Source: an uncultured Flavobacteriaceae bacterium (lineage in GTDB: Bacteria > Bacteroidota > Bacteroidia > Flavobacteriales > Flavobacteriaceae). Taken from it: a stretch of 64,000 nt of DNA. Positions within the stretch are counted from its first letter, which is position 1, and every line of letters begins with the position of its first letter. Both the position numbers and the translations under genes were made by a program. Shown here piece by piece: positions 1 to 64,000 of this stretch. The notes under the pieces are model-generated. The model saw only the letters and a list, made by a program, of their open reading frames with translations, was not told the origin of the DNA and did not search any database. The stretch is from assembly GCA_947488345.1 (NCBI GenBank), contig CANKZQ010000002.1, positions 434,001-498,000 on the forward strand. The letters are read 5' to 3'.

Positions 1-90
1 TTTAGAGGTCAAAGTGTAAGTTCACAGATAAAATACAAGGGTTCACAGATTATATTTTTCTACTGTCTAAATTGAGTACATATTTGTTGC

Positions 91-2400
91 ATGAAGACAT
101 GTCATCAGATAGTATTTATGTTGTTTATCACTGCACATGGCTTTGGTCAAAAAACTGAAATAAAAGGTGTTATACTCGATCAACAGACAAATAACCCTAT
201 TCCTTTTGCCACAATAGCCGTATTCAACAAAGCTACTATAATCGATGGAACATCGACTGCAGAAAATGGTACTTTTGAGTTAGAGATTAAGAAAGAATAT
301 ACGTCTATTGCAATTAGTTTTATAGGATATCAAACGACGACTGTTCAGAAAGCAAAAATTACTTTTCCATTTATTGTCAAACTTGTACCCACTACCAACG
401 ATCTTGACGAAATAACAATTACCGCCGAACGTACCACATCTCAACTAAAAATAGATCGTAGAATTATAAATTTAGGGTCAGACATTCAAAATGCAGGCAC
501 ATCGGCGTTAGAGGCCTTTGATCAAATTGCGGAAGTTCAAGTTGATTTGGGAACGGGAAACCTTAACTTAAGAGGTTCTGCAAATGTAAGACTCCTAATT
601 AATGGCAAGCCTTCATCACTAAATGCTACAGAAATATTAGAACAACTTCCATCCTCCTCTATCAATAGAATCGAACTTATCACAACGCCTTCGGCAAAGT
701 ATCAAGCCGACGGGATCTCAGGTATTATTAATATAATTTTAAACAAAAATCGTTCGAACGGTATGAACCTACATGTGAATTCATCACTAGGTACCAAACG
801 ATACAGCTACGGTTTTGAAGGGAATTATAATTTTTCAAAACTCAATTTTAGAATCAATGCCTCCCAAGCTGGGCGCCGCATGAATAGTGAACAAAATATC
901 TCTAGAAGATATGAAGATAATTCACTAGAAAGTATCTACACCCCACATGATTATAACGGTTTAATTAGAAAAATAAATTCCGGAGTTGATTTCTTTATCA
1001 GCGATAAAGATGAACTTTCATTTCAAATTGACTATACCGATGATTATCATAGTTTTTATAATAACTCTTCTTTCTTTGATTTAACAAACAGAGATGACTA
1101 TCAGTATTTACGAAGATCCGCCCATGAACATGAAACCACGATCTTCAATACTAATTACAGAAAAGAGTTCTCAAATGAAAATCACTATCTGGAATTTGAC
1201 TTTAACTTAAATACCAGTATAAATCAATATCCAGCGTCAGATGTTGAAAATAACACCTTTCTTTTTGATGAAATCTTGAATGAAGATTTCAAATTAAGTG
1301 CGCTTTCATTTGATTATAGTCATCCCATCTTCGAAAAAAGTACCATTGAAGCGGGCATTTCATGGAACAAAAGTATTTTAGAAAGTGCTCAACAGCGTAC
1401 TTTCTCGAATCAAACACTATCTAGCAATAGATTTGAATATGACGAACAACTTCTAGGAATGTATACGCTTGTGAAAACAAACATTGGTAAACTCAACCTC
1501 CAAACAGGACTACGCTATGAATATTTCAGCTCTCTTTCTAATGCGACTAGTGGTGAAAATAATTTAAAATTAACATTTAAAAACCTGTTTCCATCTATTC
1601 ATTTATCATATGCTTTTAATAAGAACAACAGCATTAATCTAGGATATAATAAACGCATTTCGCGGCCAAATTTTCATTATTTAAATCTTTTACAACTCGG
1701 CAATCCATATTTCAGGTTCATTGGAAACCCCAATATTGAACCTCAATATAGTGACAACATAGAATCGAGTTATCAGTATAAAAAAGGAAGTTTCAACATG
1801 GGCTTAGGTCTGTTCTATCGTCATTTAAAAAATGTAATACAACGTCTAAATAGTATTGAAGGAAATGTACAAACCATCTCATTCGAAAACTTTGGTACAA
1901 ACGATGTATTTGGGGTAGAGCTCAACTCTCAAATGAAAATTACACCTTTTTGGAATACCTCTCTTGGTGTTAATTATTATCATACTATAGTCACTAACAA
2001 TGATCGTCTCACTTGGAACACGCTTTATGCTTCGAACATTCAGCTTAAAAACACATTCAATCTAGGTAAGAAAGCAGGCATAGATATTACATATAGGCAT
2101 ACTCCAAAAAAACAAGACCCATTTTTTTACATACTCCCTAGACATAGAATTGACATTGCCGCTAGGGCCAAATTTTTGAAGAATAGATTGATCACGAATA
2201 TCCGTGTGGTCGATGTACTCGACAACAATTTGATGAAACGATTTACGGTCGCGCCAGATTTTAGTCAAGATGAAACTTGGCGCTTCCAGACGCAAACTTT
2301 TGGTGTGTTATGGAGTATAAAATACGTTTTAACTAAGAATGATGAACAAAAGCGTAGACGCAAAAAAAGGACATACATCCATGAAAACGATATAAATTAA
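91..2400 (+). CDS. Outer-membrane beta-barrel family protein (TonB-receptor-like)
   Basis: A 769-residue secreted protein. Residues 1-19 form a signal peptide ending near GFGQ. Residues about 22-105 look like a carboxypeptidase-regulatory-like (CarboxypepD_reg) beta-sandwich. Residues about 110-230 resemble a TonB receptor plug, with the typical GIINIIL stretch starting near residue 211. The rest is aromatic-rich beta-barrel sequence of the OMP_b-brl type. Such proteins sit in the outer membrane; the ligand cannot be read from sequence. It is followed at 11 bp by a secreted protein and then by a LytS/LytTR pair in the same direction, so the four genes probably form one operon and this receptor may report on, or be controlled by, that pair. 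A TATTTG box lies only 4 bp before the ATG. Family assignment is firm, substrate unknown. Confidence 0.9.
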   Translation: MKTCHQIVFMLFITAHGFGQKTEIKGVILDQQTNNPIPFATIAVFNKATIIDGTSTAENGTFELEIKKEYTSIAISFIGYQTTTVQKAKITFPFIVKLVPTTNDLDEITITAERTTSQLKIDRRIINLGSDIQNAGTSALEAFDQIAEVQVDLGTGNLNLRGSANVRLLINGKPSSLNATEILEQLPSSSINRIELITTPSAKYQADGISGIINIILNKNRSNGMNLHVNSSLGTKRYSYGFEGNYNFSKLNFRINASQAGRRMNSEQNISRRYEDNSLESIYTPHDYNGLIRKINSGVDFFISDKDELSFQIDYTDDYHSFYNNSSFFDLTNRDDYQYLRRSAHEHETTIFNTNYRKEFSNENHYLEFDFNLNTSINQYPASDVENNTFLFDEILNEDFKLSALSFDYSHPIFEKSTIEAGISWNKSILESAQQRTFSNQTLSSNRFEYDEQLLGMYTLVKTNIGKLNLQTGLRYEYFSSLSNATSGENNLKLTFKNLFPSIHLSYAFNKNNSINLGYNKRISRPNFHYLNLLQLGNPYFRFIGNPNIEPQYSDNIESSYQYKKGSFNMGLGLFYRHLKNVIQRLNSIEGNVQTISFENFGTNDVFGVELNSQMKITPFWNTSLGVNYYHTIVTNNDRLTWNTLYASNIQLKNTFNLGKKAGIDITYRHTPKKQDPFFYILPRHRIDIAARAKFLKNRLITNIRVVDVLDNNLMKRFTVAPDFSQDETWRFQTQTFGVLWSIKYVLTKNDEQKRRRKKRTYIHENDIN

Positions 2401-2411
2401 AATCACTATAT

Positions 2412-3092
2412 ATGAAAATAACACTGAAAATTGCAATCCTACTAATATGTTCGAGTATTAACGCTCAAGATAAAGAAAGTCGCATTACACTAGACAATCT
2501 TGTAAAATGGAAAACATACGGGGAAGGAAACGTAAAGATAAAAGAAAATGCACTTCAACTATCTGAAATCTCTGAATCTAGTGGTCTCTTTCTTATAAGT
2601 CCGAAATCTTATGAAGGTGATCTGACCATTTCTTATAAGGCTAAGGCACTTACAGAAACCTCTGTTATTATTACCTTGTTTTCAGTTCTTGACAGTCTGA
2701 ATGCAACCACACTTACAATTCCGAAACCAGGATTGTCAGGTTCAGATCAATGGAAATGGAGAAGTTCTTTATCACATTATAACTTAACATTTAACAACAA
2801 ATCACATGGCATCACACCATTTTTATTTAAAAACATATCGTCATTAGAAAAAGACTTTCATTTAAAAGCTGCGAAAAATAGTATGTCTCCAAATGAGTGG
2901 TATGCTGTTAAAATAGTCAAAAAAAATAATGAAATCATCTTTAAGTTAAATGATACTATTATCTTTAAAAAAGAGGATTGCAATCCTCTAAAGAAAGGCC
3001 ATATTTTATTTAGAATTAGTGGTGGAAGTACCACAGACAATACACTTCTCGCAAAAATTATGATAAAAGACGTGATAATTCTTCATCAATAA
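2412..3092 (+). CDS. Secreted lectin-like protein, DUF1961-like
   Basis: A 226-residue protein with a signal peptide (cleavage probably after SINA, residue 18). The body is beta-rich and reads like a concanavalin-type jelly roll of the DUF1961/YesU kind: an early DNLVKWKTYGEG segment, a central WKWRSS segment and a C-terminal part with NEWYAVKIVKKNN and LFRISGG. DUF1961 relatives are often found with carbohydrate genes and are presumed sugar-binding. The match here is by eye and moderate. It lies between the barrel protein and the histidine kinase with gaps of 11 and 15 bp, so it is likely co-transcribed and may sense or bind a glycan in the periplasm or at the surface. Confidence 0.65.
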   Translation: MKITLKIAILLICSSINAQDKESRITLDNLVKWKTYGEGNVKIKENALQLSEISESSGLFLISPKSYEGDLTISYKAKALTETSVIITLFSVLDSLNATTLTIPKPGLSGSDQWKWRSSLSHYNLTFNNKSHGITPFLFKNISSLEKDFHLKAAKNSMSPNEWYAVKIVKKNNEIIFKLNDTIIFKKEDCNPLKKGHILFRISGGSTTDNTLLAKIMIKDVIILHQ

Positions 3093-3107
3093 GTATAACT
3101 TGCTCGA

Positions 3108-4130
3108 ATGATGAACCGATTAGAAAATATAGATACATTTATTAAAAAAGAGCCATGGCTACATATACTTTTTTGGTTGATTGTGTTGTTTTTTCCATAT
3201 CTTAAGTTTGCAGATAAAGCAGGTGGATATAACATAAGTCTCTTCCATGATATGGTAGCATTAGTCTGTGATATGATACCATCGTATATCATGTATTTAT
3301 GGTTTTTTCCATTAAAGAATAAAAAGAAATATATCATCTTAATTATCATTATGTTTATTTCTATTGCCTTCTTATATGATTATTTGGATGGCTTTTTTCA
3401 TGATGAACCTGTGCACACTCGCTTAAGTACTATCATCTCAAGTATCATCAAATATATATCGTTTAGTTTGCTATTTTTCGCCTTGTATTCGGTAAAAGAA
3501 ATATACAGAAAACAGGTTGAATTTGATCAGATATCACGGCAGAAAAAAGAGGCTGAACTTAGCGCTTTGAAAACTCAAATTAATCCGCATTTTTTATTCA
3601 ACTCGCTAAACACCATTTATGGTAGCGCATTAAAAAAAGAAGATAAAACTGCTGATATGATTCTACAACTTTCAGATAATTTTAGATATTTATTAGTTGA
3701 AGGGCAAGAAGATAAAGTCGCCATCCACAAAGAGATAAAACATTTAAAAGATTATGTTGAGTTACAAAAAGAGCGCTTGGTAAATAAAATATCTTTAGAA
3801 TGGTATGAAGACATTGATAATTATGAGCAACATGTTGCTCCATTACTCCTATTGCCCTTTGTTGAAAATGCTTTTAAATATACGAGCGTATTATCACAGA
3901 AACATCATAAAATATTGATAAAGCTTTCGTTGAACAAAAAACAACTATTCTTCGAATGTTCGAATCCTTATAATGAACAGAAACATACGATGGACGTGCA
4001 ATGGCAAAGCAGCGGAATAGGTTTAAAAAATGTAAGGGAGCGTTTAAGATTACTATATCCTAAAAAACATGAACTCGACATTACGACGAAAAACGGATTT
4101 TTTCATATAAAGTTAACTATACAATTATGA
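3108..4130 (+). CDS. LytS-type sensor histidine kinase
   Basis: A 340-residue membrane kinase. Four hydrophobic segments (about residues 18-33, 47-67, 74-92, 110-128) are followed by a short coiled-coil linker and the His_kinase domain with the phospho-acceptor motif NPHFLFNSL (His161). The ATPase part carries the N-box LLPFVENAFKY and the G-box GIGLKNVRERL. The compact membrane domain has no recognisable extracellular sensor, as is usual for Bacteroidota LytS-like kinases. The stop codon overlaps the start of the LytTR regulator by 4 bp (ATGA), so the two are translationally coupled partners. The signal is unknown; the upstream barrel and lectin-like genes are the best candidates for a functional link. 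Confidence 0.93.
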   Translation: MMNRLENIDTFIKKEPWLHILFWLIVLFFPYLKFADKAGGYNISLFHDMVALVCDMIPSYIMYLWFFPLKNKKKYIILIIIMFISIAFLYDYLDGFFHDEPVHTRLSTIISSIIKYISFSLLFFALYSVKEIYRKQVEFDQISRQKKEAELSALKTQINPHFLFNSLNTIYGSALKKEDKTADMILQLSDNFRYLLVEGQEDKVAIHKEIKHLKDYVELQKERLVNKISLEWYEDIDNYEQHVAPLLLLPFVENAFKYTSVLSQKHHKILIKLSLNKKQLFFECSNPYNEQKHTMDVQWQSSGIGLKNVRERLRLLYPKKHELDITTKNGFFHIKLTIQL

Positions 4131-4810
4131 TTCGTTGTATCATTTTAGAAGACGAAATACCGGCTCAAGAAATCCTTCTAAGCTATATAAAGAAAACCCC
4201 TTTTTTGACCTGTATTGGAACGTTTGAATCTGGAATTTTAATTCCGCCTGAAAAAATGTCGGAGGCCGATCTCTTATTTCTAGATATCCAACTACCAGAC
4301 CTGAGCGGTATTAACTTTTTAAAATCAATTGCGCATCCCCCAGCCGTCATTATTACCTCGGCATTTACCAGTTATGCAATTGAAGCTTTTGAACAAGCTG
4401 TTGTTGACTATTTAGTAAAGCCAATCTCGTACGAGCGCTTTTTTAAGGCTGTACATAGAATCAAGTATATAATATCTTCGACTGAAGAAAAAAGAAAAAA
4501 GCAATTGCTGGTATATGCTAATAAGACCATGCACGTCATTAACACAGATGATATTATATATGTTAAAGCCGCTGTTGATTATGTACATCTAATTCTTGAA
4601 AATCAGAAAATATTAGTCTTAGATAGCTTAAAGAACTGGGTCGAAAAACTAACCCATCACAATTTTGTACAAACACATAGGTCTTATTTAGTGAACTTAA
4701 AAAAGATAGACAAATTAGATGCAGGCCACATCTACATTAGAGAATTGAAGCTTCCTATTGGTACTACTCATAAGGATCAACTACTCTCAAAAATTCAAAA
4801 CAAACTATAA
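4127..4810 (+). CDS. LytTR-family response regulator
   Basis: A 227-residue two-domain regulator. The receiver domain (about 1-115) has the acidic pair E8/D9, the phospho-acceptor Asp53 in FLDIQLPD and the conserved lysine in VDYLVKPIS. The C-terminal LytTR DNA-binding domain (about 130-227) shows the usual IIYVKAAVDYVHL and FVQTHRSYLVNL segments. LytTR proteins bind pairs of short direct repeats upstream of target genes. It is the cognate partner of the kinase it overlaps. It probably controls its own operon or an envelope function, but no target is visible from sequence alone. Confidence 0.93.
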   Translation: MIRCIILEDEIPAQEILLSYIKKTPFLTCIGTFESGILIPPEKMSEADLLFLDIQLPDLSGINFLKSIAHPPAVIITSAFTSYAIEAFEQAVVDYLVKPISYERFFKAVHRIKYIISSTEEKRKKQLLVYANKTMHVINTDDIIYVKAAVDYVHLILENQKILVLDSLKNWVEKLTHHNFVQTHRSYLVNLKKIDKLDAGHIYIRELKLPIGTTHKDQLLSKIQNKL

Positions 4811-4886
4811 ATATTCAATCGCTACTTCTCACTATTATGGGTTCAATTTTAGGACTGGAGCTTCTTATAAAACAATTTGTGTGTTA

Positions 4887-4896
4887 AACAATTGTT
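4887..4896. promoter_or_regulatory. 10-bp palindrome upstream of the TetR gene
   Basis: AACAATTGTT is a perfect palindrome, flanked by further TA-rich near-symmetry, 39 bp before a -7 promoter box. It could be an operator for the downstream TetR-family protein. It is short, so chance occurrence in AT-rich DNA is possible. Confidence 0.3.
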
Positions 4897-4934
4897 AAAT
4901 ACATTAATACTTTCTTTTTTAATAGTATTACTAT

Positions 4935-4942
4935 TATATTTG
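4935..4942 (+). promoter_or_regulatory. Bacteroidota -7 box (TATATTTG) for the TetR gene
   Basis: TATATTTG matches the Bacteroidota -7 consensus TAnnTTTG exactly and ends 11 bp before the ATG of the TetR-family gene. It implies a very short 5' leader. No TTG at the expected -33 distance is visible. Confidence 0.45.
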
Positions 4943-4953
4943 CATTTGAAACT

Positions 4954-5619
4954 ATGGAACAGCTTTCTATACATATCAATATTAGTGCAGAACTTTATAC
5001 TAAAGATCCTAATTCAACAGATCTTGGTCGTAAGATCGTTTCTACCAGTATCGAAATGATAGACGAGCTTGGATTCGAATCTTTTAACTTTAAAAAATTA
5101 GGTCAACAAATTGGTTCAAACGAAAGCTCAATTTATAGATATTTCGAAAGCAAGCATATGCTCTTATTATACTTAAATGCCTGGTATTGGAGTTGGGTAG
5201 AATACAAACTCGTATTTGCCACGACCAATATTAAGTCTTCTAAAGTAAAGCTTGAAGAAGCCATACATATGTTAACGAAGAGAATTAATGTCGATAATTC
5301 GTTTTCTTATATTAATGAGGTCATATTGCATCGTATAATCATCGCAGAATCATCAAAAACATATCATACGAAGGAAGTTGATGCCGAAAATGAGAAAGGT
5401 TACTTTAAACCATATAAAAGGGTTGTACAACGCGTAAGCGATATTGTTTTAGAGAACAACCCAACATATAAATTTCCGCACATGTTGGTTTCTACCATAA
5501 TTGAAGGTGCACACAAACAACGCTATTTTTCAGATCATTTACCATCTCTGACGGATACCGAAAAAGGAAAAAATAATATTGTCAATTTTTACACTGATCT
5601 AGTATTCAAAGTAATATGA
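4954..5619 (+). CDS. TetR/AcrR-family transcriptional regulator
   Basis: A 221-residue regulator. The N-terminal helix-turn-helix (about residues 26-72) shows the TetR signature: FKKLGQQIGSNESSIYRYF followed by KHMLLLYL. The C-terminal ligand-binding region is helical and divergent, with no effector assignable. The gene starts an apparent operon: its stop overlaps the next small gene by 4 bp, and an ABC/HlyD/TolC exporter follows. TetR proteins next to efflux genes usually repress them until a ligand binds, so local control of the exporter is the natural inference. Palindromes lie both upstream of this gene and before the exporter. Confidence 0.9.
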   Translation: MEQLSIHINISAELYTKDPNSTDLGRKIVSTSIEMIDELGFESFNFKKLGQQIGSNESSIYRYFESKHMLLLYLNAWYWSWVEYKLVFATTNIKSSKVKLEEAIHMLTKRINVDNSFSYINEVILHRIIIAESSKTYHTKEVDAENEKGYFKPYKRVVQRVSDIVLENNPTYKFPHMLVSTIIEGAHKQRYFSDHLPSLTDTEKGKNNIVNFYTDLVFKVI

Positions 5620-5945
5620 AGCCAGATAATTATAACATACAATCCTCATTTCAGAAACTAGCAATACTCGCTTTGGTTCTTGGTATATTAACGCTTCCTG
5701 CTATTTCAATGTTTTCTTCTTTACATGATGAAAGCCAAAATTTCATCGAACTCCATGATGAAAAAGACACTGGTGAACAGGAAAAACTAGAGGAAAATAG
5801 TAAAAATGAAAAAAAAGACCTGCAAATTGCTCATCTTGATTTGCGAAATATCAACAGTATAAAAGCATCAAAAAATTATCGATTACAAGCGCTTAAGAGA
5901 GATTTTATACTTGAAATACCAATTCCTCCGCCAGACCTAATCTAA
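5616..5945 (+). CDS. Small single-span membrane protein, unknown function
   Basis: A 109-residue protein not recognised from any family. One hydrophobic segment (about residues 13-33) anchors it, followed by a highly charged stretch rich in Glu, Lys and Asp (about 36-70) and a proline-rich C-terminus (IPIPPPDLI). It starts 4 bp inside the end of the TetR gene, which favours real translation and co-transcription. Its place between the regulator and the exporter suggests an accessory or small-subunit role there, but nothing in the sequence shows a function. Confidence 0.6.
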   Translation: MKPDNYNIQSSFQKLAILALVLGILTLPAISMFSSLHDESQNFIELHDEKDTGEQEKLEENSKNEKKDLQIAHLDLRNINSIKASKNYRLQALKRDFILEIPIPPPDLI

Positions 5946-5958
5946 TTACTTATCGGAA

Positions 5959-5985
5959 TAACTATTTAGAAATTTCTAATAGTTA
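5959..5985. promoter_or_regulatory. Near-perfect 27-bp inverted repeat before the exporter operon
   Basis: The arms TAACTATTTAGAAA and TTTCTAATAGTTA are complementary apart from one bulged base. It is the first of two adjacent palindromes in the 112-bp gap between the TetR/small-protein pair and the ABC gene. It lacks a following T-run, so a TetR operator is at least as likely as a transcript hairpin. Confidence 0.45.
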
Positions 5986-5988
5986 CTC

Positions 5989-6012
5989 ATTTATCTAATT
6001 TCTTAGATAAAT
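5989..6012. promoter_or_regulatory. Perfect 10-bp inverted repeat before the exporter operon
   Basis: ATTTATCTAA and TTAGATAAAT form a perfect inverted repeat separated by four bases (TTTC). It starts 3 bp after the previous palindrome and lies 45 bp before the ABC gene. The symmetry and position fit an operator for the neighbouring TetR-family repressor. No T-run follows, which argues against an intrinsic terminator. Confidence 0.5.
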
Positions 6013-6057
6013 CAGGCACTCATGTGCAAATTTTATTATCAATTATAAAATTATCGA

Positions 6058-7734
6058 ATGAATTCAAAAAAACTGACCCCTTGGAGGCGCTTTATTGGCC
6101 TGCTCCAATTGGACAAAAAAGATATTAGACAGGTATTTTACTATGCTATTTTTGCAGGACTTGTAGCACTATCGCTGCCTTTAGGAATACAAGCAATTAT
6201 TAATTTAATACAAGGAGCGCAAGTATCTACTTCCTGGATTATACTTGTGATATTAGTCACATTGGGTGTAGCATTTCAAGGAGTGCTTCAATTAATGCAA
6301 ATACGGATACTAGAAAATATCCAACAGAAAATTTTTACTAGGTCGTCATTCGAATTTGCCTATCGCTTTCCAAAAATAAAAATACGGGAACTCCGTAATT
6401 TTTATCCACCAGAGCTTGCCAATAGATTTTTCGATACACTCATCGTTCAGAAAGGCTTATCTAAAATTTTAATAGATTTTCCGGCGGCCTTGTTGCAAAT
6501 TGTATTCGGGCTTATGCTCCTCTCTTTTTACCATCCGTTTTTTATCATTTACGGATTACTGTTACTTTTATTAGTATACTTTTTATTTACTCTAACCGCA
6601 AAAAAAGGATTGGAGACAAGCCTCTTAGAATCTCAAAACAAATATAAAGTAGCACATTGGATACAAGAGATCGCACGATCTTTAATTAGTTTTAAATTAT
6701 CTGGAAATACAGATTTAGCGATGTCTAGAAATGATAAACTCACAACAAAGTATTTAAAAGCGAGAGAGGGTCATTTTAAAATACTAAAACTTCAATTTAT
6801 ACAGATGATTGGTTTTAAAGTATTGGTCACTGCCGGTCTTCTTATTATTGGAGGTTTATTAGTACTGAGTCAACAAATGAACATCGGACAGTTCGTTGCT
6901 TCAGAAATTATCATTCTTTTAGTAATCAGCTCTGTTGAAAAATTAATCGGAGGTTTAGAATCTTTTTATGATGTGTTGACATCTCTTGAAAAAATTGGGC
7001 AAGTAGTTGATAAAGAGCTAGAAGCCCAATCTGGTGAAGATCCTTTTACAAATAGAAAGGACCTGCATGTTGAGCTAAACAATATTCACTATAGTTCTCC
7101 AGAAGGGCAAGAAATTTTGAATGGAGTCAATTTAAACATTCGCGAGAATGATAGAATTTTATTGGATGGAGCAAGTCGCTCAGGAAAAACCACATTGCTA
7201 AAATTACTATCGGGTTTAATAGAACCTGACAGTGGTGCCTTTTACATTAATGAAAGCTCTATGAAAGGTGTTTGGCCTAATAAATACAGAGCGCATGTCG
7301 GGCAAGTACTGCCAGATCAAACTCCTTTTGAAGGTAGTATCTTAGATAATATTACCTATGGAGAAAATGGGTATTCTAATGAATACCTGCATGAGATTCT
7401 TGAAAACGTTGGCCTTCTTGATTTTATCAAAGAACAGCCAAAAGGTCTTAAGACAATCTTATATCCTGAAGGGCAGCAAATTCCCTTTACGGTATCCAAA
7501 CGAATTGTGTTAGCGCGCGCCATTTTTAATAATCCTAAACTCTTAATACTGAAGGAACCTTTAGAATATTTCGAACCAAGAGAAGCAAAGAAAATTATTG
7601 CCTATTTAACCTCATTTGATCGCGAATGGGCCCTTATCATAGTCAGTAAAAACCCTTTATGGAAATCGAAATGCAACCATATAATGGAAATAAAAGAAGG
7701 TAAAGTAACCATTAAAAAAAGAAACAATGCTTAA
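6058..7734 (+). CDS. ABC exporter half-transporter with degenerate ATPase motifs
   Basis: A 558-residue fusion of a six-helix ABC membrane domain (about 15-320) and a nucleotide-binding domain (about 335-558). Walker A is intact (GASRSGKT, 371-378). The LSGGQ position reads FTVSK (477-481), the Walker B aspartate is Lys499 (LLILKEP) although Glu500 remains, and the H-switch histidine is Lys531 (IIVSKNP). A dimer would have two crippled hydrolysis sites unless a partner ATPase contributes. It overlaps the HlyD gene by 8 bp and belongs to a type I secretion-like trio with HlyD and TolC proteins. No C39 peptidase domain is present. The transported substrate is unknown. Confidence 0.88.
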   Translation: MNSKKLTPWRRFIGLLQLDKKDIRQVFYYAIFAGLVALSLPLGIQAIINLIQGAQVSTSWIILVILVTLGVAFQGVLQLMQIRILENIQQKIFTRSSFEFAYRFPKIKIRELRNFYPPELANRFFDTLIVQKGLSKILIDFPAALLQIVFGLMLLSFYHPFFIIYGLLLLLLVYFLFTLTAKKGLETSLLESQNKYKVAHWIQEIARSLISFKLSGNTDLAMSRNDKLTTKYLKAREGHFKILKLQFIQMIGFKVLVTAGLLIIGGLLVLSQQMNIGQFVASEIIILLVISSVEKLIGGLESFYDVLTSLEKIGQVVDKELEAQSGEDPFTNRKDLHVELNNIHYSSPEGQEILNGVNLNIRENDRILLDGASRSGKTTLLKLLSGLIEPDSGAFYINESSMKGVWPNKYRAHVGQVLPDQTPFEGSILDNITYGENGYSNEYLHEILENVGLLDFIKEQPKGLKTILYPEGQQIPFTVSKRIVLARAIFNNPKLLILKEPLEYFEPREAKKIIAYLTSFDREWALIIVSKNPLWKSKCNHIMEIKEGKVTIKKRNNA

Positions 7735-9076
7735 TATTTCTCATAACAAATTAAACAAAAAAGTTACGTTAGAAGGATACGACGCACATAAAGAAGTATT
7801 CCATTCAAAACAGCATAAACTATTTAACAGATTCATTGGAGCATTTGCCATCATTGGGATTATTATCTTATTTCTTCCATGGACTCAAAATGTAAATGGT
7901 AACGGTTACATAACAACCTTAACTCCAGATCAACGTCCACAGACAATACAATCCCCTATTCCTGGACGTATAGAGAAATGGTATGTAAAAGAAGGGGACT
8001 TTGTAAAGAAAGGAGATACAATTCTATTCATCTCAGAAATAAAAAATGAATATCAAGACCCTTTGCTCGTTGAACGCACTAGCATGCAACGAGATGCCAA
8101 AAGCAAATCTGTTTCAGCTTATAAAGAAAAAATAAAAGCATTAAACAATCAAGTATCAGCACTTAATAGTGAACGTACTTTAAAGTTGTCGCAAGCCAAG
8201 AATAAATTGGCACAATCCTATTTAAAGGTAAAAAGTGATAGTATCGATTTTCAAGCAGCGAAAATCAATCTTGATATTGCACAAAAACAATATAATCGTA
8301 CTGAAACTTTACAAAAAGAGGGTTTAAAAGCAACAAAAGATGTTGAGCAAAAACGACTTAAACTTCAAGAAGTACAAGCGAAATTAGTTTCGCAAGAAAA
8401 CAAACTGTTAGCAAGCAGAAACAATGTTCTCAATGCAACTCTTGAAATCAACAGAGTTTCTGCCGAATACGCAGACAAGATTTCAAAGTCTCAAAGTGAG
8501 AAATACACTGCCGAATCCAATCAGTTTGAGGCTGAGGCTCAAGTATCAAAGTTAGAGAATCAAACAAGCAATTACGAAATTAGAAATGCTTTATATTATA
8601 TCACCGCTCCTCAAAATGGTTTTGTGAATAAGGCCTTAAGAGCGGGACTGGGAGAAACTTTTAAAGAAGGTGAAAAATTGGTTGGTATTATGCCCACTAA
8701 CTATGATCTTGCCGTAGAGACTTATGTCGATCCAATAGACCTCCCTTTAATCCATATTGGAGAAGAAGTTCGAATACAGTTCGATGGTTGGCCGGCTATT
8801 TTCTTTAGCGGATGGCCTAATGCCGGATTTGGCACATACGCTGGCAAAGTAGTAGCTGTAGAAACCTTTATTAGTGAAAATGGCAAATTTAGAGTATTGA
8901 TTGCTCCCGACACAAATGAAAATGAATGGCCTAAAAACGTTCGTGTGGGTTCTGGGGCTTACACTATTGCGTTATTAAAAGATGTTCCTATTTGGTATGA
9001 GCTTTGGCGTAAACTCAATGGTTTCCCACCCAACTATTATACTCCAGAAAGCACTCCAACTAAAAAACAATCTTAA
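7727..9076 (+). CDS. HlyD-family periplasmic adaptor (membrane fusion protein)
   Basis: A 449-residue adaptor. One membrane span lies at about 38-55 (FAIIGIIILFLPW). It is followed by the first lipoyl half (SPIPGRIEKWYVKEGDFVKKGD), a long coiled-coil region (about 110-285, rich in Lys, Gln and Ala) and the second lipoyl half (YYITAPQNGFVNKA). A C-terminal beta domain has an unusual aromatic stretch around FDGWPAIFFSGWP. It would bridge the inner-membrane ABC protein and the outer-membrane TolC protein. It overlaps the ABC gene by 8 bp and the TolC gene by one base, so the three are one translational unit. Confidence 0.92.
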   Translation: MLNISHNKLNKKVTLEGYDAHKEVFHSKQHKLFNRFIGAFAIIGIIILFLPWTQNVNGNGYITTLTPDQRPQTIQSPIPGRIEKWYVKEGDFVKKGDTILFISEIKNEYQDPLLVERTSMQRDAKSKSVSAYKEKIKALNNQVSALNSERTLKLSQAKNKLAQSYLKVKSDSIDFQAAKINLDIAQKQYNRTETLQKEGLKATKDVEQKRLKLQEVQAKLVSQENKLLASRNNVLNATLEINRVSAEYADKISKSQSEKYTAESNQFEAEAQVSKLENQTSNYEIRNALYYITAPQNGFVNKALRAGLGETFKEGEKLVGIMPTNYDLAVETYVDPIDLPLIHIGEEVRIQFDGWPAIFFSGWPNAGFGTYAGKVVAVETFISENGKFRVLIAPDTNENEWPKNVRVGSGAYTIALLKDVPIWYELWRKLNGFPPNYYTPESTPTKKQS

Positions 9077-10503
9077 TGAGCTGTACAATGAGATACATCC
9101 TAGGCTTCCTTTTTGTTTTAAGTACAGAAATAGTCCTATCACAAACTCCAGCTGTAAGTCATAAACAATTACTTACGTTTGAAGAATATTTGGGGTATGT
9201 AAAACAGCACCACCCTTTAGTAAAACAGGCTAATTTGACATTATCAGTTGGAGAAGCTAATTTACTGAAAGCACGCGGTGGTTTTGATCCTAAAATAGAA
9301 GTAGATTACGATCGAAAAAAATTCAAGAGTATTGAGTATTTTGATCAATTAAATGCAACATTTAAAATTCCAACCTGGTACGGAATTGAATTTAAAGCCA
9401 ATTTTGAAGAAAATACAGGTCAATTTTTAAATCCAAATTTGAGCGTTCCAGAAGGTGGACTCTATAGTGCAGGTGTCTCATTTTCATTGGCGCAAGGCTT
9501 TCTGATCAATGACCGTATGGCGATGCTTAAAAAGGCAAAATTATTTCGAGAGCAGTCGAAAGCGGATAGAAACATTCTCGTTAATGAACTATTATTCGAA
9601 GCCAGTAAAGCCTATTTTTTATGGCTCGAAGCTACAAATGAGCAATATATTTACGAGCGTTTTCTCCAAAATGCAAATGACCGACTTATCGGAGTAAAAA
9701 GTAGTGTTGAATCCGGAGAAAAAGCTGCAATCGACTCAGTGGAAGCCAAAATTGTCGTTTTAGACAGACAATTGAACCATGAAGCTGCCAAATTAAAAAG
9801 AAGGAAGGCAGCATTGAATTTGAGTAATTATTTATGGTTGAACGATATTCCTATAGAGCTTCGGGAAAATGTTGCGCCTGAAACTCCAGAGGATACAGAA
9901 TTACAATCTGTGTTATCAGTAGATGGTATTACCACGAACTCAACTGTAATTTCAAACCATCCAAAACTAAAGTCTTTGGAATACAAAATTGAAGGTCTTT
10001 CGGTTGATCGTTCTTTGAAAAGAAATAAGTTATTACCTAAAATAGGACTCCAATATAATTTTCTTTCTTCCGATTATGATCAAATAAATACATTTAATAC
10101 CGATAATTACAAGGCAAGTCTAAATATTAGCTTGCCAATATTCTTAAGAAAAGAACGAGGAGATTTAAAGCTTGTAAATTTGAAACTAAAAGATGCCAAT
10201 TTTGAGCGAATATCTACCGAACTATCTCTACAAAATAAAGTAGCTGCTGTTAGGGTCGAAATTTCTTCGCTTACAAAACAAAATATACTTGTGCGTTCGA
10301 TGGTGAACGACTATACTTCTTTGGTAAAAGCAGAAGAACGTAAGTTTTTTCTCGGAGAAAGTTCCTTGTTTTTAATAAATACACGAGAAAAAAGTTTAAT
10401 CAATTCTCAACTCAAAGAAAATAAATTAACGGTGAAACGTTTGACAGCAAATGCACGTCTTTTTCATGCTATGGGAACTATGTTAACAGATACTATACAG
10501 TAA
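9076..10503 (+). CDS. TolC-family outer-membrane channel
   Basis: A 475-residue outer-membrane factor. It has a signal peptide (cleavage near residue 22, VLSQ) and then the duplicated helical-barrel repeats of the OEP family. An early segment LTFEEYLGYVKQHHP is typical of the first helix of the barrel, and a later repeat begins around SNHPKLKSLEYKIEG. It would form the exit duct of the exporter made with the ABC and HlyD proteins upstream. It ends one base before the stop codon of the convergent WYL regulator, with no terminator space between them. Confidence 0.92.
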   Translation: MSCTMRYILGFLFVLSTEIVLSQTPAVSHKQLLTFEEYLGYVKQHHPLVKQANLTLSVGEANLLKARGGFDPKIEVDYDRKKFKSIEYFDQLNATFKIPTWYGIEFKANFEENTGQFLNPNLSVPEGGLYSAGVSFSLAQGFLINDRMAMLKKAKLFREQSKADRNILVNELLFEASKAYFLWLEATNEQYIYERFLQNANDRLIGVKSSVESGEKAAIDSVEAKIVVLDRQLNHEAAKLKRRKAALNLSNYLWLNDIPIELRENVAPETPEDTELQSVLSVDGITTNSTVISNHPKLKSLEYKIEGLSVDRSLKRNKLLPKIGLQYNFLSSDYDQINTFNTDNYKASLNISLPIFLRKERGDLKLVNLKLKDANFERISTELSLQNKVAAVRVEISSLTKQNILVRSMVNDYTSLVKAEERKFFLGESSLFLINTREKSLINSQLKENKLTVKRLTANARLFHAMGTMLTDTIQ

Positions 10504-11199
10504 TTATTTCTTATGGTCATAAGGGCAAGAAGCGAAATAATCTTGAATACTGAACTTCCTATCGTCAAAAGTGTCTGATAAAATTTTAAAATGTCTAATT
10601 CTATCGATTCTAAACGCTCTCATATCAGTACGAAGATGACACCAGGCGATTAATATCCATTTATTATTGGTCGAATACATCGCGCATGGTTCTATCTTTC
10701 GAAAGGAGATTCTAGGATCCTCTGCTTTTTGATAATTAATTTCTACCAAATTAAAGTTGGTTATTGCCAACTGAATTTCCGACAAGGCATCGCTCGAAAA
10801 TTCTTCATATTCCCAATTAAAAACGTGAATTTTATCATTTAATAATTCACTTTTCTGTTGAACCGAAGTCTTAAAGACCGATTTTATCTTTATCATAGCT
10901 TCATTAAAATCATTGACAAAAGAAACGTCTTTCGATTGACTAACTACATGTTGAGCTGTGATAAGCGCATTGGCCTGTTTTTCTGTAAATTGAACCGGTG
11001 CTACCGTATAATTATCTACTAAGCTATATCCTCGACCTTCAATGGTGTATACTGGTATACCAGCATCCTCTAATTTTCTAATATCTCGATAAATTGTTCG
11101 AACGCTTACCTCGTATTTTTTTGCAAGTTCAGAAGCCGTGAGTAACCGCTTAGATTTTAGCAGTGTCAAAATTGATATGAGCCTAGATAATTGTGACAT
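10504..11199 (-). CDS. YafY-type regulator with HTH and WYL domains
   Basis: A 231-residue transcription factor. The N-terminal HTH_11 domain (about 1-60) reads SELAKKYEVSVRTIYRDIRKLE, followed by GIPVYTIEGRGYSL, the wing typical of YafY/DeoR-like proteins. The C-terminal WYL domain (about 140-210) is expected to bind a small ligand or nucleic acid. A TATCTTTG box (reverse strand, 11205-11212) sits only 5 bp before the ATG. It is downstream of a VOC gene on the same strand, separated by a terminator-like hairpin, so the two are probably transcribed separately. Targets are not evident. Confidence 0.9.
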   Translation of the reverse strand: MSQLSRLISILTLLKSKRLLTASELAKKYEVSVRTIYRDIRKLEDAGIPVYTIEGRGYSLVDNYTVAPVQFTEKQANALITAQHVVSQSKDVSFVNDFNEAMIKIKSVFKTSVQQKSELLNDKIHVFNWEYEEFSSDALSEIQLAITNFNLVEINYQKAEDPRISFRKIEPCAMYSTNNKWILIAWCHLRTDMRAFRIDRIRHFKILSDTFDDRKFSIQDYFASCPYDHKK

Positions 11200-11208
11200 A
11201 TAAACAAA

Positions 11209-11237
11209 GATAGCGAACCCAAATAAGATTCGCTATC
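11209..11237 (-). terminator. Hairpin terminator after the VOC gene
   Basis: GATAGCGAA and TTCGCTATC form a perfect 9-bp stem with an 11-base loop just after the VOC stop codon. On the minus strand it is followed by TTTGTTTAT, a weak T-rich tail. It overlaps the presumed promoter of the WYL regulator. Confidence 0.65.
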
Positions 11238-11244
11238 CAATTAG

Positions 11245-11622
11245 TTACTCCATAGAATGTAGCGCCACTCTATTTCCTTCGGTATCGGTAAATTGAGCGA
11301 TAAATCCATTTTCCTTGATATCCATTTTAGGCATAATTATTTTTCCGCCTGCAGCTTCTACCCTCGATAACGGAACACTCAAATCGTCACCACCATTTAA
11401 ATAGACCGTAGAACCATCTGTAGATGGCCTCATTCCTTCCATTTGCATAATAGCTCCACCTACTTTATGACTTTCCATTTCATATGGGAAAATTCCATAC
11501 TTTACATTTTTATCATCCATATGATGATCAATGATTTCGGTACCTAAAACTTCATTATAGAATTTTTTTGCTCTTTCGTAATTACTTACAGGAATTTCAA
11601 ACCAGTTGATTGCATTTTTCAT
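11245..11622 (-). CDS. VOC-family (glyoxalase/bleomycin-resistance fold) protein
   Basis: A 125-residue single VOC module. It starts MKNAINWFEIPVSNYERAKKFY, the standard first beta-alpha unit, and ends with the paired strand FIAQFTDTEGNRVALHS. Proteins of this type include metal-dependent isomerases, dioxygenases and antibiotic-binding proteins; the substrate cannot be named. It stands alone on the minus strand, with a good -7 box upstream and a hairpin downstream, so it is probably monocistronic. Length matches the family norm of about 120-130 residues. Confidence 0.88.
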   Translation of the reverse strand: MKNAINWFEIPVSNYERAKKFYNEVLGTEIIDHHMDDKNVKYGIFPYEMESHKVGGAIMQMEGMRPSTDGSTVYLNGGDDLSVPLSRVEAAGGKIIMPKMDIKENGFIAQFTDTEGNRVALHSME

Positions 11623-11651
11623 GTGATCTTATTTTTTAATTAGTAATACTG

Positions 11652-11659
11652 CAAAGATA
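11652..11659 (-). promoter_or_regulatory. Bacteroidota -7 box (TATCTTTG) for the VOC gene
   Basis: The reverse complement reads TATCTTTG, an exact TAnnTTTG match ending 29 bp before the VOC start codon. No TTG was found at the expected -33 spacing. Confidence 0.4.
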
Positions 11660-11711
11660 TTTGAGGTATTGACAGATGATGTCAGAGGTGGTTTTGAATT
11701 TCAAATAAAAA

Positions 11712-12317
11712 TTATTTCATCTTCATATATCGCTGTAACACTTCTTGATAGGCAAGCGGTGTATCAATGTCAGTTAAAAGTGCTCCACCGTCAATAGTAA
11801 CTATAGCGTCTTTATGTTTGTTAGTTACCTTTTTTGCACCTTCATCTCCTTTTAATTGAATAAGCTCTCTTATGAATGTCTTATCAAATAGAACAGGTGC
11901 TCCCGACCATTGTATGTCGGCTTTAGAAATAATAATTTGTTTACTTCCAGGTTGAAACGCAGTTAACATCTTGTTGAAATGGGCCGTCGTTAACAAGGGT
12001 TGATCAATTAAAGAAATAAGGATGCCATCCATATTTGGATGTTGTTCGAGTAGGTGTGATGTGCCCTGCGCGATGGATGTTCCCATGCCATCTTCCCAGC
12101 AGTCATTGTGAACAATATCGATTGGCAAGGGCTCAATTAAAGGCAGTATTTTTTCTGCATAAGCCCCCATAACTACCGTCAACGATTCTCCGGTGGCTAA
12201 TAAGTTAAGTATCTGATGTTCGATAAGTTTTTTACCATCCCAAGGTAATAACTGCTTCGGTTCTTTCATGCGGCTAGAACGTCCCGCTGCCAGCAATAAA
12301 AGTTGCACCTTACTCAT
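11712..12317 (-). CDS. MocA-like molybdenum cofactor nucleotidyltransferase
   Basis: A 201-residue nucleotidyltransferase of the MobA/MocA fold. The nucleotide-binding signature LAAGRSSRMKEPKQLL is at residues about 9-24, and the metal-binding region LISLIDQPLL is near the middle. MocA-type enzymes attach CMP to molybdopterin to make the cytosine-dinucleotide cofactor used by xanthine-dehydrogenase-family enzymes. It overlaps the XdhC gene by 8 bp and follows the two molybdenum hydroxylase subunits, so it most likely finishes the cofactor for that enzyme. CMP rather than GMP specificity is inferred from context. Confidence 0.85.
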   Translation of the reverse strand: MSKVQLLLLAAGRSSRMKEPKQLLPWDGKKLIEHQILNLLATGESLTVVMGAYAEKILPLIEPLPIDIVHNDCWEDGMGTSIAQGTSHLLEQHPNMDGILISLIDQPLLTTAHFNKMLTAFQPGSKQIIISKADIQWSGAPVLFDKTFIRELIQLKGDEGAKKVTNKHKDAIVTIDGGALLTDIDTPLAYQEVLQRYMKMK

Positions 12318-13326
12318 GAATATGCCCCATTTTATCCTTTAAAAATATTGGTTGTTGCTTCCGTATAACGGATAAAATTTCAGCTAAAATTGATATGGCT
12401 ATTTCTGAAGCGCTTTCGGCTCCAATATTTAATCCCATAGGTCCATTTATTCTGTCAAAAAAAGCTGGCTCAAGGTCTGGAAAATAATTTAGAAGTTGTT
12501 CAAAAACACGTTCTCGTCTATGCGATGGCCCCAATATACCGAAATAGGCCGGTGAAATATCTTTCAAAGCCATAAGGTATTTTATGTCTTTATGGAAACT
12601 GTGTGTCATTAAAACCACTGCCGTTTCACCATCCAATTGTGTAGTATCAACGGCTTCAAAAAGTGGTGTCAATAGACTCTTGGCTCCGACAAAATAATCG
12701 AGCGACTTTGCTTCATCCGGTGGTGCCACAATATGCACTTCCCATCCGATGGCCGAAGCCATTTTACACAATTGTACTGCATCATGTTCAGCACCAAAAA
12801 TATAGAGCTGAAATATCGGTAGAAATTCTTGGGAAAAACAATCTAAAGTTGCTAGGCTCTCTTTATGTACTGAAGGAGAAAGTGGATACGACTCTTTTTC
12901 AATAGATAATATGGACCCTGCACCAATAAAGCTATCATTACTTTTCTGATAATACGAATGACATACAAAACTAGTTCTTTCTGAAAGTACTTTTTGAAAA
13001 GCATTTTCACAACTCGCTGAAATTTGCAATGGTTCGAGAAGAATGTATAAGGTGCCTTCGCACCCCAAACGATATCTACCATCATAGCTCATTAATTTAG
13101 GATCATTTGTTTCAAAAACGGATTGCGCTTGATGTGCGACTTCTTTTTCAACACATCCACCGCTTACCGCACCAATCCATTCACCATGCTCGCTAAGCAA
13201 CATGCGTACACCTGGGCGTCTATAAGAAGACCCATCAAGTGACACTACAGTTGCCAATACCGACTGAATGCCTTTTTTTTGCCAACTAATTGCAGTTTTA
13301 ATAAGTTCTTTGAGTTCGTGTGTCAT
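12310..13326 (-). CDS. XdhC/CoxI-family molybdenum cofactor insertion protein
   Basis: A 338-residue maturation factor from the chosen start MTHELKEL; a longer reading frame adds 17 residues that look unlike the family. The N-terminal XdhC/CoxI domain shows SVLATVVSLDGSSYRRPG and the conserved SGGCVEKEV. The C-terminal Rossmann-like domain includes LYIFGAEHDAVQLCKMA and AVVLMTHSFHKD. XdhC proteins bind the sulfurated molybdenum cofactor and load it into the target enzyme. The gene lies 94 bp after the hydroxylase large subunit and overlaps the MocA-like gene. A TAGATTTG box lies about 5 bp before the start, suggesting its own promoter with almost no leader. Confidence 0.9.
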   Translation of the reverse strand: MTHELKELIKTAISWQKKGIQSVLATVVSLDGSSYRRPGVRMLLSEHGEWIGAVSGGCVEKEVAHQAQSVFETNDPKLMSYDGRYRLGCEGTLYILLEPLQISASCENAFQKVLSERTSFVCHSYYQKSNDSFIGAGSILSIEKESYPLSPSVHKESLATLDCFSQEFLPIFQLYIFGAEHDAVQLCKMASAIGWEVHIVAPPDEAKSLDYFVGAKSLLTPLFEAVDTTQLDGETAVVLMTHSFHKDIKYLMALKDISPAYFGILGPSHRRERVFEQLLNYFPDLEPAFFDRINGPMGLNIGAESASEIAISILAEILSVIRKQQPIFLKDKMGHIHE

Positions 13327-13420
13327 TGCATCAAATCTACAAGAAAGAATAGAAATAGTAAGAACTACCGCACTCACATATTAGTGCAGCAATGCTCTAT
13401 ACTACCTACGCCTCATTCAT

Positions 13421-15616
13421 TTATCCTACAATGGGTTGGTTCGAAGTAAAAGGTTGATGATAATGACGTTTTCCTGTTGCTTTGTACAGCGCATTTGCCA
13501 AAGCTCCAGAAGCTGGTGGTAAACCAGGCTCTCCTAGTCCTGTAGGTGCAATTTCATTTTCAACAAAGAAAACCTCTATCTCTTTAGGAGCTTGTGAATG
13601 ACGCATCAACTGATACGAATCAAAATTTAGTTGATCGGGTGCTCCATTCTCAAAAGTGAGTTGGCTGTACATCGCATGTCCGATGCCGTCAACTACGCCA
13701 CCTTGTATCATATTTTTCGCTGCGTCGGGATTTACTACAATTCCACAATCAGCAGCACACCATACTTTTTGAACCACGGGTTGTCCATTTTCCATAACCA
13801 TGTCGATCACTTCTGCAACATATGAAAAGTGACAGAAATAGGCAGCTACTCCACGAAATACACCTGGTTTTTTCTCACCCCAATTCGACTTTTCTTTTAC
13901 CAATTTGAGCACTCCGGCATATCTATCAGCTTCATATTCATACTTTTCTCCTACAGGATCCTTGATGGCACGATCAAATAGTTCTAAACGAAAATCTATC
14001 GGATCTTTTCCTGCTAATTCAGCCACTTCATCTAAAAATGCTTGTTCTGCTCCCGCCGTAAAATGCGATCGTGGAGCTCTCCAGGCACCGGTAGAAATAT
14101 TGGTTGCCGCTTTTATCTTTTCTGCACTGTAATTTTCAACGGCTCCTGCCGGAAAACGATTCGGGAAAACTGGTCCACCCGGTAATCCTGCTCCCTTTAC
14201 GCTAAAAGCTACTAAGTTATTATTTTCATCAAGGCCCGCTTTGTACGTTGATCGGTATATTGGTCGATACGTACCTTGACTCATATCATCTTCTCTTGTA
14301 TACAAAAGCTTCACCGGACCACCAATTTTTCTGGAAATCGCGGCAGCTTCTAAACCAAAATGCACATATAATCTTCTTCCAAAGCCTCCTCCTATTCTCG
14401 TCATATTTACAGTCACCTTCTCTAGAGGCATATTTAATAGTTTGGCAACTGATCCTTCTAATGCTTCTGGTGTTTGCGTAGGACCAACTAATTCAGCTGA
14501 ATCTGCAGTCACGTTCGCAAAAAAGTTCATTGGCTCCATAGTATTATGAGCCATAAACGGTGAACTATAGGTGCGTTCAATTACTTTCGCTGCTTTTTTA
14601 AAAGCTACAGCAACATTACCATCATTTCTTGCTTCTTCGACCTCACCATTTATGAGTGCCTTGTCAAGTCTCTTCGCGTGAGTTTCTGAACTTTCCAATT
14701 CTCCTACAACTTCCCAATCGGCCTTTAATGCTTTTTTAGCTTGCATTAACTGCCATGTAGAATCACCAACAATAGCAATCAATTGCGGAAATGCATTTAC
14801 ATCACTCCATGTAGGTTCCTTAATTGTAGTATCAATAATAAAGGCATCGTTGACACCTGCCATATTTTTAATTTCTTCTTCATTAAAGCTCTTCACTTTC
14901 ATCCCAAAAGCAGGTGGATGTTCAATCATCGCCAACTGCATACCTTCTCTTTGATAATCAATCCCAAACAAAGGTTTTCCTGTTACTATTTTTTTGCCTT
15001 CGACATTTTTGATACTTGTACCAATCAGTTTAAAATCTTTTGGATCTTTTAAATCAACTTCTTCGGGTACTTCGATGCCAACTGCTTTACCAGCAATCTC
15101 ACCGTAGGTTATACTTCTCTCTCCATTTTTCTCTTTAATCACCCCTTGAGATGCTGTTAAATCCGAAACTTGAAGGTTCCATTCTTTAGCGGCTGCTTCT
15201 AAAAGCATTCTTCTTCCTGTCGCTCCTGCCATTCTCAAGGCATTCCAACTCAAGCGAATCGACAGACTTCCTCCTGCAAATTGATTTTGATATAATCCTG
15301 TATTCAAAGGCGCTTGCTCAACTACCACATTTTTCCAGTCAACATCAAGCTCTTCGGCTACAATCATGGGCATCGAGGTCATAACATTTTGACCAATTTC
15401 AGGGTTCGGAGAATATAAGGTAACCATTCCTGTATCACCTATTTTAATATATCCATTGATATCGAACCATTCATTTGGTACTGCTACCATTTCCTCAGGT
15501 TTTGTACCAGGGGTACATCCAGCTAACCAGTTAAATCCGATTAACATACCACCGCCCGCAGCGGCCGATATTTTTATAAAAGAACGACGATTGAATTGTG
15601 TTTGTATCTTTGTCAT
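13421..15616 (-). CDS. Molybdopterin-binding subunit of a two-subunit molybdenum hydroxylase (IorB-like)
   Basis: A 731-residue catalytic subunit of the xanthine-dehydrogenase family. A Tat signal is present (RRSFIKISAAAGGG), followed by LAGC, which could also be lipidated. Residues about 215-310 form the aldehyde-oxidase/xanthine-dehydrogenase a/b hammerhead. The molybdopterin part has GGGFGRRLYVHFGLEAA and the C-terminal GLGEPGLPPASGALANA, whose Glu is the usual catalytic base. There is no FAD subunit, as in isoquinoline 1-oxidoreductase and related periplasmic aldehyde oxidases, so electrons would pass through the FeS subunit to a cytochrome or quinone. It follows the FeS subunit by 11 bp. 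The substrate is unknown; an aldehyde or N-heterocycle is likely. Confidence 0.9.
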   Translation of the reverse strand: MTKIQTQFNRRSFIKISAAAGGGMLIGFNWLAGCTPGTKPEEMVAVPNEWFDINGYIKIGDTGMVTLYSPNPEIGQNVMTSMPMIVAEELDVDWKNVVVEQAPLNTGLYQNQFAGGSLSIRLSWNALRMAGATGRRMLLEAAAKEWNLQVSDLTASQGVIKEKNGERSITYGEIAGKAVGIEVPEEVDLKDPKDFKLIGTSIKNVEGKKIVTGKPLFGIDYQREGMQLAMIEHPPAFGMKVKSFNEEEIKNMAGVNDAFIIDTTIKEPTWSDVNAFPQLIAIVGDSTWQLMQAKKALKADWEVVGELESSETHAKRLDKALINGEVEEARNDGNVAVAFKKAAKVIERTYSSPFMAHNTMEPMNFFANVTADSAELVGPTQTPEALEGSVAKLLNMPLEKVTVNMTRIGGGFGRRLYVHFGLEAAAISRKIGGPVKLLYTREDDMSQGTYRPIYRSTYKAGLDENNNLVAFSVKGAGLPGGPVFPNRFPAGAVENYSAEKIKAATNISTGAWRAPRSHFTAGAEQAFLDEVAELAGKDPIDFRLELFDRAIKDPVGEKYEYEADRYAGVLKLVKEKSNWGEKKPGVFRGVAAYFCHFSYVAEVIDMVMENGQPVVQKVWCAADCGIVVNPDAAKNMIQGGVVDGIGHAMYSQLTFENGAPDQLNFDSYQLMRHSQAPKEIEVFFVENEIAPTGLGEPGLPPASGALANALYKATGKRHYHQPFTSNQPIVG

Positions 15617-15627
15617 GATTCTCGGAT

Positions 15628-16083
15628 TTAAAGTTTTGAAGCTGTTTTAATAGCTTGTTTGATTCTTACATAGGTACCACATCTACAAATATTTCCGCTC
15701 ATAGCGTCATCAATATCAGTATCTGATGGGTTTGGTGTATTCTTTAAAAGCGCCGCAGCCGACATCATTTGTCCTGCTTGACAGTAGCCACATTGTGGAA
15801 CATCATGTTCAAGCCATGCTTTTTGAACTGGATGATCTCCATCTTTCGATAAGCCTTCAATGGTGGTAATAGCACCATCTTCTACTACAGAGATGGGAGT
15901 CATACATGATCGAATAGCAACGCCATCTAAATGAATCGTGCAGGCACCACATTGCGCAATACCACAACCAAATTTGGTTCCTAATAAGTTTAAATGATCT
16001 CTAAGTACCCAAAGCGTTGGGGTAGACGGGTCTACATCGACCTGATGTTTTTGTCCGTTAATGTTTAAGTTGAATGTTGCCAT
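15628..16083 (-). CDS. [2Fe-2S] subunit of the molybdenum hydroxylase (IorA-like)
   Basis: A 151-residue small subunit. The plant-ferredoxin-type cluster is bound by Cys40, Cys45, Cys48 and Cys60 ([11 protein letters not shown], then RSC). The second, all-helical cluster domain uses Cys98, Cys101, Cys133 and Cys135 (CGYCQAGQ and NICRCGTY). Length and both motifs match the family. It has no signal peptide, so it is presumably exported by hitch-hiking on the Tat signal of the large subunit. It is the first gene of the hydroxylase-maturation set. The 215-bp gap to the divergent photolyase cluster should hold both promoters. Confidence 0.93.
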
Positions 16084-16298
16084 GTTGCAAAAATTTTCCT
16101 AAAATTAATTAATATTCATCAATAAAACTGAGAAACTTTTGAACATTTATGTTAAAATTGAACCATTTCATTTAACATTTCGCTTCGCGGTCGGATTCAA
16201 TTTTGAAGTACTCTTGAACTAACAGTCTTCATTAAAATATTTTGTTTAAATAATTTTAATAATCATTAAACATTATGTAATTTGCACAAACGTTTAAC

Positions 16299-16598
16299 AT
16301 GAGTGATATGACATATTCTGCGCCAACATTTGATGAGCGACAATTGGATAGAATTATTGAAATGGCTTGGGAAGATCGAACTCCATTTGAAGCCATTTTA
16401 TATCAATTTGGTATTTCTGAAAAAGAGGTTATTAAACTTATGAGAAAAACCTTGAAAAGAAAAAGTTTTAATCTTTGGAGAAAACGAGTTCAGAGTGGTC
16501 CTAGTCAAAAACATTTAAAGAAAAGAAATTCAAGTATAAACCGATTTAAATGTTCTAGACAGCGTACTATTTCTGGTAATAAAATTAGCAAACGATAA
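16299..16598 (+). CDS. TIGR03643/DUF2805-family protein
   Basis: A 99-residue basic protein. The N-terminal 65 residues match the TIGR03643 family by its FDERQLDRIIEMAWEDRTPF and EKEVIKLMRKTLKRKSFNLW segments, which look like a helix-turn-helix. The tail (about 70-99) is rich in Lys, Arg and Ser. The family has no known function but repeatedly occurs beside photolyase/cryptochrome genes, as here. Its stop codon shares one base with the start of the next gene (TAATG). A TAATTTG box lies 14 bp before the start. A small DNA-binding or regulatory role in the light-response cluster is plausible but unproven. Confidence 0.8.
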   Translation: MSDMTYSAPTFDERQLDRIIEMAWEDRTPFEAILYQFGISEKEVIKLMRKTLKRKSFNLWRKRVQSGPSQKHLKKRNSSINRFKCSRQRTISGNKISKR

Positions 16599-17710
16599 TG
16601 GAGCAAGTATATTGTGAAAAATTAGAGATGTTTCCAACCAGTCTTGATGACATCTTGCAGCGCATTGATCAAATCGATCCTGTCAAATATGGTAGCACAA
16701 GAAATTTTATCGATGGAGCCGTTTCATATCTCTCTCCATACATTTCAAGAGGTGTTATCTCAACTCAATATGTCCTAGAAAGTTTATTAAAACGAGGTTA
16801 CAATCCCACCCAGATCGAAAAATTAATTCAGGAGCTAGCTTGGAGAGACTATTGGCAACAGATATGGATTGAGAAGGATATCAATTCAGATATAAAAAGT
16901 CCTCAAAAAGATGTGATCAATTATGAAATTCCCGATGCTATAGTGACCGGTAACACAGGAATTAAAGCGATAGATCATTCGATTTCTCTTTTCTATGAAA
17001 CGGGCTATCTGCACAATCATCTCAGAATGTACATCGCCTCTATAGCGTGCAATGTGGCCAGATCTCACTGGAAACATCCCGCACAATGGATGTACTACCA
17101 CCTTTTAGATGCAGATTGGGCAAGTAATGCACTCAGTTGGCAATGGGTAGCAGGATCGAACAGTCATAAAAAGTACTATGCGAATCAAGATAACATAAAT
17201 AAGTACTGTCACACCAACCAAAAAGACACCTTTTTAGATATTGAATACAATTCATTTAGCGACATGGCAGTTCCAACGAACCTCCAAGAGATTTCTAAAG
17301 TATCTTTGAAAACTCAATTGCCAAATTCTGATGCAATCACGATACAGAAGGTGTTGCCAACGCTAATTTATAATTTTTATAATCTTGATCCTACCTGGCA
17401 TCAAAATAAGGAAGTTAATAGAATTTTGTTACTAGAGCCTTCTCATTTTGACAAGTATCCAGTCTCCAAAAAATCCATAGAATTTATGTTAAGCTTAGCT
17501 GATAATATTCCGAATATACAGGTCTACGTAGGAGAGTTTAGTGATCTTTTAGTCGAATTTGACATTGAGACAATTCGGTATAAGGAGCATCCTTTAAACC
17601 GTCATTACGAGGGATGTGAAGAATCACGCGATTGGATGTTTAGCCTTAACGGATATTTCCCTTCATTTTTTTCATTTTGGAAAAAAGCGAAAAAAGAACT
17701 TAAGTATTAA
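16598..17710 (+). CDS. Photolyase-like FAD-binding protein lacking the usual N-terminal domain
   Basis: A 370-residue protein that begins directly with the photolyase helical FAD-binding domain (about 20-215). It retains ELAWRDYWQQIW, LHNHLRMYIAS and WASNALSWQWVAGSNSHKKY. The N-terminal antenna-binding alpha/beta domain of ordinary photolyases is absent. Instead, residues about 240-340 form an apparent alpha/beta segment (RILLLEPSHFDKYPVSKKSI, then IQVYVGEFSDL) that could be a rearranged Rossmann-like domain. Whether it repairs DNA or only senses light is unclear. It is the second gene of a five-gene cluster with DUF2256 and a cryptochrome-like protein. Confidence 0.82.
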   Translation: MEQVYCEKLEMFPTSLDDILQRIDQIDPVKYGSTRNFIDGAVSYLSPYISRGVISTQYVLESLLKRGYNPTQIEKLIQELAWRDYWQQIWIEKDINSDIKSPQKDVINYEIPDAIVTGNTGIKAIDHSISLFYETGYLHNHLRMYIASIACNVARSHWKHPAQWMYYHLLDADWASNALSWQWVAGSNSHKKYYANQDNINKYCHTNQKDTFLDIEYNSFSDMAVPTNLQEISKVSLKTQLPNSDAITIQKVLPTLIYNFYNLDPTWHQNKEVNRILLLEPSHFDKYPVSKKSIEFMLSLADNIPNIQVYVGEFSDLLVEFDIETIRYKEHPLNRHYEGCEESRDWMFSLNGYFPSFFSFWKKAKKELKY

Positions 17711-17716
17711 TCATTA

Positions 17717-17848
17717 ATGAAAAAACAACATCTACCGCAAAAAATATGCTTAGTTTGTCAACGCCCATTTTCTTGGCGTAAGAAATGGGAGAGCAATTGG
17801 GAAGCAGTTAAATATTGCAGTGAGCGTTGCAGAAGAAACAAGCATTAA
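17717..17848 (+). CDS. DUF2256 small zinc-finger protein (43 residues)
   Basis: A 43-codon gene, shorter than usual gene-calling cut-offs. It has two CxxC-type pairs (C11LVC14 and C34SERC38) around a central [17 protein letters not shown], which matches the DUF2256 family. Four cysteines in this arrangement should bind one zinc ion. It starts 6 bp after the FAD-domain gene and its stop codon directly abuts the ATG of the cryptochrome-like gene, so it is part of the operon. DUF2256 is known to be fused to, or clustered with, cryptochromes and photolyases; its function is unknown. Confidence 0.85.
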
Positions 17849-19330
17849 ATGAAAAGTGTACATCTCATTTTCCCTCATCAGTTATTTAGAAACTCCCCTC
17901 TTTTTGATATTTCGGGTTCAATATATCTAATAGAAGAGTATCTATTTTTTAAACAATACCCTTTCCATAAACAAAAAATTGCTTTTCATCGAGCCACCAT
18001 GAAAGCTTATGAAGTCTATTTAAAATCTCTAAAATTTGATGTTCATTACATAGAAGCCACAGAAAAAGATGCTGATCTAAGAAAACTAATAGTTACATTA
18101 AAACGTCAAGATGTTACTCATATAAATTATATTGACCCAACCGATCATTGGATTGAGCAAAGACTTGAAAACACTTGTAAGGCACAAGGTATATCAACAA
18201 AAATATTCGAATCTCCTTTATTTTTGAATACAAATGAAGAGCTCTCTGTTTTCTTTAGAAAGGATAAAAAAAAATACTATCAAACAAAATTTTATACGGA
18301 CGAGCGGGTAAAAAGACATATTCTTATTGATTCTCAGGGAAAACCTACAGGTGGGAAATGGACCTTTGATACTGATAACAGAAAAAAATATCCAATAAAA
18401 AAAATACCGCCTTCAATTCAATATCCCGATGTCGACGCATTTTATGAAGAAGCAAAGCGATATGTAGCAACGCATTTCGACCATCATATAGGTAGTTTAA
18501 CCACCTCGTCACTTTATCCTACTTCGTACGAAGCAACCGATTCTTGGTTCGCACAATTTCTCGAACAGCGTTTTGCAGAATTTGGCACATATGAAGACGC
18601 AATTGTGGCAGAAAATTCTATACTCAATCATAGCGTTTTAACACCCATGCTCAATATTGGATTGATTACACCTGAAGAGATTGTAACCAAAAGCTTAAAT
18701 TTTGCAGAGGAGCATAAAATTCCAATAAATTCGACAGAAGGTTTTATTCGTCAGATTATAGGATGGAGAGAATTTATTCGCGGTGTTTACGGTGCACGAG
18801 GTACTGAGCAGCGTACGTACAACTTTTGGGGTTTTCGAAAAAAAATCCCTTCCTCTTTTTATAATGGTACAACGGGTATTTATCCTGTTGATCAGACAAT
18901 TAAAAAAGTATTGGCAACAGGGTACTGTCATCATATTGAGCGCTTAATGGTACTTGGCAATTTCATGTTACTTTGTGAATTTGATCCAGATGAAGTGTAT
19001 CGTTGGTTTATGGAATTATTTATAGACTCTTATGATTGGGTCATGGTACCAAACGTCTATGGCATGAGTCAATTTGCAGATGGCGGACTCTTATCAACAA
19101 AACCGTATATCAGTGGTAGTAATTATTTGATGAAGATGAGCAACTATAAAAAGGGGGCATGGCAAGAAACATGGGACGGTCTCTTTTGGCGCTTTATGGA
19201 CACGCATCGTAACTTTTTTATTAAAAATCCACGGCTTAGTATGTTGGTCCGCATGTTTGACAAAATGCCGAGTTCTAAAAGAGCAACTCATATCACAAAT
19301 GCAGAATATTTTTTAGAATACTTAACCTAA
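17849..19330 (+). CDS. Cryptochrome/photolyase of the PhrB (FeS-BCP-like) family
   Basis: A 493-residue protein. The N-terminal photolyase-related domain starts with SVHLIFPHQLF (about 1-130), and the C-terminal FAD-binding part (about 200-490) has VMVPNVYGMSQFADGG and KPYISGSNYLMKMS. This is the architecture of bacterial (6-4) photolyases such as PhrB and CryB. Those enzymes hold a [4Fe-4S] cluster with four cysteines. Here the first position reads Tyr384 in DEVYRW, and the second group falls in NYKKGAWQETW (about 432-442), which contains no Cys, so the cluster appears to be missing. It may belong to a cluster-less branch. It abuts DUF2256 upstream. Confidence 0.87.
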   Translation: MKSVHLIFPHQLFRNSPLFDISGSIYLIEEYLFFKQYPFHKQKIAFHRATMKAYEVYLKSLKFDVHYIEATEKDADLRKLIVTLKRQDVTHINYIDPTDHWIEQRLENTCKAQGISTKIFESPLFLNTNEELSVFFRKDKKKYYQTKFYTDERVKRHILIDSQGKPTGGKWTFDTDNRKKYPIKKIPPSIQYPDVDAFYEEAKRYVATHFDHHIGSLTTSSLYPTSYEATDSWFAQFLEQRFAEFGTYEDAIVAENSILNHSVLTPMLNIGLITPEEIVTKSLNFAEEHKIPINSTEGFIRQIIGWREFIRGVYGARGTEQRTYNFWGFRKKIPSSFYNGTTGIYPVDQTIKKVLATGYCHHIERLMVLGNFMLLCEFDPDEVYRWFMELFIDSYDWVMVPNVYGMSQFADGGLLSTKPYISGSNYLMKMSNYKKGAWQETWDGLFWRFMDTHRNFFIKNPRLSMLVRMFDKMPSSKRATHITNAEYFLEYLT

Positions 19331-19360
19331 ACTTATGCTCCAAACAACATATTAGAAATA

Positions 19361-19771
19361 ATGGAAATGACAACGCTCAAATTGGTTTTCGATACTGGAA
19401 TGTTTGTTCTTATATGGATCGTTCAGCTGGTGATTTATCCGAGTTTCGACTATTATAGTACCAAACACTTAAACGCATGGCATGCAAAATATACGGCTAA
19501 CTTTTCTATTATTGTAATTCCATTAATGATAGGTCAATTGGTATCAACGATAGCTCAATTATATGAGCATCAAAACATCAACACTATCCTTTCCATGCTT
19601 CTTGTAATCATTGTGTGGTTCCTTACATTTTTGATCTTTGTTCCTATCCACACCAAAATTACGGCTGACTCATCAGATAAAAACCTACTCAAGAAATTAG
19701 TTGCTTATAACTGGATGCGCACGTTGATATGGACCATCATACTTCTGGAACACTTATTTCCAAACTTTTAG
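19361..19771 (+). CDS. Four-helix membrane protein of the photolyase cluster
   Basis: A 136-residue integral membrane protein with four hydrophobic segments (about 10-28, 47-68, 77-97, 115-133). Conserved-looking polar features include the loop HLNAWHAKY and VPIHTKI. It follows the cryptochrome-like gene by 30 bp on the same strand and closes the cluster. Similar small membrane proteins are often seen next to flavobacterial photolyases. No catalytic motif is visible and no function can be assigned. Confidence 0.75.
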   Translation: MEMTTLKLVFDTGMFVLIWIVQLVIYPSFDYYSTKHLNAWHAKYTANFSIIVIPLMIGQLVSTIAQLYEHQNINTILSMLLVIIVWFLTFLIFVPIHTKITADSSDKNLLKKLVAYNWMRTLIWTIILLEHLFPNF

Positions 19772-19856
19772 AAAAGAGCTCTCTCAGTCAAAGAACATAC
19801 CAACCAAGACGAAGTAAAATTCTTATAAAATTACAAGAGAGCCCTTTAAACCAATT

Positions 19857-20072
19857 TTATGAGCGCGGTTTTAACCTAGACTCTGCTCGTCGTTTTAATA
19901 GTGTTAATCTCTTCATTATATCCATTAATGTTGGATCTTTTTTCTTTTTATAGATTTCGTTTAAACTTAAAATTAGGCTTTTAAGTTGTAAGGAAGCGCG
20001 AATACGATCATCACGTGTTTTCAACGATAATTTTTTACTTTCAAAGTCTAATGCGGCGTTAATAATATCCAT
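19857..20072 (-). CDS. Conserved-looking small helical protein, unknown function
   Basis: A 71-residue soluble protein predicted to be two or three helices, very rich in Lys, Arg and Leu (for example KLSLKTRDDRIRASLQLK and DIMKRLTLLKRRAESRLK). It starts 22 bp after the stop of the photolyase on the same strand, so it is probably co-transcribed. The composition is that of a genuine protein and not a shadow frame: amphipathic helices and almost no Cys or Trp. Function unknown; nucleic-acid binding is a guess from its charge. Confidence 0.6.
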   Translation of the reverse strand: MDIINAALDFESKKLSLKTRDDRIRASLQLKSLILSLNEIYKKKKDPTLMDIMKRLTLLKRRAESRLKPRS

Positions 20073-20094
20073 AATTATTGTGTTTAATTTATAC

Positions 20095-21579
20095 TTAAGA
20101 GAAAGAACGATTTCGTCTTCCTATTGTATGTTTTTCGAGTATTCTAAAATTTTCTTCTCGTACCTTTTGATCCTTTTTCATTTCCCATAAAATATCGCTT
20201 GCCTTCTTTCGACTCCGCTGCAGTTCTACAATCGGGTATGGATAATCTTTACCCAATTCAAATCCATGTAATACCTGTTCTATTCTTGTCATTTTATATG
20301 GTTCATGGGCAAAATGAGTATCCAATGCTGCTAATTCGGGGATCCATTTTTTGATGAAACGTGCATCTGGATCATGTTCTAAACTATTTTTGATCGGATT
20401 GTAAATTCGTATCATATTGATACCCGTTTCTCCGGCTTGCATCTGAAGCTGAGGATAATGGATGCCTGGTTCAAAGTCTAAAAACATTTGCGACAAGTGT
20501 TTTGTAGCATCTTGCCAAGGTTGCCATAAATTATGGGTGAAAAATGAAACAACTAAGGCTCGCATTCTGAAATTTAAATAGCCCGTTTCATTTAAGCAGC
20601 GCATACAAGCATCAACTAAAGGGTATCCTGTTTTTCCTAACCTCCAAGCTTCTTGATACTCTTCCGAAATTTCCTTTTTCAATTTATGATACCCTTTATT
20701 TAAACTCAAAAATTCCATCGTATCTTCCATTTCAAACTTTTGAATGAAGTGCGCTTGCCATTGTAACCTCGAGATGAATGCATCTAAAGGCTTTTTGGTA
20801 TTCGTCTGAGTGCGAAACTCCAAGGCCTTTTGAAACACCTGTCTAATTGATAAATTACCCCAAGCCATATAAGGTGAGATTCTACTACATCCTTTTCTCG
20901 ACAGCAAGGGTTTTGAAATATGTAGCATATAGTTTTTGTATCTCGACTCGAAAAAAGTATCCAAATATTTTTTGGCCATGCCCGTTCCTCCTTTTTGGAA
21001 ACCAGTATTTTCTGGGGTTTGCAATGAGGGAATTGTAAAAAGAGATTCCAGACGATTAATTTCATCAATAGTCACCAAGCGCTTTTGAGGATCTTCAAAA
21101 ACAAGAAGCTTACTTAACATATAATCTTTCCATTGCAAAGCCCAACCCTTTCGATTCTTTAACCCCCTAAAAACGCCATTGTTGACATTTTCTTTCCAGG
21201 TGATCATATTGTTCTTACAGAAACGCTTTAAGGATTGATCTCTAAAATATGTCACTAATATTCCTGTTTCTTGATGGGAAAAAATAGTATCTATTTTATA
21301 GAGGCCAAGTAGCTTATTCAACACCTGTATAACTTCAGATCTTACAATTAATATTTTTGAATTATAATCGAGCAAAGAAGTATTTAAATCGATTAGCGAT
21401 TCTTTAATAAAATGAAAGTGACGGTCACTATAATGCGGATCATTAATCAGAGAATCTTCCAAGACATATAATAGTAGGACACGACTACCTGTATTGATGG
21501 CATTCATAATGGCCTCATTGTCTTCCAAACGCAGATCTCGTTTTAACCAAACAATATGTATTTTCTCCTTTTCTAACAT
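20095..21579 (-). CDS. Deoxyribodipyrimidine photolyase-family protein
   Basis: A 494-residue protein with both photolyase domains. The N-terminal alpha/beta antenna domain begins IHIVWLKRDLRLEDNEAI (about 1-130), and the FAD-binding helical domain covers about 200-480, with LQWQAHFIQKFE and LNFRMRALVVSFFTHNLW. Where E. coli-type CPD photolyases have the NNGGWQW segment next to the flavin, this protein reads EPGIHYPQLQMQAGETG, which marks a divergent subfamily. Probable roles are light-driven pyrimidine-dimer repair or blue-light sensing. It is convergent with the cryptochrome cluster and is followed by the 71-residue gene. Confidence 0.88.
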   Translation of the reverse strand: MLEKEKIHIVWLKRDLRLEDNEAIMNAINTGSRVLLLYVLEDSLINDPHYSDRHFHFIKESLIDLNTSLLDYNSKILIVRSEVIQVLNKLLGLYKIDTIFSHQETGILVTYFRDQSLKRFCKNNMITWKENVNNGVFRGLKNRKGWALQWKDYMLSKLLVFEDPQKRLVTIDEINRLESLFTIPSLQTPENTGFQKGGTGMAKKYLDTFFESRYKNYMLHISKPLLSRKGCSRISPYMAWGNLSIRQVFQKALEFRTQTNTKKPLDAFISRLQWQAHFIQKFEMEDTMEFLSLNKGYHKLKKEISEEYQEAWRLGKTGYPLVDACMRCLNETGYLNFRMRALVVSFFTHNLWQPWQDATKHLSQMFLDFEPGIHYPQLQMQAGETGINMIRIYNPIKNSLEHDPDARFIKKWIPELAALDTHFAHEPYKMTRIEQVLHGFELGKDYPYPIVELQRSRKKASDILWEMKKDQKVREENFRILEKHTIGRRNRSFS

Positions 21580-21776
21580 CGATTTTAGTTATTAAAACTC
21601 CTCTTTTTCCTGATCTTGATACACTAAGTAAAAATACAAAATGTTTCACTATATTTGAAAAAGATTAAACAAAAAATTATGTTAAATATTTACAGTCCTA
21701 AAACTTCTCAATTGTAGATACGTATATCGAGTTATCTGTTCAAATGAAATGTCGACATCATCTATTATACTGACAA

Positions 21777-22586
21777 ATGAAAAATATTATAAAAATCATT
21801 TCTTACTTATTCCCAAAAGTTATTGTCAACTATGCCTATCATCAGTTGACCAATCCTCAGGTACGCAAGTTGCGTGATCGTGAACTTGATATAATTCAAA
21901 GAGCAAAAGAAGAAATTGTAAAATTCAAAGGTTTTTCAATCAAAACATATCATTGGGTGGGCCAAGGTAAAACCGTTTTGTTAATTCATGGATGGGAAGG
22001 TCAAGCGGGTAATTTTTCTGATTTAATTGAAAAGTTAATCGAAAAAGATTACAACGTTCGTGCATTCGATGCACCTTCGCATGGTTTCAGTAGTTCTGGT
22101 AAAACAAGTTTGTTTGAGTTTACTGAACTTGTTGGAATACTCATTAAAAGGTATAATGTGAAAAACTTAGTGAGTCACTCTTTTGGAGGTGTAGCAACCA
22201 CTTATGCCCTATTCAATAATCTAGAGCTTGAAATAAACACATATGTCTTGCTTACAACTCCCGATAAATTCTCAGAGCGTATTGATGATGTTTCTGAACA
22301 AGTTGGTATTTCTGATACAGTAAAAAACATGCTCATAGCGCGACTTGAAAATGAAACAAAACTAAATGTAATCGAACTAAACGTGAGCGATTTCGTACAA
22401 ACAATCAATGTCCGTAAGTCCTTAATTTTGCATGATAAAAATGACAAAGTAATTCCGATACATCGTTCAAAAAATGTGCATATGAACTGGAAGAACAATA
22501 CGTTCGAAACAATAGAAGGTACAGGTCATTTTCGCATATTAAGAACCGAGAAAGTTATAGATCGTGTAATTTCCTTCATTGGATAA
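21777..22586 (+). CDS. Alpha/beta hydrolase
   Basis: A 269-residue soluble alpha/beta-hydrolase fold protein. The oxyanion region is LLIHGWEGQ. The nucleophile elbow is LVSHSFGG, with Ser as nucleophile and Ser in place of the usual first Gly. The acid is the Asp in HDKNDKVIP, and the histidine is in GTGHFRIL near the C-terminus. Esterase or lipase-like activity is likely, but the substrate cannot be named. It is transcribed divergently from the photolyase and convergently with the sugar permease. A TATATTTG box at 21650-21657 could be its promoter, leaving a leader of over 100 bases. Confidence 0.85.
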   Translation: MKNIIKIISYLFPKVIVNYAYHQLTNPQVRKLRDRELDIIQRAKEEIVKFKGFSIKTYHWVGQGKTVLLIHGWEGQAGNFSDLIEKLIEKDYNVRAFDAPSHGFSSSGKTSLFEFTELVGILIKRYNVKNLVSHSFGGVATTYALFNNLELEINTYVLLTTPDKFSERIDDVSEQVGISDTVKNMLIARLENETKLNVIELNVSDFVQTINVRKSLILHDKNDKVIPIHRSKNVHMNWKNNTFETIEGTGHFRILRTEKVIDRVISFIG

Positions 22587-22608
22587 CCTATTATATCTTT
22601 TGAATTCA

Positions 22609-23919
22609 TTAATGACTATACTTTTTGAACACCGTTAACCCGTACCAAGCGATATATGCAAAACACAGTAATGGTAAAATAAACGAAAAATTCACCTCAG
22701 ACGCTCCAAGAATTGTTGTATCGGCCACTCCATTTCCGCCGATATCAATGATAATTCCTTGCATTTTTGGCATTAATGCACCTCCAACGATTGCCATAAC
22801 CAATCCTGCTGAACCTACTTTTGATTGTTCTTCGGTTAAATCTTCCAAAGCAATACCGTAGATAGTAGGAAACATAAGAGACATACAAAACGAAACACCA
22901 ACGAGACAATAGAGCCCGACGATCCCTTTTAAAAATATAGTACCAACGATACATAATACCGCTAATAGCGCAAAATACATCAATAATTTTCCAGAACTCA
23001 TTGTTCTTAATAAATAGGTGCCTATTGCTCTTCCTACAGTAAACAAAATAAATGCAGCCATTTGGTAATAACCTGCAGTTACAGCATCCATACCGATTCC
23101 TTCGGCGTATTGATAGATATAGGTCCAACACATAATTTGTGCTCCTACATACAAAATCTGCGCTAAGACCCCCAAAACGTATTTCTTATTCTTCGTTAAA
23201 ACTGCAAACGTATTTCCTATGGGTGGCATCCCCGCATTATCTTTTGATTGAGGCATTTTATTTACTGCGAATATTACAAAAATACCAACCAATACGAGTC
23301 CTAAGATCACATATGGATTGCGAATAACCAATAAGTCAGATGTTTTAATCAACACCTTTGATGCCTCATCTAAGGCACTGAAATCAGCTATATCGTCAGA
23401 TTTTAATCGTTTTAACACAAATTGTTGCGCCACAAATAATCCGGCAATTAAGCCTATCGGATTAAATGCTTGAGCGAGATTCAAGCGTTGTGTTGCCGTT
23501 TCTTTGGCTCCCATTGCCAAGGCATAAGGATTTGCCGCTGTTTCTAAAAATGCCAAGCCAAATGTTAATATGTATAATCCAAGGCAAAAAAACCAGAACT
23601 GCTCTGTAATTGCAGCTGGATAAAATAATAAGGCACCAACTGCATACAAACCTAACCCTATTAAAATGCCAACTTTATAAGAGTACTTTCTCATAAAAAT
23701 TGCCGCTGGCAAGGCCATACAAAAATAACCTCCGTAAAACGCCATTTGCACCCATGCTGCTTGAGAGTTTGATAATTCTAACACCTTTTTAAAGGACTGT
23801 ACCATAGGGTCGGTCACGGCATTCGCAAACCCCCAAAGAGCGAATAACGATGTTACTAAAATAAATGGAATTAATACTTCTTTAGAGACAACAGATGGTT
23901 TCTTGCTGATTTTATTCAT
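22609..23919 (-). CDS. FucP-family sugar:proton symporter (MFS)
   Basis: A 436-residue transporter with about twelve membrane spans, using the start MNKISKKPS; a longer frame adds 12 residues of unlikely sequence. The N-terminal half carries LFALWGFANAVTDPMV and the AAWVQMAFYGGYF segment, characteristic of FucP-type sugar permeases. The family imports monosaccharides such as fucose, galactose, glucose or N-acetylglucosamine with protons. Its position at the end of the glycan region, after the VCBS gene and a terminator, suggests it takes up a product of the mannan locus; the sugar is not readable from sequence. Confidence 0.92.
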   Translation of the reverse strand: MNKISKKPSVVSKEVLIPFILVTSLFALWGFANAVTDPMVQSFKKVLELSNSQAAWVQMAFYGGYFCMALPAAIFMRKYSYKVGILIGLGLYAVGALLFYPAAITEQFWFFCLGLYILTFGLAFLETAANPYALAMGAKETATQRLNLAQAFNPIGLIAGLFVAQQFVLKRLKSDDIADFSALDEASKVLIKTSDLLVIRNPYVILGLVLVGIFVIFAVNKMPQSKDNAGMPPIGNTFAVLTKNKKYVLGVLAQILYVGAQIMCWTYIYQYAEGIGMDAVTAGYYQMAAFILFTVGRAIGTYLLRTMSSGKLLMYFALLAVLCIVGTIFLKGIVGLYCLVGVSFCMSLMFPTIYGIALEDLTEEQSKVGSAGLVMAIVGGALMPKMQGIIIDIGGNGVADTTILGASEVNFSFILPLLCFAYIAWYGLTVFKKYSH

Positions 23920-23960
23920 ACTACAATACTCTTTTATCAGGACATATTTAAACATAAAAA

Positions 23961-23983
23961 GAAGAGTGAGATACCCACTCTTC
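23961..23983 (-). terminator. Intrinsic terminator after the VCBS gene
   Basis: GAAGAGTG and CACTCTTC form a perfect 8-bp stem with a 7-base loop. Read on the minus strand it is followed by TTTTTATG, a T-run expected of an intrinsic terminator. It separates the VCBS/ASPIC gene from the FucP gene. Confidence 0.75.
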
Positions 23984-24123
23984 CTTTAATTTGAAACTAA
24001 AATAATTCAAATAATTTATGAGTACTCAAGAAACGTATAAAAAGGAAGATTTAGAAATTAGTTCGACCAATAACCAATTTAAAGATACAAGGGTATTGTT
24101 TCCTATAAAACAACCACTAATTT

Positions 24124-27100
24124 TTACTGATTATTTAACTTAAAGAGCTGTATATCATCATTGTTGTTGGCCACAATTATCAATTGCTCATCGGTGTTAG
24201 ATATCATCTTTATTTTCTTAGCATCTTTATTCGCAAAAAAGCCACTTTCTAGATTAGACATCGTTGTAAAACCATTTTTACCATCACCAAATAATACAAC
24301 CCCTGTACCAGCATCATTTCTTGGGGTTTCTATTTCAGAGACAAAAAGATTGCCCACCAGCAATATATCTAAATTGCCATCGCTATTTAAATCTTTTATT
24401 AGCAGGTCATTCACACTTGAAAACTGAGCTTCAACTGGTAATAGTTTAACGGCGAACTTTCCGTTTCCTAAATTTTCTATAAACGAGGTTCCAAAAGTTG
24501 TTGCTTTATAATATATGGCATCATCCAAGTTTTCTGCACCATAGACATCTGTTAGTTCCATACTTGCAAATGCGTCATATTTGCCAATGGTTTTCTTTAA
24601 TTCTGGTATCTGAGTCGAAGAACATGAAAAACCACGTAAAGGATAATGTTTCTCTGCATTATAATAACCTAAGACAATATCTCCTTTCCCATTTCCATCA
24701 AAGTCCTTATAGTAAACATCGAAGGGTTTATCAGGAGACGCTTTATATTTATAGTTCAATCCTAAATTTCCCGCGATATAGTCCATATCTCCATCTTTAT
24801 CAAAATCACCTTGTTCAATACTAAACCACCACCCATTGGTGTTTTCAAAATCGGGAATCGGCTGTTTGCTAAAAGTTCCTTGATTGTTCTGAAATATTGT
24901 AATTGCCATCCACTCGCCAACAATCATTAAATCTAAATCATTATCCGAATCATAATCGGTCCAAATAGCATCTGTAACCAATCCAATTTCGTTTAAATCT
25001 GGGGCTTTGGTTGCCGTAACATCAGTTAGTTTACCATTATTATTTTGTAGCAATTTACTAGTTGCTGGAAGTGGGTATTCGCCGGGCACATGTCTGCTCC
25101 CCACAAATAAGTCGACGTCACCATCGTTATCATAATCATTTGGGATAACCACGCTTCCACTAGCGTTAAACGCTTCAAGGGCATCGACTGACCTCACAAA
25201 GTTACCTTTACCATTATTTAGATAGACTCTATCTCGATAATTTTCGTGTCCTTTTTCATATTCATTACCTCCACTCACAACATATAGATCTTGATCTCCA
25301 TCATTATCTAGATCAAAAAATACCGCATCAATATCTTCAAATAACTTATCTTTTTGGAAAACATTATTTGGACTCAATAAAAAATTTCCAACATCATCTT
25401 GTAAAAACAATTTCGAGGCATAACTAGAAGCTCCTCCAATGAAAACATCCTCTTTTCCGTCATTATTTACATCTGCAACGGCTAAGGAAGGCCCAAATTG
25501 AGATAGTTTATGAGGCAACAAGACTTGAGTTTCGTAATCATCATGATCATTCTCGGTATGTTTATAAGAGATTTTATAGTCGCTTGAAATATCTGTAAAA
25601 AGGCGAATCGCTTCGTTGGGTATTTGTTGACCGATTGATAATCCATCTTCTAGAAATACTTCTATTTCTTGATTTACATTGATATTTTTAAGAATTGTTT
25701 CTGTGTTGTTTGGCCAAATAATTTTAATCTCTTCTACTTTTTTTGCATCAGCTACACCAAAATGTGCACTATTTTCACTCGTAGAATAGATGCCTCTTAC
25801 ATTCGTGGTCTCGAGTACTTGGGTGTCATTCTCATTTTTTAAGAGCACTCTAGTTCCATATAGAGGTCTATTTTTTTTACTTTTTAAGGCCACCCTAATA
25901 TAATTATTCTTTGCATTATTTCGGTAAACAAAGGCCTCATCATTGATATTATTCACCACCAAATCTAAATCTCCATCATTGTCTAAATCGGCATAGGCAG
26001 ACCCATTAGAAAAAGATTTTTGATCCAATCCCCAAGATGATGAAACATTCTCAAAATTGAATTTTCCGTTATTCTTATAAGAATGATTCATTAGTTTCTC
26101 TGAAGGTAATAAGTCTAAGGTTTGTTCTAAATCTAAGATATCCCAGATCGTCACTTCACCTCCGTTGGGATTTTCTTTGGTCCATTTTTGTGCTGATGCT
26201 ACTACGAAATCACCAACAGCTTTAGATCCATCGGTATTTCGAATGTCCCTCAATAGTCCGTTCGTAATATAAATATCCTTCTTGCCATCATTATCAAAAT
26301 CAGCGATAAGGTTCGACCAACTCCAATCTGTCGCTTCGATATTCGCTAAATGCGCAATATCACTAAAGGTGCTATTTCCATTATTCAAATGGAAACTGTT
26401 ATACATGTATTGGTAATGACCGCCGTCGTTCACTACTTTCCAAAAAGCCGCCGGATCCATGCCGCTCATATTCGATTTTGATCTAAAATTATCTTCCGCG
26501 ACCATATCAACTACAAAAATGTCTAAAAAACCATCATTATTGATATCAGAAACATCTACGCCCATGCTGTAAAAAGACATATGATTCAAGGCCTCATCAG
26601 CCACACTTGTAAACGTTCCGTCCTTATTGTTAATATACATAAAATCAGGCGCATAAAAATCATTCGCGACATACAAATCTGTCCAACCATCGTTATTCAA
26701 ATCACTTGCTGAAACGGCATTTGGAAATCCTGGTTTATCTAAACCTGCCATTTTTGTTGTTCTAATGAATTTTTTACCAGCAATATTTCTATATAAAACC
26801 GGTGCATACTGAGGTTGTAATAATTCTGTGCCCGAATACTTAGAATAGCTTCCTGGGTTTGGAGGCTGATTTAAAAGAAAAAGATCTAAAAAACCATCCT
26901 TGTCATAGTCTAGAAAAGTGGCGTGTCGTGTTCTTTCAGAGTTCGCAACTCCAAACTTATCAGCCATTTCTACGAACTTGGCATCTCCTTGATTTATATA
27001 AAGCCTATTCTTTCTGAGCGCTGGTTTATCGTCATATAATTCTTTCGTCACATATATATCTAAGAGACCATCGTTATTAACATCAGCAACAACAACCCCG

Positions 27101-27450
27101 GTTGACCAACTTCCATCATGTATAATGCCTGCAGATTCAGTAATGTCGTCAAACTTAAAATCGCCTTTATTTAGATATAGTTTATCATCCACTAAGTTAC
27201 CTGCGAAATAGATATCTTCTAAGCCATCGTTATTAAAGTCTCCGATTCCAACGCCTGCTCCTCCATAAAAGTTCGCATAGAGTAAGATATTTTTCTCTTT
27301 ATCATCTTTAATTACGTTGTTAAATGTAATGCCCGTTTTCTCGGATGGCATTAAACTAAATAGTGTGGTGTCTACTACCTTTTCTTTGCATGAAGATAAC
27401 ATCAAAACAAAGAAAAGCACTCCCAATATGATTTTATTCATGTATCTCAT
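24124..27450 (-). CDS. Giant VCBS/FG-GAP repeat lipoprotein with ASPIC/UnbV domain
   Basis: An 1108-residue surface or periplasmic lipoprotein. An alternative start three codons later (MNKIILG) is equally good. The lipobox is LMLSSC. Most of the length consists of FG-GAP/VCBS blades with calcium-loop-like DxNxDG motifs, such as DFNNDGLED and DLDNDGDLD, in two propeller regions. Between them, at about 515-600, is the ASPIC/UnbV domain (YGTRVLLKNENDT, then IIWPNN). Such proteins commonly accompany SusC/SusD pairs and are thought to bind glycan or assist the uptake complex. It lies 3' of susD behind a terminator-like hairpin. Confidence 0.9.
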   Translation of the reverse strand: MRYMNKIILGVLFFVLMLSSCKEKVVDTTLFSLMPSEKTGITFNNVIKDDKEKNILLYANFYGGAGVGIGDFNNDGLEDIYFAGNLVDDKLYLNKGDFKFDDITESAGIIHDGSWSTGVVVADVNNDGLLDIYVTKELYDDKPALRKNRLYINQGDAKFVEMADKFGVANSERTRHATFLDYDKDGFLDLFLLNQPPNPGSYSKYSGTELLQPQYAPVLYRNIAGKKFIRTTKMAGLDKPGFPNAVSASDLNNDGWTDLYVANDFYAPDFMYINNKDGTFTSVADEALNHMSFYSMGVDVSDINNDGFLDIFVVDMVAEDNFRSKSNMSGMDPAAFWKVVNDGGHYQYMYNSFHLNNGNSTFSDIAHLANIEATDWSWSNLIADFDNDGKKDIYITNGLLRDIRNTDGSKAVGDFVVASAQKWTKENPNGGEVTIWDILDLEQTLDLLPSEKLMNHSYKNNGKFNFENVSSSWGLDQKSFSNGSAYADLDNDGDLDLVVNNINDEAFVYRNNAKNNYIRVALKSKKNRPLYGTRVLLKNENDTQVLETTNVRGIYSTSENSAHFGVADAKKVEEIKIIWPNNTETILKNINVNQEIEVFLEDGLSIGQQIPNEAIRLFTDISSDYKISYKHTENDHDDYETQVLLPHKLSQFGPSLAVADVNNDGKEDVFIGGASSYASKLFLQDDVGNFLLSPNNVFQKDKLFEDIDAVFFDLDNDGDQDLYVVSGGNEYEKGHENYRDRVYLNNGKGNFVRSVDALEAFNASGSVVIPNDYDNDGDVDLFVGSRHVPGEYPLPATSKLLQNNNGKLTDVTATKAPDLNEIGLVTDAIWTDYDSDNDLDLMIVGEWMAITIFQNNQGTFSKQPIPDFENTNGWWFSIEQGDFDKDGDMDYIAGNLGLNYKYKASPDKPFDVYYKDFDGNGKGDIVLGYYNAEKHYPLRGFSCSSTQIPELKKTIGKYDAFASMELTDVYGAENLDDAIYYKATTFGTSFIENLGNGKFAVKLLPVEAQFSSVNDLLIKDLNSDGNLDILLVGNLFVSEIETPRNDAGTGVVLFGDGKNGFTTMSNLESGFFANKDAKKIKMISNTDEQLIIVANNNDDIQLFKLNNQ

Positions 27451-27465
27451 AAATTTAATCGATAA

Positions 27466-27495
27466 AAAAAGTGAAGTTATAAAACTTCACTTTTT
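27466..27495 (-). terminator. Intrinsic terminator between susD and the VCBS gene
   Basis: AAAAAGTGAAGTT and AACTTCACTTTTT form a perfect 13-bp stem with a four-base loop. On the minus strand the stem runs into a stretch of seven T. It lies 26 bp after the susD stop codon and about 15 bp before the VCBS start, so it would reduce read-through into the VCBS gene. Confidence 0.82.
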
Positions 27496-27521
27496 AAATC
27501 AAACTTAACGTAAACTAATTG

Positions 27522-29000
27522 CTATTGATCCCACCAAACTCTGGTAGTTAATAGGTCTGGACCTTGCGCAGCAATAGCCGCTGCATAATTGTCCGCATTA
27601 TTTGTGGCTTCACTCTCAGTATATGTTAATCTTCTTGGAATTGTCCCTCCTGTTTCATTACCAGGGTAATTCACTGGCACTAACACTGGAAAACCAGTTC
27701 GTCTCCAATTCGCGAAGGTTTCATATTCATTTAAGAAAGTAGCTACCCAATACTGGTTATTAATTTGCTCTAAGCCATTTGCCCCATCGTATGGATTACT
27801 GGCTAGATAGGCTGTAATATCACCCGGTGCGATAGCTGCATCGTCACTATACAATGTTAACATGTTCATTGCTGCCCTTACACCTGCGTTGTAATTTGTC
27901 TCTGCATCTCCACCAATACCCCATCTTACATTTGCTTCCGCTAACATAAAACGTACTTCAGCATAGGTTTGAAAAATCATAGGTGCATCAAAACCAGCTA
28001 GTATTGCTCTATTAGGTTCTGCATATGCATTTGTGTTATCCTCTCCTGTCATCGCCAACAACATTGCTGCATCTAAACCATTAGGAAAACCTTGTAAGTC
28101 TGCTGGATCGGTACTTTGGTCACCTCGTCTTGCTGCTAAAATTGGCAGTCTAGGGTCGTTTCTCGATTGCATAAAATCAATAAATGTTTTACTCATTCTT
28201 GGATTTCCATCAGCATCAAATACTTCACTAATACCATTTCTATTTTGTGTTACTTCATGTTTCACAAAGAAGATATCATCATTTGATTCCATAACACCTC
28301 CATTAATTGCTTTTGTTGCCCAAGCTTCAGCACCTGATGGATCAACTTTGATCAAACGTAATCCTAATCGCAACATTAATGAGTTTGCTAAACGTTTCCA
28401 TTTGGCTTGATCTCCTTGATAAATGATATCAGCACCTCCAAAAAGGGAAGTTCCTGAGCTCAATGCTGCTGCCGATTCTTCTAATTCTTTTAGTAAATCA
28501 GGATAAATCTCACTTTGCGCATCATATTTCGGTTTTAAAATACCTTCAGTAAAGCCTTTTCCAGCTTCACTATAGGGAATATCTCCGTATAAATCTGTCA
28601 ATCGAGAAAATGCGAACACGCGTAAAATACGGGTAATTGCCTTCATCTCATCAGGTGCACCTTCTTCATCCAATTGTACTAGTAAATCTTCTACACTTTT
28701 AATTGCATTACCGTAGTAACGGTCCATTAAAGATGAACAATATCCTCTATTCCAGGTATACTTATCGCCATCCCAATAACCCGCCGTTGTGGCGATGTGT
28801 TGCATCATAGTAGATTGATAAATCATACCTGCTCTCCAGTTATCATAACGTTCACTCGAAATGAATTTCTGTACAGCGGTCAATTTGGTTCCAGCACCAA
28901 CCTGCACGGGTCTCGCCGGATTCACATTCAATTCCTCAAACCCTTCATCACATGAGGTAATGACAAGTATTGATATTAGTAAATAAAATATTTTTCTCAT
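27522..29000 (-). CDS. SusD/RagB-family outer-membrane glycan-binding lipoprotein
   Basis: A 492-residue lipoprotein from the start MRKIFYLL, which gives a proper signal with lipobox VITSC (Cys17). It looks like the SusD-like_2 subfamily: an early segment NVNPARPVQ, tetratricopeptide-like helices with AFSRLTDLYGDIPYSEA, and a late AEANVRWGIGGDAETNYNAGV. SusD caps the SusC channel and captures oligosaccharides at the cell surface. Its start lies about 10 bp after the susC stop. The specific ligand is inferred from the GH92 neighbours to be an alpha-mannose-rich glycan. Confidence 0.93.
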   Translation of the reverse strand: MRKIFYLLISILVITSCDEGFEELNVNPARPVQVGAGTKLTAVQKFISSERYDNWRAGMIYQSTMMQHIATTAGYWDGDKYTWNRGYCSSLMDRYYGNAIKSVEDLLVQLDEEGAPDEMKAITRILRVFAFSRLTDLYGDIPYSEAGKGFTEGILKPKYDAQSEIYPDLLKELEESAAALSSGTSLFGGADIIYQGDQAKWKRLANSLMLRLGLRLIKVDPSGAEAWATKAINGGVMESNDDIFFVKHEVTQNRNGISEVFDADGNPRMSKTFIDFMQSRNDPRLPILAARRGDQSTDPADLQGFPNGLDAAMLLAMTGEDNTNAYAEPNRAILAGFDAPMIFQTYAEVRFMLAEANVRWGIGGDAETNYNAGVRAAMNMLTLYSDDAAIAPGDITAYLASNPYDGANGLEQINNQYWVATFLNEYETFANWRRTGFPVLVPVNYPGNETGGTIPRRLTYTESEATNNADNYAAAIAAQGPDLLTTRVWWDQ

Positions 29001-29010
29001 ATCTATTGCT

Positions 29011-32000
29011 TTAAAACTTAACATTTAAATTAAAACCATAACTTCTCGTCGATGGAACACCAAAATATTCTAATCCTTGAGAGTTTCCTGCATTATAAGC
29101 CGATTCAGGATCTATATTATCAATGCTTCTTTTAAGATAAAATAGATTGGAAGCAATTACAGAAACATTCACACTTGTTAAAAATGTTTTCTCTAATAAT
29201 TTGTTAGGCAATCTATATCCTATACTAAGCTGACGTAATTTAATAAAATCTGAATCCTCTACAAACTCTTCTGCGATATCATTTATCTCACCCCAATATG
29301 TTTGTAAATTTTCGGGAGCAACTGTTGTTGTAAAAGGCTGCCCTGTTGCGCCATCGATCCCAGAAACCGTAAGTCCCGTTTCACGTCCTTCAACAGTATC
29401 TTGGTGCAAACCAGTACCGTATAATAATGTATTTGTACCTGAAAATATTTGTCCACCAAATTTCCCATCAATCAATACATTCATTGTAAAGTTCTTAAAT
29501 CTAAATGAATTTGAAAAACCCATTGTTGTTGGAGGAACTCCTTGACCTAATATTTTACGAGCTCCTTCTCTTGCTCTTGGTACGCCATCACCATCAATAT
29601 CATAAATGATGGTTCCATTGGCATCTCTTTCATAAGACACTCCGAATAAGGTACCATAGTTCTCACCCACTATTTGGGCTACTCTTATATTTCTTGTTCT
29701 TGGCTCATCTAAGAATAATGTTCCACCAGTATCGTTTGTTGCTTCAACGACACCTTTGTTATTTGAGATATTAATACTTGAATTCCAAGAGAAATTTTCT
29801 GTTTTAATCGGTGTTCCTGAAATCAACAACTCAATACCTTTGTTACTTATTTCACCTAAATTCGCTAATGCACTGCTGAATCCAGAAGTTTGAGAAGCAG
29901 AAACACCTACAATATCTCCTATTGTTTCGTTCGAATAATAGGCAAAATCAAATGCCAATCTATTGTTCAATAAACGCGCATCGAATCCAACTTCGAATTC
30001 ATTTTTTTCAAATGGCGTAATATTCTCATTTGGAATCTGACCCCCATTTACTCTTCCTGTCGGTTGACCCAAGAAGCTTTGTCCAAAGATTTCATACGTT
30101 AATGATAAAGAATACGGATCTGGAGCTCCACCAGCTACTTGAGAATAACTACCTCTTAACTTTAAGAAATTAATGGCAGAAGGGAGCTCTAGGGCTTCCG
30201 AAAGAATTACACTCGCATTGATCGAAGAATAAAAATCATCGTTTGGTGTTGTTTTACCTGGAAAAGACAAGGTCGAGAACCAGTCATTTCTTCCTGTAAA
30301 AGTCAAATACGCCCAATTGTTATAACCTACCTCAACCGAACCATATAATGATCCAATTTTAATCTCACTAAAAGTACGACTTCTTGATTGTGATAAGGTA
30401 TTACTCAAATCTTCTAAACCTGGTACGATAAAATCACCACCTCCAAGATTGAGTTGCTCTCTTTTTTGCGTATTACTATTCGCTCCTACCAATGCATTAA
30501 GAGAGAACTTATCGTTAATATCTTTTTCAACTCCCAAAATAATATCCGCATCTACTTGTGTATATCTTCGTTCTTCTTCATTGATACTTCCGTTAGGCTG
30601 AAAGCCTGTTCCGAAAGGTGTTACCCCAACACTTTTACGCGTAGAGTGATCTACTCCCATACGACCAGTTATATACAACCAATCTAACACATCATAACGT
30701 AATGAAGTCGATGCAACAATTCTATTTCTAACATCCTCGTTTCTGAAATTAAATGCTGCGAAATACGGATTTTGTGAGAATATGTTACTCGAATACCCTC
30801 TTTCACTTCCGTCTTCATTTGTTGCTGGTAACAAACTACGAACATCTAAGTTTCCTGGTAATAAGGCCACCGTAAAGTTGGCATTACCTGGTGAATCAGA
30901 CAAGCGAGGTCTATTTCTTACATTCTCGATCGAATATTTTGCATTTACAGACGTTGTTAACTTTTTCGCCAATACACTACTAGCGTTTAAAGAAAAGGTC
31001 TTTCTATTTAATCCTGAATTGGGAAGTACATCGTCATTCGAAAAATCAGATACTGAAAAACGATAATTTGAATTTTCTGTACTATTTGATAGTGCGACAG
31101 TTGTTATGTACGTTTCACCTGTTCTGTAAAATGCATCTACATTATTGCCTACATATGAATAAGGTCTTGAAACACCATCGAACTGAACAACACTGCTACC
31201 ATCAAATCGTGGCCCCCAAGAAGAAATTCCTGCATCGAGTGCCTCCTGTTGACTTCCAGGCTTAGCCCCTCGAACACCTTGTCCGTACTGAGTTTGAAAA
31301 TCTTGTAAAGAAGTATCTACATTATCAAATGTTATTTGGCTGCTTATTTCAACACCAAAACCTTTTTGAGATTTTCCTGATTTCGTAGTTACGATAATTA
31401 CACCATTCGAAGCTCTAGAACCATAAAGTGCCGATGCGGCTCCACCTTTTAAGACACTTACAGATTCAATATCATCTGGACTCAAACTAGAGATTCCGTC
31501 ACCTCCGTCGTTACCACCCCAAAGACTTGCCGAACCATTATTGTCATTCCCAATTGGAATTCCATCGACAACATATAAAGGTTGGTTGCCTCCAGCTAAT
31601 GAACTAGCCCCACGAATAATTACTCTACTTGAACCACCAGCTCCAGTAGCATTCTGGGTAATATTTACCCCTGCTATTTTACCTTGTAATGAGTTAATTG
31701 CATTCGGAGTTTTAATCGTCGATATGGCATCGCCCCCTACTTGAGTCAACGAATAACCTAAGGCCTTTGTTTCCTTTTTAATACCTAAGGCTGTTACTAC
31801 AACCTCATCTAAGGCCTCTGTGCCTTCTTCTAAGGCTACGTTAATAACTGAATCAGCTCCTACTGTAACTTCTTTTGTAATGTACCCGAGAAATGAAAAC
31901 TGCAACACAGCACCTTCACCAGACACGTCTATAGAATAATTACCGTCAATATCAGAAGTCACTCCATTCGAAGTACCCTTTTCAAGAACGGTCACACTGG

Positions 32001-32118
32001 GTAGTGTAATTCCATCATTGCTATCGGTAATAGTTCCAGTTATTGTCTTTTGGGCCATGACGCTCTGAGCACCTATTAGCAAAACCAAAGACAATAGCTT
32101 TAGTACTTTTTGGATCAT
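29011..32118 (-). CDS. SusC/RagA-family TonB-dependent glycan transporter
   Basis: A 1035-residue outer-membrane transporter. It has a signal peptide (cleavage after SVMA, residue 22), a CarboxypepD_reg-like domain (about 25-105), the EALDEVVVTALGI segment typical of the SusC plug start, a plug domain (about 115-235) with RGASSLAGGNQPLYVVDGIP, and a long beta-barrel ending in NLNVKF. No STN or anti-sigma-binding extension precedes the regulatory domain, so it should not signal to an ECF sigma factor. With the SusD protein it forms the importer of the locus. The 259-bp leader upstream carries direct repeats and no exact -7 consensus. Confidence 0.95.
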   Translation of the reverse strand: MIQKVLKLLSLVLLIGAQSVMAQKTITGTITDSNDGITLPSVTVLEKGTSNGVTSDIDGNYSIDVSGEGAVLQFSFLGYITKEVTVGADSVINVALEEGTEALDEVVVTALGIKKETKALGYSLTQVGGDAISTIKTPNAINSLQGKIAGVNITQNATGAGGSSRVIIRGASSLAGGNQPLYVVDGIPIGNDNNGSASLWGGNDGGDGISSLSPDDIESVSVLKGGAASALYGSRASNGVIIVTTKSGKSQKGFGVEISSQITFDNVDTSLQDFQTQYGQGVRGAKPGSQQEALDAGISSWGPRFDGSSVVQFDGVSRPYSYVGNNVDAFYRTGETYITTVALSNSTENSNYRFSVSDFSNDDVLPNSGLNRKTFSLNASSVLAKKLTTSVNAKYSIENVRNRPRLSDSPGNANFTVALLPGNLDVRSLLPATNEDGSERGYSSNIFSQNPYFAAFNFRNEDVRNRIVASTSLRYDVLDWLYITGRMGVDHSTRKSVGVTPFGTGFQPNGSINEEERRYTQVDADIILGVEKDINDKFSLNALVGANSNTQKREQLNLGGGDFIVPGLEDLSNTLSQSRSRTFSEIKIGSLYGSVEVGYNNWAYLTFTGRNDWFSTLSFPGKTTPNDDFYSSINASVILSEALELPSAINFLKLRGSYSQVAGGAPDPYSLSLTYEIFGQSFLGQPTGRVNGGQIPNENITPFEKNEFEVGFDARLLNNRLAFDFAYYSNETIGDIVGVSASQTSGFSSALANLGEISNKGIELLISGTPIKTENFSWNSSINISNNKGVVEATNDTGGTLFLDEPRTRNIRVAQIVGENYGTLFGVSYERDANGTIIYDIDGDGVPRAREGARKILGQGVPPTTMGFSNSFRFKNFTMNVLIDGKFGGQIFSGTNTLLYGTGLHQDTVEGRETGLTVSGIDGATGQPFTTTVAPENLQTYWGEINDIAEEFVEDSDFIKLRQLSIGYRLPNKLLEKTFLTSVNVSVIASNLFYLKRSIDNIDPESAYNAGNSQGLEYFGVPSTRSYGFNLNVKF

Positions 32119-32171
32119 AATTTTATATGTTTAGATTAGTATTACCTAAAATAAGTGAAAATTAAAGACAC

Positions 32172-32240
32172 CATCTGAATAATTTCGACCAATGACATTC
32201 CATTTACGCTAAACAACAATCATTTATAAATCATCTGAAT
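32172..32240. repeat. Direct repeat CATCTGAAT, 60 bp apart, in the susC leader
   Basis: CATCTGAAT occurs at 32172-32180 and again at 32232-32240, both followed by TA-rich sequence. The exact 60-bp spacing corresponds to nearly six helical turns. It may mark regulator binding upstream of susC, though the repeats are short. Confidence 0.35.
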
Positions 32241-32306
32241 TAATCGCCATTTTGTGAAGAGACTTCTATATAATTCTCGCAAAAAAAACACCGAAAAGAG
32301 AAAAGA

Positions 32307-32346
32307 GTTGTCAAAATAACAACAAAAATGCTACCACACAGTTGTC
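32307..32346. promoter_or_regulatory. GTTGTC repeats and small inverted repeat in the susC leader
   Basis: GTTGTC occurs at 32307-32312 and 32341-32346, and GTTGT pairs with ACAAC at 32319-32323 to make a small dyad. This cluster lies about 190-230 bp before the susC start. A regulator site is possible; the evidence is only sequence symmetry. Confidence 0.25.
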
Positions 32347-32377
32347 GGTAAAAGAGCTATACCATATGGTTGGTTTA

Positions 32378-34609
32378 TTAATTTACACGAATCTTTAGAG
32401 AAGCTCCGTTTTTAATGGCGGTATGTTCTAAGAAATAGCTTTTATGTATCCTCCCGTTCAATCGTATCTCTTGTATGCGCCCATTTTTATTTCCGTTTTT
32501 TTCAATGATAAATTTATCACTATCATAATAATCTTTGTCTAATGTAACAGTGATCTTATCAAAAACAGGGGTAGTAATCGTATATATAGGTTGCGAAGGA
32601 CTCACGGGATATATACCCATCATTGCATAGATTAACCAAGCAGACATGGTACCAGTATCATCATTTCCTGGTAAGCCATCCGGTGAATTCTTAAAATAAC
32701 TAGCCATCAGTTCTTGTACTTTCTTTTGTGCTCTCCATTCTTCTCCTTTTACATAATTGAATAAAAAAGGATACGCAATATCTGGTTCGTTTGCCATATC
32801 GAATTGTTTTAACTCAAATACTTTTTCAAGTTGCTTCACATAAGCCTTTTTCCCACCCATCAGTCGCATCAGTCCTTTAGTATCATGAGCGACCATAAAC
32901 GTATATTGCCATGAGTTACCTTCAATAAAGCCTACATTTTTCTGAAAATTTGCTCCAGTCTCAGGACTAAATGGCACAATCCAAGAATTATCTTTGTTCT
33001 TCGGTCGTAATAAATTAAACTCCTTATCAAATAACTCTCTATAAGAAATTGATCGTTTTCGATAGAACTTTTCATCCTCTTTCTTACCAAGTTTATTCGC
33101 CAATTGTGCGATCGCAAAATCACTTATATTGTATTCCTGCGTAGTCGAAACCGATCCACTTTTAGTGGACGCAGCTGTTAAAAATCCTCTTTCCGTATAT
33201 TCTTTTATGCCAGGTCTCAAGGTATTGTTCTCTAATTGAGTAGCGCTTTTAGTCATCGCTTGGTACGCCTTTTCAATATCAAAATCCTGAATTCCTCTTA
33301 GATAGGTATCTGCAAGTACAATCCCCGCCGGATCACCCACCATAGTAGTTGTTTCTGTGGCATTCAGTTCCCATTTAGGTAACCAACCACTTTCATCATA
33401 TATCTCCAACATACTTTTTACCATATCTGATTGCTGTTTTGGATAGACTAAAGACATCAAGGCATGTAAATTTCTATAGGTATCCCAGAATGAAAAAACT
33501 GTAAAGCGTTGTCCGTCTGTACGGCCCGTTTCTCTGGTGGCCATTTTAGGATATTCTCCGTTGAAATCATTCAGTATATTTGGATGTATTAGCGTATGAT
33601 ATAATGCAGTATAAAAGATGGTCTTATCATCTTTTGAACCTCCTTCAACTTTGATACGCGAAAGTTGATTGTTCCAACTCATTGCTGTTTGATCGGCAAT
33701 TTTTTGAAACGACAAATTAGACGTTTCTTTTTCTAAATTTTCTCGGGCATTTTCTATACTTACATAAGATACCCCTACTTTCACTTCTACTTGTGTTGGC
33801 ACCTTAAAACTATACCTAAAGTAGCTTCCGATACTATCTCCCAATACTTCTTTATGATAATTTTTATAGATTCGATTTTTACCATTATATCCCATCCATT
33901 GAGCTTCTACACCTTTTTCAAGTTTTGGTTTTTTCCAAACTCCAAAGTCATCCGCCTTATGACTGAACTTGGCTACAAAATAAACGGGATACGATTCTTC
34001 TGGTTTATAGTAACAGAAACTTCCAACATTGCGCATACCTTCGATCTCTGTATTAGACACTACTTTTATCATACCACCTTGCTCATTGGTAAGTCCTAGT
34101 CCTAAATTGATTAGGATATTGGCTTCGCCAGCTGGAAATGAATATTTTGACATACCCGTTCGCGTAGTCGCTGTTGTTTCTACCTTTACATTGTATTTAT
34201 CTAACGTCGTGCTATAATAACCCGCTTTTGCTATTTCATTTTTGTAAGTACTTCCATAGTCCAGGTGATTTGTTTTTAGTTCTCCGGTGGTTGGCATCAT
34301 TAAAATTACGCCTAAGTCAGGACATCCAACACCACTCAAATTCACATGAGAAAACCCTGTTAAAAAAGTATTTTCATGCACATATGGATTTGACAACCAT
34401 CTACTATCTTTTTCTAATGGCAAATTTTGAGGTCCAGCAACGTTAAACGGTGAAACACTCACCATACCTCTTGGAGCAATAGCACCTGGATTTGTCGCTC
34501 CAAAATTTGAAGTTCCGATAAACGGATTGACATAGGTTACGGGTTCTTGTGAGAATCCAATAAAGACCATCATTAAAACTATTATTAAAACAAGAGAGCG
34601 TCTTTGCAT
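32378..34609 (-). CDS. GH92 family alpha-mannosidase (1)
   Basis: A 743-residue exo-alpha-mannosidase candidate with a cleavable signal peptide (about 1-20, GFSQ). The N-terminal beta-sandwich begins with YVNPFIGT and contains the GFSHVNLSGVG segment. The catalytic (alpha/alpha)6 domain has Glu563 in FIEGNSWQY, corresponding to the GH92 general acid, and Asp650/Asp651 in GNDDTGTMSAW, where the other three copies have an Asn/Asp-Glu-Asp version. GH92 enzymes remove terminal alpha-linked mannose with inversion and need calcium. This copy is the most divergent of the four. It follows the second GH92 by 83 bp and precedes susC. Linkage specificity is unknown. Confidence 0.93.
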   Translation of the reverse strand: MQRRSLVLIIVLMMVFIGFSQEPVTYVNPFIGTSNFGATNPGAIAPRGMVSVSPFNVAGPQNLPLEKDSRWLSNPYVHENTFLTGFSHVNLSGVGCPDLGVILMMPTTGELKTNHLDYGSTYKNEIAKAGYYSTTLDKYNVKVETTATTRTGMSKYSFPAGEANILINLGLGLTNEQGGMIKVVSNTEIEGMRNVGSFCYYKPEESYPVYFVAKFSHKADDFGVWKKPKLEKGVEAQWMGYNGKNRIYKNYHKEVLGDSIGSYFRYSFKVPTQVEVKVGVSYVSIENARENLEKETSNLSFQKIADQTAMSWNNQLSRIKVEGGSKDDKTIFYTALYHTLIHPNILNDFNGEYPKMATRETGRTDGQRFTVFSFWDTYRNLHALMSLVYPKQQSDMVKSMLEIYDESGWLPKWELNATETTTMVGDPAGIVLADTYLRGIQDFDIEKAYQAMTKSATQLENNTLRPGIKEYTERGFLTAASTKSGSVSTTQEYNISDFAIAQLANKLGKKEDEKFYRKRSISYRELFDKEFNLLRPKNKDNSWIVPFSPETGANFQKNVGFIEGNSWQYTFMVAHDTKGLMRLMGGKKAYVKQLEKVFELKQFDMANEPDIAYPFLFNYVKGEEWRAQKKVQELMASYFKNSPDGLPGNDDTGTMSAWLIYAMMGIYPVSPSQPIYTITTPVFDKITVTLDKDYYDSDKFIIEKNGNKNGRIQEIRLNGRIHKSYFLEHTAIKNGASLKIRVN

Positions 34610-34672
34610 ATCACGATTTTTGGTTCATTAGGTTATCTTTTTCGGAAGCTTTAGAACAATGATTCAACAACC

Positions 34673-34692
34673 CATAAGAACGAATTCTTATG
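34673..34692. terminator. Hairpin at the junction of two GH92 genes
   Basis: CATAAGAA and TTCTTATG form a perfect 8-bp stem with a CGAA loop immediately after the stop codon of the upstream GH92 gene (minus strand). A T-run follows only on the plus strand, so on the coding strand it may be a weak terminator, a processing site or an mRNA-stabilising hairpin. Confidence 0.4.
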
Positions 34693-37026
34693 TTATTTTT
34701 TAATCTCACTAGGAGTTGAAGTACTCAACGAATACGGCACATTTTCTGGCTGACTACCCCAATTCATATTTGGTGTTGCAGACATCTCAAACTTTAGACT
34801 TCCGCCATTTTGAATCGCATCGAAATCAATAAAAGTATGATTGTATGATGCTCCATTTAAAGAAGCACCTTTAATATAATAATTGGACTTCGAATTGTTC
34901 GTGGCACTAATTTCAAAGGTGTTTCCATTTTGCAATTTTAAAGTTGCTTTATCAAACAATGGACTTCCAATTACATATTGATCTATTCCTGGGGTCACCG
35001 GATAGAAACCAAGTGCACTAAACACATACCAAGCAGAAGTTTGTCCGTTATCTTCATCTCCGCAATAACCATCTGGTGTTGCCGCATATAAATTTACTAA
35101 TACATCTCTAATTTTCTCTTGAGCCTTATAAGAAGCGTTCACATAATTATATAAATAAATCATATGCTGTATGGGTTGATTTCCATGCGCATAATTACCC
35201 ATGTTTACAATTTGCATTTCTCTAATTTCATGAATCGTAAAACCATAATACGACGCATCGAAATCTGGCGACATATTAAACACTTCATCCAGTTTATTTT
35301 CGAAACCTTTAGCACCTCCCATCAACTCAATTAGGCCATTAATGTCATGAAATACCGACCATGTGTAATGCAAACTATTTCCTTCCGTAAAGGCATCTCC
35401 CCACTTTAGCGGATTGAAAGGTGCTTGAAAATCGCCATTTTCATTTTTACCTCGCATCCATTTGGTTTCTGGGTCAAATACCTTCTTATAATTCATTGCT
35501 TTTTCATAATATTCTTTCGCAATAGTTTCTTTCCCTAATTTCTCGGCCATTTGAGCAATTGTAAAATCGGCATAAGCATATTCTAATGTTCTTGCTACGT
35601 TCTCGTTGACATCGACGTTATAGGGCACATATCCCAAGGTATTATAATAGTCTAACCCTGCTCTCCCAACAGAATTTACCGGTCTGCCACTACTAACGGT
35701 TGCATTTTTAAGTACCGCTTCAAAAAGAACATCGGCATGTTCAACACCAACGCCTTTCAAGAAGGCATCTGCAATAATCGGAGCTGAGTTTGAACCAATC
35801 ATACAATCACGATGCCCCGGACTCGCCCATTCAGGCAGCCATCCAGATTCTTTGTAGGTATTTGCTAAGCCTTCCATAATTTTCTCATTCAATTCAGGGT
35901 ACATCATGTTGAAAAATGGGAATACGGCTCTAAAAGTATCCCAAAAACCATTATCTGTAAACATATAACCTGGTAACACTTCTCCGTTATACGGACTATA
36001 ATGCATCACCTTATTATTTGCATCTAGCTCATAAAACTTTCTTGGAAATAATAAAACTCTGTACAAACTAGAATAAAAGGTCTTGATGTTATCACTATTC
36101 TTATCTTCGACAACAATTCTACTTAATTCTTTCTCCCAGGCTTCTTTTGCCTTTGATTTGGTCATGTCGAAAGAATCATTCCCAATTTCTCGATCTAGAT
36201 TCAATTGTGCTTGCTCTGGACTTATAAATGAAGATGCCACTTTTACATGAATGGCTTCTCCTTTTCTAGTTTTAAAACCTATAATAGCGCCGACATGTTC
36301 TCCTTCACTATCTGTCGAATTCTCCTTGAGTTTCCAATCATCTTCCCATGTATGATTTAGCTCAAAGTCCTTGTCAAATTGAGCCACAAAGTAATTGTGG
36401 AAATTTTCTGGAACACCACCATTGTTGTTTCGACAATATCCAATTATTTTTCGTTCTGAAGGTATTATTTTCACCATTGATCCTTTGAAAAAAGCATCTA
36501 ACATGATATAGGCCTCTTCGGTTTCAGGAAACGTAAATTTAAAATGAGCCGCTCTTTCTGTCGGCGTCACTTCAGCCACGACATCATAATCTGCCAGATA
36601 TGCATTGTAGTGATATGGCCTTACGGTTTCAGCTTTATGAGAAAACCAAGAAGCTCGTTCATCTTCTTTAAATTTTAACGTGCCGGTCACGGCCATTAAA
36701 GAAAAGGCTGCATAATCATTAATCCACGGACTCGGTTGATGCGTTTGTTTTATCCCTCTGATTTTGTTTTCATCGTATTTATAAGTCCATCCATCTCCCA
36801 TTTTTGAGGTCATTGGTGTCCAGAAATTCATACCCCAAGGTGTTGCAATTGCTGGATAGGTATTGCCATTGGAGAGTTCAAAAGAAGAATCGGTTCCCAT
36901 CAATGGGTTCACATAATCTACAAGAGCGACATTTTCCTGTGCGGTGTTTTTACTTTCATGATTCGCATGCTTACAAGATACAAATAGAACAATATTAAGG
37001 ATCATCAAATACGTAAACTTCTTCAT
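34693..37026 (-). CDS. GH92 family alpha-mannosidase (2), lipoprotein
   Basis: A 777-residue lipoprotein (lipobox LFVSC). The N-terminal domain starts VDYVNPLMGTDSS and has the variant GNTYPAIATPWGM, with HQPSPWINDYAAF in place of the usual GFSHxHLSG segment. The catalytic domain carries Glu548 in FTEGNSLHYTW and Asp657-Glu658-Asp659 in GDEDNGQTSAWY. The unusual substrate-loop motifs suggest a linkage different from that of the other copies. It lies 38 bp after the DUF2231/cytochrome gene and 83 bp before the first GH92, continuing the minus-strand operon. It probably faces the periplasm or cell surface and trims alpha-mannose. Confidence 0.93.
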   Translation of the reverse strand: MKKFTYLMILNIVLFVSCKHANHESKNTAQENVALVDYVNPLMGTDSSFELSNGNTYPAIATPWGMNFWTPMTSKMGDGWTYKYDENKIRGIKQTHQPSPWINDYAAFSLMAVTGTLKFKEDERASWFSHKAETVRPYHYNAYLADYDVVAEVTPTERAAHFKFTFPETEEAYIMLDAFFKGSMVKIIPSERKIIGYCRNNNGGVPENFHNYFVAQFDKDFELNHTWEDDWKLKENSTDSEGEHVGAIIGFKTRKGEAIHVKVASSFISPEQAQLNLDREIGNDSFDMTKSKAKEAWEKELSRIVVEDKNSDNIKTFYSSLYRVLLFPRKFYELDANNKVMHYSPYNGEVLPGYMFTDNGFWDTFRAVFPFFNMMYPELNEKIMEGLANTYKESGWLPEWASPGHRDCMIGSNSAPIIADAFLKGVGVEHADVLFEAVLKNATVSSGRPVNSVGRAGLDYYNTLGYVPYNVDVNENVARTLEYAYADFTIAQMAEKLGKETIAKEYYEKAMNYKKVFDPETKWMRGKNENGDFQAPFNPLKWGDAFTEGNSLHYTWSVFHDINGLIELMGGAKGFENKLDEVFNMSPDFDASYYGFTIHEIREMQIVNMGNYAHGNQPIQHMIYLYNYVNASYKAQEKIRDVLVNLYAATPDGYCGDEDNGQTSAWYVFSALGFYPVTPGIDQYVIGSPLFDKATLKLQNGNTFEISATNNSKSNYYIKGASLNGASYNHTFIDFDAIQNGGSLKFEMSATPNMNWGSQPENVPYSLSTSTPSEIKK

Positions 37027-37064
37027 AATTTAACTATATATTAGGTGGGTTATTTTGTCAAAAA

Positions 37065-39194
37065 CTACCATAAATAAATTTCATCAACAAACATCCATGC
37101 GGCCGTGCCGGCACCTGGGTGCCATTTTGGTAATACCTTAAAATTCTTGACAACTACCTTAAAATATCGAGCTGTTGTGCTTGGTATTTCGAGTGTTACT
37201 TTTTTTAGCTCAGGTCCACCACCACCTTGACCTTTTCTGGAGATATTTACTGCTCCTAACTTTTTGAAGGTACCATTTTTATCATTTGATGCATATACTT
37301 CAAGCGCTTTTGGGAAAAAAATATAGTTTGCAACATTTTCTAAGCAATTAATAGAAATATTATCTACCGTTTTAGAAACTTTCAAATCAATCGTAGTATT
37401 TATGTCATCGCCCAAAAACCCCGTCCACTGACTATCTTTGAATGAAAGACCACCTTCTTCTAGATCAAATAATTTATTCGCATTTGGATAACGAACATCC
37501 GGCTTATCTACAATAGAAAAAGTTGGCACTTTATGTTTGATTTTGGCATATTGTATCGATAGAGTTTCACTAGGCAACCAACCCTTTTTAAAAGCTGCTA
37601 TCTTTAAGGTTGTAGAATTGTTTATTACCAATTTATCAGTATAAAGTTGTGAAGTAGAATCCGGTACGGTTCCATTGAGCGTATAGCGCAACTCAACATT
37701 TTTTAGTTTACTCTCAAAAGCTAGGCTGATAGAATCTACAAACAGTGTATTTGATGGCGTGATGATAGGCATTTCTAAGGAACTTATTTCAACAAAACCC
37801 TCTTGAATATCGTTTTGAATTTTAACATCATACTCTAGTGCTAATCTTTCTGCTGTTTCCTTATCCACTTCGGTTTTCCAAGAATAGATTTTTCGTGGTT
37901 GGGTTGCTTTTAATAATTCTTCAAGACCTTTATTTGAAATTGCGGTGTTGTATACATTGAGTACTTCTAAATTCTTTAAATTTTTTAAATTCTTGAGGGA
38001 TTTATCTGTAATCTTTGGACTGTTCAAACGTAGCGTTCTTAAGTTTTTAAATTTCTTTAGCATCCCTGTCATCTGATCGGTTACTTCAATATCATCAAAA
38101 TCTAACTCTACAATTTGTTCTTTTATGGATGTAAGCTTGGCTATATTACTTTTTGTTGGTATCTGCTCTAGCAGCTTTACATTTAACTCTGCCTCTCCTG
38201 GTACAAGCTCTAACACTCTGAAGCCAGCCTCTCTCACCTCATTTATACTATTTCTAGATGCTTTAGGGATATCAATTTTATTAAATACCAGATAGTTATT
38301 GAGTAACTTTTTCACCGTGTCATTTTGTGCATTCGTAACGTAATTATCAAAATCAAGACCTTCGTCTATCCATTTTTCTAAGAGCTTAATCTCATCTTTC
38401 GTCAACTGTTCTTTACCTTCAGGAGGCATATGATCTTCATCAGTAATGGGCAGAAGTAATTGCTCATATAGCAAACTTTTATAAGCATTTCCTGCAAGTA
38501 ATACTTCACCACTTTCACCACCGTTCAATATGTCCATTTTAGATGCTAAAGATAAGTCGCCTTTTCTTTTTGTAGTGTTATGACATTGTACACATTTTTT
38601 ATCCAAAATTTTAACGATGACGTCATTATACATTCGTAAACTGTCTACGACTTCAATCGTGCGCTCTTTTTTAGCTGGAACCGCATATTCTGTCAAAAAA
38701 TTATCGCCATGAGTAAGGACGCTTCCAAAGTGACCAGCAACGCTAATACTTATCAGAGACAGCACAAATAAGGGTAGAAAAGTTTTGGACGCTTTAAAGT
38801 TTTCTTTTCGACTTAACAAAAACAATCCGGTTGTCAATAATGCGGTCAATATCCCAGTATAAAAATGAAGATCTAAGGTCTCCTCCTGATAGCCACCTTC
38901 TAAGGATAGAAAATAACCTAAAACACTTGTGATAATTGAGAAAAATGCAGAAAACCCTAATATATTTTTGACCGTATTGGCGGGGTAATTCTTTTGGAAA
39001 CGACCTAACATATCAATAAAAAAAGCCACGACTAAGGCGCCAATAGGTAAATGCAACAACAAAGGATGAAAGCGACCAAAAAATAGAATGACGCGCGGTG
39101 CTTCCTCTGTATTTTCTGCCTGCGCAAATGTAGAACTCAAAATCAACAAGATTAGGAGCAGACTTCTCTTAGATATGTAATTTTTTCTTTTCAT
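37065..39194 (-). CDS. Membrane cytochrome c protein: DUF2231, PSCyt1-type heme, LRR, chitobiase-C and discoidin-like domains
   Basis: A 709-residue multidomain protein. Hydrophobic spans cover about 11-160 (signal plus a DUF2231-like four-helix bundle with FHPLLLHLPIGAL). A planctomycete-type cytochrome domain follows with CVQCH at 201-205 and HMPPEGKEQLTKDE. Leucine-rich repeats run about 360-430, a chitobiase/hexosaminidase C-terminal-like sandwich about 480-550 (LRYTLNGTVPDS), and a discoidin-like carbohydrate-binding domain about 560-709, ending WHPGAGTAAWMFVDEIYLW. The last two domains recur in the lipoprotein encoded just upstream. It suggests a membrane-anchored redox protein that touches glycan. 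Function unproven. Confidence 0.82.
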   Translation of the reverse strand: MKRKNYISKRSLLLILLILSSTFAQAENTEEAPRVILFFGRFHPLLLHLPIGALVVAFFIDMLGRFQKNYPANTVKNILGFSAFFSIITSVLGYFLSLEGGYQEETLDLHFYTGILTALLTTGLFLLSRKENFKASKTFLPLFVLSLISISVAGHFGSVLTHGDNFLTEYAVPAKKERTIEVVDSLRMYNDVIVKILDKKCVQCHNTTKRKGDLSLASKMDILNGGESGEVLLAGNAYKSLLYEQLLLPITDEDHMPPEGKEQLTKDEIKLLEKWIDEGLDFDNYVTNAQNDTVKKLLNNYLVFNKIDIPKASRNSINEVREAGFRVLELVPGEAELNVKLLEQIPTKSNIAKLTSIKEQIVELDFDDIEVTDQMTGMLKKFKNLRTLRLNSPKITDKSLKNLKNLKNLEVLNVYNTAISNKGLEELLKATQPRKIYSWKTEVDKETAERLALEYDVKIQNDIQEGFVEISSLEMPIITPSNTLFVDSISLAFESKLKNVELRYTLNGTVPDSTSQLYTDKLVINNSTTLKIAAFKKGWLPSETLSIQYAKIKHKVPTFSIVDKPDVRYPNANKLFDLEEGGLSFKDSQWTGFLGDDINTTIDLKVSKTVDNISINCLENVANYIFFPKALEVYASNDKNGTFKKLGAVNISRKGQGGGGPELKKVTLEIPSTTARYFKVVVKNFKVLPKWHPGAGTAAWMFVDEIYLW

Positions 39195-39976
39195 TATTTA
39201 ACTATCCATTCATCCATAAACAACCATGCCTTATTCCCTTTACCATCGTGCCAATCGGGGATTTGATCTAGGTTCATAATTTCAATTCTCATTGCGCTTA
39301 ATTCTTTACCAATTGGAACTTGTACATCGTGCAACGCTTTCGGTTTTTGTTGATTTAATCTTGGGATTTCCATCTCAATGGTATCCATTTCATCTGAAGA
39401 AATGCGGACACTGGTAGGAGGAAATATCCATGACGCCACATCCACTAAATAACCAATACTAATTGTTTCTACGAACATTTTCTTTCCAAAATATAAATCC
39501 GCTACAGCTATAGAATCAAAACCAACCCATTGCTTGCTCCTGAAATTTAATCCTGCCTTTTCTTGATTAATCACTGTAGAAGTACCTAATCCTTCATAGG
39601 CATTATTTGGACTCGTATGCCACTTTATGCTACTTGGAACTATCCCTTTTTTATACAGTTTTAGCGTGGAGACTTTACTTGACTTCCATGAAGGGTGAAA
39701 GGCCTTGAACGTATAAATTCCTTCACTACTCGATGCAAAAGGTCCTTCGTACTTTTTAGATTCGGTTGTAGGATCTGAGCCGTCATCTGTGTAAAAAATT
39801 TCGACACCGTCTAACTTTAAAGCGGCTGTAACCACAACTGACGAGTCAATGATAGCACTTGTTGATGAAACCTTTGGTTGTGCTAAGGCAATTTCTTTTT
39901 CTTGCAACAACGTAGTCTCGGTTTTTTTGGTGCAACCCAACACAACAAAAAACGACATGATTAAAATTAATCTCAT
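39194..39976 (-). CDS. Lipoprotein with chitobiase-C-like and discoidin-like domains
   Basis: A 260-residue lipoprotein (lipobox VVLGC, Cys15). Residues about 32-110 resemble the chitobiase/beta-hexosaminidase C-terminal sandwich (VEIFYTDDGSDPTTESKKYEG). Residues about 125-260 resemble a discoidin/F5-8C-type module and end with WHDGKGNKAWLFMDEW. The same pair of domains, with the same final WHxGxGxxAWxFxDE motif, forms the C-terminus of the next gene's product. It overlaps both neighbours (4 bp upstream, 1 bp downstream). A surface or periplasmic glycan-binding partner of that protein is likely. Confidence 0.75.
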   Translation of the reverse strand: MRLILIMSFFVVLGCTKKTETTLLQEKEIALAQPKVSSTSAIIDSSVVVTAALKLDGVEIFYTDDGSDPTTESKKYEGPFASSSEGIYTFKAFHPSWKSSKVSTLKLYKKGIVPSSIKWHTSPNNAYEGLGTSTVINQEKAGLNFRSKQWVGFDSIAVADLYFGKKMFVETISIGYLVDVASWIFPPTSVRISSDEMDTIEMEIPRLNQQKPKALHDVQVPIGKELSAMRIEIMNLDQIPDWHDGKGNKAWLFMDEWIVK

Positions 39977-41016
39977 ACTCTAGTGAGTTTAATAGGATAT
40001 GTTTGTCCCGAATTCCACTGTGCTACATACATATTTTCATCATCATCAATACACACATCATGTGGATGTTTAAATAATCTGACCGTCTGATACAATTCAT
40101 CTAACTCATTATTTTTATAAGAGGGTGCTGTAGCTCCAGGACATGAAACAACTTCATTTTTTTCGTTCATAATCAACACAAATCCCGAATCTGAATAAGA
40201 AGCATTTTTTGACTGCAATACTGCAAAATAAATATCCTTTTTATGAATAACTGGACGACAAATTAAAGCTCCTGGCACCTTAATTGATTCAATAAAATCT
40301 CCTTTTAAACTAAACTTCTTTAATATATTCATTTCCCTCGCAGTTATCAAGAGTGACGGATTTTCTTGGTCTCTATGATCATAACATATGCCATGAGCAT
40401 TTAAAAATTGACCATCTTCTGTGCCACGACCACCAAAGCAATTCAATAATTCTCCCTTATGATTGTAATGGATAATATGTTGTTTTCCATAACCATCGGC
40501 AACATAAAAATCTCCATTTTCAAGTACTGTAGTTTCAGTGGGGTTGAACTCCTCTTTAGTTGCATATTTTCCGGTGTCTGCCGGATAATCTATTTCAAAA
40601 ACGACCTTACCATCAATCGTTGTTTTGATAATTTGATGACGCTCGTAATCGGTAATCAATAAAAAATCCCTCCCATTCTCTTTTACTAAGGTTAAACCGT
40701 GAGCTCCGGGATACTTAGTACCCCATGTTTCTAATAGTTTTCCTGATTTATCGTATATAATGATATTATTCTTAGTATGGTTTGTCAATAAAACAATACG
40801 TCCTTTTGAATCTTGCACCATTTCATGACAATCTTGAACTGGTGTTTTCAATAGATCTAAATTTCCCCAAGATAAATCAACTTTATATTGATGTGAATTA
40901 TGACCTACAATAACGTCTTTAGATGCGTTCAACGAAAAAGCGCTACTATAGGCGGGATAGGCAAATAAGCCCATAGTAAGACAAGAAGATTGTTTTAAGA
41001 ATTTTCTACGACTCAT
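39973..41016 (-). CDS. Tat-signal six-bladed beta-propeller (NHL-like) protein
   Basis: A 347-residue exported protein. The signal MSRRKFLKQSSCLTMG is Tat-like. The mature part consists of NHL-type propeller blades with repeated patterns such as IIIYDKSGKLLETWGTKYPGAHGL, cut here into LLETWGTKYPGAHGL and GELLNCFGGRGTEDGQFLNA. Conserved HPHDVCIDDDENMYVAQWNSG closes the propeller. In Planctomycetes and marine Bacteroidota such propellers commonly accompany DUF1501/DUF1553 proteins. It starts 8 bp after the DUF1501 gene and overlaps the next gene by 4 bp. It may be a binding or scaffolding component; no catalytic residues are evident. Confidence 0.8.
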   Translation of the reverse strand: MSRRKFLKQSSCLTMGLFAYPAYSSAFSLNASKDVIVGHNSHQYKVDLSWGNLDLLKTPVQDCHEMVQDSKGRIVLLTNHTKNNIIIYDKSGKLLETWGTKYPGAHGLTLVKENGRDFLLITDYERHQIIKTTIDGKVVFEIDYPADTGKYATKEEFNPTETTVLENGDFYVADGYGKQHIIHYNHKGELLNCFGGRGTEDGQFLNAHGICYDHRDQENPSLLITAREMNILKKFSLKGDFIESIKVPGALICRPVIHKKDIYFAVLQSKNASYSDSGFVLIMNEKNEVVSCPGATAPSYKNNELDELYQTVRLFKHPHDVCIDDDENMYVAQWNSGQTYPIKLTRV

Positions 41017-41024
41017 AGTACTAA

Positions 41025-42482
41025 TTAACTTAAAATATCATGAACAACATGACCAGAAACATCAGTTAATCGGAAGCGTCTACCTTGGTGTTTGTGTGTA
41101 AATTTAGTATGATCTACCCCCATTAAATGCATCATAGTCGCCTGCAAATCGTGCACATGCATAGGATCTTTCACAATATTATATCCAAAATCATCTGTTT
41201 CGCCATATGTAAAGCCTGGTTTAACGCCACCACCGGCCATAAACATTGTAAAACATTTTGGGTGATGATCTCTACCATAATTCGTTTCTGTGAGGGTACC
41301 TTGACTATAGTTCGTTCTTCCAAATTCTCCACCCCAAACGACTAAGGTATCTTCTAAGAGACCTCGTTGTTTTAGGTCCGTAATTAAAGCGGCAGTCGCT
41401 TGATCTATATCCTTGGCTTGTTTTTCTATTTGAGTGGGTAAATTTTCGTGCTGGTCCCATCCCATATGATACAATTGTACGAAGCGAACATCTTGTTCAA
41501 CAAGGCGTCTAGCTAATAGACAGTTCGCCGCATATGTTCCGGGTATGGCCGCATTTGCACCGTACATTTGAATAATATGCTCAGGTTCATCATCTATATT
41601 CATTGTCGTTGGCACTGAAGTCTGCATTCTGTAGGCCATTTCATATTGAGCGATTCTACTGTTTATTTCGGGATCTCCAAATTCTTCTTCTTGCTTTGCA
41701 TTTAACTCACTAATATGATCTAGCATTTTTCTACGCTCTTTTCGACTCATTCCTTCAGGATCTTTCAAATACAGAACCGGATCTTTTCCTGAACGAAATT
41801 GAACTCCTTGATGTAGTGAACTGAGAAAACCATTCCCCCAAAGACGTGAGTACAAGGGTTGTGATAGTGGCCTACCTGTACCTCGAGATAAGAGCACTGT
41901 GAATGTGGGCAAATTGTCATTCAAACTTCCCAGCCCATAACTCATCCAAGAGCCAATACTTGGTCTTCCTGCTTGTTGCGATCCTGTTTGAAAAAAAGTG
42001 ATCGCCGGATCATGATTGATCGCTTCGGTATGCATTGACTTTACAAAGCACAATTCATCTACAATTTTAGCCGTATAGGGCATTAAATCACTAACCCAGG
42101 CTCTAGATTCGCCATATTGATTGAATTTAAAGTTACTTCCAACCAATGGAAAAGTTGCCTGACCAGAAGTCATTCCTGTTAAACGCTGCCCCTTTCTAAC
42201 AGAATCTGGTAAATCTTGCCCTCTCATTTTGTTTAACAAGGGTTTATAATCAAATAACTCTAATTGTGAAGGTCCACCACTCTGAAAAAGATAAATAACG
42301 CGTTTTGCTTTGGGTGCAAAATGGGGTAAATTCATGCCGGCCAAAGGTGAATCTTCGGCTTCCACCAATGCAGAAAACGGATCTAACATCGAGGCCGCTG
42401 CGAGTCCACCAATACCTAAGCTCAGCTTTTTAAGAAAGTGTCTTCTATTATTATTGAGAAAGTGTTTTGCTATTTCTTCCAT
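41025..42482 (-). CDS. DUF1501 family protein with Tat signal
   Basis: A 485-residue protein with a Tat signal (NNRRHFLKKLSLGIGGLAAAS). The body shows the DUF1501 features, related to the alkaline-phosphatase/sulfatase fold: VIYLFQSGGPSQLELFDYKP, LPTFTVLLSRGTGRP, VRFVQLYHMGWDQHENL, DTLVVWGGEFGRTNYSQG and GRDHHPKCFTMFMAGGG. These His, Asp and Glu positions could bind metal, but no activity has been established for the family. It is encoded 5 bp after the DUF1553 protein, the classic DUF1553-DUF1501 pair of Planctomycetes and Verrucomicrobia, here placed inside a Bacteroidota mannan locus. Confidence 0.9.
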   Translation of the reverse strand: MEEIAKHFLNNNRRHFLKKLSLGIGGLAAASMLDPFSALVEAEDSPLAGMNLPHFAPKAKRVIYLFQSGGPSQLELFDYKPLLNKMRGQDLPDSVRKGQRLTGMTSGQATFPLVGSNFKFNQYGESRAWVSDLMPYTAKIVDELCFVKSMHTEAINHDPAITFFQTGSQQAGRPSIGSWMSYGLGSLNDNLPTFTVLLSRGTGRPLSQPLYSRLWGNGFLSSLHQGVQFRSGKDPVLYLKDPEGMSRKERRKMLDHISELNAKQEEEFGDPEINSRIAQYEMAYRMQTSVPTTMNIDDEPEHIIQMYGANAAIPGTYAANCLLARRLVEQDVRFVQLYHMGWDQHENLPTQIEKQAKDIDQATAALITDLKQRGLLEDTLVVWGGEFGRTNYSQGTLTETNYGRDHHPKCFTMFMAGGGVKPGFTYGETDDFGYNIVKDPMHVHDLQATMMHLMGVDHTKFTHKHQGRRFRLTDVSGHVVHDILS

Positions 42483-42487
42483 TGTTC

Positions 42488-44851
42488 TTATCCTTTTACG
42501 ATGGCTTCATCCAAATTAAACACCAAACTTGTGAGTACACTAAAAGCGTATACTTTTTGCTTTGAAGCGGTGCTTTTCATACCCTTTACATTGGTCTTAA
42601 TACTCGCTATCTTTTTTTCGTCATAGCCCTGTTCTGTTTCGCTCAAAAAATTGACTAAATTTTCAACTTCAGATACATCTGGAGCACGCGAAGTAACCAT
42701 TCTAAATATTCTTTTAATACGATCTTGATCTGTCAAATTATCTTCATTCAGTACCTTCAAGGCCAATACATTCGCAGCCTCAATCAATTGTGGGTCATTT
42801 AGCATCACTAGTGCTTGTAATGGTGTGCTTGTTTTTTGTCTTTGAACCGTACAATAGTCTCGTGTTGCTGCGTCAAAAGTCATCATTGCAGGTGGTGGAA
42901 CAGTACGTTTCCAAAACGTATACAAACTGCGTCTATATAAACTCTCACCTGAATCCATAAAATATTTCGTCAAACCTTGCCCCGATGTCGTTTCCGCCCA
43001 AAGGCCCTCTGGTTGATAGGGCTTTACACTTGGTCCCCCTAATTTTTCAACAAGTAACCCACTAACTTTAAGTGCGTTATCACGTATCATCTCGGCAGTT
43101 AATTTATGTCTTGAACTTCTTCCAAGCCATTTATTATCTGGATCAATTTCAAGCGCCTCTGCAGTTGTTTTTGTCGTTTGTTGATAGGTATGAGACATGA
43201 CCATTCTTTTGATCATTTTTTTCATATCCCAGCCTTCTTCGCGAAAAGTAAGTGCCAACCAATCTAACAGTTCGGGATGTGAAGGGAGTGCTCCTTGATT
43301 ACCAAAATCAGAACTTGAAGCGACAATACCCATTCCAAAAATTTGCTGCCATAATCTATTTACGGCGACTCGAGAAGTTAAGGTATTTTTCTCATCAAAC
43401 AACCAATTAGCTAAGCCCAATCTATTATTCTCAAAATCTTCACCAAACTCTAAGACAGCCGACGGCGTTCCGACAGTAACTTCATCTCCAGGCGCGTCAT
43501 ATGCTCCTCTATTCAGGACAAACGTTTTTCGTTCAGGTGCATCGTCTTTCATTACCATTAGTTTTACCTCTTTAATGGTGTCTGGCATATTTATAAAAGA
43601 GAGAACATCTTCAATTTCACTGGGTGTTATTTTAATATTAGGTTCAGGGATCTCGTCATATTCTATTCTCCCTTTTTCATCAACTTTGTTGAAAAATCCA
43701 TAAAAGCTATAAAACTCTTTTTGAGAAATAGGATCGTATTTATGATCATGGCATTGTGCGCATTCCATTGTTAAGCCTAACAACGACTTTGAGACGGTAT
43801 TGGCTCTATCAAGCACATACTCTACTCTATACTCTTCATCAATTACTCCGCCTTCTTGTGTGATTTTATGGTTTCTATTAAATCCTGTTGCTAATACTTG
43901 CTCGAGTGTCGCATTTGGCAATAAATCACCCGCTAACTGCCATTTTACGAAGGTATCATACGGTATATTTCTATTAAATGCGCTAATCACCCAATCTCTC
44001 CAAGGCCACATCACGCGCTCAAGATCATCTTGATAACCATGTGTATCAGAATATCTAGCAATATCTAACCAGCTAGATGCCATATGTTCGCCATATCTCG
44101 AAGACGCTAATAAGGAATCTACAACTTTTTCATAGGCATTCTCACTTGCGTCTTCTAAGAAGGCATCTATTTCCTCTAAACTGGGAGGTAATCCCGTTAA
44201 ATCAAAATATACACGTCTTATTAATTTTTCTTTACTTGCTTTTTCAGACGGAGATAAACCATTCTGCTCTAAAGATTTGATGATAAAATTGTCAATTTCA
44301 TTAGAGATAGCTGCAGTATTTGAGATTTCAGGTATCTCTTTTTTAACCGGTGGTACAAATGCCCAATGATCTTTCCAAACGGCTCCTTGCTGCACCCATT
44401 TGGTCAAAACTTTCTTTTCATAATCATTGAGACTTAGATTCGAAGATTCGGGAGGCATTCGTTTTTCGATATCTGGGTTATTAATTCTAAAGACTAGTTG
44501 ACTAGACACCGTATCTCCCGGAACAATGGCAAACTTATCTAAATGCTCTCCTATGGCGGCATAGGCTCCTTCCTTGGTGTCTAAACGCAAATTCGCTTCT
44601 CTTGTACCCTCATCTGGACCATGGCAGAGATAACATCTATCCGATAAAATAGGTTTTACATCAAATATATAGTCTACCGTTTCTGGTAATTTTTGACTTT
44701 TCGCAAACGAGTCTTGAGACTCTTGAGTGATCGCGGTGTAACTCTCACCTTTATCACTCTTCATATATTTATAGAGTACCACCAACATGAATGGGATCAC
44801 AAAATAAAGTGCCCATAAATACCACTTTGTATGTTTTTTATCCGTCAACAT
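42488..44851 (-). CDS. PSCyt1/DUF1549/DUF1553 planctomycete-type cytochrome protein
   Basis: A 787-residue protein from the start MLTDKKHTKW; the longer frame adds 24 unlikely residues. One membrane anchor is at about 10-28. The planctomycete cytochrome C domain has CYLCH at 73-77 and RMPPESSNLS. DUF1549 follows (about 185-385, LIRRVYFDLTGLPPS), with a second heme motif CAQCH at 364-368. DUF1553 takes up the rest (TSRVAVNRLWQQIFGMG). The two heme sites imply electron transfer in the periplasm. It is the first gene of the minus-strand block that runs through DUF1501, the propeller and the chitobiase-C proteins into two GH92 genes and susCD. Confidence 0.9.
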   Translation of the reverse strand: MLTDKKHTKWYLWALYFVIPFMLVVLYKYMKSDKGESYTAITQESQDSFAKSQKLPETVDYIFDVKPILSDRCYLCHGPDEGTREANLRLDTKEGAYAAIGEHLDKFAIVPGDTVSSQLVFRINNPDIEKRMPPESSNLSLNDYEKKVLTKWVQQGAVWKDHWAFVPPVKKEIPEISNTAAISNEIDNFIIKSLEQNGLSPSEKASKEKLIRRVYFDLTGLPPSLEEIDAFLEDASENAYEKVVDSLLASSRYGEHMASSWLDIARYSDTHGYQDDLERVMWPWRDWVISAFNRNIPYDTFVKWQLAGDLLPNATLEQVLATGFNRNHKITQEGGVIDEEYRVEYVLDRANTVSKSLLGLTMECAQCHDHKYDPISQKEFYSFYGFFNKVDEKGRIEYDEIPEPNIKITPSEIEDVLSFINMPDTIKEVKLMVMKDDAPERKTFVLNRGAYDAPGDEVTVGTPSAVLEFGEDFENNRLGLANWLFDEKNTLTSRVAVNRLWQQIFGMGIVASSSDFGNQGALPSHPELLDWLALTFREEGWDMKKMIKRMVMSHTYQQTTKTTAEALEIDPDNKWLGRSSRHKLTAEMIRDNALKVSGLLVEKLGGPSVKPYQPEGLWAETTSGQGLTKYFMDSGESLYRRSLYTFWKRTVPPPAMMTFDAATRDYCTVQRQKTSTPLQALVMLNDPQLIEAANVLALKVLNEDNLTDQDRIKRIFRMVTSRAPDVSEVENLVNFLSETEQGYDEKKIASIKTNVKGMKSTASKQKVYAFSVLTSLVFNLDEAIVKG

Positions 44852-45103
44852 ATATTTTTTCTTAAAAATATAGATATCATTGCAATTGGTCACATTTTTT
44901 CGACCGATAACATATTTTAACAACTTAGTGCAGTAAAATATGTCTAATCTACATTTGTTTCATAAAAGTAGATTTTTTTTATTGAGAATTATTAAAATAT
45001 TTCTACCTATTTTTGAATTTCTACTAATTTTAGCATTGTTTTGATTTGAAGTATATTGAGACACGTTATTTTAGTTAAAATCTTCATTTTTAATCCATAT
45101 CTT

Positions 45104-46210
45104 ATGAAAAAGCTACTTGCCATTGTCGTTTTCACCTTCATCCTTTCATCATGTCATAAACCTACTAAGATTCCTGTTTACGCTTGGTTGAGTCATTCAA
45201 AATCTATGAATGATGCAGAGCTAGCCACGCAATTCAAAGACCTTAAAATGAAAGGTATAGATGGTTTAATGTATTCTGCTGGCCATGACCCGGAAGTTTA
45301 TAAACGTGTTGGGCAACTAGTTAAAGATGCTGGACTAGAATTTCACACCTGGATACCCACCATGGTGCAGGGTAAAAATAAAAAATTAGATACCACCTTA
45401 TATGCCGTAAACGGATTAGGAAAATCTGCTTTTACAGATCCTGCGTACGTTCCTCATTATACTTTTTTATGTCCTAATAAAGAGAAAGTTGCAGATTTTC
45501 TCATCGAATTATACAGTGCTATTGCCGATATTAAAGAAGTTGATGGTATTCATTTAGACTATATCCGATTTCCCGATGTTATTTTGGCCAAAGGTTTATG
45601 GGAAAAGTATGATTTGGTGATGGATAAAGAATATCCTCAATTCGACTATTGTTATTGCGATGAATGTGTATCAGATTTCAAGGCTTTATCTGGTATTGAT
45701 ATTACAACTGTCGAAGATCCGTCAAGCAATCAAGAATGGAAACAATTTAGATATGATCTTATTACCAATATGGTCAATAGATTAGCAGATGTTGTACATG
45801 CCAAGAAGAAGAAAATAAATGCTGCAGTTTTTCCTGGACCAAATTCTGTAGCCAAAAGAATTGTGCGACAAGAATGGGACAAATGGAATATAGACTCTTT
45901 TTACCCAATGAATTACAACGACTTTTATTTAGAAGATACCAAATGGATAGGAGCGGTAACCCAAGAGGGAGTTACTGCCATAAATAACTCAAAACCTATT
46001 TACAGTGGCTTGTTCATATGTCCAAAACCAGAGAATAAAACGAGCGAAAATGACCCAGAAAATCATGGTTTATTACCCGAAGAGTTAGAGGATGCGATAA
46101 AACAATCAATGATCAATGGTGCAACGGGCGTCTGTTTATTTACACCGAAACGAATGACAGAAGCCCATTGGGAAGTTTTTAAAAAAGCGATTTATAAAGA
46201 ATACAATTAG
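45104..46210 (+). CDS. GHL10/DUF187-like putative glycoside hydrolase, lipoprotein
   Basis: A 368-residue lipoprotein from the start MKKLLAIVV, which gives a clear lipobox (LSSC); a longer frame begins 16 codons upstream at TTG and spoils the signal. The fold looks like a TIM barrel of the glycosyl-hydrolase-like 10 type, with DGLMYSAG, FHTWIPTMVQ, VDGIHLDYIRFPD and DSFYPMNYND at the expected strand ends; Asp and Glu there could be catalytic. An insertion carries a CYCDEC cysteine cluster. It is the only gene read rightward in the middle of the PUL, convergent with the third GH92. The substrate is unknown. Confidence 0.75.
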   Translation: MKKLLAIVVFTFILSSCHKPTKIPVYAWLSHSKSMNDAELATQFKDLKMKGIDGLMYSAGHDPEVYKRVGQLVKDAGLEFHTWIPTMVQGKNKKLDTTLYAVNGLGKSAFTDPAYVPHYTFLCPNKEKVADFLIELYSAIADIKEVDGIHLDYIRFPDVILAKGLWEKYDLVMDKEYPQFDYCYCDECVSDFKALSGIDITTVEDPSSNQEWKQFRYDLITNMVNRLADVVHAKKKKINAAVFPGPNSVAKRIVRQEWDKWNIDSFYPMNYNDFYLEDTKWIGAVTQEGVTAINNSKPIYSGLFICPKPENKTSENDPENHGLLPEELEDAIKQSMINGATGVCLFTPKRMTEAHWEVFKKAIYKEYN

Positions 46211-46235
46211 GTTATTCTAAATTTAATTCAGGAGA

Positions 46236-48476
46236 TTATTTGTACACATCATTGGATTTTGCACTCTTCATAATCGCTTCATTTGGATTTGGCCCCATGG
46301 TAAATACTAAGGTACCTCCATTCATAATTTCGGAATGCATGATATAATTACGTTCAATTGTTTGTCCATTGAGCGTTACAGATTGGATATACACATTCTC
46401 ATCAGAATTATGTAAGGTTTCGACTATAAATTTTCGTTCGTTCTCTAAATTGATGGATACCTTTTGAAAGAGTGGAGATCCGAAAGTATACACACCTTGT
46501 GCTGGGTTCATCGGATAAAAGCCGAGACTGCTAAAAATATACCAAGACGACATTTGCCCACAATCTTCATTACCACAGAGCCCGTTGGGTTCATTGCGAT
46601 ACTGAGTTTCTAAAATCTCTCGTATACGCTCTTGCGATTTCCATGGTTTCCCAACATAATTGTATAAATAACCAACATGATGACTCGGTTCATTTCCATG
46701 TGCATATTGACCAATCATACCTGTACTAAAGATGGGTAATTTGTCGTCCGGCAAGGGATTTAGCGTAAACATTGAATCTAATTTCTTTTCAAATGGTTCC
46801 TTACCTCCTACTTGATCTATTAAACCTTCGATGTTCTGAGGAACAGACCAGAAATAATGCCAAGCATTGCTTTCACAAAAATGCTCCGAATAGTCTTTTG
46901 GTTTAAATTCTTGTAAAAATTGTCCATTCGGCAATTTGGGCCTCATAAAAGTGCTCACTGAATCATAAACGTTCCTCCAATTTTCAGAACGTTTCAGGAA
47001 ATAATTATAATCGTCTATTTTGTTTAAATCTTTAGCGAACCGAGCGATGCACCAATCATCATATGCATATTCTAAGGTCTTCGAAACGGACCAATTATCA
47101 TGCCCTTGATCAATAGGGATATAGCCTAATTTTTTATACACATCTATTTGACGTGTACTATCCATAGCACTTCCTTTGCACGCTTCATAAGCTAACGCCG
47201 CATCAAAATTTTTAATCTTCTTAAAGTAAGCATCCACGACAACGGGAACCGCATGATATCCTATCATCATGTTCGTCTCATTACCCTGCATCGACCAAAC
47301 TGGTAATAAACCTGTTTCTTTATAATGGGCGAGTAACGAATTGACCATATCCGAGACTCTCTCTGGATGTAATACAGTATAAAGCGGATGTGCAGCTCTG
47401 TATGTGTCCCATAACGAAAAGGTATCATAACGATCAAAATTCGTCGCTTGCATGATCGTATCATTCGCTCCTTTATAGTTACCATTATGATCACTTAAAA
47501 GTGTGGGCGCGAGCATAGATTGGTATAGCATTGTATAAAAGAGTGCTTTCTTATTTTGATCATTCGTTTCGATCTCAATCTTTTGTAATTCTTGTTCCCA
47601 AATAGTAGTTGCTTTCTTTCGATACGTATCAAAATTAAAATCAGGCACCTCTTTTACAATAGATTTCTTTGAACCCGATAAGTTGGCAGTTGACAAGCCT
47701 GTTTTTAGTACAATCTGCTCATTTTCATCTGTTTTAAAATTTAACACGACTTTGGTGTTTTTCGCTTTCTCGGAATTTTGAACCACGGTATCATTACGAA
47801 AGAGAGTATACGAATCGAAAGGTTTTGACAGTTCCATTGTAAAATATATCCGTTGATCTTTAGCCCAACCTGTCGATTTTCTATACCCTTCTATTGTAGT
47901 ACTATTTATAATATTTATATATGTGTCTGTTGGACTATCCCAATTTAAAGCATATCCTAAATCTACGTGAATTTGTGACAAAGAATCTTTCGGAAAAGTA
48001 TAGCGATGTATCCCCGTTCTCGCCGTTGCAGTCAGTTCTGCCTTTATTCCAAAATCGAGTAAGTCAACACTGTAATATCCGGGTGCGGCCTCTTCATTCT
48101 CATGTGAAAAATGCGAAAAGGGCTTGAAATTATTTTCTTTAATTCTCTCAGAATACCGACTATTCGTTGGCATTACCAAGATATCGTATAGATCACCCGC
48201 TCCGGTACCCGTTAAATGCGTATGAGAAAAGCCCGAAATAATAGAATCTTGATAATAATATCCTGCAATACGGTCCCAACCGGGAATGCCAATATCTGGA
48301 CTCAATTGTACCATCCCAAAAGGGACAGTTGCCCCCGGATAGGTATTGCCAGGTCCATCAGTACCGATAAATGGGTTCACATATGTTGTTAACTTATCCT
48401 CCTTAACTTCGTGATTTCCACAAGAAATCAGGAGAATAAACAGCAATACAAAAATGTATCTGATAGATGAAATCAT
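46236..48476 (-). CDS. GH92 family alpha-mannosidase (3), lipoprotein
   Basis: A 747-residue lipoprotein from the start MISSIRYIF (lipobox LLISC); the longer frame adds 19 basic residues. The N-terminal signature YVNPFIGTDGPGNTYPGA and GFSHTHLTGTGAGDL is canonical. The catalytic Glu535 lies in FCESNAWHYFW, so the usual EGN reads ESN. The base motif is GNEDCGQMSSWY with Glu637 and Asp638. It closes a five-gene minus-strand operon (GH92, symporter, GH130, CBM9-like, GH92), 34 bp after the CBM9-like gene. Exo-alpha-mannosidase activity on a mannan or N-glycan is expected; linkage not determinable. Confidence 0.94.
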   Translation of the reverse strand: MISSIRYIFVLLFILLISCGNHEVKEDKLTTYVNPFIGTDGPGNTYPGATVPFGMVQLSPDIGIPGWDRIAGYYYQDSIISGFSHTHLTGTGAGDLYDILVMPTNSRYSERIKENNFKPFSHFSHENEEAAPGYYSVDLLDFGIKAELTATARTGIHRYTFPKDSLSQIHVDLGYALNWDSPTDTYINIINSTTIEGYRKSTGWAKDQRIYFTMELSKPFDSYTLFRNDTVVQNSEKAKNTKVVLNFKTDENEQIVLKTGLSTANLSGSKKSIVKEVPDFNFDTYRKKATTIWEQELQKIEIETNDQNKKALFYTMLYQSMLAPTLLSDHNGNYKGANDTIMQATNFDRYDTFSLWDTYRAAHPLYTVLHPERVSDMVNSLLAHYKETGLLPVWSMQGNETNMMIGYHAVPVVVDAYFKKIKNFDAALAYEACKGSAMDSTRQIDVYKKLGYIPIDQGHDNWSVSKTLEYAYDDWCIARFAKDLNKIDDYNYFLKRSENWRNVYDSVSTFMRPKLPNGQFLQEFKPKDYSEHFCESNAWHYFWSVPQNIEGLIDQVGGKEPFEKKLDSMFTLNPLPDDKLPIFSTGMIGQYAHGNEPSHHVGYLYNYVGKPWKSQERIREILETQYRNEPNGLCGNEDCGQMSSWYIFSSLGFYPMNPAQGVYTFGSPLFQKVSINLENERKFIVETLHNSDENVYIQSVTLNGQTIERNYIMHSEIMNGGTLVFTMGPNPNEAIMKSAKSNDVYK

Positions 48477-48510
48477 AATTTCTATTCTCTTGATTCGATA
48501 TTTAGTTTTT

Positions 48511-49578
48511 TTACTTCGATATAAATTTACCATCCTCAGCTACGATGAATGTTTTCTTTGAAAAAGGACTTACAACAACCAAATTATATCCAGAAGAATG
48601 ACGTTCATATGTTACGTCGAAGTTCGTATCTCCTATTCGAAACTTGCTAGGGATCATATCTTTAATTGATGTAGGATATTCTTTCTTCTTTTTGACATAC
48701 CGTCGTAGTGCTCTATGAATCTCATAGAGTCGCCATTTAATTCTTTCTTCTTGTGGGATTTTAAATTGATCGACTTCTCCCGGCTTCTTAGAAGAAAAAT
48801 AAATATATCCCCATTTTTCTGGTTCATGTATATTGATTACTCCTGTTGGAGACCAAACCCAATTGTACTCCTTCAAAAACTTTCCGTTTGTACCTTTTTT
48901 CCTAAAATATGTTCCGTTCACAATATCATGATCCCAGTTCACCCGAGAAAAATTGAAACGCCAAAATTGATCGATAGGAACATTATTTTCATTATAAGAT
49001 TTTCTAAAAGCTGCCCATGGAATCGCTAGTTCAATTGTCCAATTTTGATCAATATCCTTTGGGTTATTCAAGGTTCCATTTACTTTTATAGCAGATTTCA
49101 ATCCCGTGGCCGTCCAATCATTTAAGACCGTAGTACCCTCTCGATAGGGTTTTGTTAGAAATAAGTCCCACAAGGTATTGAAAGCATTTAGCTCAAGTTC
49201 ATAGTAATTGTGTGTATCTCCATCAGGATCAACAAAAATTTCAAAATCATTATTATAATAAATAATAGTATCTCGTTCCTTTAAACTCGCCCATACATGC
49301 GGCTCTTCCATTTTTACAAATACATAAAAAAAGGTCTCGTCCCAAAGCATCTTCATCTGTGTCTTGTACTTTGGTTTTGAAACACCTTCAATGTCTATAA
49401 ATTCTTCTGACCATGCTATTTTTTCCCAATCCTTTTCATCTGCCTCACCATCTATGGTTATCAATTGATTGGTTTTAAAAGCGACCTGGCTTCTAGGCAC
49501 GAATTCGTTATTGGTTTGACCCATAGCATTTGTAATCAATAAGCTCCAGAAAATAAGCACAAAATCAGATCTTTTCAT
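48511..49578 (-). CDS. Secreted CBM9-like carbohydrate-binding protein
   Basis: A 355-residue secreted protein (signal peptide to about residue 20, NAMGQ). Residues about 30-240 form a carbohydrate-binding family 9-like/DOMON-type sandwich. The features are ITIDGEADEKDWEKIAWSEEF at the start, FFYVFVKMEEPHVWASLKER, the EIFVDPDGDTHNYYELELNA calcium-like loop and RFNFSRVNWD. The C-terminal 100 residues are less recognisable. Proteins of this type usually bind glycan ends or accompany exo-acting enzymes. The gene is 12 bp from GH130 and 34 bp from the third GH92, in the same operon. Confidence 0.85.
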   Translation of the reverse strand: MKRSDFVLIFWSLLITNAMGQTNNEFVPRSQVAFKTNQLITIDGEADEKDWEKIAWSEEFIDIEGVSKPKYKTQMKMLWDETFFYVFVKMEEPHVWASLKERDTIIYYNNDFEIFVDPDGDTHNYYELELNAFNTLWDLFLTKPYREGTTVLNDWTATGLKSAIKVNGTLNNPKDIDQNWTIELAIPWAAFRKSYNENNVPIDQFWRFNFSRVNWDHDIVNGTYFRKKGTNGKFLKEYNWVWSPTGVINIHEPEKWGYIYFSSKKPGEVDQFKIPQEERIKWRLYEIHRALRRYVKKKKEYPTSIKDMIPSKFRIGDTNFDVTYERHSSGYNLVVVSPFSKKTFIVAEDGKFISK

Positions 49579-49590
49579 TCTTGGAAGGTA

Positions 49591-50580
49591 CTATAAATTA
49601 TTATCTTTTGTAAATTGAATCACCTCACTTAACTTTCCAAAAGCCATGGCCACAACGGTATCTGCGGCTCCATAATAAACTACGAGCTTATCAGTTTTAT
49701 GATCATGCAAAGCTGCGCATGGAAAAATGACATTTGGAACATCTCCTACCTGTTCGTACAATGTTGTTGGGCCTAACAAATATGATTGTGTTCTATAGGT
49801 TACTTTATCTGGTTCATTTTCGTCTAACAATGCTGCACCCATGGCATATCTAAAGCCATTACAGGTCGTTATCACCCCATGATACAGCATAAGCCAGCCT
49901 TCTTTTGTCAAAATTGGGATAGGGCCAGCACCGATCTTAGTACATTGCCAAGCGCTATCTTCAAAAGCTGTTGCTTTCATTACACAACGATGTTCGCCCC
50001 AATACTTCATATCTGGGCTATAACTTATGTAAATATCTCCGAAAGGCGTATGACCATTATCACTTGGTCGACTTAACATGGCATATTTACCATTTATTTT
50101 TTGTGGAAATAAAACACCATTTCGATTAAATGGTAAAAAAGCATTTTCACACTGAAAAAAATCCACAAAATCATAGGTATAAGCGATTCCAATGGTCGGC
50201 CCATGGTATCCATTACACCAAGTAACCCAATAACGATCTTCAATGTATACAACACGAGGATCATATTTGTAATCTGAATCAATCATGGAAGTATTCCCTT
50301 CCTTCATTTGTATGGGCTCATGGTTTATATCCCAATCGATACCATTGTTACTAAAACCTACAAAAATATTCATTTGAACCGCTTTGTTATCACATCTAAA
50401 CACCCCAGCGAATCCATCATTAAACGGAACAACAGCACTATTAAAAATACTATTCGAACTTGGAATCTGATCTCTTTTAATTATGGGATTTTCAGCATAT
50501 CTCCACATAACTTCGGTACTCTTGGCAGGTCTATCTTGCCAAGGAATATTACTCAAATTATGTTTTTTATTGTTTGTCAT
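49591..50580 (-). CDS. GH130 family beta-mannoside phosphorylase
   Basis: A 329-residue cytoplasmic enzyme without signal peptide. It has the five-bladed propeller sequence pattern of GH130, with the catalytic Asp107 in [16 protein letters not shown] and nearby [15 protein letters not shown]. The length and the Asp position correspond to Man-beta-1,4-GlcNAc phosphorylases such as BT1033/UhgbMP, which split the disaccharide with phosphate to yield mannose 1-phosphate. This makes sense after uptake of N-glycan core or beta-mannoside fragments. It lies between a symporter and a CBM9-like gene with gaps of 9 and 12 bp. Subfamily assignment is by eye. Confidence 0.9.
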
Positions 50581-50589
50581 TATATGTAA

Positions 50590-52467
50590 TTAATTTGGAA
50601 GTTTTTTCACTTTATCTAACCAAGTAAATTTAAGAATGATCGATGTTGCGACGAAAATTATCAACGAAATTATCGCTTTAGGATAATCTCGAATCATAAA
50701 ATAAATAGGTAATACAATCATACTAGATTGCCAAATAACCCCTACAATACAATTGAACATATCAAACCAAAAATTACGATTCTTTGAGATTGAATGCTCC
50801 GTTTTTTGTATCTCTTTATACACGGGTCCCCACCATCCCCAAGGTCTCACGCTAATATAGAAATCTTTGAGTACCTTCATATCAGTGGGCTTACTTAAAA
50901 AAGTTCCTAAAAAAGATCCCAATAAAGACACAGAAAATATAATTGGAAAAAGATAAATTGCATGAATACGAGATAAATCGTATAATATTGAACCTTCAAC
51001 AAAGTTGTTTTTATGCTGGTCAAGAAAAAACTGCAACGAAGCGATGATCAAACCGGCAAGCATTCCCCAAAAATACCCCCATCCGTTGAATCGCCACCAA
51101 ATCCATTTTAAAAAATTAGCTGCAACATAACCTCCAAAAAGGGCACTTGTAATCCATAATGTCAACGAGTTTATAGAATCAGCGAAAAAGCCCATACATA
51201 CACCTAAGACTACAATAAGAATTGAGGCAATATGACTGGCCTTTACATAATGTTTATTCGAAGCATTATTTTTAAAATACTTTTTATAAATATCGTTCAC
51301 AACATAAGCTGGACCCGCATTGACAAATGCAGAAAAAGTAGACATAAAGGCTGCGAGCAATGCGGCTAGCAGTAAGCCTTTAATTCCAACTGGTACATGA
51401 AAATTGATGACTTTTGGCAATAATATTTCTAAATCTCCTCCATTCAATAATGGGTTTTCTATCATTACAGGCCCTAATTTCACCAAGGCAATAACAACAA
51501 CGCCTGCAATTAAAAGATATCTAGGGATAAATAGGATTAGATTGGTAAAGCCACTCATGTAGGCGGCTTCTTTTACCGATTTTGTCGATAGAATTCGTTG
51601 CAAATCATAACTTGGAACTGGCCCAGCGATACTTGCGAAAAAACCTTTGAAAAGCGTCATACCAATTAATGCACCAAACATTTTATACCCTTCAGAATCT
51701 ATCAAGGTATTGAATTCATTATATTTTTCACTCCAATGCGCTTCTAACTCCCAACCAAAAAAGACATTTTTCCATTCATCAGAAATCACAGAGGCAATTT
51801 CGATATCACTAATGGTAAAAAAAGCATATCCCGCGACCAAAATTCCTGCCAATACCATGATGCCATATTGTAACACTTCGGTCGCTACTACTGAAAACAT
51901 CCCTCCTTTTATAGTATATATCGTTGTTAAAGCAATAATAATGATGGCATACGACTGCTCGGTAGTCAACATTAAGGTATCTCCAATGAATACATCTAAG
52001 CTCCAAGGCAATATAATGGTCATAAATTTCCCAACACCTTCGAAGAAGTAGGCGATAAATCCAACAGATGAAATGACGGCAAAAAGAGCGACTATAATAT
52101 GTGATGCTCTACCGGCTCTATCGTCACCAAAACGGGTTAAAATCCATTCAGATCCTGTCATGATATTCGACCTGCGTATCCAAACCGCCAAAAACATCAT
52201 GATAAAAATCTGGTTCCATATGGGCCACATCCACATGAACATAAAACTTTTGACACCATAAAGAAATAATATCCCAACCATCCAAGCGGTGCCAGATACA
52301 TCGAACATACCGGACCCATTACTCAATCCTAAGTAATACCATTTGATGTTATTGCCTCCTAAAAAATAAGACTTTAGGCCTTTTGACGCTCTTTTAGACA
52401 CCCATATGCCTACGACTAATGTTATGACGATATAGATGGCAATTATAGCTATGTCAATTCCGCTCAT
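50590..52467 (-). CDS. Sodium:solute symporter (SSS family)
   Basis: A 625-residue transporter with about 13-14 membrane spans. The N-terminus (DIAIIAIYIVITLVVGIWVS) and the GLSNGSGMFDVSGTAWMVG segment near residue 48 are typical of SSS/SglT-like sugar symporters. The central Na+-site helix region contains LLAALLAAFMSTFSAFVNAG. It presumably carries the oligosaccharide that GH130 then phosphorolyses, because the two genes are 9 bp apart. It follows the fourth GH92 gene by 12 bp. The sugar specificity cannot be read from sequence. Confidence 0.92.
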   Translation of the reverse strand: MSGIDIAIIAIYIVITLVVGIWVSKRASKGLKSYFLGGNNIKWYYLGLSNGSGMFDVSGTAWMVGILFLYGVKSFMFMWMWPIWNQIFIMMFLAVWIRRSNIMTGSEWILTRFGDDRAGRASHIIVALFAVISSVGFIAYFFEGVGKFMTIILPWSLDVFIGDTLMLTTEQSYAIIIIALTTIYTIKGGMFSVVATEVLQYGIMVLAGILVAGYAFFTISDIEIASVISDEWKNVFFGWELEAHWSEKYNEFNTLIDSEGYKMFGALIGMTLFKGFFASIAGPVPSYDLQRILSTKSVKEAAYMSGFTNLILFIPRYLLIAGVVVIALVKLGPVMIENPLLNGGDLEILLPKVINFHVPVGIKGLLLAALLAAFMSTFSAFVNAGPAYVVNDIYKKYFKNNASNKHYVKASHIASILIVVLGVCMGFFADSINSLTLWITSALFGGYVAANFLKWIWWRFNGWGYFWGMLAGLIIASLQFFLDQHKNNFVEGSILYDLSRIHAIYLFPIIFSVSLLGSFLGTFLSKPTDMKVLKDFYISVRPWGWWGPVYKEIQKTEHSISKNRNFWFDMFNCIVGVIWQSSMIVLPIYFMIRDYPKAIISLIIFVATSIILKFTWLDKVKKLPN

Positions 52468-52479
52468 ATGCAGTACATC

Positions 52480-54732
52480 CTATTTTTGTGTTCCCCAACT
52501 TTTATTGGGCGTTTTTCCCATTTTAAAATGAAGTGTTCCTCCATTCAATATTTCGGCGTGTGTGATGCTGGTTCTGTTAAATTCTATTCCATTTAAGGTA
52601 GCAGATTGTATATATCTGTTAGTATCAGATGAATTTTCAGCGATAATCGTAAAGATTTTATCAGCCCCTAATTTTATTTTGGATTTTTCGAACAAAGGAC
52701 TTCCGATTTGATACTCACCTAAAGCAGGGTCAACGGCATAAAAGCCGAGAGCACTCAACACATACCATGCAGACATTTGACCACAATCTTCATTTCCACT
52801 TAATCCATTGGGTGTATTATTATATTGTGTTTTTAAAATTTCACGCACCCAATATTGAGTTCTCCAAGGTTTATTTGCATAATTAAATAGATAAGCTATA
52901 TGATGACTCGGCTCATTACCATGAGCATATTGCCCCATTAACCCAGATATATCTGGAGAAACATTATTTCCATTAATTTCTGATGATTCGGTAAAAAGCT
53001 GTTCTAACTTATCTGTGAATTCCTCTTCTCCTCCAAAAATCTTCACTAAGTTGGGGGCATCATGTAAGACAAACCAACTATGTTGCCAAGCGTTTCCTTC
53101 GGTATAATCAGCTTGTTTTCTGTGAGCAGCGTGCTTCGGATCGAAAGGCTCGCGCCATGCGGTGCCCTCCTTATTTTTGCCACGCATAAATCCAGTTTTT
53201 AAGTCAAACAAATGCATATATGCCTTTGATCTATTTAAAAAATAAGTATGATCTTCTGTTTTTCCTAAAGCCTTCGCAATTTGCGCAACGCAGTAATCAT
53301 TATAGGCATATTCTAAGGTAATAGTGACCGATTCTTCTAGTAGTTCGTGCGGTATATATCCATATTTTTTGTAATGATTTAAACCGCGTTCGTCTTGCAT
53401 CATCGTCGCTTTCATAGCTTTATACGCTTTTTCAATATCAAACCCCCTTATGCCTTTGATATACGCTTCTGCTATTACGGGTATTGAATGATAGCCAGTC
53501 ATGGTATTTGTTTCATTACCATAAAGCGTCCATACGGGCAATCTCTCATTTACAGTATAATACAACAACATTGAATTGATGATATCTGGTACCTTATCGG
53601 GAGCCACAAGTGTCATCAAGGGGTGTGCTGCTCTAAAAGTATCCCATAGAGACAAGGTTGAATATGAGAGATGCTCTGTTTTTATGATCGAATCATTCTC
53701 CAAACGAAATTCTCCATTTGCATCATTAAAGGTAACAGGTGCCACTTGTGAATGGTAAAGCGCCGTGTAAAAAGTAGTTTTTAAAGTATCATGAGGTGTT
53801 TCAACTTCTATCTTGGATAATAAGTTCTCCCAATCATTATTCGCTAAAGTTTTAACTTCATCAAAGGCAAATTTTCCGTTATGCATATGCATATTAGCCA
53901 TCGCATTTTCTTCACTTACTGAAGATAGCGCTACTTTTACGTAGATGTTTGGCTTTGTTAAGGTATTAAAAAACAGTTGCGCGGCAGTACTTGGCCCTGT
54001 TACTTCATTTTCAGTACTATTCTTTGCATTTTCCACCAAAGTATAATCGGACATAGATTTGGAGAATTTTATAGCAAAAAACACTTTCTGATTCTTTGCC
54101 CATCCCGTACTATGACGATATCCTACTAAGGTGTGTTTGTCTACCACTTTAATTTTAGAAATAGTCGTTTTGTCCCAATTCGTGGTATAACCTAAATCTA
54201 ATATAATTGACTGTATATCTCCTTTTTCGAATGTGTATTTATGAAACGCTGTTCGTAAGTCGGATGTTAACTCAGCCCTCACATTATGATCATTTAAATA
54301 CACGTTATAATATCCTGGGCTCGCACTTTCATTTGTATGTTCGTACGAAGATTTATAAGGAATCTCATCACGATTTTTAAATGTTTGTTCAAGATTCACC
54401 TTTTTGTTGATAGGCATTAATCGAATATCAGTGAGATCTCCTATCCCCGTTCCGCTTAAGTGCAAATGACTAAATCCGATAGTAATTGAATCAGAATAAT
54501 GATATCCTGAACACCAATCCCAGCCTTGGATGCCATTATCTGGACTTACTTGCAACATACCATTCGGAATTGTAGCTCCTGGATAGGTATGACCATGCCC
54601 ACCAGTTCCAATAAATGGATCAACAAAATGGGTCAGAGAAACAGTAGGTTGATCGGCATCATTTTCGGGATTATTACACGACGTTGTATACAGTAATAAT
54701 CCAATAAAATAATATAAATAGCTTATTTTCAT
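52480..54732 (-). CDS. GH92 family alpha-mannosidase (4), lipoprotein
   Basis: A 750-residue lipoprotein (lipobox YTTSC). The N-terminal domain has DPFIGTGGHGHTYPGATIPNG and GFSHLHLSGTGIGDL, the canonical GH92 pattern. The catalytic domain has Glu545 in YTEGNAWQHSW and Glu648-Asp649 in GNEDCGQMSAWY. It is closest to the third GH92 copy by these motifs. It is the first gene of the five-gene operon with the symporter, GH130, CBM9-like and third GH92 genes, and is divergent from the LytS/LytTR pair across a 130-bp gap, which is where regulation of both units is likely. Confidence 0.94.
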   Translation of the reverse strand: MKISYLYYFIGLLLYTTSCNNPENDADQPTVSLTHFVDPFIGTGGHGHTYPGATIPNGMLQVSPDNGIQGWDWCSGYHYSDSITIGFSHLHLSGTGIGDLTDIRLMPINKKVNLEQTFKNRDEIPYKSSYEHTNESASPGYYNVYLNDHNVRAELTSDLRTAFHKYTFEKGDIQSIILDLGYTTNWDKTTISKIKVVDKHTLVGYRHSTGWAKNQKVFFAIKFSKSMSDYTLVENAKNSTENEVTGPSTAAQLFFNTLTKPNIYVKVALSSVSEENAMANMHMHNGKFAFDEVKTLANNDWENLLSKIEVETPHDTLKTTFYTALYHSQVAPVTFNDANGEFRLENDSIIKTEHLSYSTLSLWDTFRAAHPLMTLVAPDKVPDIINSMLLYYTVNERLPVWTLYGNETNTMTGYHSIPVIAEAYIKGIRGFDIEKAYKAMKATMMQDERGLNHYKKYGYIPHELLEESVTITLEYAYNDYCVAQIAKALGKTEDHTYFLNRSKAYMHLFDLKTGFMRGKNKEGTAWREPFDPKHAAHRKQADYTEGNAWQHSWFVLHDAPNLVKIFGGEEEFTDKLEQLFTESSEINGNNVSPDISGLMGQYAHGNEPSHHIAYLFNYANKPWRTQYWVREILKTQYNNTPNGLSGNEDCGQMSAWYVLSALGFYAVDPALGEYQIGSPLFEKSKIKLGADKIFTIIAENSSDTNRYIQSATLNGIEFNRTSITHAEILNGGTLHFKMGKTPNKSWGTQK

Positions 54733-54862
54733 TTTGGCAAAGAGGTAATTATTATATCTATAATATTCGATTTAACTATAAATATTTATAAATTTAGCTG
54801 GTAAAAAAATTAAATTAGACGAATAACATCTTAACGAGGTTGTACACCAAAAAAACTAACGA

Positions 54863-55942
54863 ATGTCCTTAAAAACGAAAAAAAGATATCTTAAGTCACA
54901 AGCTGTGCGACAAATAACACTCAGGCATCATGTTATTTTTTGGTCTATTTATTTTTTGTTTAACACATTGCGTTGGGGTAGTTATTTCAATGATTATGGC
55001 TACTCATTAAAAACGAATATTATAGGCTTCCCTATTCATATGATATTGACTTATCTGAATATATTTGTGTTAATGCCGCGACTCCTTTATAAGCGAAAAT
55101 ACCTACTGTATATACTTTTTCTAGTGGCCTCATTATTTCTCATGGTACTTGTTAAATTTAATCTCACTTATTTTCTTGTGAGTAAAAATGTTTGGCCTGA
55201 AGGTCCAGAAATTATAAATACGCTTACGTTGAACTATTCTATAGACATGATGATTGGTGAATTATATGTAATTACTTTTGTAACAGCCATAAAAGTGACT
55301 ATGGATTGGCTCGCTGAGCATAAACGATTGACAGATCTGGAAAAGGTTCAATTAGAAACGGAACTCTTATTTTTAAGAACTCAGATTTCTCCACACTTCT
55401 TTTTTAATACCTTAAATAACATCTATTCATTGGCAATAGAAAAATCTGGAAAAACGCCAAAAGTAGTATTAAAGCTATCTGAATTAATGCGATACTTATT
55501 ATATGAGACTAAGAACAAACGTCAAAGTTTGGAAAAAGAGATTATATGTATTCAAAATTATTTGGATTTAGAACGCATACGACATGAAGAATTATTAGAA
55601 GTTGATATGAAGATTTCGGGTGATATCAAACAAAAAAAAATAGCTCCTATTATTCTATTGTCATTTGTTGAAAATGCTTTTAAACATGGTGTGAACAAGA
55701 ATATTGGCAAAGTAAAAATTAACATTGATTTTAAAATAGAAGGAAATTTTCTTTACTTTACCATTGATAATCCTACACCGAAAACTACGGTTCATAAACA
55801 ACAGGTCACGAAATCTAGTGGAATTGGATTAAAAAATGTAAAGAAACGATTGGCTCTAGGATATCAGCCAAACGAGTATGATTTACAAATCAAAAGCACG
55901 AAAGAACTCTATACAGCGAATCTTAAAATTAAATTGAAATGA
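54863..55942 (+). CDS. LytS-type sensor histidine kinase of the PUL
   Basis: A 359-residue membrane kinase with four hydrophobic segments (about 24-38, 52-71, 80-105, 122-145), a coiled-coil linker and the His_kinase domain with His178 in SPHFFFNTL. The N-box is LLSFVENAFKHG and the G-box GIGLKNVKKRL. It overlaps the LytTR regulator by 4 bp. It is divergent from the GH92-symporter-GH130 operon, so it is the best local candidate for controlling the mannan locus, a role that hybrid two-component or ECF systems fill in most Bacteroidota PULs. What it senses is not visible in its short membrane domain. Confidence 0.93.
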   Translation: MSLKTKKRYLKSQAVRQITLRHHVIFWSIYFLFNTLRWGSYFNDYGYSLKTNIIGFPIHMILTYLNIFVLMPRLLYKRKYLLYILFLVASLFLMVLVKFNLTYFLVSKNVWPEGPEIINTLTLNYSIDMMIGELYVITFVTAIKVTMDWLAEHKRLTDLEKVQLETELLFLRTQISPHFFFNTLNNIYSLAIEKSGKTPKVVLKLSELMRYLLYETKNKRQSLEKEIICIQNYLDLERIRHEELLEVDMKISGDIKQKKIAPIILLSFVENAFKHGVNKNIGKVKINIDFKIEGNFLYFTIDNPTPKTTVHKQQVTKSSGIGLKNVKKRLALGYQPNEYDLQIKSTKELYTANLKIKLK

Positions 55943-56649
55943 ATGTAAAATGTTTGATAATAGATGATGAGCCTTTGGCAATCAATGTCATTAAGAACTA
56001 TTTAAAGCAGTTTAACACTATTGAAATTGTAAATACATTCAACAACGCAATTGAAGGATTGGAATTTCTAAAGAGTAATGATGTTGATCTTATTTTCTTG
56101 GATATCAACATGCCATTATTAGATGGGTTAAATTTCATTAAAAGCCTTAAAGTCAAGCCTTTAATTATTATTACCACTGCATATGAAGAATATGCTGTAA
56201 AAACCTATGAACTAGATGTACTTGATTATTTGGTAAAACCTATCTCATTACCGCGTTTTATGATTGCTATCAATCGAGTTTTTGAAGTGCAAAACCAACA
56301 TACACCGACCCTTAAAAAAACAAACGACCGACCTTACATTTTTGTAAAAATTGACAAAAAGAAAATGAAAAAGATATACTTAGATGATATCTTAGTTATT
56401 GAATCTTTGAGAGATTATTTGAAAATTAGCACCACGACCAATCGCTATATTATCCATCAAACACTCTGCAGTTTTACAGATCAACTCCCACAAGATAACT
56501 TCATAAGAATTCATAGGTCTTACACTGTCGCGATCAATAAAATTGAAACCGTTGAAGGCAATTGTGTCGAAATCGATGGCATTAGATATGTAATAGGGCG
56601 CACCTATATAGAAACGGTCAAAGCAAAAATTTTAAATTCGGCAATATAA
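55939..56649 (+). CDS. LytTR-family response regulator of the PUL
   Basis: A 236-residue regulator. The receiver has D9/D10, phospho-acceptor Asp55 in FLDINMPLLDG and the lysine in LDYLVKPIS. A linker leads into the LytTR DNA-binding domain (about 135-236), with KIYLDDILVIESLRDYLKI and FIRIHRSYTVAINKIETVEG. It is translationally coupled to the kinase before it and converges with the sulfatase gene 21 bp downstream. It probably activates the divergent GH92 operon and perhaps susC; no LytTR-type site pair was confirmed by eye. Confidence 0.93.
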   Translation: MNVKCLIIDDEPLAINVIKNYLKQFNTIEIVNTFNNAIEGLEFLKSNDVDLIFLDINMPLLDGLNFIKSLKVKPLIIITTAYEEYAVKTYELDVLDYLVKPISLPRFMIAINRVFEVQNQHTPTLKKTNDRPYIFVKIDKKKMKKIYLDDILVIESLRDYLKISTTTNRYIIHQTLCSFTDQLPQDNFIRIHRSYTVAINKIETVEGNCVEIDGIRYVIGRTYIETVKAKILNSAI

Positions 56650-56670
56650 ATTTATTGCGAAACGCCTAAA

Positions 56671-58089
56671 TTATTCGTTGATTCTACCAATGGGCCTATT
56701 CTCATTCCCGTTTTTATCTGATAAAGCATCTCCTAATTTAGCTCTTATCTCGTCTCCAAGTAATTTTATTTTGGCAACCACTTCGGGATATTCGGAAGCC
56801 ACATTGAGGGTTTCACTGATATCTTTTGACAAATCGTACAACTCTATATTTTCAATCAAGTTATAGTCATAATCGACTGGAAGTCCGCCTTTACCTCCTT
56901 CTCGCCCATTTAAGGTTCTATATTTATGCGGGAAGTATAGTTTCCATTTTCCATATCGAATTCCGTGAAGTTCATTCACATGATAATAAAAATAGTATGC
57001 TTCTTGAGGTGAGGCATTCGAATCACCTGTCCAAATTTGCCAAACACTCTTACCATCGATTGTATGCTTCGGTAATTTCGCTCCAGTAATTTCGGCAATA
57101 GTTGGGAGTATATCAATAGCCATCATAGGCACATTAACTACTCTTCCTGGTGTTATTTTTTTCGGATATTTTATAATGCATGGCTCTCGCTGCCCTCCTT
57201 CTAATGCCGTTCCTTTTCCTTCACGTAATGGATATGCACAGCCCGCATGATCCCCATAATTTAGCCATGGTCCATTATCAGATGTGAAAATCACTATGGT
57301 ATCATCTTCAAGGCCATGCTTCTTTAATGTCGTTAATACCTGCCCAACAGACCAATCAATTTCCATGATCACATCACCATATAAACCTCGTTCTGATTTT
57401 CCTTTAAACTTATTAGATACGGCCAACGGTACATGAGGTTGCGGGTGGGCTATATACAAGAAGAAAGGGTCCTCCTTGTTTCGTTCGATAAAATCGACAC
57501 TTCGTTCTGTAATTTGAGTGGTTAATGATGATTGGTTTGTTAAGGTATCAATAATAGTTTCATTCTCAAACAATGGCAATGGATCAAAGTCAAAAATAGG
57601 GCCTTGCTGCGGATGAAACGGCCACATATCATTTGAATAGGGAATGCCAAAATATTCATCAAACCCTTGCTTATTGGGCATAAATTCTGGATGGTCTCCT
57701 AAATGCCATTTTCCAAATATCCCTGTCTTATAATCGATCTCCTTGAGCATTTCGGCTATAGTGGTTTCTGAAAGATTCAATCCTTGTTTACTACTCGGCA
57801 TAAAAGCACCATGCACACCTATTCGATTCGGATAGCAGCCGGTTAGTAGACCAGCTCGAGAGGCAGAACATACAGCCTGTGCGGCATAAAAATCTGTCAA
57901 ACGAATACCATCTTTTGCCATTTGATCTAAATGAGGTGTTTTGATATCAGTGGCTCCAAAACAACCAACATCTTGATACCCTTGATCGTCAGTAAAGATG
58001 ATAACCACGTTTGGTTTTCTTGAATCTATAGGGTCTTTCGTTGTACAAGAAATGCACACAACTAAAAATAAGAGAAGTATTCTGTTCAT
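56671..58089 (-). CDS. Formylglycine-dependent sulfatase (S1 family)
   Basis: A 472-residue exported sulfatase, probably a lipoprotein (Cys15). The metal-binding start is IIFTDDQGYQDVG. The signature C74SASRAGLLTG provides Cys74, which would be converted to formylglycine. Further active-site parts are GKWHLGDHPE, FTSDNGPWLNYGDHAG and a Lys in EGGQREPCIIKYPKK. It should cleave sulfate esters from a glycan outside the cytoplasm. It is the last gene of an operon with an esterase, a DUF1080 protein and a cytochrome c protein, suggesting that the target glycan is sulfated. Subfamily unassigned; the needed maturase is not in this window. Confidence 0.93.
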   Translation of the reverse strand: MNRILLLFLVVCISCTTKDPIDSRKPNVVIIFTDDQGYQDVGCFGATDIKTPHLDQMAKDGIRLTDFYAAQAVCSASRAGLLTGCYPNRIGVHGAFMPSSKQGLNLSETTIAEMLKEIDYKTGIFGKWHLGDHPEFMPNKQGFDEYFGIPYSNDMWPFHPQQGPIFDFDPLPLFENETIIDTLTNQSSLTTQITERSVDFIERNKEDPFFLYIAHPQPHVPLAVSNKFKGKSERGLYGDVIMEIDWSVGQVLTTLKKHGLEDDTIVIFTSDNGPWLNYGDHAGCAYPLREGKGTALEGGQREPCIIKYPKKITPGRVVNVPMMAIDILPTIAEITGAKLPKHTIDGKSVWQIWTGDSNASPQEAYYFYYHVNELHGIRYGKWKLYFPHKYRTLNGREGGKGGLPVDYDYNLIENIELYDLSKDISETLNVASEYPEVVAKIKLLGDEIRAKLGDALSDKNGNENRPIGRINE

Positions 58090-58131
58090 TTTATCTTTTT
58101 TAAGTGATTGATGTTCAAAAATTGTTTTAAG

Positions 58132-59223
58132 CTACCAATCAATAGTATCTTCAATAAAAGTAATAAGGCTCTCTGCCATTTTCTTTTGATCTTCAACTGA
58201 TGGATGCGCCGCGGCTTCTATGTAGGGCATAAAATGAGTATATACTGCAGCATCGTTTAAATCTATTACTGCTTTTTCTATGTATCCAATCCATTTTGAA
58301 CCTTCTTTTGCAGCATCCATGCTTCCCAAGGAGCATATGATCGCTGTTTCTGGATATTGCTGTCTTATGTCTTTTATAAATTGCTGATATGCCTTTATTA
58401 TATATACTTCATCTGGTGCTTTATCGCCAAATCTTTTTTTGAACTCTTCATTATCAGGAATATTGACAATCCAAGAATCATTTTGAAACAAATTTACGAC
58501 CACCACATCCGGCTGATACAAAGAAAAATCCCATTTAACTGTGGCGTCTCTGGGGTTTAACCTATCATACATCTCTGGCATGATGAGCGGAATCCAGCTT
58601 ACAGTGATGCCAATACCACTTCTACAAATACAATGATAATCTGCATCAAAATGTCTTGCTGTGATTGCCGCATAACTCGCATAATTATTGGTGTAAGTGC
58701 TATCTGGAGAATCTTTCCCAGATAGATCTTCAACCGCATAACCTGCCGTTATAGAATTACCATAAAACTCTATTTTTCTTTTTGAAGGTGGTGATTCTGA
58801 TAGTAACTTCGCATTGCCTTTTATTTCAAATCCATAAAATGTTGTGGTTCCTCTATCCCATTCTGTACGTTTAAAAATCTCGATTGTATGCTTTCCTTTT
58901 GGCAAATTTGTAGCCAATTGATGATAGCGCTTGATAGTATCGGGCCTCAGTATATAAAGACTATCTTGATCAAGGATTGCATTATAGTAATTATCTCCGT
59001 AATCATCTTTCATTAGCACCGCTATGGATGTTCCTTCAAAATGAAGCTTGACGGATGTTCCTGACCAAAACAGTTGTGTTCCGTTCGTTTTTGTAGCATC
59101 TACTCTCCCATTATAGACTATGTGTGAATTCGTATGTGCAACGTATAGTTCTTGTTTATTTGAACAGGCGACGATCAACATAAATGCTATTAATAGGATA
59201 CTATTTTTGTAAAAATTGATCAT
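58132..59223 (-). CDS. CE2-like SGNH carbohydrate esterase, lipoprotein
   Basis: A 363-residue lipoprotein (lipobox LIVAC, Cys20). The N-terminal jelly roll (about 27-140; YNGRVDATKTNGTQLFWSGT) followed by an SGNH domain is the layout of family CE2 acetyl esterases. Catalytic Ser157 lies in FYGNSITAGY, the Asn of block III in NLFQNDSW, and His340 in EAAAHPS. The Asp expected three residues before His340 is Ala337, matching the Ser-His dyad known for CE2. It would remove acetyl groups from the glycan. The gene lies between the DUF1080 and sulfatase genes with gaps of 22 and 42 bp. Confidence 0.87.
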   Translation of the reverse strand: MINFYKNSILLIAFMLIVACSNKQELYVAHTNSHIVYNGRVDATKTNGTQLFWSGTSVKLHFEGTSIAVLMKDDYGDNYYNAILDQDSLYILRPDTIKRYHQLATNLPKGKHTIEIFKRTEWDRGTTTFYGFEIKGNAKLLSESPPSKRKIEFYGNSITAGYAVEDLSGKDSPDSTYTNNYASYAAITARHFDADYHCICRSGIGITVSWIPLIMPEMYDRLNPRDATVKWDFSLYQPDVVVVNLFQNDSWIVNIPDNEEFKKRFGDKAPDEVYIIKAYQQFIKDIRQQYPETAIICSLGSMDAAKEGSKWIGYIEKAVIDLNDAAVYTHFMPYIEAAAHPSVEDQKKMAESLITFIEDTIDW

Positions 59224-59245
59224 ATGTTCGTTTGAATTGTACTCA

Positions 59246-59947
59246 TTAATTTGATTTTATCAGGGTGGCTGTTCTCTTGTCAATATGTGCAAAGCGTTCT
59301 GGTTCTTCTGTAATGATTTTTATATTGCGCCATCGAATTTCTTTTCCAATATCAAGACTATCTTGAATACTATGTACTTGAAGTCCGATAAAACCGCTGT
59401 CGGTCATAGCATCTTCTAAATTCGACGTATTAATGTCATTCACCCAAACGGCAAGCCGATTTCCAATCGCCTCAATTCGATACTTATTCCATCTACCATT
59501 TTTAAAAGCTTTTCTTCCATCAGGATTGCCTTCAAGATTATATAACCAACCTCTTCTACCTTCATCATATATTCCGCCACTCCAGGCTCTCTTGCTTGGG
59601 TCTATCTCTACTTGATATCCGTGTACTTGCCCGTTCTTATAATCGGATATACTATTGCTACGTATTTGGACGCCAGAATTTATCGTACTATCTACTAAAA
59701 CTTCAAACTCCAAAATGAAATCCGAGAAAATTTCATTTGTACACAAGAACGTATTCGGTGAACCAAATTTAGTTGTGCCAATAATCTGGCCTTCCTTTAT
59801 GACATACGTTGAAGAACCATTTCGAATTTCCCAATTGGTAAGTGTCTTTCCATCAAATAATGAAACCCAAGGGATCTCTCTTTTTTCTGAGCATGAAAAC
59901 AACATCGACACGATGATGGATATTAAAAAATAATTAATACGATTCAT
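59246..59947 (-). CDS. DUF1080 (3-keto-disaccharide hydrolase) lipoprotein
   Basis: A 233-residue lipoprotein (lipobox MLFSC, Cys19). The DUF1080 jelly roll spans about 27-222, with WVSLFDGKTLTNWEIRNG, NSGVQIRS, HGYQVEIDPSKRAWSGGIYDEGR (positions 130-152) and RWRNIKI at the end. Members of this family have been shown to act on 3-keto-glycosides. It overlaps the cytochrome c gene by 14 bp, so oxidation and cleavage could be coupled: the oxidase makes a keto sugar and this protein splits the bond. The coupling is inference; the domain assignment is firm. Confidence 0.88.
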   Translation of the reverse strand: MNRINYFLISIIVSMLFSCSEKREIPWVSLFDGKTLTNWEIRNGSSTYVIKEGQIIGTTKFGSPNTFLCTNEIFSDFILEFEVLVDSTINSGVQIRSNSISDYKNGQVHGYQVEIDPSKRAWSGGIYDEGRRGWLYNLEGNPDGRKAFKNGRWNKYRIEAIGNRLAVWVNDINTSNLEDAMTDSGFIGLQVHSIQDSLDIGKEIRWRNIKIITEEPERFAHIDKRTATLIKSN

Positions 59948-62114
59948 TGAGTTCTTTTACGGTGTATACTTGATCTTTTGGGCGCTTTAAGTTTCGCAGA
60001 CTGTCTACCTTTTTGAGTGTTAGGTTTTGCGGCGAAGTTGTAAAAGCATTCCTAATATAATTTCCTATATCTACAATATCTTGATCAGAAATACTTTCCT
60101 GATTACCAATACCTGGCATGGCTACATTGAATGTATACTCTATCCCATTCACTGAAATAGGACCTGTGAGGCCATACAACATAATTGCTACCAGTTGTTC
60201 TGGGCTTTCCGAAACATATTCAGAATTGAGCAATGGTGGTGCCAACCCTTTAAGTCCTTCACCATCAATTCCGTGACATGAAGCACATTGATTTCTATAT
60301 AATGGCAAGCCACGCGTCAATCCATCTTTTGAAATTGTAGATGTCGTTACTTCTCTTTTTGGCACTTTAAGTGAGTGTAGTTTTGTTTTAATACCATCAT
60401 AGTCATCCGTTAAGTTAAGAAGCAATTCTTCATTTCCTGATACTCCTGAATAAACGGGTTCTAAAAACCACTCTTCTGCATTATATCGCTGTATAAGTTG
60501 TATTAAATACTTACCATTTTCCTCGGTTAGGTGCTTGGCTAAATAAAAACCTAAATGATAATCAATCATTTCATTTTCAATCGCTACTAACTTGGCGATA
60601 ACGCTTGGATCTACTATCTTATCTTGCTGACTCAATAGTTTTAAACTGTGGGCGCATAACGCCGGATTAGACATGATATCAGTATTCATTAAATCTACAT
60701 CATTCAATACTCCTAAACCCTCTAAAGTGTATAAAGCATGTATTCGTGTAACTTCATTTTTGTTAGTGTTTACTATTTCTTTTAATGGTTCAGTGAGTTC
60801 CATGTCTTGAGTATTCACCAATAACTGTTGAGATTTATTTCGTATCCAAGTATTCTCTGAACTTAAAGAATCCAGTAAATTACTAGTCGAAAGTTTTGTT
60901 AAATCAATTTCTCTTATGGTTTTGTGACCTTGCTTGACAACTTTTAAAATACGTCCCATTCCTACAATACTATCCAATCCTTTTTTTATGTATAGATCTC
61001 TCAGATATGATGTCATATATGTCTTATGCTGGATAATACCGCGATGCATGTCTACAATATATAGGGCACCATCGGGTCCATTTTGAAGATTGACAGGTCT
61101 AAAGGCTTCATCTTTTGAAACAAGGAATTCTTTATTTTGCCAAACCTGTTTTCCAGTTCTTCTTAGCGCAAATGGATCAACCACATTTCTCTTGATCAAA
61201 TTTACTTCTGGTCCGCACACAAAAACATTGTCTTGATAATCTTGAGGAAACGAGGTTCCTTGAAAATACAATGGAGCGCAAGCACTAGTAAAATTTATCA
61301 ATTTACCCTCTTCATCTAAATTTCCTTTGATATAACCTCTATTTACAGCCGTGGCTTGAATGGGATAGACCCGTTGATCATTCACAATGGTAATATCTAC
61401 CCCTAATTTAGGTTTAAAATTGGCGTGCTGGTTTAACACGTTGGGCAAGGCCCAGTCACCACGAACTTGATTTGAATTATCATTGTAGAGTAATCTTCCA
61501 ATAGCATCATGTGTAATACCCCATTGCCCTCGAAAAGAAGTATTTTCTATTTTCCATTGCCCGTTTTGTTTTCGATACCGTTTGGTTGACTTTGCATTAT
61601 AAATCCAGTTATCAATATTCATTACTAATCCGTTGGGCTGGTGTTCAACATTGCCTCCTACGGCATAATTAGCGTCTATTAGTGTTCTTTTCCCTGGAGT
61701 TAAATCGTCATTAATCTCGGTAAAATAGAGGTTTGGAGGTTCTGCGTACAACAACCCGCCATAAACATGGGCAATAGCTCTTACCAACTTTAACTGATCT
61801 AGAAAAATAGTGGTATGATCCATCTGACCATCATTATCTTTATCTTCAAAGACTAAAATTCTACCTACTGGCATTTTCGGATCTTTCCCTTCGATGCTTT
61901 GCATATATCCAGCCATTTCTATGGCCCATAAGCGTCCTTGATCGTCAAAACTGATATTTACCGGGGCTTCAACTAACGGTTCTGCCACAACAGCTTTTAA
62001 TTCGAACCCATCCTCTAATTGATACCCGTCGAATGATACATAGGTTTCTTCATACTCCTTTGTACATGAAAAAAATAATAGCACTATAGATAATAGAATG
62101 GGGAATGATTTCAT
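59934..62114 (-). CDS. TIGR02604-type propeller plus HEAT-like region plus cytochrome c, lipoprotein
   Basis: A 726-residue lipoprotein from the start MKSFPILLS (lipobox LFFSC); the longer frame adds four residues. Residues about 20-390 form a membrane-bound-dehydrogenase-like propeller (LVEAPVNISFDDQGRLWAIE, VGRILVFEDKDNDGQMDHT, VNLQNGPDGALYIVDMHRG). A helical HEAT-like region follows (about 400-580). A class I cytochrome c closes it, with CASCH at 610-614 and a likely axial Met666 in VAMPGI. It resembles planctomycete proteins annotated as PVC-type heme-binding. It heads the operon with DUF1080, esterase and sulfatase. No PQQ or FAD motif is visible, so the oxidised substrate and true cofactor are unknown. 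Confidence 0.87.
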   Translation of the reverse strand: MKSFPILLSIVLLFFSCTKEYEETYVSFDGYQLEDGFELKAVVAEPLVEAPVNISFDDQGRLWAIEMAGYMQSIEGKDPKMPVGRILVFEDKDNDGQMDHTTIFLDQLKLVRAIAHVYGGLLYAEPPNLYFTEINDDLTPGKRTLIDANYAVGGNVEHQPNGLVMNIDNWIYNAKSTKRYRKQNGQWKIENTSFRGQWGITHDAIGRLLYNDNSNQVRGDWALPNVLNQHANFKPKLGVDITIVNDQRVYPIQATAVNRGYIKGNLDEEGKLINFTSACAPLYFQGTSFPQDYQDNVFVCGPEVNLIKRNVVDPFALRRTGKQVWQNKEFLVSKDEAFRPVNLQNGPDGALYIVDMHRGIIQHKTYMTSYLRDLYIKKGLDSIVGMGRILKVVKQGHKTIREIDLTKLSTSNLLDSLSSENTWIRNKSQQLLVNTQDMELTEPLKEIVNTNKNEVTRIHALYTLEGLGVLNDVDLMNTDIMSNPALCAHSLKLLSQQDKIVDPSVIAKLVAIENEMIDYHLGFYLAKHLTEENGKYLIQLIQRYNAEEWFLEPVYSGVSGNEELLLNLTDDYDGIKTKLHSLKVPKREVTTSTISKDGLTRGLPLYRNQCASCHGIDGEGLKGLAPPLLNSEYVSESPEQLVAIMLYGLTGPISVNGIEYTFNVAMPGIGNQESISDQDIVDIGNYIRNAFTTSPQNLTLKKVDSLRNLKRPKDQVYTVKELNESY

Positions 62115-62154
62115 ACGTTGAGGCAAGGGTTTAATATTGATGTATTGTCACATT

Positions 62155-62162
62155 CAAAGATA
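62155..62162 (-). promoter_or_regulatory. Bacteroidota -7 box (TATCTTTG) for the cytochrome/DUF1080/esterase/sulfatase operon
   Basis: The reverse complement reads TATCTTTG, an exact TAnnTTTG match 40 bp before the chosen start of the cytochrome gene. It would give a leader of about 30 bases. A TTG at the ideal -33 spacing is not present. Confidence 0.4.
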
Positions 62163-62253
62163 GCCAATGTTCTTTAATCTATTGAACACTAGCAATTTTA
62201 TAAACAATACTAGCTCAATGTTACAACGTTAGCGTCAAAAAAACTCACCAAGT

Positions 62254-64000
62254 TTAACTCCCTAATCTATTTTTTTCATCTTCTAGACCAGTAGTACGTT
62301 TCTTAGCCTTTTTTATCTCATTTCGACCAAAATTATATGTTAAATTTAAGCGTACCTGTCTACTATCATTACCTCCATCTCCATTGATAATTAAATTACC
62401 AAACTGAGTATCTCCTTGCCATGGAGAGGTGTACAGAATATCGTTAAATGCCAATCTTGCCGTGAACTTATCATTTAAGATTTTCTTTTGCAAAGCTATA
62501 TTTAACGAGCCCAGACTTTTTGTACGGTAGGTACCTCCCCAAATAGATGGTGAGCTATACCAACCCGATACTTCAGCTTTAAATCCTTTAGGAAGCTTAA
62601 AAGTATTTTGGGCATATAAACTCAATGTATTCTGTGAAATGGGTATAAAATCGGTATTAGTTGCTTCGAAAATACTTCTATATGCGTTGACACTAAAGTA
62701 AATACTCCACCAATTGTTAAACTTAGTCGGATATGAAATCCCTACATTGATCACTTTCTGATTTGCTACGTTACGTGTTGTTAAAAAGTTCTGATTCTGA
62801 CCTATTGCCTCAGTCACTTTCGCAAAATAGTCTCTAATAAAGCTATAGCTTAAAGAAGTTGTCAATCGATAATTATAGGTATGAGACAATTTCAAATTAT
62901 CGGTATATTGTGGCTGCAAAAAAGGATTTCCTTTGCTAAAAGACAATTCATCTATCTTGTATTCGAACGGATTCAAACTTGCGTAATTTGGACGTTGAAT
63001 ACGGCGGCTATATGTCAAAGCAAAAGAGTTTTTCCGATTCATTTGATAGGTCAATCCTCCACTAGGGAACCAATCTGTATAATTACGTTTTACTCTATCG
63101 TTTTGCGTTGATATTAAACTAGTTAATTTACCATCTGAATTTGTTTGCTCAACTCTTAGACCCAATTGTAAATTCCATTTTTTGAACTTTCTATTATAAT
63201 TGACATATGCAGCACTTACTTGCTCATCATAGTTAAAATCATTGGTACGTTCATCGATAAGAATATCAACATCATTTATCCGATCAAAAAAATCGAATTC
63301 ATTGTCTGTTACAACTTTCGAATACTTCATACCAATACCTAACTTACCTTTCAAGAAATTCTGCTCATAATCAACTTTTGAAGTAAGGATATCAATATCA
63401 ATTGGTGTAATCATAAAATTTATAATCTCACTTATCAATAGCGTCTCATCACCGTTAAAATATCTATTCGGTTGTAAATTTTCCCGATCTCGCTCATAAC
63501 GCCCATAATCGATATCAAAATTTACCGAAGTCCCTTTCTTGGTTTTATATTTATAATTACCATTAATATAAAGGTTTACGGTCTGGTTTTCTGAGTCACT
63601 GCCTGCAACTAACACCTCATCTGGTAGGTTATTCCCTATAGTGGTAATAGGTGTTCTAGAGCTACTATTAGCATCCGATTTACTGAAGTTACCAGTTAAT
63701 ATCATACCGAAAGTCGATTTTTTTGTGGCATGCCAATCAAAACCTATTCGAGCATTATTGCTGTTATTGTCAATTATTGTTTCAGTACGTGCATCAAAAA
63801 TAATATCGTTCTGAGTTCTGAAGAGATTTATAAAATTCAAGCTTTCACCAAAACGATTGCTAAATGATCCATAGACGCTCGTTTTCTTATTTCTATTATT
63901 GAACGAAACTGAATTATTATATCTGGCAAATTCACCATATGTTAGCCCTGTGGCAAGGCTACCATTCGTTCCTAAACTTTTATCTCTTTTAAAAATAATA
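62254..64000 (-). CDS. Outer-membrane beta-barrel family protein, 5' end outside the window
   Basis: A partial gene. The apparent start at 63840 is a TTG inside the protein: the frame stays open through 64000 and the extra 53 codons (ending NRFGES) continue the barrel, with the plug-like IIFKRDKSLGTNGS at the very edge. The visible 581 residues are OMP_b-brl-type barrel strands with ADSE-poor, aromatic-rich sequence and a basic C-terminus. It resembles the barrel protein at the left end of the window in architecture. It is 139 bp upstream of the cytochrome operon on the same strand, with what looks like separate transcription. The ligand is unknown. Confidence 0.85.
   Translation of the reverse strand, partial: IIFKRDKSLGTNGSLATGLTYGEFARYNNSVSFNNRNKKTSVYGSFSNRFGESLNFINLFRTQNDIIFDARTETIIDNNSNNARIGFDWHATKKSTFGMILTGNFSKSDANSSSRTPITTIGNNLPDEVLVAGSDSENQTVNLYINGNYKYKTKKGTSVNFDIDYGRYERDRENLQPNRYFNGDETLLISEIINFMITPIDIDILTSKVDYEQNFLKGKLGIGMKYSKVVTDNEFDFFDRINDVDILIDERTNDFNYDEQVSAAYVNYNRKFKKWNLQLGLRVEQTNSDGKLTSLISTQNDRVKRNYTDWFPSGGLTYQMNRKNSFALTYSRRIQRPNYASLNPFEYKIDELSFSKGNPFLQPQYTDNLKLSHTYNYRLTTSLSYSFIRDYFAKVTEAIGQNQNFLTTRNVANQKVINVGISYPTKFNNWWSIYFSVNAYRSIFEATNTDFIPISQNTLSLYAQNTFKLPKGFKAEVSGWYSSPSIWGGTYRTKSLGSLNIALQKKILNDKFTARLAFNDILYTSPWQGDTQFGNLIINGDGGNDSRQVRLNLTYNFGRNEIKKAKKRTTGLEDEKNRLGS

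Follow-up and report, generated by a model that had tools for sequence, protein, structure and literature searches.

Between 24 and 62 kb, the analysed window (a stretch of 64,000 nucleotides) combines a glycan utilisation locus with genes for three proteins bearing CxxCH heme motifs, which raises the question of what glycan is degraded here and what c-type cytochromes contribute to its breakdown. A preliminary description interpreted the locus as one for mannan, in which periplasmic oxidation yields keto sugars. Its gene inventory is confirmed by Pfam scans and CxxCH counts: we found four GH92 matches (E 4.9e-158 to 3.4e-183), one GH130 match (E 1.2e-68), SusC, SusD, SSF symporter, sulfatase, CE2-type esterase and MFS permease matches, as well as the DUF1080 protein (PF06439, now '3keto-disac_hyd'). 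The CxxCH motif occurs once in 37065-39194, twice in 42488-44923 and once in 59934-62126, the three proteins named earlier, and is absent from the remaining 21 of the 24 window proteins examined; shuffled sequences give at most 0.003 per protein. The previously assigned starts, 44851 and 62114, are ATG codons inside ORFs that begin with TTG; the former agrees with the ~785-aa length of many homologues. All four GH92 and both PSCyt1 matches of the assembly (95% complete) fall inside the locus.

Table 1. Genes of the locus, with positions in the window and the basis of each assignment.
Feature	Position	Strand	Basis
MFS permease (previously FucP-like), locus edge	22609..23955	-	MFS_1, E 3.9e-23
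FG-GAP/ASPIC-UnbV repeat protein, adjoins SusD	24124..27450	-	Pfam
SusD-like	27522..29024	-	SusD-like_2, E 4.5e-86
SusC-like TonB-dependent transporter	29011..32118	-	Plug, CarbopepD_reg_2
GH92a alpha-mannosidase	32378..34609	-	Pfam
GH92b alpha-mannosidase	34693..37026	-	Pfam
CytA: DUF2231 membrane part, PSCyt1 heme domain, Fn3_assoc tail (F5/8-like end by eye)	37065..39194	-	Pfam
Lipoprotein resembling CytA C-terminus	39194..39976	-	CHB_HEX_C_1/Fn3_assoc; lipobox by eye
NHL-repeat protein, twin-arginine signal	39973..41016	-	Pfam
DUF1501, twin-arginine signal, predicted sulfatase/alkaline-phosphatase-superfamily fold	41025..42482	-	E 5.9e-158
PSCyt1-DUF1549-DUF1553 diheme c-type protein, N-terminal helix	42488..44851	-	Pfam; AF2
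orfX, putative glycoside-hydrolase-like lipoprotein	45056..46210	+	Matches of L072 relative
GH92c	46236..48533	-	Pfam
CBM9-like protein	48511..49578	-	Pfam
GH130, nearest solved structure UhgbMP	49591..50580	-	Pfam, PDB search
SSF sodium:solute symporter	50590..52467	-	Pfam
GH92d	52480..54732	-	Pfam
Histidine kinase and LytTR response regulator pair	54863..56649	+	Pfam
Sulfatase, Cys-type signature, nearest PDB entry arylsulfatase A	56671..58089	-	Pfam, PDB
CE2-type esterase	58132..59223	-	Pfam
DUF1080 (3keto-disac_hyd) lipoprotein	59246..59947	-	PF06439, E 8.6e-44
CytB: DUF7133, HEAT-like middle, cytochrome c (TIGR02604 type)	59934..62114	-	Pfam; HEAT from family profile

N-glycans (glycoproteins) are a better fit than mannan as the substrate of the GH92/GH130 backbone, because its GH130 protein is closest among PDB entries to UhgbMP (PDB 4udk, E 1.4e-147, compared by sequence only) and because orthologous loci add genes for GH18, GH20, GH29 and glycosylasparaginase. 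The earlier assignment to mannan is therefore not supported; that of GH92 to alpha-mannose is. The glycosylasparaginase of the orthologous loci matches solved glycosylasparaginases at 3e-125, as opposed to 3e-36 for the best isoaspartyl peptidase, and a homologue of it (53% identity) is encoded elsewhere in the same genome. The window's own locus has the SusC/SusD pair and several GH92 genes that mark N-glycan loci of Bacteroidota. The Pfam scan found no GH18, GH20, GH29 or glycosylasparaginase in it, nor an endo-glycosidase/PNGase; endo-glycosidase/PNGase, GH20 and glycosylasparaginase genes, by which such loci are also recognized, are present in the loci of relatives. Bacteroides loci for plant N-glycan breakdown (PMC9522356) and for high-mannose N-glycans (PMC11180146) similarly group SusCD, GH92, GH130 and GH29 genes together. 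In contrast to these loci, for which the available parts of both papers do not mention heme proteins, that of the window has GH18/GH20/GH29 outside its own locus and includes a built-in c-type cytochrome cassette.

A sulfatase and four GH92 enzymes might also be expected of a locus for sulfated algal alpha-mannan of the diatom type, and flavobacterial breakdown of diatom C6-sulfated alpha-1,3-mannan is described, in the part of the report available, as a cascade of GH195, GH92 and two sulfatases (PMC13063451). We consider this substrate very improbable: the cascade relies on GH195 and two sulfatases, with GH130 not appearing in the main text, whereas the N-glycan-core type GH130 and the neighbours found in relatives fit N-glycans, and the window's sulfatase lacks a match above 28% identity on the flanks of nine of ten other linked loci and any match in the tenth.

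The cytochrome genes at 37065-44851 belong to a tight five-gene cassette with intergenic gaps of -1, -4, +8 and +5 bases, which encodes a DUF2231-cytochrome (CytA), a lipoprotein, a Tat-NHL protein, a Tat-DUF1501 protein and a diheme PSCyt1-DUF1549-DUF1553 protein. The three genes flanked by the two cytochromes (39194-39976, 39973-41016 and 41025-42482) had been missed. With PSCyt1, DUF1549 and DUF1553 in one protein that adjoins DUF1501, the cassette contains a PSCyt/DUF1553-DUF1501 pair. Among relatives, some loci of which were read twice from two collections, all 80 CytA proteins between 640 and 730 aa long (duplicates included) contain CxxCH, 79 of 80 NHL proteins have RRx[FL] close to the N-terminus and 150 of 153 DUF1501 proteins carry a Tat-like motif. 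Two CxxCH motifs are present in 158 of 159 DUF1553 proteins (duplicates included), and both are invariant in 57 aligned sequences. The alignments comprised 56 of the 72 available relatives (A1) and, for DUF1501, 35 of 72 (A2). GH20 proteins and CytA have a common tail, and GH20 references served to tell them apart in BLAST labels.

The DUF1501 protein is predicted to adopt a sulfatase-superfamily fold: its model (pLDDT 76) matches solved sulfatases with a Foldseek probability of 1.00 (E 7e-6, TM about 0.31), and profile comparison by hhalign gives 90.7% over 109 columns. Formylglycine sulfatases carry the nucleophile signature [Cys/Ser]-x-Pro-x-Arg, which was detected in only 1 of 153 DUF1501 proteins, as opposed to 30 of 31 sulfatases, and alignment A2 contains no conserved Cys. 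The AF2 model of the DUF1553 protein (pLDDT 83.9, pTM 0.85) has no fold match in the PDB by Foldseek (27 matches at E <= 10, best 0.96); by sequence, only its first heme region matches solved proteins, the best being FoxE. To our knowledge, no activity is established for DUF1553, DUF1501 or the cassette's NHL protein, and a literature search covering few subscription journals found no paper that treats DUF1501 together with DUF1553.

Relatives retain the cytochrome genes of the 37-45 kb region next to GH92/GH130 loci, and the lack of conservation named beforehand as evidence against the association was not seen for them. This part of the preliminary interpretation stands; mannan, a single oxidative system and keto-sugar chemistry by the cassette are not supported. 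A GH130 orthologue (E <= 1e-60) was found in 46 of 299 genomes of the family, 17 of which also have DUF1553; in at least 11 of these 17 the two genes are no more than 15 kb apart, against 0.35 expected, a chance figure that overstates independence because of the common ancestry of the 11 linked genomes. At the level of whole genomes, co-occurrence does not reach significance (17/46 versus 62/253, p 0.10). The cassette is dispensable, since 29 of the 46 GH130 genomes, including a same-genus genome, lack a DUF1553 match; one locus (L237) has a similar backbone without it. Across 23 linked loci, counted without L155 and same-contig duplicates, GH92b is the commonest gene downstream of CytA (14/23) and a response regulator lies upstream of DUF1553 in five. 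In a 147-row DUF1501 tree from a quick search, which leaves out ORFs outside 440-560 aa and seven duplicate rows, the N-glycan label needs 9 changes, compared to a shuffled mean of 28.6, so the label is also clustered; seven changes are forced by starred branches, with the 43 rows unlabelled for short flanks counted as without. The cassette thus seems to have joined N-glycan-type clusters more than once in evolution and is an optional yet non-random part of N-glycan loci, in several arrangements.

The cassette is conserved as a unit. Among the matches listed, from which 57 short-type and 23 long-type cassette loci were drawn, DUF1501 and a CytA-like CxxCH protein accompany all 57 short-type cassettes. 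Of these listed loci, GH92 lies within ~10 kb in 12 of the short type (11 at >= 50% identity; BLAST with the window's four) and in one of the long type, leaving 45/57 and 22/23 not by GH92. Standalone cassettes are found in many genomes, including those of Kordia, Dokdonia and Psychroserpens, so the function is wider than mannose; nine of them that are among the most similar to that of the window (72-77% identity in DUF1553) come from genomes with one ~990-aa GH92 located outside the ~10 kb read. The cassette could accordingly be a general module for many glycans whose targets are, for example, sulfate, phosphate or other substituents and whose cytochromes serve a redox partner; co-regulation would be the only reason for its place in the N-glycan locus, with no N-glycan-specific step. 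The standalone cassettes and the predicted fold of DUF1501 are consistent with this, as are FGE-sulfatase-like, YceI, M20, SDR and efflux genes next to some short-type cassettes (L150 annotated) and a sulfatase by 8 of the 57 (any BLAST identity, among the matches listed). Such a module is nevertheless rather unlikely, given the non-random proximity to GH130 and the several arrangements joined to one backbone.

The DUF7133-cytochrome/DUF1080 pair had been regarded as part of one combined oxidative system with the DUF1553/DUF1501 cassette, but the two behave as separate units: the window-type pair occurs on 1 of 11 cassette-linked flanks read, that of a near relative (L221), and BLAST did not find it on the flanks of the ten other loci. 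In the known 3-keto-glycoside pathway, which, as far as the available text goes, comprises LacABC and DUF1080, the latter is associated with 3-keto disaccharides (Price 2022, PMC9007349), and at 59-62 kb the window similarly has a DUF1080 lipoprotein adjoining a cytochrome-bearing protein. Unlike that pathway, the locus lacks a LacA-type or Gfo/Idh dehydrogenase and instead encodes the putative DUF7133-HEAT-cytochrome c protein. The Pfam scan of the 24-62 kb proteins gave neither GMC nor Gfo/Idh/MocA matches at E <= 0.001, and cassettes without such genes nearby exist as well, which leaves keto-sugar chemistry by the cassette unsupported. Hence the original model, in which mannosides are oxidized in the periplasm to 3-keto sugars and cleaved by DUF1080, with electrons passing to all three cytochromes, appears quite improbable; the presence of at least eight DUF1080 matches in this genome makes a single one near the locus weak evidence. 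For N-glycan loci of this kind, keto-sugar chemistry is still worth considering because DUF1080 and Gfo/Idh, in units differing from the window's, occur in those of a same-genus genome (L232, GH20-DUF1080-Gfo/Idh) and Aureibaculum luteum (L078), and because G300 (L253) has DUF1080-Gfo/Idh-GH20-DUF7133 in one run. Periplasmic redox chemistry at the locus is plausible. DUF7133-DUF1080 pairing does not look like a general rule: judged by eye among the matches listed for 60 genomes it is uncommon, with the two within about 5 kb in the window, G300, G331, G344 and, with a weak DUF7133, G295. A quinoprotein reading of DUF7133 found no support either, as its PDB matches are confined to the cytochrome and HEAT-like portions.

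We propose that this is probably an N-glycan (glycoprotein) utilisation locus of marine Flavobacteriaceae that has recruited, as a unit, a c-type cytochrome cassette anchored in the membrane (DUF1553-DUF1501-NHL-lipoprotein-CytA). Judging from the protein families, glycans would enter through SusCD, exported GH92 enzymes would trim alpha-mannose, the SSF symporter would take up the core and GH130, which has no evident signal peptide, would phosphorolyse Man-beta-1,4-GlcNAc in the cytoplasm. The exported and membrane-bound proteins of the cassette may act jointly on a part of the N-glycan: most likely, DUF1501, which is exported via Tat, acts on a sugar or substituent derived from the glycan, perhaps together with the NHL protein, and electrons would flow from the diheme DUF1553 protein via CytA to the respiratory chain. 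This is a hint that glycan breakdown includes a respiratory step not described so far. A more specific version, which we consider unlikely, is that the cassette forms an undescribed complex, linked to heme and anchored in the membrane, that removes or converts by oxidation a GH92- or GH20-blocking modification on algal or invertebrate N-glycans and passes electrons directly to the respiratory chain, with the PSCyt/DUF1501 sets of Planctomycetes and Verrucomicrobia as relatives for other glycans; O-methyl or other substituents as the substrate are a guess.

The 'Planctomycete-specific' PSCyt/PSD families of Verrucomicrobia and Planctomycetes adjoin unknown gene families, lie near glycoside hydrolases and sulfatases and in some cases carry fused carbohydrate-binding domains; the available part of that study (He 2017, PMC5615132) already suggests that PSCyt-PSD proteins take part in carbohydrate metabolism. 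The window's PSCyt proteins likewise lie near glycoside hydrolases and a sulfatase. In contrast to those families, its cassette is from Bacteroidota, has membrane DUF2231-cytochrome, NHL and lipoprotein partners and is located in an N-glycan-type locus. A recurrent, optional cassette inside loci with an inferable substrate, here narrowed to the class of N-glycans, offers an entry point to its function; natural pairs with and without the cassette exist, and Zhouia, Aestuariibaculum, Snuella and Muricauda are named relatives that are candidates for tests.

The preliminary description had also missed the gene on the opposite strand at 45056-46210 (orfX). The product itself has no Pfam match; its relative in L072 matches the putative glycosyl-hydrolase models DUF4015 (1.3e-7) and GHL6, and 12 sequences could be aligned. 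In another locus (L170), an FGGAP-SusD-SusC trio similar to the window's (59/71/69% identity) abuts the cassette.

Pfam scans of the window proteins bore out the gene families named in the preliminary description, and heme motifs were found, among 24 window proteins tested, in exactly the three that it named. Its cytochrome block included both PSCyt1 proteins but missed the genes between them, which encode a lipoprotein and two Tat-type proteins, NHL and DUF1501. All lie on a single strand, spaced -4 to +8 bases apart. The window corresponds to C2:434001-498000 of the source assembly (3.8 Mb, 95% complete), which has all four of its GH92 matches within this locus; the closest loci detected belong to Flavobacteriaceae.

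In orthologous loci, the variable order is GH92d-SSF-GH130-CBM9-(GH18)-orfX-GH92c-(glycosylasparaginase)-(GH20)-GH92b-GH92a, with GH29 genes also present; this gene set fits N-glycan breakdown. The asparaginase-family protein of one such locus, L072, is predicted to be a glycosylasparaginase, the nearest solved structures being glycosylasparaginases (3e-125, against 3e-36 for isoaspartyl peptidases). Pfam scans detected no GH18, GH20, GH29 or glycosylasparaginase in the window's own locus. A glycosylasparaginase homologue, 53% identical to that of L072, is encoded on another contig of this genome, with no other reference-gene match in the 10 kb read around it. The open reading frame orfX is probably part of the locus as well: its relatives adjoin the same set of genes, and the one in L072 hits models of putative glycosyl hydrolases. 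By Pfam, L096 encodes a glucosamine isomerase-PIG-L fusion, and 58-62% identical relatives of it occur near N-glycan loci, in L228, L232, L238 and L239.

Features of the window and of two comparison loci
Feature	Sequence	Positions	Strand	Pfam
Molybdopterin-cofactor-binding protein with Tat signal	window	13421-15616		MoCoBD_1/2
Three clustered photolyase/cryptochrome-related genes	window	16598-21579		FAD_binding_7; DPRP; photolyase
DUF1553-DUF1501-NHL-lipoprotein-CytA cassette	window	37065-44851		
orfX	window	45056-46210	+	
Outer-membrane beta-barrel, immediately past DUF7133-cytochrome gene	window	62254-63840		OMP_b-brl_3
Glucosamine isomerase-PIG-L fusion	L096	16791-18707		
One cassette with tandem double DUF1553-DUF1501 pair	L094	9929-17703		

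The linkage of the cassette to this backbone is far beyond chance, with shared ancestry inflating the contrast. A GH130 orthologue (E <= 1e-60) was found in 46 of 299 genomes of the family, 17 of which also have DUF1553. The two lie within 15 kb of each other in at least 11 of these 17 (G000, G300, G315, G326, G409, G454, G500, G510, G531, G541 and G549), against 0.35 expected for random positions, as calculated from DUF1553 match counts per genome, one of them being at least 8. Genome-wide presence of the GH130 orthologue and of DUF1553 showed no association (p 0.10). On a quick-search DUF1501 tree, the N-glycan label needs nine changes, gains and losses being indistinguishable; starred branches force seven of these when the unlabelled rows are scored as lacking it. 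Among 23 linked loci, GH92b lies downstream of CytA in 14 and GH29 or GH20 in four, and in five (L088, L091, L180, L185, L186) the cassette sits at the other end, after a response regulator. Further contexts are the Phaeodactylibacter-type loci L089, L092 and L094 and the Saprospiraceae locus L114; L237 has a similar backbone without the cassette. Passages of He 2017 (PMC5615132) report PSCyt genes in the vicinity of glycoside hydrolase and sulfatase genes and suggest a role in carbohydrate metabolism. We found no prior description of cassette linkage to N-glycan loci in the open-access literature searched.

DUF1080 has been tied to 3-keto sugars in Price 2022 (PMC9007349). The window genes for DUF1080, the DUF7133-cytochrome protein, the CE2 esterase and the sulfatase are kept at 77-88% in the near relative L221, but BLAST at 1e-8 of ten further flanks, each 17-20 kb in length (L222-L231), did not detect the DUF1080/DUF7133-cytochrome set. 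A DUF1080-Gfo/Idh-GH20-DUF7133 run lies on a separate contig of G300 (L253, Pfam-checked). The cassette is absent from G413, a genome of the same genus, where GH92c is followed by GH20-DUF1080-Gfo/Idh (L232). Enzymes of the keto-sugar chemistry proposed earlier thus do occur at such loci, but as a separate unit that turns up sporadically. The DUF1080-Gfo/Idh unit recurs with GH20 in L232, L078 and L253, once with a DUF7133-cytochrome gene. The window beta-barrel has a 90% identical relative at the same place in L221.

The DUF1501 protein is predicted to have a sulfatase-superfamily fold (Foldseek E 7e-6, probability 1.00, TM about 0.3; model pLDDT 76), and hhalign aligned its EFG to the DNG of sulfatases, a metal motif. 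Formylglycine chemistry is not expected, because the nucleophile signature occurs in 1/153 DUF1501 proteins versus 30/31 sulfatases. The DUF1553 protein is anchored and diheme, with no match in PDB for its predicted fold, and CytA joins a heme domain to a DUF2231 membrane part and a tail that resembles carbohydrate-binding domains. Across 24 chosen loci, DUF1501 is the best-kept part (79-94% identity to the window), followed by NHL (71-84%), DUF1553 (59-77%), CytA (44-62%) and the lipoprotein (33-51%). From the DUF1501 fold and conservation, the diheme DUF1553 protein and the parts of CytA, we infer that the cassette proteins may form a membrane-bound complex in the periplasm, centred roughly on DUF1501, that would hand electrons to the respiratory chain.

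DUF1553 occurs in 79/299 family genomes and in 15/295 genomes of the class sample. Among the matches listed, each of the 57 short-type family cassettes includes DUF1501 together with a CytA-like CxxCH protein; 26 have NHL and 19 the lipoprotein. GH92 lies within about 10 kb of 12 of these 57 (11 at >=50% identity) and of one of the 23 long-type cassettes among the matches listed; it accompanies 21 of the 80 loci closest to the window's DUF1553 (20 at >=50%). The majority of the cassettes sampled therefore lie outside GH92 loci. Nine genomes with standalone cassettes (Kordia, Dokdonia, Psychroserpens and similar) each encode one GH92 of about 990 aa outside the approximately 10 kb read. In L170, the cassette adjoins relatives of the window's FGGAP-SusD-SusC (59-71%), and in L096 and L098 it accompanies SusCD, CBM9 and orfX, the sequence read there containing no GH92. 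A second recurrent neighbourhood is common to L150, L166 and similar short-type cassettes; in L150, genes for an efflux protein, Gfo/Idh, an FGE-sulfatase-like protein, YceI and an M20 peptidase precede the cassette and an SDR gene follows it. In L190, L193 and L195-L197, the cassette is preceded by a protein of about 1300 aa, which in L190 is a hybrid two-component regulator.
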